Source: a virus
Strand: one strand, 5' to 3'
DNA: 22,689 nt
IMG/VR virus record: IMGVR_UViG_3300034120_001721
Location: 1-22,689 of that record
A model generated the notes under the pieces. It had not been told where the DNA came from. It did not search any database and saw only the letters and a program-made list of their open reading frames with translations. Both the position numbers and the translations under genes were made by a program. Of this stretch, positions 1 to 22,689 are shown piece after piece. Each line of letters opens with the position of its first letter. The first letter of the stretch is position 1.

Positions 1-687
1 TGGGCAGGTCGTCAACACGCCCTGCTCACGTGGACCAGCGCCATGGACTGCTGGTCCTGGTCCCTCCCAGCCGGCAAGTCCGGCTCGTGCCCGATGGAGA
101 ACCGCGACACCGGTTCCATCTGCAACTCCTGCTATGCCCAGCAGGGAACCTACCTGTTCAGCACCACCCGCCATGCCCAGCGTGCACGGTTCGAGTTCCT
201 CAAGTCCGACCCGGACCGCGTGCTCAACCTCATCACCACCTACATCAACGACAACCAACTCCCCTACTTCCGCGTCCATGACAGCGGTGACTTCCACTCC
301 CTCGCCATGATCTGGCGATGGTCCGACGCCGTCCGCCGTTCCCCGTCCACCCGCTTCTGGTTCCCCACCCGAGCATGGACATTCCCCCACTGGATCCCTG
401 CCCTGTCCGCCCTGGCCGCCGAGCCCAACGTCTCGGTCCGCCCCTCCGCCCAGAAGTTCGACGAGCCCCCGCCATACATCCGCGGTCTGCACCCCGGCAC
501 CATGTCCACCTCGGTCGAGACCGACTGGGCACTGACCTGCCCCAAGACCGCCAACCATTCCTCATGCGGCAAGGAGAACTGTCGCACCTGCTGGTCCACC
601 ACCGAGCCCGTCAACTACCTCAGCCACGGCCACGTCCTCACCGCCAAGGAACGACTCACCCACCTCTCCATCGGAGCAACCTCATGA
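1..687 (+). CDS. gp88-like phage protein, 5' end outside window
   Basis: The reading frame is open to the first base, and the residues before the first Met (ending TWTSA) look like coding sequence, so the gene probably begins upstream of the window. Visible features are a Cys-rich N-terminal part (SGSCPM, then CNSCYAQQG), a central RVHDSGDFHS stretch, a Trp-rich region, and a C-terminal Cys cluster (CPKT...CGKENCRTCW) that looks metal-binding. This pattern resembles the actinophage gene product 88 family, whose biochemical role is not established to my knowledge. Its stop overlaps the next start as ATGA, so it heads or sits within an operon of small phage genes. The family call comes from remembered motifs, not from a search. 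Confidence 0.68.
   Translation, partial: WAGRQHALLTWTSAMDCWSWSLPAGKSGSCPMENRDTGSICNSCYAQQGTYLFSTTRHAQRARFEFLKSDPDRVLNLITTYINDNQLPYFRVHDSGDFHSLAMIWRWSDAVRRSPSTRFWFPTRAWTFPHWIPALSALAAEPNVSVRPSAQKFDEPPPYIRGLHPGTMSTSVETDWALTCPKTANHSSCGKENCRTCWSTTEPVNYLSHGHVLTAKERLTHLSIGATS
384..392 (+). repeat. dispersed motif CCCCCACTG, copy 1
   Basis: TCCCCCACTGGATC in the gp88-like gene (coding FPHWIP). Confidence 0.75.
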
Positions 688-1001
688 CCGAGTACGACAG
701 CATCCCCTACGCCACCCGTCAGTCCCTCGTCCGCTACCTCCGGGACGGCATCGACCCCGGCTCGTTCCTCTACGCCGTCCTCACCAACAACCTCGCCGAT
801 GCCGTCGGCCGTGCCGACAAGGAGAACCTCCCCGCCCTCAAGACCATCGTCATGTTCCTCCGCAACCGCGTCCCCTCCCTCTGCCACGGCAGCGTCTCGG
901 ACTACCGACGGTGGACCCGTGACCCTGAACTCCGGGCCGAGTGCATGTCCTACCCCGAGGGCATCAAGGCCCTCGACATCCTGAACGGAACCTTCCAATG
1001 A
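684..1001 (+). CDS. small conserved phage protein, 105 aa
   Basis: The start is the ATG in the ATGA overlap with the preceding gene; longer upstream extension in this frame lies wholly inside that gene. The protein reads MTEYDSIPYATR..., followed by GIDPGSFLYAVLTNNLADAVGRAD and a C-terminal YRRW. This layout (an IDPGSFL turn, then a helix with NNLADAVGRAD) resembles a short protein common in many unrelated phage genomes, in which related copies read GIPPGxFLxAVL and GRAD. No function is known to me. It is soluble with no signal peptide or membrane segment. Confidence 0.72.
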   Translation: MTEYDSIPYATRQSLVRYLRDGIDPGSFLYAVLTNNLADAVGRADKENLPALKTIVMFLRNRVPSLCHGSVSDYRRWTRDPELRAECMSYPEGIKALDILNGTFQ

Positions 1002-1243
1002 CAGAACGCAACGACATCGACTCCCTCGACTTCCGTATCTTCCAGACCCAGCACACCCTGAACGACGCCAACGCCGCCCTCGTGGAGGCCGAGGCCACCA
1101 TCCGGGAACTCACCGCCGAACGCGACGCAGCCCGTCGCCTCTACTGCCAGACCCTCTGGGAATACCAGAACTTCCGCCGTACCCGCAAACACGCCGCACC
1201 CGAGGCGATCGCCGTCGCCCACAACTGGGACTGCTACGCATGA
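998..1243 (+). CDS. small coiled-coil protein, 81 aa
   Basis: The start is the ATG of the ATGA overlap with the gene before, and the stop forms another ATGA overlap with the gene after. The middle of the protein (about residues 20-50) is charged and heptad-like, consistent with a coiled coil, and contains ERDAARRLYC. The same ERDAARR(L/M)YC motif recurs in the 58-aa protein encoded at 2229-2405, so the two are probably related. No function is recognised. Confidence 0.68.
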   Translation: MTERNDIDSLDFRIFQTQHTLNDANAALVEAEATIRELTAERDAARRLYCQTLWEYQNFRRTRKHAAPEAIAVAHNWDCYA

Positions 1244-1590
1244 AAACCTACACCATCATGGTCCACGTCCACCGCACCATCCCCTCCCTCTTCGACCGCT
1301 ACGACGTGACCATCGACGCCGAGGTCGAGGTCCAGTGCACGCCCGGCCTGCCCGGCAACCGGGAATCCCCTCCCGATCCCACCGACTACCACGTCCACGA
1401 CCTGTTCTTCAACGCCCTCACCATCAACGACACCGAGACCGGCCTTCAGATCTACCTCAACCAGTCACCCCACATCGACGAGAACCGGACCATCGAGGGC
1501 CGCAAGATCAGCGAGTGGCGTGACGCCATCATGGACACCCGTCAACTCGCCGAGGCTGCGGAAGATGCAGCCAGGGAGGAGGACATTTGA
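1240..1590 (+). CDS. hypothetical phage protein, 116 aa
   Basis: It begins at an ATGA overlap with the upstream gene. The N-terminal third alternates hydrophobic and polar residues (YTIMVHVHRTIP, DVTIDAEVEVQ), suggesting beta-strands, and the C-terminal end is acidic and helical (ISEWRDAIMDTRQLAEAAEDAAREEDI region). No family is recognised. The purine-rich end of the gene (about 1573-1582) can act as a Shine-Dalgarno sequence for the short membrane-protein reading frame that follows. Confidence 0.66.
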   Translation: MKTYTIMVHVHRTIPSLFDRYDVTIDAEVEVQCTPGLPGNRESPPDPTDYHVHDLFFNALTINDTETGLQIYLNQSPHIDENRTIEGRKISEWRDAIMDTRQLAEAAEDAAREEDI

Positions 1591-1683
1591 TTGCCTGACC
1601 ACAAGCCCCAACGCTACATCAACCCCATCACCATCTACCTTCTCATCATCCTCTACACACTCTTCTCTTTCCTGACAGCATGA
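1591..1683 (+). CDS. 30-aa single-helix membrane protein with TTG start
   Basis: This frame fills exactly the gap between the genes ending at 1590 and starting at 1680. A strong Shine-Dalgarno (GGGAGGAGG, 1574-1582) lies about 8 nt before a TTG codon at 1591. The product is MPDHKPQRYINP followed by a hydrophobic helix (ITIYLLIILYTLFSFLTA). The stop overlaps the next ATG as ATGA, as elsewhere in this operon. Many short phage membrane proteins act in membrane remodelling, superinfection exclusion or lysis timing, but nothing in the sequence chooses among these. The non-ATG start and tiny size keep confidence moderate; the good ribosome site and exact fit argue for it. Confidence 0.55.
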   Translation: MPDHKPQRYINPITIYLLIILYTLFSFLTA

Positions 1684-2177
1684 CCATGAACACCAACACC
1701 AACATCGACATCACCACGTCCACCACCCCCGAGATCCCCGCCATCGGCAAGCACTGGTACTCCAACCAGCCCATCACCCAGCAGGACCTCGACTCCGCCC
1801 CCGACCTGTTCTCCAAGCTCCAGGTCCTCTCCAACATGGCGGGTCCCGGACGGCAGCACATCTCCGCCGCCCTCAACCAGCTCCGCAACGCCGAGCACAC
1901 CCGCGAGAAGTACCGCAAGATCGCCGACGGAATCCAAGAGATGTTCGGCGACATCCTCTGGGACTACATCGAGGACCAGGTCGCTGACCTCATCGAGTCC
2001 AAGATCGAGGACTGCATCACCACCGACGACCTCGACCCCAGCGACGTGCTCACCCAGGACAACCTCGACGAGATCAAGGACGACCTCGCCGGGGACATCC
2101 GTTCCAGCATCGTCAAGGACGTGACCGAAGAGGTCATCTCCGAGATCGAGGACCGTGCCCGCATCCGTCTCCGCTGA
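1680..2177 (+). CDS. acidic hypothetical protein, 165 aa
   Basis: The start chosen is the ATG at 1680, which overlaps the stop of the short membrane-protein frame; an ATG at 1686 is an equally plausible start two codons later. After a Thr/Asn-rich N-terminus comes a short aromatic patch (KHWYSNQPIT), then a long acidic helical region (about residues 80-160) rich in Asp, Glu and Ile (DYIEDQVADLIESKIEDCIT, later EEVISEIEDRARIR). No family is recognised. It is followed within about 20 nt by a terminator-like hairpin, so it probably ends a transcription unit. Confidence 0.68.
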   Translation: MTMNTNTNIDITTSTTPEIPAIGKHWYSNQPITQQDLDSAPDLFSKLQVLSNMAGPGRQHISAALNQLRNAEHTREKYRKIADGIQEMFGDILWDYIEDQVADLIESKIEDCITTDDLDPSDVLTQDNLDEIKDDLAGDIRSSIVKDVTEEVISEIEDRARIRLR

Positions 2178-2187
2178 CTCTCACCGA

Positions 2188-2214
2188 GGGGGGCGGTGTG
2201 ATCGCCCCCTTTCC
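2188..2214 (+). terminator. probable intrinsic terminator
   Basis: A perfect 7-bp stem (GGGGGCG at 2189-2195 with CGCCCCC at 2203-2209) with a 7-nt loop is followed by TTTCCT. It lies just after the stop at 2177 and before the 58-aa gene at 2229. The U-tract is short, so termination may be partial. A copy of the CCCCCACTG motif follows at 2217. Confidence 0.6.
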
Positions 2215-2216
2215 TA

Positions 2217-2225
2217 CCCCCACTG
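2217..2225 (+). repeat. dispersed motif, copy 2 (intergenic)
   Basis: ACCCCCACTGAAC ends just before ATG 2229 and follows the terminator hairpin at 2188. Confidence 0.8.
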
Positions 2226-2228
2226 AAC

Positions 2229-2405
2229 ATGGACCCACAAGACAAGATCAACAAGCTCCGCCTGGACAACGACCGCCTCAAGGAGGAACGCGATGCGGCC
2301 CGACGCATGTACTGCATCGCCGCAGCCCACATCGACGGCAACGAGTACCCGCCCCACGTCTACGCCGCCCGCCAAGGCTGGCCCAACCTCTTCCCCAACG
2401 ACTGA
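2229..2405 (+). CDS. small phage protein, 58 aa
   Basis: This short frame starts at ATG 2229, immediately after a CCCCCACTG motif, and ends at TGA 2403-2405. The product begins MDPQDKINKLRLDNDRLKEE (a short coiled coil), continues with ERDAARRMYCIAA, and ends in a Pro/Trp-containing tail (EYPPHVYAARQGWPNLF). It shares ERDAARR(L/M)YC with the 81-aa protein at 998-1243, suggesting duplication of one small phage gene. No function is known to me. Confidence 0.62.
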   Translation: MDPQDKINKLRLDNDRLKEERDAARRMYCIAAAHIDGNEYPPHVYAARQGWPNLFPND

Positions 2406-2413
2406 GCACACCC

Positions 2414-2713
2414 ATGAAAGACCACCTCATCGAGCACCTCCTCAACCGCATCGAGACCACCCCCAACGACCAGCTCCTCAAGGACGCAGCCCTCCAGATC
2501 ATGCGTCTCCAGAACACCATCGACAACCTCCGACAGGATCTGGACCGGGCCGAGAACGAACGACGCGAAGCCCGCATCCTCGCCGCCGAGACCGCTTCGA
2601 ACCTCGGCGATCAGTTGGGCAAACCCAAGCCCGCCTCCCAGTTCGCCAGCGAATGGGGCTGGGAAGAAGAGGCCGACGACCTGCACTACATGGAATCCGA
2701 AGAGGCAGACTGA
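2414..2713 (+). CDS. coiled-coil hypothetical protein, 99 aa
   Basis: The start ATG at 2414 is 8 nt after the previous stop; the frame is open further upstream but that would run through the 58-aa gene. Residues about 10-65 are predicted by eye to be helical and coiled-coil-like (LLKDAALQIMRLQNTIDNLRQ, then RAENERREARILAAE). The C-terminus is acidic (EEEADDLHYMESEEAD). Its stop overlaps the next start as TGATG. No family is recognised. Confidence 0.66.
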   Translation: MKDHLIEHLLNRIETTPNDQLLKDAALQIMRLQNTIDNLRQDLDRAENERREARILAAETASNLGDQLGKPKPASQFASEWGWEEEADDLHYMESEEAD

Positions 2714-3375
2714 TGAACCTCCCCGTCTTCCCCTCCCGCCCATCGTGCCGCACCTGCGCCCGGTGGGAACAGGCACCCGTGAACCCCGGCGTCCCCACCA
2801 TCCAGTGGGGGTTGCCGGGACCCGGGCACCCCGTCCTCGTCGTCGTCGGCGTGACCCCCAAGTTCTTCGACCACCAGCACAACGAACCCTTCCGAGGCAA
2901 GCCCGGAGACCTGGTCCGCTCCGTGTACCTTGCCAACCTATCCAACCTGTGTACTATCTACCTCACGCTTCTCGTCCGTTGCGGTCCTGACCTGCCCGCC
3001 AAGGCCGCCGACTTCAAATCCTGCTTCGCCCACCACCTCGACGACCTGCACCAAATCCTCGCTGCCCACCCCGACGACCCCGTCCACATCCTCTTGCTCG
3101 GTGCGCCCGCAACCACCCACTTCCACCGGCATCACCTCGGCATCCGCCTCACCCAGAAGGACGGCTTCTCGCAGAACGGGAAGCAACGGATCATCCAGTC
3201 CCGTCCCGTCTCCGTCTTCTCCACGTTCCACCCCGGCGACGTGCTCCGCAGCAACTCCCTCATCCACCCGGTCGAGGACCACATGACCCTCCTCGAATCC
3301 CACGTCAAGAACGAACGCCGTGCCGCCACCGACCCCGACATCCAGCCGCCCCGATCCCCGCACAATCTCCCTTGA
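2713..3375 (+). CDS. uracil-DNA glycosylase superfamily protein (family 4-like)
   Basis: The ATG at 2713 overlaps the preceding stop. The 220-aa product carries features of the iron-sulfur (family 4/5-type) uracil-DNA glycosylases: a CxxC pair (C12, C15), a second pair (C90 in LLVRCGP and C104 in FKSCF) at the usual spacing, a glycine-rich segment (VVVGVTPKFFD...EPFRGKPGD, residues 43-66), and a late FHPGDVLR motif (H173-P174) matching the conserved HP active-site loop. The first motif is degenerate: family 4 enzymes read GExPGxxED...PFVG, and the Glu after the first Gly is Val here. It may therefore be an altered-specificity or non-catalytic homologue. It overlaps the polymerase gene by 56 nt, suggesting a shared replication or repair role. 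Confidence 0.72.
   Translation: MNLPVFPSRPSCRTCARWEQAPVNPGVPTIQWGLPGPGHPVLVVVGVTPKFFDHQHNEPFRGKPGDLVRSVYLANLSNLCTIYLTLLVRCGPDLPAKAADFKSCFAHHLDDLHQILAAHPDDPVHILLLGAPATTHFHRHHLGIRLTQKDGFSQNGKQRIIQSRPVSVFSTFHPGDVLRSNSLIHPVEDHMTLLESHVKNERRAATDPDIQPPRSPHNLP
2803..2811 (-). repeat. dispersed motif, copy 3
   Basis: Minus-strand ACCCCCACTGGAT in the glycosylase gene (coding IQWGL on plus). Confidence 0.75.
2926..2958 (+). promoter_or_regulatory. weak sigma70-like promoter candidate
   Basis: Within the glycosylase gene, TTGCCA and TACTAT are separated by 16 nt in an AT-richer patch. A TACTnTATCT-type sequence recurs near 6059. This is a consensus resemblance only; nothing else supports transcription starting here. 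Confidence 0.22.
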
Positions 3376-5344
3376 CATCGAGACCTATGGCATCACCCGA
3401 TTCACAACCTCCGGCCGACTCCTCCCTGACCAGACCGTGTTTCACCCTGCCCGCTCCGTGTCCGTGGACGGATGCCCCCTCCGCGAATTGGTACAGACCG
3501 TTTCCGTCACCGTTGCCCATCATGATGGTGACTTGGCCGACCTCGTGCCCGGTCCCACCTTCGTCTTCCAACTCCACAACCCCGCCCATCGAAGGCACCT
3601 CGCCCGCTGGCTCGCCCACGCACACACCATCCTCGGGATGAACCTCCAGTTCGACCTGCTCTACCTCCGCTCGCAACCCGAGTTCCGCTTCCACCTCTCC
3701 CGCCAAATCCTGATAGACCTGTCCGTCCTCAACTACCTGCACTCCGAGCTCCGACCCGAACGCTCCCTCAAAGCCCTCGGTCCCGTGCTCGGCACCCACT
3801 GCTACACCACCGAGCAACTCTCACGCGACCGCCGTTACCACGACGCCCGCTCCCCCGAGCTGCACCGATACAACGCAGCCGACACCCACAACACCATGCT
3901 CGCATGCGTCGAGCTGGCCAGGAGGATCCGCCATGACTACCCCGACACCGACAAGCTCAGTCCCGAATGCCTCACCCACTACTCCGACACCATCTGGACA
4001 GTGGTTCGCATGTCCGAATCCGGAGTGCCTATGGACAGAGCGGGCCTATCCAGCCTCGAACAATCCGTGCTGTCCCGCATGCGGGACGCCGAAGCGACGG
4101 CTGCCTCCCTCAACCTCGTACTCACCGGGCCAGGAAGTGCGAAGTCGAAACTCACCCTGATGCAGGAAGCCTGCACCTGGATCGAGAACAACCACGACCC
4201 TTCGATCCGCTCTCATCCCCTGTTCCAGCTCACGCCCGCCAAGAAGGAGATCGCGGTCAACGACGTGAACCGCCAGCTCTTCCTCTCCTTTCCGACCCCC
4301 ACTGATCTCGCCGACAAGCTCCGCCTGCTCGGTACCTACTCCTCCCTCCAGAAGCTCCTCTCCTCCTACCTCTACCCGCTCCTCCGCCACCAGCGGATGG
4401 ACCCCACCAACAAATCCTCGTGCCTCGTGCCTCGACCCAACGGCATCGGCATCTCGTACCCCACCTGGTACGTCACGCCTACCGCCTCGAAGGACGGGGC
4501 CGGATCCGAAGGCGGCACCCTTCAGGGCCGCATCACCTGCAAGAACTTCCGGCACCAGACAGACCCCGACGAGATCAAGGCCCTCTACAAATCCCGGTGG
4601 TCCTCCGGGCATATCGTGGGCTACGACCTGTCGCAGATCGAGATGGTCGTCGCCGGTCTCCTCTCAGGTGACGAGGCCCTGTGCTCGGCCTTCCTCGCTG
4701 AACCCCCACTGGATCTGCATACCGGGCGTGCCACCCAGGTCTTCGGCGAGGACATCATCAAGGACCCCGACTTCAAGAAGGTCTACCGACAGGCGGCCAA
4801 GGGTGCCAACTTCGGTGACCTGTTCCGTGCAGGTGCCCCCACCCTACAGACCCAGGTGTTCCAGATGACCGGGGTCGTGGTGCCCATGAAGATCTGCGAG
4901 AACATCGTGAAGACCCGGGCTTCCACCCGGCCGGGCCTCTGGTCCTGGCAGGAGAACCTGATCCGCGAGACCCGTGCCCGCGGCTACGTCGCCCTTCCGT
5001 TCGTCGGCCAGTCCCGTCGCTTCATGGGCGGTGACGCATACGACGTATCGGAAATCGTGAACATGCCCATCCAATGCACGGCAGGCAACGTGCTGCTCCG
5101 CATCCAGCACCGCCTCCACCACACGCTTCCCGACCTCAACGATCGGGCACCGGACATCCTCATGTTCCTCAACGTGTACGACGCCGTGTACTTCGACGTG
5201 CGTACCGACGCCGCACTTGACCGGCTGGACACCCTGTTCCGTGACGCCTTCAACTACGTGACAACCCAGGGGTATTGGGCTAGACTCTGCGAACGTACGG
5301 GACGAAGGATCCCGATCCGATACGAACGCACGATCTACTCATGA
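3320..5344 (+). CDS. polA: DNA polymerase I family (family A) with 3'-5' exonuclease
   Basis: This is the replicative polymerase candidate (674 aa). The DEDDy-type proofreading exonuclease is visible: Exo I as D19-I-E21 (SLDIETYG), Exo II as N108...D112 (MNLQFDLLYL), Exo III as Y184-x3-D188 (YNAAD). The polymerase domain has motif A (YDLSQIE, catalytic D436), motif B (R490QAAKGANFGD, with K494 and F498), and motif C (NVYDAVYFD, catalytic D621). Motif C is unusual: the common His-Asp-Glu is Tyr-Asp-Ala here. A GTG start at 3320 is chosen because no later ATG or GTG precedes the exonuclease Asp; this makes a 56-nt overlap with the glycosylase gene. There is no 5' nuclease domain, as is usual in phage family A enzymes. 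Confidence 0.93.
   Translation: MPPPTPTSSRPDPRTISLDIETYGITRFTTSGRLLPDQTVFHPARSVSVDGCPLRELVQTVSVTVAHHDGDLADLVPGPTFVFQLHNPAHRRHLARWLAHAHTILGMNLQFDLLYLRSQPEFRFHLSRQILIDLSVLNYLHSELRPERSLKALGPVLGTHCYTTEQLSRDRRYHDARSPELHRYNAADTHNTMLACVELARRIRHDYPDTDKLSPECLTHYSDTIWTVVRMSESGVPMDRAGLSSLEQSVLSRMRDAEATAASLNLVLTGPGSAKSKLTLMQEACTWIENNHDPSIRSHPLFQLTPAKKEIAVNDVNRQLFLSFPTPTDLADKLRLLGTYSSLQKLLSSYLYPLLRHQRMDPTNKSSCLVPRPNGIGISYPTWYVTPTASKDGAGSEGGTLQGRITCKNFRHQTDPDEIKALYKSRWSSGHIVGYDLSQIEMVVAGLLSGDEALCSAFLAEPPLDLHTGRATQVFGEDIIKDPDFKKVYRQAAKGANFGDLFRAGAPTLQTQVFQMTGVVVPMKICENIVKTRASTRPGLWSWQENLIRETRARGYVALPFVGQSRRFMGGDAYDVSEIVNMPIQCTAGNVLLRIQHRLHHTLPDLNDRAPDILMFLNVYDAVYFDVRTDAALDRLDTLFRDAFNYVTTQGYWARLCERTGRRIPIRYERTIYS
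4296..4304 (+). repeat. dispersed motif, copy 4
   Basis: ACCCCCACTGATC in the polymerase gene (coding TPTDL). Confidence 0.8.
4703..4711 (+). repeat. dispersed motif, copy 5
   Basis: ACCCCCACTGGATC in the polymerase gene (coding EPPLDL), a different phase from copy 4. Confidence 0.75.
5258..5286 (+). promoter_or_regulatory. candidate promoter upstream of HTH gene
   Basis: GTGACA and TAGACT are separated by exactly 17 nt, about 55 nt before the start at 5341. The -10-like part continues as CTGCGAA, which closely matches TACACTCTGTGAA at about 8077-8089 inside the sigma-like gene. Suggestive only. Confidence 0.33.
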
Positions 5345-5637
5345 CCCTCCAATCCAACCACCGCAAGGTCGTCGCCCTCCTCAACCGGGGCGAGAACGCC
5401 GCCGCCGTGGCCGAACAGGTCGGCCTCTCCCGCAAGCGGGTCTTCGACTTGGCCCGCCGACACAACGCCCCGACCAACCCCCTGGTCAAGCCGGGCGGCC
5501 GCATCGAGAAGCAAATCGTCCGCTCTTCCCGGGTCCTCACGATCCCGGAGATCTCGGTCGCCTTCCGGCTGGCCGAATGCCGGATCAAGGAGATCCTCTC
5601 CCGGGTGGACCGGGAGACCAAGGCCGCCCTCCGGTGA
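5341..5637 (+). CDS. helix-turn-helix DNA-binding protein, 98 aa
   Basis: The start ATG overlaps the polymerase stop as ATGA. Residues about 18-41 (GENAAAVAEQVGLSRKRVFD and following) form a clear helix-turn-helix with the AxxVGLSRKRV turn typical of resolvase-like or MarR/LuxR-like HTH units. A second, weaker HTH-like stretch follows (residues about 66-88, LTIPEISVAFRLAECRIKEI). The protein is basic and has no other domain, so it is probably a phage regulator or a DNA-binding accessory of replication. It is one of two small HTH proteins in the window that could recognise the dispersed CCCCCACTG motif, though that is only a guess. Confidence 0.72.
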   Translation: MTLQSNHRKVVALLNRGENAAAVAEQVGLSRKRVFDLARRHNAPTNPLVKPGGRIEKQIVRSSRVLTIPEISVAFRLAECRIKEILSRVDRETKAALR

Positions 5638-6182
5638 ACCGGTCCTGGACGGTCTTCCAGGACGACCGCGAGAAGACCCCCCTCCTGTTCCCCGCCAACA
5701 TGGTGATGCTGGACGACGCCCACCCCCCGGTGGACCGCCGGTCCTGCACCGTCTCCCTCACCGTCGTAAAGAAACGCCTGCCCACCGGCGACTACGCCCT
5801 GAAGGACTTCGAGTCCCGGGTCCTGATCGAGCGGAAGAAACACCTGCCCGAGCTCTTCTCGAACCTGCTCACCCCCTCGGGACGGCAGCGGTTCGTGGCC
5901 GCATGCGACCGGCTGCGATCCGAATGCTCGCATCCGATACTCATCCTCGAAGGAACGATTGGCCACCTCGTCCGGACCGCCCGTCCCACCCTGGACGTGG
6001 ACCCCTGGCTGGTGGTCGATGCGCTCCATCGCATCTGCCTCGAACGAAGAATCCAGGTACTCTATCTACCGTCCGCTACCCCCGAACAACGCAGATCAGT
6101 GGGGGAAGAAGTCGCAAGGCTGATGATCAACGGAGCCCTGACCCATGCCGAACCTCCCCCTCCAGACATTCCGTGCGGTTGA
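5634..6182 (+). CDS. ERCC4-type nuclease domain protein
   Basis: A GTG start at 5634 is chosen because it overlaps the upstream stop as GTGA, the overlap style of this operon, and puts the nuclease strand at the N-terminus. The 182-aa product matches the ERCC4 (XPF/Mus81-type) nuclease core: DDREK near residue 11, LPTGDYAL (G52-D53) and IERKKHLPEL (E66-R67-K68) matching the GDx(n)ERKxxxD signature, then RQRFVAACDRL and a buried strand PILILEG. No HhH2 domain is visible, so it is a stand-alone domain like those found in several phages. It would be expected to cut branched or flapped DNA during replication or recombination. It overlaps the next gene by 38 nt. Confidence 0.78.
   Translation: MNRSWTVFQDDREKTPLLFPANMVMLDDAHPPVDRRSCTVSLTVVKKRLPTGDYALKDFESRVLIERKKHLPELFSNLLTPSGRQRFVAACDRLRSECSHPILILEGTIGHLVRTARPTLDVDPWLVVDALHRICLERRIQVLYLPSATPEQRRSVGEEVARLMINGALTHAEPPPPDIPCG
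6097..6105 (-). repeat. dispersed motif, copy 6
   Basis: Minus-strand TCCCCCACTGATC in the ERCC4-type gene (coding RSVGE on plus). Confidence 0.8.
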
Positions 6183-7002
6183 AGGTGCCCACTGCGGCTT
6201 CACCGCTGCCGCCACCCTGGCCTCCCAACCTTTCGTCCTTTACCACAGCGTGTTCGAGGCCACCGGAGCGGGCTCGGCCATCACCAGCATCACCTGGCCG
6301 GCGCTCGAAGCCACCAGGTTCCGGCCCTGGCAGGCCCGTGATTTCAACACCACGTACCCGGTCGCCATCCCAAACGCCTACAACCGGGTCTACATCTACC
6401 CGGCATACGCCGCTTCGACCGATGACAGTTCGGCCAATGTTCCCAACTTCTCCCCGACAGCCAACTACTCCGCTCCTTACATCTTCCCCTTTGGGCTTCA
6501 GCCTGAGACCCGTGGGTATGCCACGTTCAACAAGCTGAACCCCAAGATGTACCGGTTCCCGGATGACATCATCCAGGACTCCTACCCGGGGGCGTTCACG
6601 AATCACTTCGACACCCGCACCAACGGCATCTGGGGACTACTCCCCCCGTTCAACACCAACGCCACCAGTTCAAACGGTGCACTCACCGCAGTGACCAACG
6701 CCACGTTCGGCCGTGCCTCAATGGCCACCTCGCCCACTACCACCGGTGTGGGTGACTGCTTCAAGTTGCCTGACGATTTCACCATCTCGTCCGGAGGTAC
6801 CGGAGCGGTGGGTCCGGCGGACGGATTGCCGGGCAACAACACCATGTCGATCTTCGGCCTCGGCCATGAGTACCAGACCATGGGTTGCCAGGAGCTCGTG
6901 GTTTCCCTGGGCAGCAACCCAACCATTGCGTGGTCTGCGGTCGGGACCGCAAGCAAGAAGTACCGGGCTCACTTCTTCCTGATGGGCGTCTTCCTGGGGT
7001 AA
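6145..7002 (+). CDS. probable virion (fibre or decoration) protein, 285 aa
   Basis: The ATG at 6145 lies inside the end of the nuclease gene, with a CGGAGC ribosome site about 10 nt ahead. The composition is typical of beta-rich surface virion proteins: many Ser, Thr, Asn, Gly, Pro and aromatic residues, few Lys, no coiled coil, no signal peptide and no enzyme motif. Stretches such as RVYIYPAYAAS, PYIFPFGLQPETRGYATF and KYRAHFFLMGVFLG suggest a jelly-roll-like or fibre-head fold. No family is recognised, so the virion role is inferred from composition. Its position between replication genes and lysis genes is unusual for a structural gene, since the other virion-like genes are on the minus strand. 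It could mark a late operon that starts here. Confidence 0.55.
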   Translation: MPNLPLQTFRAVEGAHCGFTAAATLASQPFVLYHSVFEATGAGSAITSITWPALEATRFRPWQARDFNTTYPVAIPNAYNRVYIYPAYAASTDDSSANVPNFSPTANYSAPYIFPFGLQPETRGYATFNKLNPKMYRFPDDIIQDSYPGAFTNHFDTRTNGIWGLLPPFNTNATSSNGALTAVTNATFGRASMATSPTTTGVGDCFKLPDDFTISSGGTGAVGPADGLPGNNTMSIFGLGHEYQTMGCQELVVSLGSNPTIAWSAVGTASKKYRAHFFLMGVFLG

Positions 7003-7005
7003 ACG

Positions 7006-7275
7006 ATGAACGAAGCAGCGAAGCAGTCAAGTCAGTTGGTTGCGACTTGGGCTTCCTTTGCCGCCCTCTGCATAGGGACCGGAGCGGTCCTGGTGCAGAT
7101 GGGACGTAAGGATCAGCAGCTCGCCACCACCACCGAGCAGGTGAAGGAACTCAGCAACATCGTGTCCGAGCTGGCCAAGGCCCAGGTCGGCATGACCATC
7201 AAGGATGCACAGGTGGATACCCAGCTGCGTGAGCTGGCCGCCCGTCTCGAACGACTGGAAAGGAACCGATCATGA
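7006..7275 (+). CDS. one-TM coiled-coil protein, i-spanin-like
   Basis: The 89-aa product has an N-terminal membrane helix (about residues 10-32, LVATWASFAALCIGTGAVLV) followed by a long charged coiled coil (about 36-87, including EQVKELSNIVSELAKAQ and LRELAARLERLERNRS). This N-in, C-out plan with a periplasmic coiled coil is that of inner-membrane spanins (Rz-like), which join an outer-membrane lipoprotein to disrupt the cell envelope after peptidoglycan is cut. It is followed by a holin-like gene through an ATGA overlap and by a lipoprotein gene, supporting a lysis cassette. A small membrane-anchored tether or holin partner remains possible. No endolysin was seen in the window. Confidence 0.58.
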   Translation: MNEAAKQSSQLVATWASFAALCIGTGAVLVQMGRKDQQLATTTEQVKELSNIVSELAKAQVGMTIKDAQVDTQLRELAARLERLERNRS

Positions 7276-7469
7276 AGTCCTGGAAGACCACCGCTCTCGG
7301 CATTACCACTGTCCTCGCCGCCGTCGCCGCCATCGTGCAGGCCCTGCTCGACAACGACCCGGCAACCAACCCCGACTTCACCGTGGCCATCGCCGCCATC
7401 ACCTCGGGCATCGGGCTCATCTTTGCCCGTGACAACAACGTCACGAGCGAGAAGGCCGGGGCTCAGTGA
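7272..7469 (+). CDS. holin-like membrane protein, 65 aa
   Basis: The start overlaps the preceding stop as ATGA. The protein begins MKSWKTTALGITTVLAAVAA, giving a first membrane helix (about residues 7-26), then a short polar loop (LLDNDPATNPD), a second hydrophobic helix (FTVAIAAITSGIGLIFA) and a polar charged tail (RDNNVTSEKAGAQ). The form MKSWKTT...LGLIFAKDxNVS resembles small phage proteins commonly annotated as holins, which form the membrane lesion that triggers lysis. Size and two-helix topology fit class II holins. Some small proteins of this type have no proven holin activity, so the role is inferred from topology, family resemblance and context. Confidence 0.66.
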   Translation: MKSWKTTALGITTVLAAVAAIVQALLDNDPATNPDFTVAIAAITSGIGLIFARDNNVTSEKAGAQ

Positions 7470-7470
7470 C

Positions 7471-7695
7471 GTGCTCGACAAGATCCTGTACGCCCTGGCC
7501 CTGGCAATCCTGGACCACCTGGCTCGTCGCCTGGAGCGGGGCAAGGTGGCAGTCGATGCGGACCTGGACCTTGATCGCCTGCGCCGTGCTGGCTCTCGCA
7601 TCGACGAGTGGCTGCGGCAGGACGGTGCTCGTCGAGGAGGGAAGCCCGATGAGGACTGGCCCCCAAGCGTGCATCAGGGTTTACACCAGGATTGA
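7471..7695 (+). CDS. amphipathic 74-aa protein overlapping lipoprotein gene
   Basis: A GTG at 7471, one base after the holin-like stop, opens a 74-aa frame: VLDKILYALALAILDHLARR, then a charged helical part (RLERGKVAVDADLDLDRLRRAG, RIDEWLRQ) and a polar tail. It has no strong membrane helix, signal or known domain. The last two thirds (7556-7695) share DNA, in another frame, with the lipoprotein gene at 7556-7780. Good spacing after the preceding gene and helical periodicity favour expression, but only conservation in relatives can show that this frame is real. Confidence 0.45.
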   Translation: MLDKILYALALAILDHLARRLERGKVAVDADLDLDRLRRAGSRIDEWLRQDGARRGGKPDEDWPPSVHQGLHQD

Positions 7696-7780
7696 CGGCG
7701 AGTGGGTCCTCTCCCCCGATCGCGTAGCCCTGCCCGAAGGCTGGTACCTGGTGCCCCCCAGTTTTGTGGGGGGGAAATGA
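7556..7780 (+). CDS. small lipoprotein, o-spanin-like, 74 aa
   Basis: The start ATG at 7556 has AAGG (7543-7546) about 9 nt upstream. The product opens with a classic lipoprotein signal: MRTW, a hydrophobic core (TLIACAVLALAS) and TSGC as a lipobox-like site, predicting a lipid-anchored Cys near residue 20. The mature part (RVYTRIDGEWVLSPDRVALP, EGWYLVPPSF) is short and Pro-containing. Small lipoproteins that overlap another lysis gene in a different frame are the hallmark of outer-membrane spanins (Rz1-like), although here the overlapping partner at 7471-7695 is not itself an obvious i-spanin; the coiled-coil protein at 7006-7275 is the better partner. The same frame stays open upstream to a GTG at 7466, but that start would bury the signal sequence and is rejected. 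Confidence 0.6.
   Translation: MRTWTLIACAVLALASTSGCGRTVLVEEGSPMRTGPQACIRVYTRIDGEWVLSPDRVALPEGWYLVPPSFVGGK
7754..7773 (+). promoter_or_regulatory. perfect hairpin over lipoprotein stop / next gene leader
   Basis: CCCCCCA (7754-7760) pairs perfectly with TGGGGGG (7767-7773) around the 6-nt loop GTTTTG. No T-tract follows on the plus strand, so it is not a standard terminator. The right arm is the G-run nearest to the start at 7788, so the hairpin could hide the ribosome site of the sigma-like gene or block 3' exonucleases. Confidence 0.42.
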
Positions 7781-7787
7781 CGGTGCC

Positions 7788-8330
7788 ATGCTCAACCGGA
7801 GCAAGGATGCCCGGGACCACGTCGGCTTCCTGACTCTCTGGGCCACCGACGCACACAAGAAGAAGCGATTCCCCCACTGGGATCGCGACGAGATCCTGTC
7901 GGAGGCATACGTCCAGGCCCACCGCCTCCTGTCCACGATCTACAACCCCCACAAATCCACGGTCGTCACCTTCCTGAAGGGCTTCCTCTGGGGTGCCGTC
8001 CACTACAGCTACTGGACTTCCCGTGGTTACCGGTTCACCGACGCCGGGCCCCGCTTGAAGATCGTGGTTACAGACGATACACTCTGTGAAGAGGTAGCCG
8101 TCGAGCTGCCTCATGACCCTCTCGATCTTCCGCCCCTCACCGAAGAGGAGTGGACGATCATCCGCCTGCGAATGGATGGGTACACCATGACCCGAATCGC
8201 CGGTGTCCTCGGACTGAAGTCCCCGCAGTCCGTGTACAACCGCCTCGTCAAGATCAGGGACAAGTTCAAAGGAAACAGCGATGCCCCCAGAAATCCAACC
8301 GACCCCTCTCCCCAAGGACCGGGCCCGTAG
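7788..8330 (+). CDS. sigma factor-like transcription protein, 180 aa
   Basis: The ATG at 7788 is chosen; a TTG at 7764 in the same frame would start inside the G-rich hairpin. Residues about 30-72 (HWDRDEILSEAYVQAHRLL, then NPHKSTVVTFLKGFLWGAV) follow the pattern of sigma70 region 2, in which a DEIxSEAY helix precedes a FxPxxGxFxTWL-like helix. Residues about 117-160 (LTEEEWTIIRLRMDGYTMTR, IAGVLGLKSPQSVYNRL) form a region-4-like helix-turn-helix. The spacer between them is charged and variable. The Pro-rich tail overlaps the RecB-like gene by 50 nt. It would be expected to direct host RNA polymerase to phage promoters or act as a related regulator. The call is by pattern, not by search, and a plain HTH regulator is the main alternative. 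Confidence 0.62.
   Translation: MLNRSKDARDHVGFLTLWATDAHKKKRFPHWDRDEILSEAYVQAHRLLSTIYNPHKSTVVTFLKGFLWGAVHYSYWTSRGYRFTDAGPRLKIVVTDDTLCEEVAVELPHDPLDLPPLTEEEWTIIRLRMDGYTMTRIAGVLGLKSPQSVYNRLVKIRDKFKGNSDAPRNPTDPSPQGPGP
7871..7879 (+). repeat. dispersed motif, copy 7
   Basis: TCCCCCACTGGGATC in the sigma-like gene (coding FPHWD). Confidence 0.75.
8055..8083 (+). promoter_or_regulatory. weak promoter-like sequence inside sigma-like gene
   Basis: TTGAAG and TACACT are 17 nt apart; the -10-like part continues CTGTGAA, paralleling TAGACTCTGCGAA at 5281. It lies about 200 nt before the RecB-like gene. Low confidence. Confidence 0.22.
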
Positions 8331-9708
8331 CGCCCGGCAGTTCCTGGAGACCGAAGGCCTTGTGCCCCGTGTCCCCTCGATCCGCTCGTCCGACTACTCG
8401 TCCGCCCTGTCCGACCCCTTCTCCTACTACCTTCGCCGCCGCCTCGGCCTGACCCAGGCACTCCAATACTCAGAGGCCCTGTCCCGCGGCTCCTACTTCC
8501 ACGTCCTGTTCGCCCTCTACGACCGCGACGACCGCTGGCAGATCTTCCGCCGGATGTGCAAGACCCGGCTTGACGAGATCAACAAGCTGTGCAAGGACCT
8601 CCGCCTCTCGGAGGATGCCCGCGTCACCTCCGTGCAGAACGAGCAGATCGACCAGGCTTTCGCCACCGCCTGGTACGCCGCGTTCACCGACCTGCCCTGC
8701 ATCTCGAACGCGCCCGCGGCCGCGCACCTCACGAAGAACTACCTCAAGCTCGGGGCCGAGGTCCGGCTCACGTGGGTGGACGAGCGGTTCCCCAAGACCA
8801 GGCAGGTCGCCCAGTTCGACCTGCTCCTGCTCGACCGCCGCACCAACAAGGTGTGGATCGCGGACGCGAAGACGACCTCGCTACCCCCACTGATCCGCCT
8901 GTCCACCGTGCGTGAGGAGTTCCAGACGATGCACTACATGCACTGCCTGGAATGGTTCCTGTCCCGCGGCCTGCTCCACGAGCGGTACCCCATGCTGCCC
9001 AAGGACGCCGAGCTCGGGGGCATGATGCACATGGCCATCCTCAAGCCGTCGATCCAGTTCGGCATGCAGGACCGGCCGTTCACCTGGGAGTCCGAGGGCA
9101 AGCGGACCGGCGTCTCGGGCCGCATCATGCGGACCCCGGTCAACCTCCATGACAAGGGCACGCACGTCATCCAGTGGACGGCCAAGCCGCCCTACGCCGA
9201 GCCGTTCTGCGGCACGATGGACGAGTGCCTGGCCGAGCTGCACGCCCGCACGGGCAAGACCCCGGAGAAGAAGTTCACCGGCGAGCCCTCGATCGAGGCC
9301 TACACCCAGCGGTGCATGCGGTGGTACAAGGGACAGGGTGAGTACCTTGACAAGGCCCCCGACTTCGTCAATGATCCACCCATCAACATTTCCTACACCC
9401 ACGCCTCCACCATGCTTGACAAGGACTGGAGGGCAGACTACCTTTCCCGTGTTGCCATGATCTACAACTTGGCAACCATCGAGGCAAACCCATGCAACTT
9501 CCTGCGGAACATCGACTCGCTGAGGATGGGCGCGAACCTGAATCCCTTCAGTCCGTTCTACCTGACGGAGCCGAAGGACTGGCCGGGCCTGGTGGCAAGC
9601 CAGCAGTTCCTGGTCGCACACCGGGACGCGGGCGATCTTCCGGCCGAGCCCGAGCCGCACGAGTTCGACGGCCTGATCGAGAGCCTCGAACCCGAACCCC
9701 TCACGTGA
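8281..9708 (+). CDS. RecB/Cas4-like PD-(D/E)XK nuclease, 475 aa
   Basis: The product has the RecB-type nuclease layout. An N-terminal SxYxxALSDPFSYYLRRRLG region precedes LSRGSYFHVLFAL, with H74 matching the conserved His of RecB/Cas4 enzymes. The core has E160 (LGAEVRLTW), then D180 in QFDLLLLD and D195-A-K197 (VWIADAKTTS), which form the D...(D/E)xK metal site. Later stretches (MHYMHCLEWFLSR, GMMHMAILKP) resemble the QxxxY-type helix and following strand. Such phage enzymes usually act as 5'-3' exonucleases that make 3' ssDNA for annealing. The downstream Sak4-like ATPase and probable ssDNA-binding protein fit that pathway. The start ATG at 8281 overlaps the sigma-like gene by 50 nt. Confidence 0.8.
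   Translation: MPPEIQPTPLPKDRARSARQFLETEGLVPRVPSIRSSDYSSALSDPFSYYLRRRLGLTQALQYSEALSRGSYFHVLFALYDRDDRWQIFRRMCKTRLDEINKLCKDLRLSEDARVTSVQNEQIDQAFATAWYAAFTDLPCISNAPAAAHLTKNYLKLGAEVRLTWVDERFPKTRQVAQFDLLLLDRRTNKVWIADAKTTSLPPLIRLSTVREEFQTMHYMHCLEWFLSRGLLHERYPMLPKDAELGGMMHMAILKPSIQFGMQDRPFTWESEGKRTGVSGRIMRTPVNLHDKGTHVIQWTAKPPYAEPFCGTMDECLAELHARTGKTPEKKFTGEPSIEAYTQRCMRWYKGQGEYLDKAPDFVNDPPINISYTHASTMLDKDWRADYLSRVAMIYNLATIEANPCNFLRNIDSLRMGANLNPFSPFYLTEPKDWPGLVASQQFLVAHRDAGDLPAEPEPHEFDGLIESLEPEPLT
8884..8892 (+). repeat. dispersed motif, copy 8
   Basis: ACCCCCACTGATC in the RecB-like gene (coding LPPLI), right after the DAKTTS active-site strand. Confidence 0.8.
9415..9443 (+). promoter_or_regulatory. 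TTGACA-containing promoter candidate
   Basis: A perfect TTGACA is followed after 17 nt by TACCTT. It lies in the end of the nuclease gene, about 265 nt before the HTH gene at 9708. The -10 match is poor, so confidence is low. Confidence 0.2.
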
Positions 9709-10049
9709 TGTTCGAGGCGGAGTACATCGCCCTCGTGATCAGGCCCAAGCTTGATCTCGTCCTCCAGGACGGCGTGGCCTCCATCGCTGACCTCACCGCC
9801 AAGTTCAACTCCGCCTTCTCCTGCTCGGTCTCCAAGGCACGGGTTACCGAATGGTTGAAGGCTGCCGGTTACCGGGTGAGCCGGAGGGTGCAGATCGACG
9901 GGCCCGGGCGAGTCCACTCCGCCCAGCCCGCCGCTCCCCTCCCCTCATCCGGGGCCGAACCACCACGCTTCGTGCCGAGACCGCAGCCGATGATCCCACC
10001 CCCGGCCGGGATCTTCGCCAACGTACCCATGCCGGGCTTCGAGGATTGA
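9708..10049 (+). CDS. small HTH protein with Pro-rich tail, 113 aa
   Basis: The ATG at 9708 (GTGATG, overlapping the nuclease stop) is preferred; the frame is open upstream but lies within the nuclease gene. Residues about 22-60 (VASIADLTAKFNSAFSCSVS, KARVTEWLKAAGYRVSRRVQI) form a helix-turn-helix in which KARVTEWLKAAGY would be the recognition helix. The C-terminal half is Pro-rich and probably disordered (PRPQPMIPPPAG). Its place between the exonuclease and Sak4-like ATPase suggests either a regulator of the recombination module or a DNA-binding accessory. No named family is recognised. Confidence 0.64.
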   Translation: MFEAEYIALVIRPKLDLVLQDGVASIADLTAKFNSAFSCSVSKARVTEWLKAAGYRVSRRVQIDGPGRVHSAQPAAPLPSSGAEPPRFVPRPQPMIPPPAGIFANVPMPGFED

Positions 10050-10050
10050 G

Positions 10051-10950
10051 ATGACAGTCACCACGCACGCGGGGAAGCTTCCCCAACACCGCTATGCGGG
10101 ACTCGGGTTCACCGGTGTCCGCATGGTCCACCCGCCCGAACGCCTGTTCGGCCTGATCTGCGGCCTGCCCGGCGAGGGCAAGAGCCAGTTCATCCACTCG
10201 CACCCGGACTCGTGGGTGTGCAACATGGACTGCACCTCCTCGCTCGGGGATCCCCGGGCCACCATCTGGCCGGGCATCAACGACCAGGGCCAGCCCATCG
10301 ACGTGGACGGACAGCCCCTCGTCATGACCTGGGAGGCCGTCACCGCCAAGATCCAGCTGCTCTGCGACCTGGCCAAGACCAACCAGCCCAGGCCCGCCAC
10401 TGTCTTCTTCGACTCGCTCGGCACGTGGATCCCCCTACTCAAGGACTGGATCACCCGATCGAACGACAAGAAGGACTGGCGGGACATGGACGGCCGCCGC
10501 TCGTGGGACCAGCTCTACGACATGGTGATCGACACGTGCCTCACCCTCCGCCGCTACGGCTACGGGGTCTACGTGATCTGCCACGTCGTCAACGCCAAGA
10601 TCCCGCTGGGCGATGACCGCTACGTCTTCAAGCCCGAGCTCACCATCACCGACGGTTTCTACAAGCGGCTCTATCCGCTGTTCGAGATCGTCGCCGCCAT
10701 CTCCACCGAGTGGGTCACGGAGCAGCGGGAAGTGCAGCAGCCGCCCATCATCAAGGACGGCAAGACCGTGACCCTCAAGCCCAAGATCGTGACGGAGAAG
10801 CGGAAGAAGTACCTGTTCTCGGTGGACTCGGAGTCACTCTCCGGCATCACCAAGCACCGCGTCAAGATGGCTTCCGAGTTCGAGCTCCCCGAGCACGGGG
10901 GCTGGTCCGAGTTCACCCGTCAGTACCACGCCAATTCGACCGGCGCGTAA
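10051..10950 (+). CDS. Sak4/RecA-like recombination ATPase, 299 aa
   Basis: A P-loop is clear at residues 38-45 (GLPGEGKS, Lys44), preceded by a hydrophobic strand (RLFGLIC). Walker B is TVFFDSLGTW (D121), and VYVICHVVNAKIP around residue 175 resembles the sensor strand of RecA-fold ATPases. The architecture and length match phage Sak4-type (AAA_24) single-strand annealing ATPases, which act with an ssDNA-binding protein in phage recombination. The neighbours (RecB-like nuclease upstream, probable ssDNA-binding protein downstream) match this module. A DnaB-like helicase is less likely because no N-terminal domain is present. The start ATG at 10051 follows the previous stop by one base. Confidence 0.8.
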   Translation: MTVTTHAGKLPQHRYAGLGFTGVRMVHPPERLFGLICGLPGEGKSQFIHSHPDSWVCNMDCTSSLGDPRATIWPGINDQGQPIDVDGQPLVMTWEAVTAKIQLLCDLAKTNQPRPATVFFDSLGTWIPLLKDWITRSNDKKDWRDMDGRRSWDQLYDMVIDTCLTLRRYGYGVYVICHVVNAKIPLGDDRYVFKPELTITDGFYKRLYPLFEIVAAISTEWVTEQREVQQPPIIKDGKTVTLKPKIVTEKRKKYLFSVDSESLSGITKHRVKMASEFELPEHGGWSEFTRQYHANSTGA

Positions 10951-10957
10951 CGCCGGT
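10939..10957 (+). terminator. hairpin over Sak4-like gene stop codon
   Basis: ACCGGCG (10939-10945) pairs perfectly with CGCCGGT (10951-10957) around loop CGTAA, which contains the stop codon. Only a loose pyrimidine run (CCCCTTTCTC) follows about 8 nt later, so it may be a weak terminator, an mRNA-stabilising hairpin, or chance. Confidence 0.35.
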
Positions 10958-10990
10958 ACATTCACCCCTTTCTCCCAGGAGAAGTCAGTC

Positions 10991-11557
10991 ATGTCGAACG
11001 CCAAGATCAGCGCCATCTTCGCCTCCCAGAAGAAGACCTTCGGGGACGCCCAGCCGGACACCGGTGTGGGCGGCCTCGGCGAGTGGCCCGCGGAAGGAGA
11101 GCACGACTGCTACGTGCTCGGCCTCGAAGTCAACGAGAAGGCCACCTACCGCTTCAACACCGACCAGGGCCAGCAGGTCGAGCTCCCGGCCACCGAGTTC
11201 CGGTTCCGGTACCAGCTCCTCAACGACGAGACCAACCCCGACAACCCGCTCGTCTGGGGCGGAGCCCCGTTCACCTTCCCGGAGAACGCCGCTGCCGTCA
11301 CCGCCGATGGCCGTCGGACCGGTCTCCAGATCGAGCGGAACCGTTTCTGCGGTCACCTCTCTACCCTGCTTGGAAGCAAGGTCGGAACCGCCGATGGTCT
11401 CGACGTGGCCGATGCCGTCGGCAAGGCCATTGACATCCTCGGATCCAACAAGCAGATTGTCGCGACCGTCCGTTGCCAGTACCGTAAGGGCAAGGGCAAC
11501 GCCGCGAGCAAGGTCTACAAGACCGAGTTCCTGAACAAGCTGCTGTCCGAGGCCTGA
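10991..11557 (+). CDS. probable ssDNA-binding protein (recombination partner), 188 aa
   Basis: The ATG at 10991 follows a good ribosome site (AGGAGAA at about 10977). The N-terminal part begins MSNAKISAIFASQKKTFGDA, followed by a beta-rich core (EGEHDCYVLGLEVNEKATYR, ELPATEFRFRYQLLNDE) and a second strand region (QIVATVRCQYRKGKGNA, KVYKTEFLNKLL). This resembles the phage DUF669-like or OB-fold ssDNA-binding proteins that usually sit next to annealing ATPases. No aromatic/acidic C-terminal tail typical of bacterial SSB is visible. The functional call rests mainly on context and strand pattern. It probably ends a transcription unit, given the hairpin downstream. Confidence 0.62.
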   Translation: MSNAKISAIFASQKKTFGDAQPDTGVGGLGEWPAEGEHDCYVLGLEVNEKATYRFNTDQGQQVELPATEFRFRYQLLNDETNPDNPLVWGGAPFTFPENAAAVTADGRRTGLQIERNRFCGHLSTLLGSKVGTADGLDVADAVGKAIDILGSNKQIVATVRCQYRKGKGNAASKVYKTEFLNKLLSEA

Positions 11558-11564
11558 ACCAGAA

Positions 11565-11573
11565 CCCCCACTG
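11565..11573 (+). repeat. dispersed motif, copy 9 (intergenic)
   Basis: ACCCCCACTGATC ends exactly where the hairpin at 11577 begins. Confidence 0.85.
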
Positions 11574-11576
11574 ATC

Positions 11577-11608
11577 GAGGGGGAGGGGCCCACAAGCTCC
11601 TCCCCCTC
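11577..11608 (+). terminator. terminator-like hairpin after ssDNA-binding gene
   Basis: A perfect 10-bp stem (GAGGGGGAGG at 11577-11586 with CCTCCCCCTC at 11599-11608) encloses a 12-nt loop. It is followed by CCTCAATTC without a real U-tract, so it may terminate weakly or stabilise the 3' end. The C-run of the motif at 11565 could pair with the same G-run and form a competing structure. Confidence 0.5.
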
Positions 11609-11647
11609 CCTCAATTCACTTCTCCCGGAGCAGGGGGCCATGGGTGC

Positions 11648-12247
11648 ATGCAGGCCCTGCCTCTCAGAGGAACGGCGATAACCGCTGTCGCTCGCCGAAA
11701 GCCGCGTATGGATCGGGAAACTGAGCCCGTGGCCCCCTACCTGGAGTACCCCACAGCCGTGCGACACCTCGACCAGGTGATCACGCCCCGGCTATGGAAG
11801 ATGCCCGTACCCCTCAGGGTGAAGCATTCCGGTTTCAAGAACCTGGGGTTGACCGCTCTCCTCCCCCAGCCCCAAGAACCCGGAGTCTTCACCCTGAAGG
11901 CACGGGGCTTCCCCTCAATCCTGACCTTCCCAGGGTCCCGGCACTGGCTCGTCATGACGCTGGCCCTGCCGGGCGGTGCAACCCCCACTGATCCGTTTGC
12001 AGGAGAACCTCCATACCTCAGGGTGGACGGCGCTGAATGCAAGGGCCTGCTGACTTCCTCCTCGGCAGGCCGGATCCACATGGGGTTCATCGACCTCCCA
12101 CGGGGTACCCTGTCTGACATGGCGACCAGGGTCCTGGACCGTGAGCCCGAATCCAGGATCCTGGTCCGCCTGCTCCCCCGATTCACCACCGGGGCCGTAC
12201 GCTGGTTCCGTGACCTGAGCTGCGTCCAGTTCTGGTCCGCCCTCTAG
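11648..12247 (+). CDS. hypothetical protein, 199 aa, last plus-strand gene
   Basis: The start at 11648 has a G-rich ribosome site about 10 nt ahead; an ATG at 11708 (MDRETEPVAPYLEYPTAV) is an alternative start. The product is mixed alpha/beta by eye, with hydrophobic strands (GFPSILTFPGSRHWLVMTLA, ESRILVRLLP) and many Arg, Pro and Trp residues. No motif or family is recognised. The high GC at third codon positions supports coding. Its TAG stop shares the palindromic CTAG with the stop of the large minus-strand gene, so the two units meet end to end with no spacer. It may be a late-acquired gene at the boundary of the modules. Confidence 0.58.
   Translation: MQALPLRGTAITAVARRKPRMDRETEPVAPYLEYPTAVRHLDQVITPRLWKMPVPLRVKHSGFKNLGLTALLPQPQEPGVFTLKARGFPSILTFPGSRHWLVMTLALPGGATPTDPFAGEPPYLRVDGAECKGLLTSSSAGRIHMGFIDLPRGTLSDMATRVLDREPESRILVRLLPRFTTGAVRWFRDLSCVQFWSAL
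11982..11990 (+). repeat. dispersed motif, copy 10
   Basis: ACCCCCACTGATC in the 199-aa gene (coding TPTDP). Confidence 0.8.
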
Positions 12248-15200
12248 AACCCCTTGAACGCCTCGAAGCCGCCCTGCTTCCCTGCGTCGGCCTGGGCGGC
12301 CATCTGGGCCATGACCTGCTGCTGCTCGGGAGACAGTGGGGGTACCTCAAGCTTCCTCGCCTGGGCCCTCTGCCGGGCCGTATCCGCACCCGTGATCGCC
12401 TCAGCCTCCAGCCCCAGCTGGGGAGCCCGGCCCGCCGCCATCTGCTGGAACTGGCCCCGCTGGTCCGGGGGCATGCGGTCAAGAATCCGCTCGGTCCGAC
12501 TGACCGTCCGGTTCTGGATGGCCTGGTCGAGCTGGTCCTTGCTGATCGTCAGGTCCATGCCGTACCGCTTCTTGAACTCGGCCCGGATCGACTGCATCTT
12601 CCCGATCTCGTTGGCCAGCAGGGCGGAGATCGCCTTCCGCCGGTACTCCAGGATCTGGTCCCGGTTCTTGATGAGGAACCCGTCGAAGTCCGCCGTCTCC
12701 TTGAATTGGCCCATGTCCACGCCGAGCTGCTTGGCGAAGATCATGCCCGGGCTCTGGTAGTCGATCAGCGTGCCGTCCCCCTTGAAGACGGCGACGTACC
12801 CCTCGGGCGTCCGCTGCTTGAAGTCCACGTACGTCTTCTGGAGGGCGCCCGGCAACCCGAACAGCGGGGAGTTCGGCATGTCCGGGGCCAGGCCCATGGC
12901 CCGGCTCAGGGCGACGCCGCCGGGGATCAGGCGGGGGATGTTGTTCTGAAGGAGCTCCCGCTGCCCGGGATCCAGGGCACCCCGCACGATGTTGACCGGG
13001 ATGTCGATGACCGGCGGGATTGGGACGTACTCGTTCCCGGCCTGGAAGAACCGGTCCCCGCCGAACGCCTGCGTCAGGCTCGCCCCGTACAGGCCTGGGC
13101 TCAGGTCGATCCCGAAGGTGTTCTTGCCCACCTCGTAGAAGATCGCGCTGATGCCCATGCCCCGGATGAAGTCCTGGCCCACGCCCTTGAAGAACCCACG
13201 CTCCCCCATCCGGGCGGCCTCGTAGCTCAGGCTCGTGACGGACCGGGTCGGGAAGCTGAGGAACTGGCGGAACAGCGGGTTGTTCCCCACCCGGCCGAAC
13301 GGGCCTTGGCCCTGGAACGCCATCGGGGTGTTCAGCGTGTTGCCGCCGAACTGCGTCGAACCCACGAAGTCGTCCACGTCCCGCAACATCCGGTAGAACC
13401 CAGGGGTCCCGGCCCCGATGTTGATGCCCTTGCTCTTGTACAGGTTCTCCACCGTGTGCGCTGCCACGCTGCGGTTGAGCCACTCCGCCTTCTCGAACAG
13501 CTTCATCGGGTAGTCGTAGAAGTACGACTCCTTGCGGCCCACCCCGGTCAGCAAGTCGTTCTTGTACGAGATCGTGTCCAGCGTCGAGAACGTATCGCGC
13601 CCGATCTGGATCAGGTTCTCCCCATCCACGTCGGCGTACTTGAAGTGCTTCTTGATGAGGGCCGCGTGGTCCTCGTCCGTCAACGCCTTGAACCCGTACT
13701 TCCCCACCCGCTCCGAGATGTACCCGCCGAGCTCCTTGAACGCCGACGTGTACGCCTTCAGCACGTTCGGCAACCCGCCGTAGTTGGCGGCCACCAGCAG
13801 CGGCTGCATCATGTTCATCGTCACGCTGGCCAGGTTGATGCCGAGGTGCGTGACGTAGAAGTACCGGGCCAGCTCGCCGCTCATTCCCTTCGCCTCGCCG
13901 AACGTCAGCTCCGCATTGGCCACGTCGTCGAGCCGCTTGTACAGCCCCTGTCCCCAGGTGCCAGCACCCCTCATCGCCTGCCCGATCCCGGAATCCAGCA
14001 GCGTCCTGATCCCCTGCTTCCCCTTGATCAGGGCCATGTGGGTGGCGGCGTGCTCGATCTTCTCCAGTCCCGCCGACTGCCGGAGCACCACCTCCAGGGC
14101 CTCCTTCGCGTACCGGTCCTCCAGCAGGTAGTGCTCGCTCTGGAAGAACCTGGCAAGACTCGTCTTGTCCGACATGAACGGACTGCGGACCATGCCCCGT
14201 GCCAGGTCCGCCGCCTTCTCCGGCTTCACCAGGGCTCGGGTGTCCGCGATCGCCTGCTTCAGCTTCGGCAGTTCCTCCACCGTCTGCACGTATAGGGCAT
14301 GCGTCACCCCGGTGTCCCGGAAGTACCTGCTCCACGCCTCCTGCTGGTTCATCCGGTTGGTGCGGGCCACGCCCCCCTGGTCGAGGATCGCCCGGATCCT
14401 GTTCCTGGTCCCGTTCAGCAGCGTGTACCCGTCCTCCGTGCCGCCGAACCTGCGGAGCACATCCTCCAGGTCATCGGGATCCCACACCCCGTTCACGCTC
14501 TTGCGGCTCACCACCGACTTCGTGGCCACCAGTCCCCGGCTCCGCCGCTGCTCCATCACATCCGTGATCGTCCCCGCCCCCTTCATGTCCCACACGTTCC
14601 GCGGCATGTAGTGCTCGGGGAACGCCTCGATCATCCCCTTCAGCATCCCCTTCACCTGGGCCGGGTCGATCTTCCCGCTCGCGATGAGCTTCGCCGACTG
14701 CGGATCCACGAGCATGCTCATGATTCCCTCGGCCGTGCCCTTGAAGGCACCGTCCTTCTGGAACCCGAACTGTGCCCCCTCCAGCGCCCGCAACAACTTG
14801 TTCTCATCCGCCACGAACCGACCCTGTCGGGCCGACTCGGCGGCGTCCCCGAACATCCGCATCTTCCGCTGCTTCTCCGCCGTCCGGTACGCATTCCGCA
14901 GTTCCGTCAGCCCGAGCCGCTCGACCACCTGGTCCATGTCCGAAGACACAAGCCGCTTCGTCACCCGGTCATCCAGGTAGAACTCGAACCTGCCCCGCTC
15001 CTTGAACGCCCTGCTCCTCGTGCTCCCCCGGTACGGCTGCCCGTCCAGCACCTTCCTCCGCCTGAGCACCTTGTCCGCCACCTCCCGGTCGAAACCCCGC
15101 AGCGACGCCTCCAGCGCCCGGCTCAACTCCAGGGCCCGTGCCTTCTTCGTGGCGTCCGTGATCCGCTCGAAGTTCAGCGTCTCCAGCCCCTCCCTCTCCA

Positions 15201-15681
15201 GCACCCTCCGCAACGGGCTGGCCACTGTCGCCATCATTTCCTCTTCCAGCTCGCTCACGCCCTTCGTGAACGCCTGTACCGCCGGTGTGATCGCCGTACC
15301 CCGGAACAGCTGCTGCGGCGCGAGCAACCCCAGAGCCGCATGCAATCCCCCCTGCTCCTTCACCAACGGGCTGAACTTCGCCCCCAAGTCGAAGATCGCC
15401 TTGCCGCTGCGGCTCAGCATCTGCGCACCCACCGGGCTGGTCACCGCCATCAGCAGCACGAACGGGTTCGTCGCGATGTCCACCACCGCGTCCGTCACCG
15501 GGTTCCTACCCACCTGCTCCTTCAGCCTCTCCGTGAACGAATCCCGTTCCACCGGGCTGATGCTGTCCGAATCCACCAGGGTCTGCAACGCACCCCGCAG
15601 CGTGAACTCGTTGTCCAACGCCTGCGTCAACAGGACCTGCGGCTTCTCGTAACTCGCGATGGTCTGGAACGGCAGGTTCAT
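12244..15681 (-). CDS. large internal virion protein-like, 1145 aa
   Basis: This is the largest protein here. It has a hydrophobic N-terminal part (residues about 65-90, DIATNPFVLLMAVTSPVGAQ), long charged helical regions, and a C-terminal half with repeated aromatic/Gly motifs (RQFLSFPTRSVTSLSYEAAR, GMGISAIFYEVGKNTFGIDL). This recalls the large internal (ejected) proteins of podovirus-like phages, such as T7 gp16, and phage large polyvalent proteins. No transglycosylase or protease motif was identified. Such proteins leave the capsid with the DNA and form a conduit across the envelope. The gene ends the minus-strand virion unit, starts 15 nt after a strong terminator (so it may need readthrough), and has no obvious Shine-Dalgarno. 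Its Gln-rich tail (PEQQQVMAQMAAQA) resembles that of its neighbours. Confidence 0.66.
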   Translation of the reverse strand: MNLPFQTIASYEKPQVLLTQALDNEFTLRGALQTLVDSDSISPVERDSFTERLKEQVGRNPVTDAVVDIATNPFVLLMAVTSPVGAQMLSRSGKAIFDLGAKFSPLVKEQGGLHAALGLLAPQQLFRGTAITPAVQAFTKGVSELEEEMMATVASPLRRVLEREGLETLNFERITDATKKARALELSRALEASLRGFDREVADKVLRRRKVLDGQPYRGSTRSRAFKERGRFEFYLDDRVTKRLVSSDMDQVVERLGLTELRNAYRTAEKQRKMRMFGDAAESARQGRFVADENKLLRALEGAQFGFQKDGAFKGTAEGIMSMLVDPQSAKLIASGKIDPAQVKGMLKGMIEAFPEHYMPRNVWDMKGAGTITDVMEQRRSRGLVATKSVVSRKSVNGVWDPDDLEDVLRRFGGTEDGYTLLNGTRNRIRAILDQGGVARTNRMNQQEAWSRYFRDTGVTHALYVQTVEELPKLKQAIADTRALVKPEKAADLARGMVRSPFMSDKTSLARFFQSEHYLLEDRYAKEALEVVLRQSAGLEKIEHAATHMALIKGKQGIRTLLDSGIGQAMRGAGTWGQGLYKRLDDVANAELTFGEAKGMSGELARYFYVTHLGINLASVTMNMMQPLLVAANYGGLPNVLKAYTSAFKELGGYISERVGKYGFKALTDEDHAALIKKHFKYADVDGENLIQIGRDTFSTLDTISYKNDLLTGVGRKESYFYDYPMKLFEKAEWLNRSVAAHTVENLYKSKGINIGAGTPGFYRMLRDVDDFVGSTQFGGNTLNTPMAFQGQGPFGRVGNNPLFRQFLSFPTRSVTSLSYEAARMGERGFFKGVGQDFIRGMGISAIFYEVGKNTFGIDLSPGLYGASLTQAFGGDRFFQAGNEYVPIPPVIDIPVNIVRGALDPGQRELLQNNIPRLIPGGVALSRAMGLAPDMPNSPLFGLPGALQKTYVDFKQRTPEGYVAVFKGDGTLIDYQSPGMIFAKQLGVDMGQFKETADFDGFLIKNRDQILEYRRKAISALLANEIGKMQSIRAEFKKRYGMDLTISKDQLDQAIQNRTVSRTERILDRMPPDQRGQFQQMAAGRAPQLGLEAEAITGADTARQRAQARKLEVPPLSPEQQQVMAQMAAQADAGKQGGFEAFKGF
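12334..12342 (-). repeat. dispersed motif, copy 11
   Basis: Minus-strand ACCCCCACTGTC near the end of the 1145-aa gene (coding VPPLS). Confidence 0.75.
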
Positions 15682-15695
15682 ACCAGGAGTATCCC

Positions 15696-15734
15696 AAGAA
15701 AAAGGGAGGCGCTCCCCATCAGGAGCGCCCCCCC
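15696..15734 (-). terminator. strong intrinsic terminator, minus strand
   Basis: On the minus strand GGCGCTCC pairs with GGAGCGCC (plus 15708-15715 and 15722-15729), extended outward by a G-U and three G-C pairs, and followed by TTTTTC. It lies between the 156-aa gene and the 1145-aa gene. A minus-strand G-U replaces what would be an A-C mismatch on plus, fixing the orientation. Confidence 0.82.
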
Positions 15735-15757
15735 AGAGAGAAAGAGAGTGGCTCGAA

Positions 15758-16228
15758 TCAAGACTGGCTGCGGAAACGCACCGTCACGCTGAAGTGGTTT
15801 CCTACAGGCCAAGCCCCGGCATCACTGCCGCTGAACGACAGGAACAACCGGCTGCCCCTTCGCAGGTAGTTGTTGTCCTTATTAATGCTGAACTCGTAAT
15901 TCCGGGGGTAATCCCCGGAAGTGTTGCTGATCGTGATTGCCGAAGACACATCCGTCGTGGAGGTTCCGTACGCCGGAACAGCCGTGACGTAGGCAGAAGA
16001 CCCGGTCGCCGGTTCAACTGACTTGAGCTTCATGCCCTTGCTTGCCGTGGTCGTGTGCGTCGTTGACCAAAACACGGCAGAGTCCACGATGATGTCCCGG
16101 TCGCAACTCAAGAGGACAAAGTTGGCAGGGTTATTGCCAGCGGTCGTGGAAAGGCCCTGGACATTGATCGTCAGGACCTGGAAATCGGACGGGTAGTACC
16201 GGGTCTCAAGCGGGATCTGTCCAGCCAT
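15758..16228 (-). CDS. decoration/fibre-like virion protein, 156 aa
   Basis: The start at 16228 has GAGGTG as a ribosome site (about 16233-16238). The composition is strongly beta-type: Ser, Thr, Val, Asn and Tyr dominate, with few Lys, as in phage head-decoration or fibre-head proteins. Patterns such as TINVQGLSTTAG, AVFWSTTHTTTASKGMKL and NHFSVTVRFRSQS suggest a jelly-roll or Ig-like sandwich. A strong terminator just after the gene suggests a high-level transcript ending here, which suits an abundant virion protein. No family is recognised. The 285-aa protein at 6145-7002 has a similar composition, but no sequence similarity was established. Confidence 0.55.
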   Translation of the reverse strand: MAGQIPLETRYYPSDFQVLTINVQGLSTTAGNNPANFVLLSCDRDIIVDSAVFWSTTHTTTASKGMKLKSVEPATGSSAYVTAVPAYGTSTTDVSSAITISNTSGDYPRNYEFSINKDNNYLRRGSRLFLSFSGSDAGAWPVGNHFSVTVRFRSQS

Positions 16229-16236
16229 GGTTCACC

Positions 16237-16701
16237 TCAGAAGGAGTTGACGAGTGCGTCGATCGTACCAGAAGAATCGGGGGTTCCCTGGGGGTTTCCA
16301 AACGCCCCCGTCGCCATCTGATACGCCACCGAATCCAGGAAGTCGCTGCTCTGCCCGCCCCCGATGACCACCGCCCCCTGCGGCAGGGTCCGGCCCACCA
16401 GCAACTGGTTGTAGAGCTGGGGGTTCGCGGCCGCCAGCCGCATCATGTTCTGCGACATGGCCTCCTGGAGCCGCCGAGCCTTCATTGCCCGGGCCGCCTC
16501 CAGCCGCTGATTCCGGATCTGCTGATCCAGCATCTTGTCGGTCCCGACCAAGGACTCCTTGACCGACCCAACCAGTTGCTGGCCGATCCCCCCAAGGAAA
16601 AGCCCGGTAGGAACCCCGACCCCAAGCGCCGTGATCGGATCGCTGAAATCCACCCCGATGCTCTTCAATCCCTTGAAGGCCTTGCCCACGGAACCCATCA
16701 T
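16237..16701 (-). CDS. virion-associated hypothetical protein, 154 aa
   Basis: It begins in an ATGATG overlap with the preceding gene. A hydrophobic glycine-rich segment near residues 22-45 (ITALGVGVPTGLFLGGIGQQ) may insert in membrane, followed by a charged helical region (RNQRLEAARAMKARRLQEAM) and a Gly/Ser-rich end. This mix of a membrane-active helix and a basic coiled coil is typical of small internal proteins ejected with phage DNA, but no family is recognised. Confidence 0.6.
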   Translation of the reverse strand: MMGSVGKAFKGLKSIGVDFSDPITALGVGVPTGLFLGGIGQQLVGSVKESLVGTDKMLDQQIRNQRLEAARAMKARRLQEAMSQNMMRLAAANPQLYNQLLVGRTLPQGAVVIGGGQSSDFLDSVAYQMATGAFGNPQGTPDSSGTIDALVNSF

Positions 16702-17072
16702 CGGCCCACCTCGATGAACTGGTAATCCGGGTTCAGGGCCGCCAGTTTCTCGGCCACCTCCCGCTCCGCCATGGTCGCCAACCCGACCATGCTCACGTCA
16801 TCCTCCTCCACGTACCGGGTCCACACGAACGTCCGGTCCTTCCGCCTGATGCTGGGGTCCTTGGCCTGGGTCCGTTCCCACAGGAACTTCCGCACGTCCG
16901 CCTTGGCCCGCAGCTCCTTCCCCTTCCGCACGATCGGTTCCCTGGTCAGGTTGACGAGAACCCCCACTGGTCCGGAATCAGTGGGGGTCAGCTTCACCAG
17001 CGAGTAGCCACGGTTGTTGTGGCTCTCGACGACCCGGTGCGAGATCTTCTTCACGTCTTCGAGCTGGATCAT
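16698..17072 (-). CDS. hypothetical protein, 124 aa, in virion operon
   Basis: The start overlaps the stop of the 773-aa gene as TGATG. The product is a compact alpha/beta protein (YSLVKLTPTDSGPVGVLVNL, RKFLWERTQAKDP, TFVWTRYVEEDD). No motif is recognised. Unusually, the gene contains two copies of the dispersed CCCCCACTG motif in opposite orientations, 9 nt apart, forming a perfect inverted repeat. Confidence 0.62.
   Translation of the reverse strand: MIQLEDVKKISHRVVESHNNRGYSLVKLTPTDSGPVGVLVNLTREPIVRKGKELRAKADVRKFLWERTQAKDPSIRRKDRTFVWTRYVEEDDVSMVGLATMAEREVAEKLAALNPDYQFIEVGR
16961..16969 (+). repeat. dispersed motif, copy 12 (inverted pair)
   Basis: ACCCCCACTGGTC in the 124-aa gene, antisense to coding (PVGVL); pairs with the copy at 16979. 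Confidence 0.85.
16979..16987 (-). repeat. dispersed motif, copy 13 (inverted pair)
   Basis: Minus-strand ACCCCCACTGATTC (coding LTPTDS); the inverse of the copy 9 nt away. Confidence 0.85.
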
Positions 17073-19393
17073 CAGATTCTCGCCATCATTTCCATCATGC
17101 TGGGCTGACTCGGCATCGCAATGGCCGCCAGCAGGTCCCTGTTCGCGCCGACCGCGGAGTTCAGGGCCCGGTCCTCAATGTACTGCCTGTTCATCTGGTC
17201 AAGGTCCTTCTGCCGCTGGATGCCCGCCAGTTCGACCATTGACCGCTGTTGGGCCAGCATCTGACGCATGGCCTGATCCTGGCCGAGACCGCCGCTCACG
17301 CCGCCCAGGGCCTCAAGCACACGCATCCGCTTCTCGTCGGCCGCACCCACGGTGTTCGCGCGAGCCATCTCTGCGAGCTGGTACGCCGACAGCACCGCGA
17401 ACAGCGGCCCCAGGAACCCGAGCGCCTTGCCCCCGACCGCACGCGCCGTCGCCCCGGTGCCCCCACGACCTCTCCGAATGGCTTCCAAGAGTTGATTGCG
17501 ACGTGCTGCTCTTTCAGCCACAGTTCTCCGGGCACGACCGGTAGGTGCAGTCCCAGCCGCAGTCGGTGCCGGACCCGCACCGGCCGTAGTCCCCGTTCCA
17601 GCACCGACCGTAGCCGCGACGGTGGCCGCTTCCGCAGCCCCTGCCGCAGCACCCCCGGCCGTAGTCCCCACCGGAGCCCGGGCCGCCGTTCGGGTGGCGG
17701 CAGCAGCGGCATCATCTGCCGTCTCCAGCGGAAGGTCATCCGAACTCATCCGGGCGGAAAACTCGGCCTCCTCCGGAGTCGTCATGCGGGGAGCATCCGG
17801 CTCCACATTCCGGAACGATCCACCCTCTGGTGCTGCCTCGGTGTCGATGGGAACGTCGTCGGCCGCAGCCGCTGCCTTCTTGCCAAGAGGACCACCAGCG
17901 GCTTTCTCGACCTCCTCTCGCTTGCGAAGGATGAACTCACGCAGCTTCTCGACTTCGCTTTCCTGCAACATCGCGAAGGTTGCAGCCTGGGTCCGGGCGT
18001 TCCTGAAATCCTTCTGGATCCCAAGTTCGTAGAGCTGCTTTTGAATCTTCTGGTTCGTGTTGGCACCGGGGTAATACTTGCGGAGTTCGCGGAACATGGC
18101 CTGGCCACGACGCTTGACTTCCCCCGCTTGATACTTTGAGCCCATGGTCGGACCGGCAGCCGCGATCCGCTCCTGCTTGATGCTTTCCCGAACCGCTTCC
18201 TTGGTCCGGTCGATCGCCACCACACCCTTGCGGATCTGGGAACGGTAGAAAAGCTTCCCGTGCATGTTCACCATCTTGGCGAACCTCTGCTGCGGGCTGA
18301 GAGTCTCGTCGCCCATCAGCTGTTCGAGATCCATCGCGAGCGGCGTCTTCGGATACCCGCCCTTTCGGGCCTGCAACGCCTCAAACGCCTGCACTACCTC
18401 CGCGTGTTTCTTCTTGTCGATGCCTGAAGCCACGACTCCGCCACGACCGAGGTCGTCCTTGAAGTCCTTGCCGAAACGCTCCTTAGCGTCGAACTTGCGG
18501 CGGAACAGGGCCTCGTCGTCGAGACCGGCCTTCCTCTCGGCAGCCGCGAATCCCTTTTTCTGGCTGGTCTTCGGCCCCAGCGGAGCCTTCGCAGCGGCCT
18601 CCCGCATGCGGACGGTCTGCTTGGCCGTCGATTTCTCCGCTTCCGCGGTCAGCCACTTGTCGGCGTAAGCTCGCAGCTCCGGCGTGTCCGGGAGATCCGA
18701 GAGCTGCTTCACGTCTCCCTTGCCCATCTTCAGCAGCTTGTCGGCATCGACGCCCTGAGCCGCCGCACGCTCCTTGAACTCCTTGGACCAGGTAGCCCCC
18801 ATCCGGGGCTGCACCTTGCGCTCCGGAGGCTTGGGCATCTCAAGCTTTTCCACCGGAGCCGGAGCCGGAGCCGGAGTCGGAGGACCCTGCTCGACCGCCG
18901 GGACAGCGCGAACCCGTTCCCACGTACCGGCGGTTCCCGCCTGGGCCACCTTGACCGGGGCACCCTCAAAGTCCCGAAGATCCATCAGGAACTTCTTCGC
19001 CTCGGTGTCCCCCCGATTGGCCATCGTCACCAGTTCATCCACCTGGTTTGCCGTCACCGAGTTGACCGACAAGTCCTGCGGCCTCAACTTCGGGGCCTCG
19101 GGAGCCGGTGCAGCCTTCGGGGCCGGAGCTTCCTCCGCCGCCGCCCTGGTCCTGGCCTCCTTCACCTTGGCCAGTTCGTACCCCTCGTCCCCCTCGATGA
19201 CGACGCCGCTCTTTACAAGCTCCTTCAGCTTGGCCTTGGCGTCGGCCCTAGTCAACTTGCGACCCATCTTTCCGACCTCGCCCTCAGTGGACGCATCGGT
19301 GATGAGCTGACGGAGTTCCTTCGACGTGAGAGCCGCAGGCTTCTTGCCCAGGAGCTCATCGGTCTGTCGCTTGAGTTCTTCCTTCGTCGCCAT
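17072..19393 (-). CDS. internal virion protein-like, 773 aa, multi-linker
   Basis: The N-terminus has a SAP/HeH-like helix-extension-helix pattern (residues about 22-63, LTSKELRQLITDAST then LTRADAKAKLKELVKSG), which in other phages can bind DNA. A Pro/Ala linker follows (about 84-102), then a second Pro/Ala linker near 185 encoded by a hexamer repeat. The middle is charged and helical. An Ala/Thr/Gly-rich linker (about 565-630) precedes a hydrophobic helix (ALGFLGPLFAVLSAYQLAEM, about 655-675) and a Met/Gln-rich helical tail. This mix suits an internal ejected protein; length is near T7 gp15. No enzyme motif is seen. The start at 19393 follows the 550-aa gene by two bases. Confidence 0.64.
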   Translation of the reverse strand: MATKEELKRQTDELLGKKPAALTSKELRQLITDASTEGEVGKMGRKLTRADAKAKLKELVKSGVVIEGDEGYELAKVKEARTRAAAEEAPAPKAAPAPEAPKLRPQDLSVNSVTANQVDELVTMANRGDTEAKKFLMDLRDFEGAPVKVAQAGTAGTWERVRAVPAVEQGPPTPAPAPAPVEKLEMPKPPERKVQPRMGATWSKEFKERAAAQGVDADKLLKMGKGDVKQLSDLPDTPELRAYADKWLTAEAEKSTAKQTVRMREAAAKAPLGPKTSQKKGFAAAERKAGLDDEALFRRKFDAKERFGKDFKDDLGRGGVVASGIDKKKHAEVVQAFEALQARKGGYPKTPLAMDLEQLMGDETLSPQQRFAKMVNMHGKLFYRSQIRKGVVAIDRTKEAVRESIKQERIAAAGPTMGSKYQAGEVKRRGQAMFRELRKYYPGANTNQKIQKQLYELGIQKDFRNARTQAATFAMLQESEVEKLREFILRKREEVEKAAGGPLGKKAAAAADDVPIDTEAAPEGGSFRNVEPDAPRMTTPEEAEFSARMSSDDLPLETADDAAAAATRTAARAPVGTTAGGAAAGAAEAATVAATVGAGTGTTAGAGPAPTAAGTAPTGRARRTVAERAARRNQLLEAIRRGRGGTGATARAVGGKALGFLGPLFAVLSAYQLAEMARANTVGAADEKRMRVLEALGGVSGGLGQDQAMRQMLAQQRSMVELAGIQRQKDLDQMNRQYIEDRALNSAVGANRDLLAAIAMPSQPSMMEMMARI
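17500..17701 (-). repeat. Ala/Thr/Gly-rich linker, low-complexity DNA
   Basis: This stretch codes for about 65 residues made almost only of Ala, Thr, Gly, Val and Pro (for example AAAGAAEAATVAATVGAGTG). It probably separates two domains of the 773-aa protein and is prone to length change by slippage. Confidence 0.7.
18853..18876 (+). repeat. four tandem CCGGAG hexamers
   Basis: Four perfect copies of CCGGAG, coding on the minus strand for an Ala-Pro repeat (PTPAPAPAPVEKLE) in the 773-aa protein. A short microsatellite likely to vary between relatives. Confidence 0.88.
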
Positions 19394-19395
19394 GG

Positions 19396-21048
19396 TCAGC
19401 CTCCGAGTTCACCGGCCAGTTGGCCGAGGATGTCCAGTTCGCTTTGGGCTCCGCCGAGCTCAGCCTGCTGCATGTACTCCTGGAGGGCCAACTGCTCCTC
19501 CTCCGTCATCGCTCCCGCCTGAGCCCCGAGCTGGCCGGACTGGGCCCGGAGTCCCTCGATCATCCGCAAGATCTCGTCCGGGTTCAGCTGTTGCAGCCGT
19601 GGATCAGCTTCCGTAAGAAGCCTGACCAGTTCCAGCCTCTCGGTCTCGGGCATGCCGAACTTCTGGGTTTCCGTCAGCAGCTTCTGCATCTCTGGTGAAT
19701 CCTGCGACAGGGCGTACGCGGCCCGGGCCCGACGGTACATGGCACTCGTGTCGTACTCCGTCAAGTCCACCAGCGGACCCTGCGTCATCACGGTCGGATC
19801 CTTGGCCACGTCCTGCAACACGTCTGCAATCCCACCCACCCCCGTCAACGTCTCCTCCAGAACCTGGCTCATCGCACCCTCCGCCCCGGTCCCGCCCATC
19901 CGGCCCACCAGTTCAGCGCTGTTCTCGCTCAGCCCCTCAAGGTTCTTGATGAACGCCATGACCTGTTCCGAACCCATCCCGTAACTCATCAGGTTCTGGA
20001 GCTCGGTCGCGATCTGCTCCCGTGCCGCCTTGGTCTGCTCGGGATTCAAACCCCCACTGATCTCCGATCCCGGACGCAAGACGCTGGCGGCAGAGATGGC
20101 CTTGAGCATGGAGGTCTTGGCCGCATCCTTCATGCCGTCCTTCAGGCCCAGGCCGTCACCGTGCTTGGTGAATGTGTTCTCGACCACGGTGCCCGCCAGG
20201 AAAGTCGGGCTCTTGTTCTCAAAGGTCATGCGTTCCCGGTACCAATCGGGATTGCTGTACCCGAACACCGACTCCGACAGGTTCTGCATCATGATTTTCA
20301 GGGCCGGAAGAGCACTGGCTCCCGCCATGGGATTGCCGACGAGCCCATCGTCCAAGGCCACTCTTCCCGCCTCCTGCCAATATCCGGACTGACGGGTGAT
20401 CCCCAGAATCGTGTCGTTGAGACCGCGATTGAAAGAGTCGTTAGTATTGTCCCTTCTCGTCTCCGCGGCCCGCTTGACCGCATCAATGTGGGACTGGACC
20501 TCGTCGAGGCGACCCGTCTTCACGTCCTGGGCCACGGACAGCGAAGCCATGCCCGAGTTCATGGCCATCTCCACGCTGCGGGCCTGGGCCTCTTTAGCAC
20601 GACGCTGTTCCCGCAGGGCCTTCAGCTCCGGGCTGTTGCGGGCCTGACCCACGATCTGGGCCCGGATCTTCCGACCCTCGGCCTCGATCTCCTGCAAGCG
20701 GATCGCGAACTTGCTCTGCATCATCTTCAGTTCCCGCTCCTGGGCCTGGCCCCGGGAGAACTGGGATTCCTGCTGGGCCATCTCCTGCTGGGCCAACCGC
20801 TCCCGGCTCGCGTTCAGCTGGGCGTAGTCCGCCGACTGCGCGGCCTGGGCCTGCTGCTGCATCTGAGCCTGGGCCGCCAGCTCGGTCTGCTGCATCTGGG
20901 CCCGGTTGGCCTCGCTCGCTGCCTGCTGCTGCAACGCCTGGCCTTGCAACCCGGCCTGGGCCTTGACGTTCCAGTTCTGGGTCGCCTGACCCATGTTGTT
21001 CACGCCGAGCGCGATGCTCTCAAGGAACGGGTCACTCATCTGGCTCAC
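19396..21048 (-). CDS. internal virion protein-like, coiled coil, 550 aa
   Basis: The start overlaps the 419-aa gene stop as ATGA. The N-terminal third is Gln/Ala-rich and coiled-coil-like (about 25-175, for example QAGLQGQALQQQAASEANRA and LAQQEMAQQESQFSRG). The middle is a less repetitive helical part that includes GYSNPDWYRERMTFENKSPT. The C-terminus is acidic and Gln-rich (QLALQEYMQQAELGG). There are no signal peptide, membrane helix or enzyme motifs. The order and composition agree with an internal virion or portal-associated protein made in the same operon as its neighbours. No family is recognised. Confidence 0.64.
   Translation of the reverse strand: MSQMSDPFLESIALGVNNMGQATQNWNVKAQAGLQGQALQQQAASEANRAQMQQTELAAQAQMQQQAQAAQSADYAQLNASRERLAQQEMAQQESQFSRGQAQERELKMMQSKFAIRLQEIEAEGRKIRAQIVGQARNSPELKALREQRRAKEAQARSVEMAMNSGMASLSVAQDVKTGRLDEVQSHIDAVKRAAETRRDNTNDSFNRGLNDTILGITRQSGYWQEAGRVALDDGLVGNPMAGASALPALKIMMQNLSESVFGYSNPDWYRERMTFENKSPTFLAGTVVENTFTKHGDGLGLKDGMKDAAKTSMLKAISAASVLRPGSEISGGLNPEQTKAAREQIATELQNLMSYGMGSEQVMAFIKNLEGLSENSAELVGRMGGTGAEGAMSQVLEETLTGVGGIADVLQDVAKDPTVMTQGPLVDLTEYDTSAMYRRARAAYALSQDSPEMQKLLTETQKFGMPETERLELVRLLTEADPRLQQLNPDEILRMIEGLRAQSGQLGAQAGAMTEEEQLALQEYMQQAELGGAQSELDILGQLAGELGG
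20051..20059 (+). repeat. dispersed motif, copy 14
   Basis: ACCCCCACTGATC, antisense in the 550-aa gene (coding ISGGLNP). Confidence 0.8.
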
Positions 21049-22304
21049 GAGCCACCTCCGAAGTTAGGCGGCTGCACGAACTGCATTCCCGGCGTGGTCA
21101 TCGCCGCGATGTATCCGGTCAATGCCGCGAACATGCTCGTCACGCCTCGCTTGTTCCCCTGCACCATTGCGTACATGTCCTTGTACCCGTTGGTCAGGAG
21201 GTTCACGGCCTGCAACTGGCTGGCCGCCGAGAGCTGCTCCATCGTCGTGTTCAGGTTCGCCGACAGCTCCATCATCGAGGCCCGCTGACGGGACGCATCA
21301 ATCGTCTGGGCCCCGAACGCCGTGCCCACCTGTCCCCGCAGCTGCCCACCGGCCAGCGCCGTCTGAGACTGTGCGTTCATCAGCGACGACAGGTTGCCCT
21401 TCATCTGGGCCATCGTGTCGTTCAGGCCCGTGTAGATCTGGTTGACGCCCTGGCTCACCTGCTGGGCCGTCTCGGCCTGCATCGTCTGCTGCATGGCCGC
21501 ACGCTCCGCCGGACTCATCAGCGACCCGTCCGGATTGCGGCCCATCTCGATCGTCCGCATCTGGTTCTGAACCTGCCGCTCCAGACCCACCCGGAGATCC
21601 GCCGCCTGCTGGGCACTGCGGTCCTGGTACTCCCCGATCGCCTTCTCGTAATTGGCCCGGGCTTCCTGCGCGAACTGGTTAGCCTGCGAGATGTCCTGGT
21701 CCACGCGACCGATCTGCTGGTCACGGAACTGCTTGAACTCGTCGAAGGCCGCCTGGCCCTGCTGCTCTGCCCTCTGGGCCAGGCCCCCCAGGTTCTGCCG
21801 CATCTGGGCATTCTGCCCCTGAATCGCCTGAGCCCCCTGCTGGAACGCCTGCTCGTATCCGCCCATCATCTGGTTGGCCCGGGCGAACTGCTCGTTCATC
21901 ACCCCTTGCTGATTGCCCATGTCCTGGAAGATGGACCCCCCGAGCAAGGTGCTCCACGCCGCATCATTGGCTCGCACCTGATCCCGAACCCCCATGTTCA
22001 TCCCACCCTGCTGGCCCTGTCGCATCATGGACCGGCCAAGGGTCGTCTTGGGATTGAAACCCCCACTGAATCGCTGGTTCTGCTGGGCAGAGGCATTCTG
22101 GCCCTGGGACTGGAGCTGCCGTAGCCGGGTGGCAGGGTCAAAGGAACCGGGCCCAAAGTTCGAGGGACCCCGATTGCGAGAACCTGCTCCCGGGCCGCGA
22201 GGCAGCATGGGCTGGCCGAACGGCGAGAAGTTGGCGACGGGGTCGTAACTGCCCGGGCCGTAATTGCCGAAGTTGGAATGGCCGTAAGGAAGTGGCGTTG
22301 TCAT
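21045..22304 (-). CDS. Gln-rich internal virion protein-like, 419 aa
   Basis: The ATG at 22304 overlaps the upstream stop as TGATG. The N-terminus has two copies of a short repeat (YGPGSYDPVAN at about 15 and FGPGSFDPATR at about 50) in a Gly/Pro/Asn-rich, probably disordered region. The rest is Gln/Ala-rich helix (GYEQAFQQGAQAIQGQNAQM, FRDQQIGRVDQDISQANQF) and ends with a more hydrophobic part (TSMFAALTGYIAAMTTPG) and Gly-rich tail. The layout resembles small internal proteins such as T7 gp14, but no homology was shown. It precedes two larger proteins of similar composition in the T7-like size order (small, medium, large, largest). Confidence 0.62.
   Translation of the reverse strand: MTTPLPYGHSNFGNYGPGSYDPVANFSPFGQPMLPRGPGAGSRNRGPSNFGPGSFDPATRLRQLQSQGQNASAQQNQRFSGGFNPKTTLGRSMMRQGQQGGMNMGVRDQVRANDAAWSTLLGGSIFQDMGNQQGVMNEQFARANQMMGGYEQAFQQGAQAIQGQNAQMRQNLGGLAQRAEQQGQAAFDEFKQFRDQQIGRVDQDISQANQFAQEARANYEKAIGEYQDRSAQQAADLRVGLERQVQNQMRTIEMGRNPDGSLMSPAERAAMQQTMQAETAQQVSQGVNQIYTGLNDTMAQMKGNLSSLMNAQSQTALAGGQLRGQVGTAFGAQTIDASRQRASMMELSANLNTTMEQLSAASQLQAVNLLTNGYKDMYAMVQGNKRGVTSMFAALTGYIAAMTTPGMQFVQPPNFGGGS
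22060..22068 (+). repeat. dispersed motif, copy 15
   Basis: ACCCCCACTGAATC, antisense in the 419-aa gene (coding FSGGFNP, as in copy 14). Confidence 0.8.
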
Positions 22305-22689
22305 CAGCTTCCGCGGGTCGTTGCCGACCGCTCCATGGTGAGGATGTTGCCCCGGACCGAGCAGGCCAGGAGCCGATAGTCGAGGTCAGGGCAGAAGATC
22401 CGCACGCCCGGACTCAAGGAGTTTCCCTTGGCACCGTACCGCCCATCTGAAGAATCGGATCCAAAGGCCGCATAGACCAGCCCTTCTCCGTCTTCGATGG
22501 AGGCGTACAGGTCCCCGTCCGTCTCCTTCGTCTGGGCCTTGGCCACCGGGTCCGCGTCCGTCCCCGAATACAGCACGGCCATGAACCGGTTGATCGGATT
22601 GGCCGCGGTCTGGGTGTCCCCCACCGGCGGCCCCGCCACGTCCGTGAACGCGCACCCCACGGTGTGGGCCATCTTGATCCGGAAGAAGT
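22304..22689 (-). CDS. virion-operon protein, 5' end outside window
   Basis: The frame is open to the window edge, and the residues before the first Met (FFRIK) look coding; no ribosome site precedes that Met at 22672. The gene therefore probably starts beyond the window. The visible end is beta-rich (PINRFMAVLYSGTDADPV, GLVYAAFGSDSSDGRYG, GVRIFCPDLDYRLLACSVRG) with no motif. Position at the head of the internal-virion run suggests a structural or tail-tube-like part, but this is inference. Confidence 0.55.
   Translation of the reverse strand, partial: FFRIKMAHTVGCAFTDVAGPPVGDTQTAANPINRFMAVLYSGTDADPVAKAQTKETDGDLYASIEDGEGLVYAAFGSDSSDGRYGAKGNSLSPGVRIFCPDLDYRLLACSVRGNILTMERSATTRGS

Follow-up and report, generated by a model that had tools for sequence, protein, structure and literature searches.

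Uptake sequences and KOPS are dispersed chromosomal signals, short and with strict cores, of which KOPS are also polar; neither has a link to a phage family. The Chi sequence of E. coli, which belongs to the host and is enriched in its chromosome, is likewise short, strict, non-palindromic and polar; it is over-represented in lambdoid phages without recombinases, and phages with their own exonuclease and recombinase are expected to avoid it (PMC3784561). The stoperators of cluster A mycobacteriophages (L5, Bxb1) form 23-36 asymmetric sites per ~50 kb, are oriented with transcription, mainly intergenic and tolerant of near-misses, and carry a word that differs by subcluster (PMC3029335). The nick motif TACTRTGMC / WACTRTGAC of tf, the LUZ24-like phages and Rembedalsseter is strict, dispersed and located in genes, with a polarity along the genome axis; it is confined to one strand, with 8-14 copies per ~46 kb (PMC3517423, PMC11780129). 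In tf, the main version of this motif varies among relatives at similar positions (PMC3517423).

The word described here, CCCCCACTG, shared features with each of these systems and departed from each. It resembled the nick motif in strictness, dispersal, location in genes and genome-axis polarity, but it occupied both strands at ~2:1, with 24-35 copies per ~53 kb and with convergent pairs. It matched the stoperators in number and in lineage-dependent wording, but none of their three other properties was true in clade I. It was built like Chi, and the phage encodes an AddB/RecB-type nuclease; however, the word was specific to phage clades and was not enriched in the one chromosome examined. The initial annotation had matched the motif to nothing known, and the words were indeed absent from the literature searched.

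A sharp 9-mer under DNA-level selection

The window, which is the whole 22,689-bp stretch of a linear IMG/VR virus record (64% G+C, plus strand C-skewed), contained 15 copies of CCCCCACTG when both strands were read, 11 on the plus and 4 on the minus strand, and all of them were found where the initial annotation had placed them (Table 1). The annotation had estimated fewer than one copy by chance; Markov models of orders 1-4 gave expectations of 0.20-0.64, and with 0.64 the Poisson probability of at least 15 copies was ~5e-16. In the k-mer comparison with a Markov background that it had called for, CCCCCACTG and its overlap ACCCCCACT were the top two 9-mers of the window (z 33). The reversed control of CCCCCACTG had 0 copies in the window. 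The motif was considered sharp because three one-mismatch cores, and no more, were present. The preceding base was A in 12 copies and T in 3, as first described. ATC followed 6 of the 15 copies, also as described, but the statement that most others continue as GATC or AATC was loose, the remaining continuations being GAT (3), AAC, GGA, GTC, AAT, ATT and TCT. Among 277 distinct sites of the relatives, A preceded the word in 76% and RTY followed weakly, and the extended form was A-CCCCC-ACTG-RTY. As a separate feature, the window contained three copies each of the 12-mer TCCCGCATGCGG and of its reverse complement CCGCATGCGGGA with the strands pooled, within the palindrome TCCCGCATGCGGGA.

Table 1. 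Positions of the word, of the candidate machinery and of the distinct word of a far relative. Positions refer to the window except for the last two rows, which refer to L295.
Feature	Position	Strand	Remarks
Site 1 (CCCCCACTG)	384..392	+	Turns over among relatives
Site 2	2217..2225	+	Intergenic per the gene list used
Site 3	2803..2811	-	UDG-like gene; absent in close relatives; codon occupied by oppositely oriented CCCCACCAG in clade IV
Site 4	4296..4304	+	Within PolA gene
Site 5	4703..4711	+	Within PolA gene; synonymous loss in several relatives; turns over
Site 6	6097..6105	-	ERCC4-nuclease gene; in all aligned close relatives; codon occupied by CTAGTGGGG in clade VI
Site 7	7871..7879	+	Turns over among relatives
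Site 8	8884..8892	+	PDDEXK nuclease gene; in all aligned close relatives; codon occupied by own variants in clades V and IIb
Site 9	11565..11573	+	Intergenic; in all aligned close relatives
Site 10	11982..11990	+	
Site 11	12334..12342	-	Turns over among relatives
Site 12	16961..16969	+	Plus partner of conserved convergent pair; 9-nt spacer
Site 13	16979..16987	-	Minus partner of the pair; altered in G014, G015 and G025; clade III GAGTGGGGG within 3 bp of the orthologous position
Site 14	20051..20059	+	
Site 15	22060..22068	+	
ERCC4/XPF-Hef-type nuclease	5577..6182	+	PF02732; Hef nuclease 1j22, E 8e-7; all clades
PDDEXK nuclease, AddB/RecB type	8281..9708	+	phrog_1218 exonuclease; all clades
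Sak4-like ssDNA annealing protein	10051..10950	+	phrog_124; all clades
188-aa protein beside Sak4	10991..11557	+	No Pfam match; all clades
AGTCCCATC in L295	7540, 10297, 14644, 17454	+	
AGTCCCATC in L295	958, 4499, 16557	-	

Relatives of the window were collected by a PolA search (26 loci) and a profile search (66 loci). Against 50,697 phage records, the window DNA had no match, PolA gave partial matches alone at 25-33% identity, and a terminase search for cultured relatives found no match. The 16 close IMG/VR records (PolA 74-85% identical) contained 320 copies of CCCCCACTG, which was over-represented in each of them, with 24-35 copies per record of about 50-54 kb, and the word was retained in G010, a relative with 50% G+C. 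The 27 one-mismatch words were not enriched in these 16 records (94 in total versus ~131 expected). In nucleotide alignments at 65-85% identity, 47-77% of the sites were retained exactly, compared with 5-35% of neighbouring control 9-mers, and one-mismatch orthologues made up 2-4% at the sites versus 21-32% at the controls; the pairs in these comparisons are phylogenetically non-independent. Protein-guided mapping of fourfold codons with an invariant amino acid showed that the third base was invariant in 7 of 12 inside the window sites and in 59 of 916 outside (Fisher P 4e-6). The sites thus did not drift freely at synonymous positions, and the view of the initial annotation that this is a dispersed DNA-level motif beyond what protein sequence explains was borne out. 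The signal is almost certainly real and selected, and these results show that CCCCCACTG is a sequence-specific signal under DNA-level selection in an uncultivated family of tailed phages of ~45-55 kb.

Two of the 15 window sites were intergenic, and the sites outside called genes numbered 7 of 32 in G003, 9 of 28 in G009 and 5 of 26 in G025. The sites at 6097, 8884 and 11565 were constant but those at 384, 4703, 7871 and 12334 turned over, so some positions are fixed; away from these, it seems to be site density that is maintained.

Orientation and spacing of the sites

The early genes are on the plus strand and the late genes on the minus strand, and one strand held ~2/3 of the sites in both blocks; the orientation of the word followed the genome axis (~2:1), not transcription. 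Where gene calls were coherent in clade I (genomes G003, G009 and G025), sense and antisense copies were mixed, at 10:15, 9:10 and 6:15, respectively. The majority strand carried ~64-75% of the sites in clade I genomes, a fraction resembling the skew of Chi in E. coli. The minority-strand sites had similar flanks, and their retention was equal or better (67% versus 59%). Base composition added little to this polarity: in the clade II record G043 the motif was distributed 16:3 between the strands, though CCCC outside the motif was distributed 211:226. In clade III, the bias was absent at the loci near PolA (73:66) and present in the full genome (26:15).

The majority-strand sites were ~2-3 kb apart. 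For most clade I genomes and for that of clade III, their spacing was more regular than in random placements (CV 0.43-0.62, P 0.000-0.043), with G010 and G029 as the exceptions; in clades II and IV the regularity was weaker or non-significant. Among pairs less than 300 bp apart in clade I, 28 were convergent and 7 divergent, with orthologous pairs counted repeatedly. The convergent pair at 16961/16979, with members 18 bp apart, was present across clade I.

Lineage-specific words and candidate machinery

Each clade carried its own word. The word of clade II was TCCCCCCACT, and those of other clades were GTCCCCCCA, TCCCCCCCAC, CCCCCACTC, CCCCACCAG, TCCCCCACT, CCCCACTA and TTCCCCGCT. One-mismatch words in clades II-IV reached 1.6-2.3 times expectation, so these motifs were less sharp than that of clade I. 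A far relative, L295 (a 58-kb contig with PDDEXK 37% and ERCC4 43% identical), had no C-rich word and contained seven dispersed copies of AGTCCCATC, most of them then reading AGTCCCATCCGATA. In clade V (L187, L209), a second dispersed word, CACCGCAGC, was observed alongside TCCCCCACT, with a strand bias of 15:2 in L187 and L209 together and 12:2 in the full record G040. When clade I sites were mapped through protein alignments, another clade's own word was found within 6 bp of the orthologous codon for 9.6% of the mapped sites versus 0.8% of the controls, mostly in the same relative orientation and at about ten independent positions. On trees of 55 loci, the ten word labels required 9 changes for PDDEXK, Sak4 and PolA, which is the minimum, and 10 for ERCC4; a quicker PolA tree required 10, and shuffled labels needed at least 27. 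The word variants tracked the phage phylogeny, and the signal is very probably specific to phage lineages. Picking the recogniser by tree fit failed, since PolA, PDDEXK and Sak4 were equal and ERCC4 was one change worse. The clade-by-clade words, mostly in one orientation, suggest an undescribed, virus-specific DNA recognition system.

PolA, the ERCC4/Hef-type nuclease, the PDDEXK nuclease, Sak4 and the 188-aa protein beside it were present in all clades, and the UDG-like protein in all genomes tested but one. In the PolA proteins of L028 and L029, a serine/threonine-rich insertion of ~90 residues was seen between conserved blocks, which the other aligned sequences lacked. The PDDEXK protein of the relative G009 matched PF12705. 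The AlphaFold2 model of the PDDEXK protein at 8281-9708 (pLDDT 87.6) was closest among PDB folds to AddB of AddAB, followed by AdnA, RecE and RecB in Foldseek; for AddB (4ceh) the E value was 1.9e-5 with a probability of 1.00 and a query TM-score of 0.27, and the overall TM-scores were low because the nuclease domain alone matches. The invariant residues D180, D195 and K197 conformed to the acid-plus-lysine pattern of the AddB/RecB type, and a PDB sequence search with the PDDEXK profile returned nothing. We infer that the PDDEXK nuclease is candidate machinery responding to the motif, with Sak4 as its candidate partner; the product of 10991..11557 might, as a guess, be SSB-like. As possible binders, the initial annotation had named the phage's HTH proteins at 5341 and 9708. 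This proposal was abandoned: neither was detected anywhere in the clade II and IV genomes, which keep their own dispersed motif, and the tandem-HTH protein beside PolA was gone from that place in both clades. Another 188-aa protein (7764-8330; clades I, II and V) had a weak C-terminal HTH resembling LuxR or sigma region 4 (Pfam E 0.02-0.24); it is possibly a regulator, and the match was too weak for a sigma-factor reading. Among the 48 predicted proteins of G009 (L038-L040, 52.8-kb), Pfam and PHROGs searches recognised no primase, helicase, integrase or repressor.

Possible functions of the word

We tentatively propose that the word is a phage-encoded, Chi-like polar signal controlling the phage's own end-processing and recombination machinery, which we regard as quite possible and still less than probable. 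A phage-encoded factor would recognise the word, and the regulated set would include the universal AddB-like PDDEXK nuclease, Sak4, the neighbouring 188-aa protein and the ERCC4 nuclease. On meeting the word in the right direction, an enzyme resecting an end would halt or switch mode, so that a protected 3' strand is left for annealing and self DNA is spared; host or rival DNA that lacks the word would be degraded. Even spacing would let a broken end reach a site soon, and convergent pairs could serve ends coming from either side. This reading is supported by the fold of the universal nuclease, which is that of the AddB/AdnA/RecB nuclease domain, the class regulated by Chi. The over-representation, exact and synonymous conservation, polarity, spacing and clade-tracking variants described above also count for it, as do the strand fraction resembling Chi skew and the unenriched chromosome of the MAG considered below. 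In addition, since phages that bring their own recombinases should avoid host Chi, a private word is a more attractive idea than one borrowed from the host. Against it, the equal fit of the PolA, PDDEXK and Sak4 trees points to no one recogniser, and the PDDEXK protein is too short to hold the parts of AddAB or RecBCD that unwind DNA as a helicase and read Chi; nor was a helicase recognised in G009. The lower sharpness in clades II-IV and the lack of strand bias at the clade III loci near PolA also count against it. Mosaic breakpoints in near-identical genomes (n=34) did not cluster at the sites, which argues against a plain recombination hotspot, and that version was rejected. The Chi-type analogy first drawn survives in the sense of working like Chi, and in that sense only. 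The fuller form of the proposal, in which a polar, evenly spaced self-word is read by phage end-processing machinery and has diverged jointly with its reader into about ten clade versions, partly at conserved positions, is more doubtful.

Alternatively, the word could be the binding site of a phage protein for replication initiation, packaging or genome organisation. The whole-genome polarity, even spacing and convergent pairs suit a unidirectional process or a bridging protein, and the failure to recognise a primase or helicase in G009 also favours this reading; but no such protein with a matching distribution was found, and both orientations occur throughout the genome, and we consider this reading unlikely.

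In T5, phiKMV-like and tf/LUZ24-like phages, each copy of a site-specific signal is nicked on one strand by a phage nickase; such a role was judged similarly unlikely here in spite of being the closest anatomical match. The tf word TACTGTGAC is an equally sharp 9-mer (11 exact copies; 6 one-mismatch copies versus 7.2 expected) that lies in genes independently of transcription, with sci13 and sci14 antisense within late genes, and tf likewise has PolA and convergent early and late blocks. However, known nick motifs keep to one strand, whereas about one third of the sites here were on the other strand with like flanks and the retention given above, and convergent pairs 18 bp apart were widely conserved. 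The one-strand nick reading fails a defining test, that all sites be on one strand.

The stoperator analogy, in which a prophage repressor binds dispersed asymmetric sites and silences transcription, is improbable. The number of asymmetric sites at the same genome size is similar, and stoperator variants also co-evolve with lineage (PMC3029335). Nearly all 27 consensus sites of Bxb1 are nevertheless oriented with transcription and its near-misses are enriched 2-4.6 fold, whereas in clade I sense and antisense were mixed, most sites lay in genes and near-misses were not enriched. The analogy, raised in the initial annotation, breaks down both in how the sites are oriented to transcription and in where they lie, and G009 has no recognised integrase or repressor.

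Accumulation of a host-encoded Chi or KOPS word by the phage was given equally little credence. The word is polar, non-palindromic, dispersed and strict, as this reading expects, and the Chi octamer of E. coli can be read on the reverse strand of the clade IV word CCCCACCAGC. E. coli Chi within that word was rejected: the CCCC prefix was more constant than AGC, and few Chi octamers occurred outside the CCCC-prefixed form. The phages here encode their own exonuclease and Sak4, which also speaks against host Chi. Of the 80 loci that carry CCCCCACTG as an inverted pair, those rich in the motif all belonged to this phage family. In the search of genome contigs for a host, terminase found nothing and the PolA profile found one MAG contig. 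An apparent clade II phage of ~48 kb was observed over three contigs (C72, C7 and C18; L185, L248 and L249) of the 3.6-Mb Myxococcales MAG PCCS01, a possible host lead. Of the 36 copies of TCCCCCCAC in PCCS01, 29 fell on the three contigs that look like phage and 7 in the other ~3.55 Mb, versus 12 reversed controls; provided that the binning is correct, the word is not enriched in the host chromosome, the host assignment here being by binning and the comparison covering one chromosome. Finally, chance, base composition or protein coding, for which the high G+C and the C-skew of the plus strand might speak, was refuted by the window count and its P value, the absent reversed control, the relatives including G010 at 50% G+C, and the held synonymous third positions.

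The finding adds a dispersed, polar phage signal that is family-wide and lineage-specific and lies outside the stoperators and the one-strand nick motifs, the best known of the phage classes. About ten co-evolved words, together with sequenced candidate proteins, make the recogniser testable through swaps. If the word is Chi-like, it would offer an infecting phage a way of telling self from non-self; the literature searched contained no phage-specific Chi, and to our knowledge no phage-private Chi has been known before. Even if the word proves to be a nick or organising signal, it would bear on the long-open purpose of dispersed phage words.
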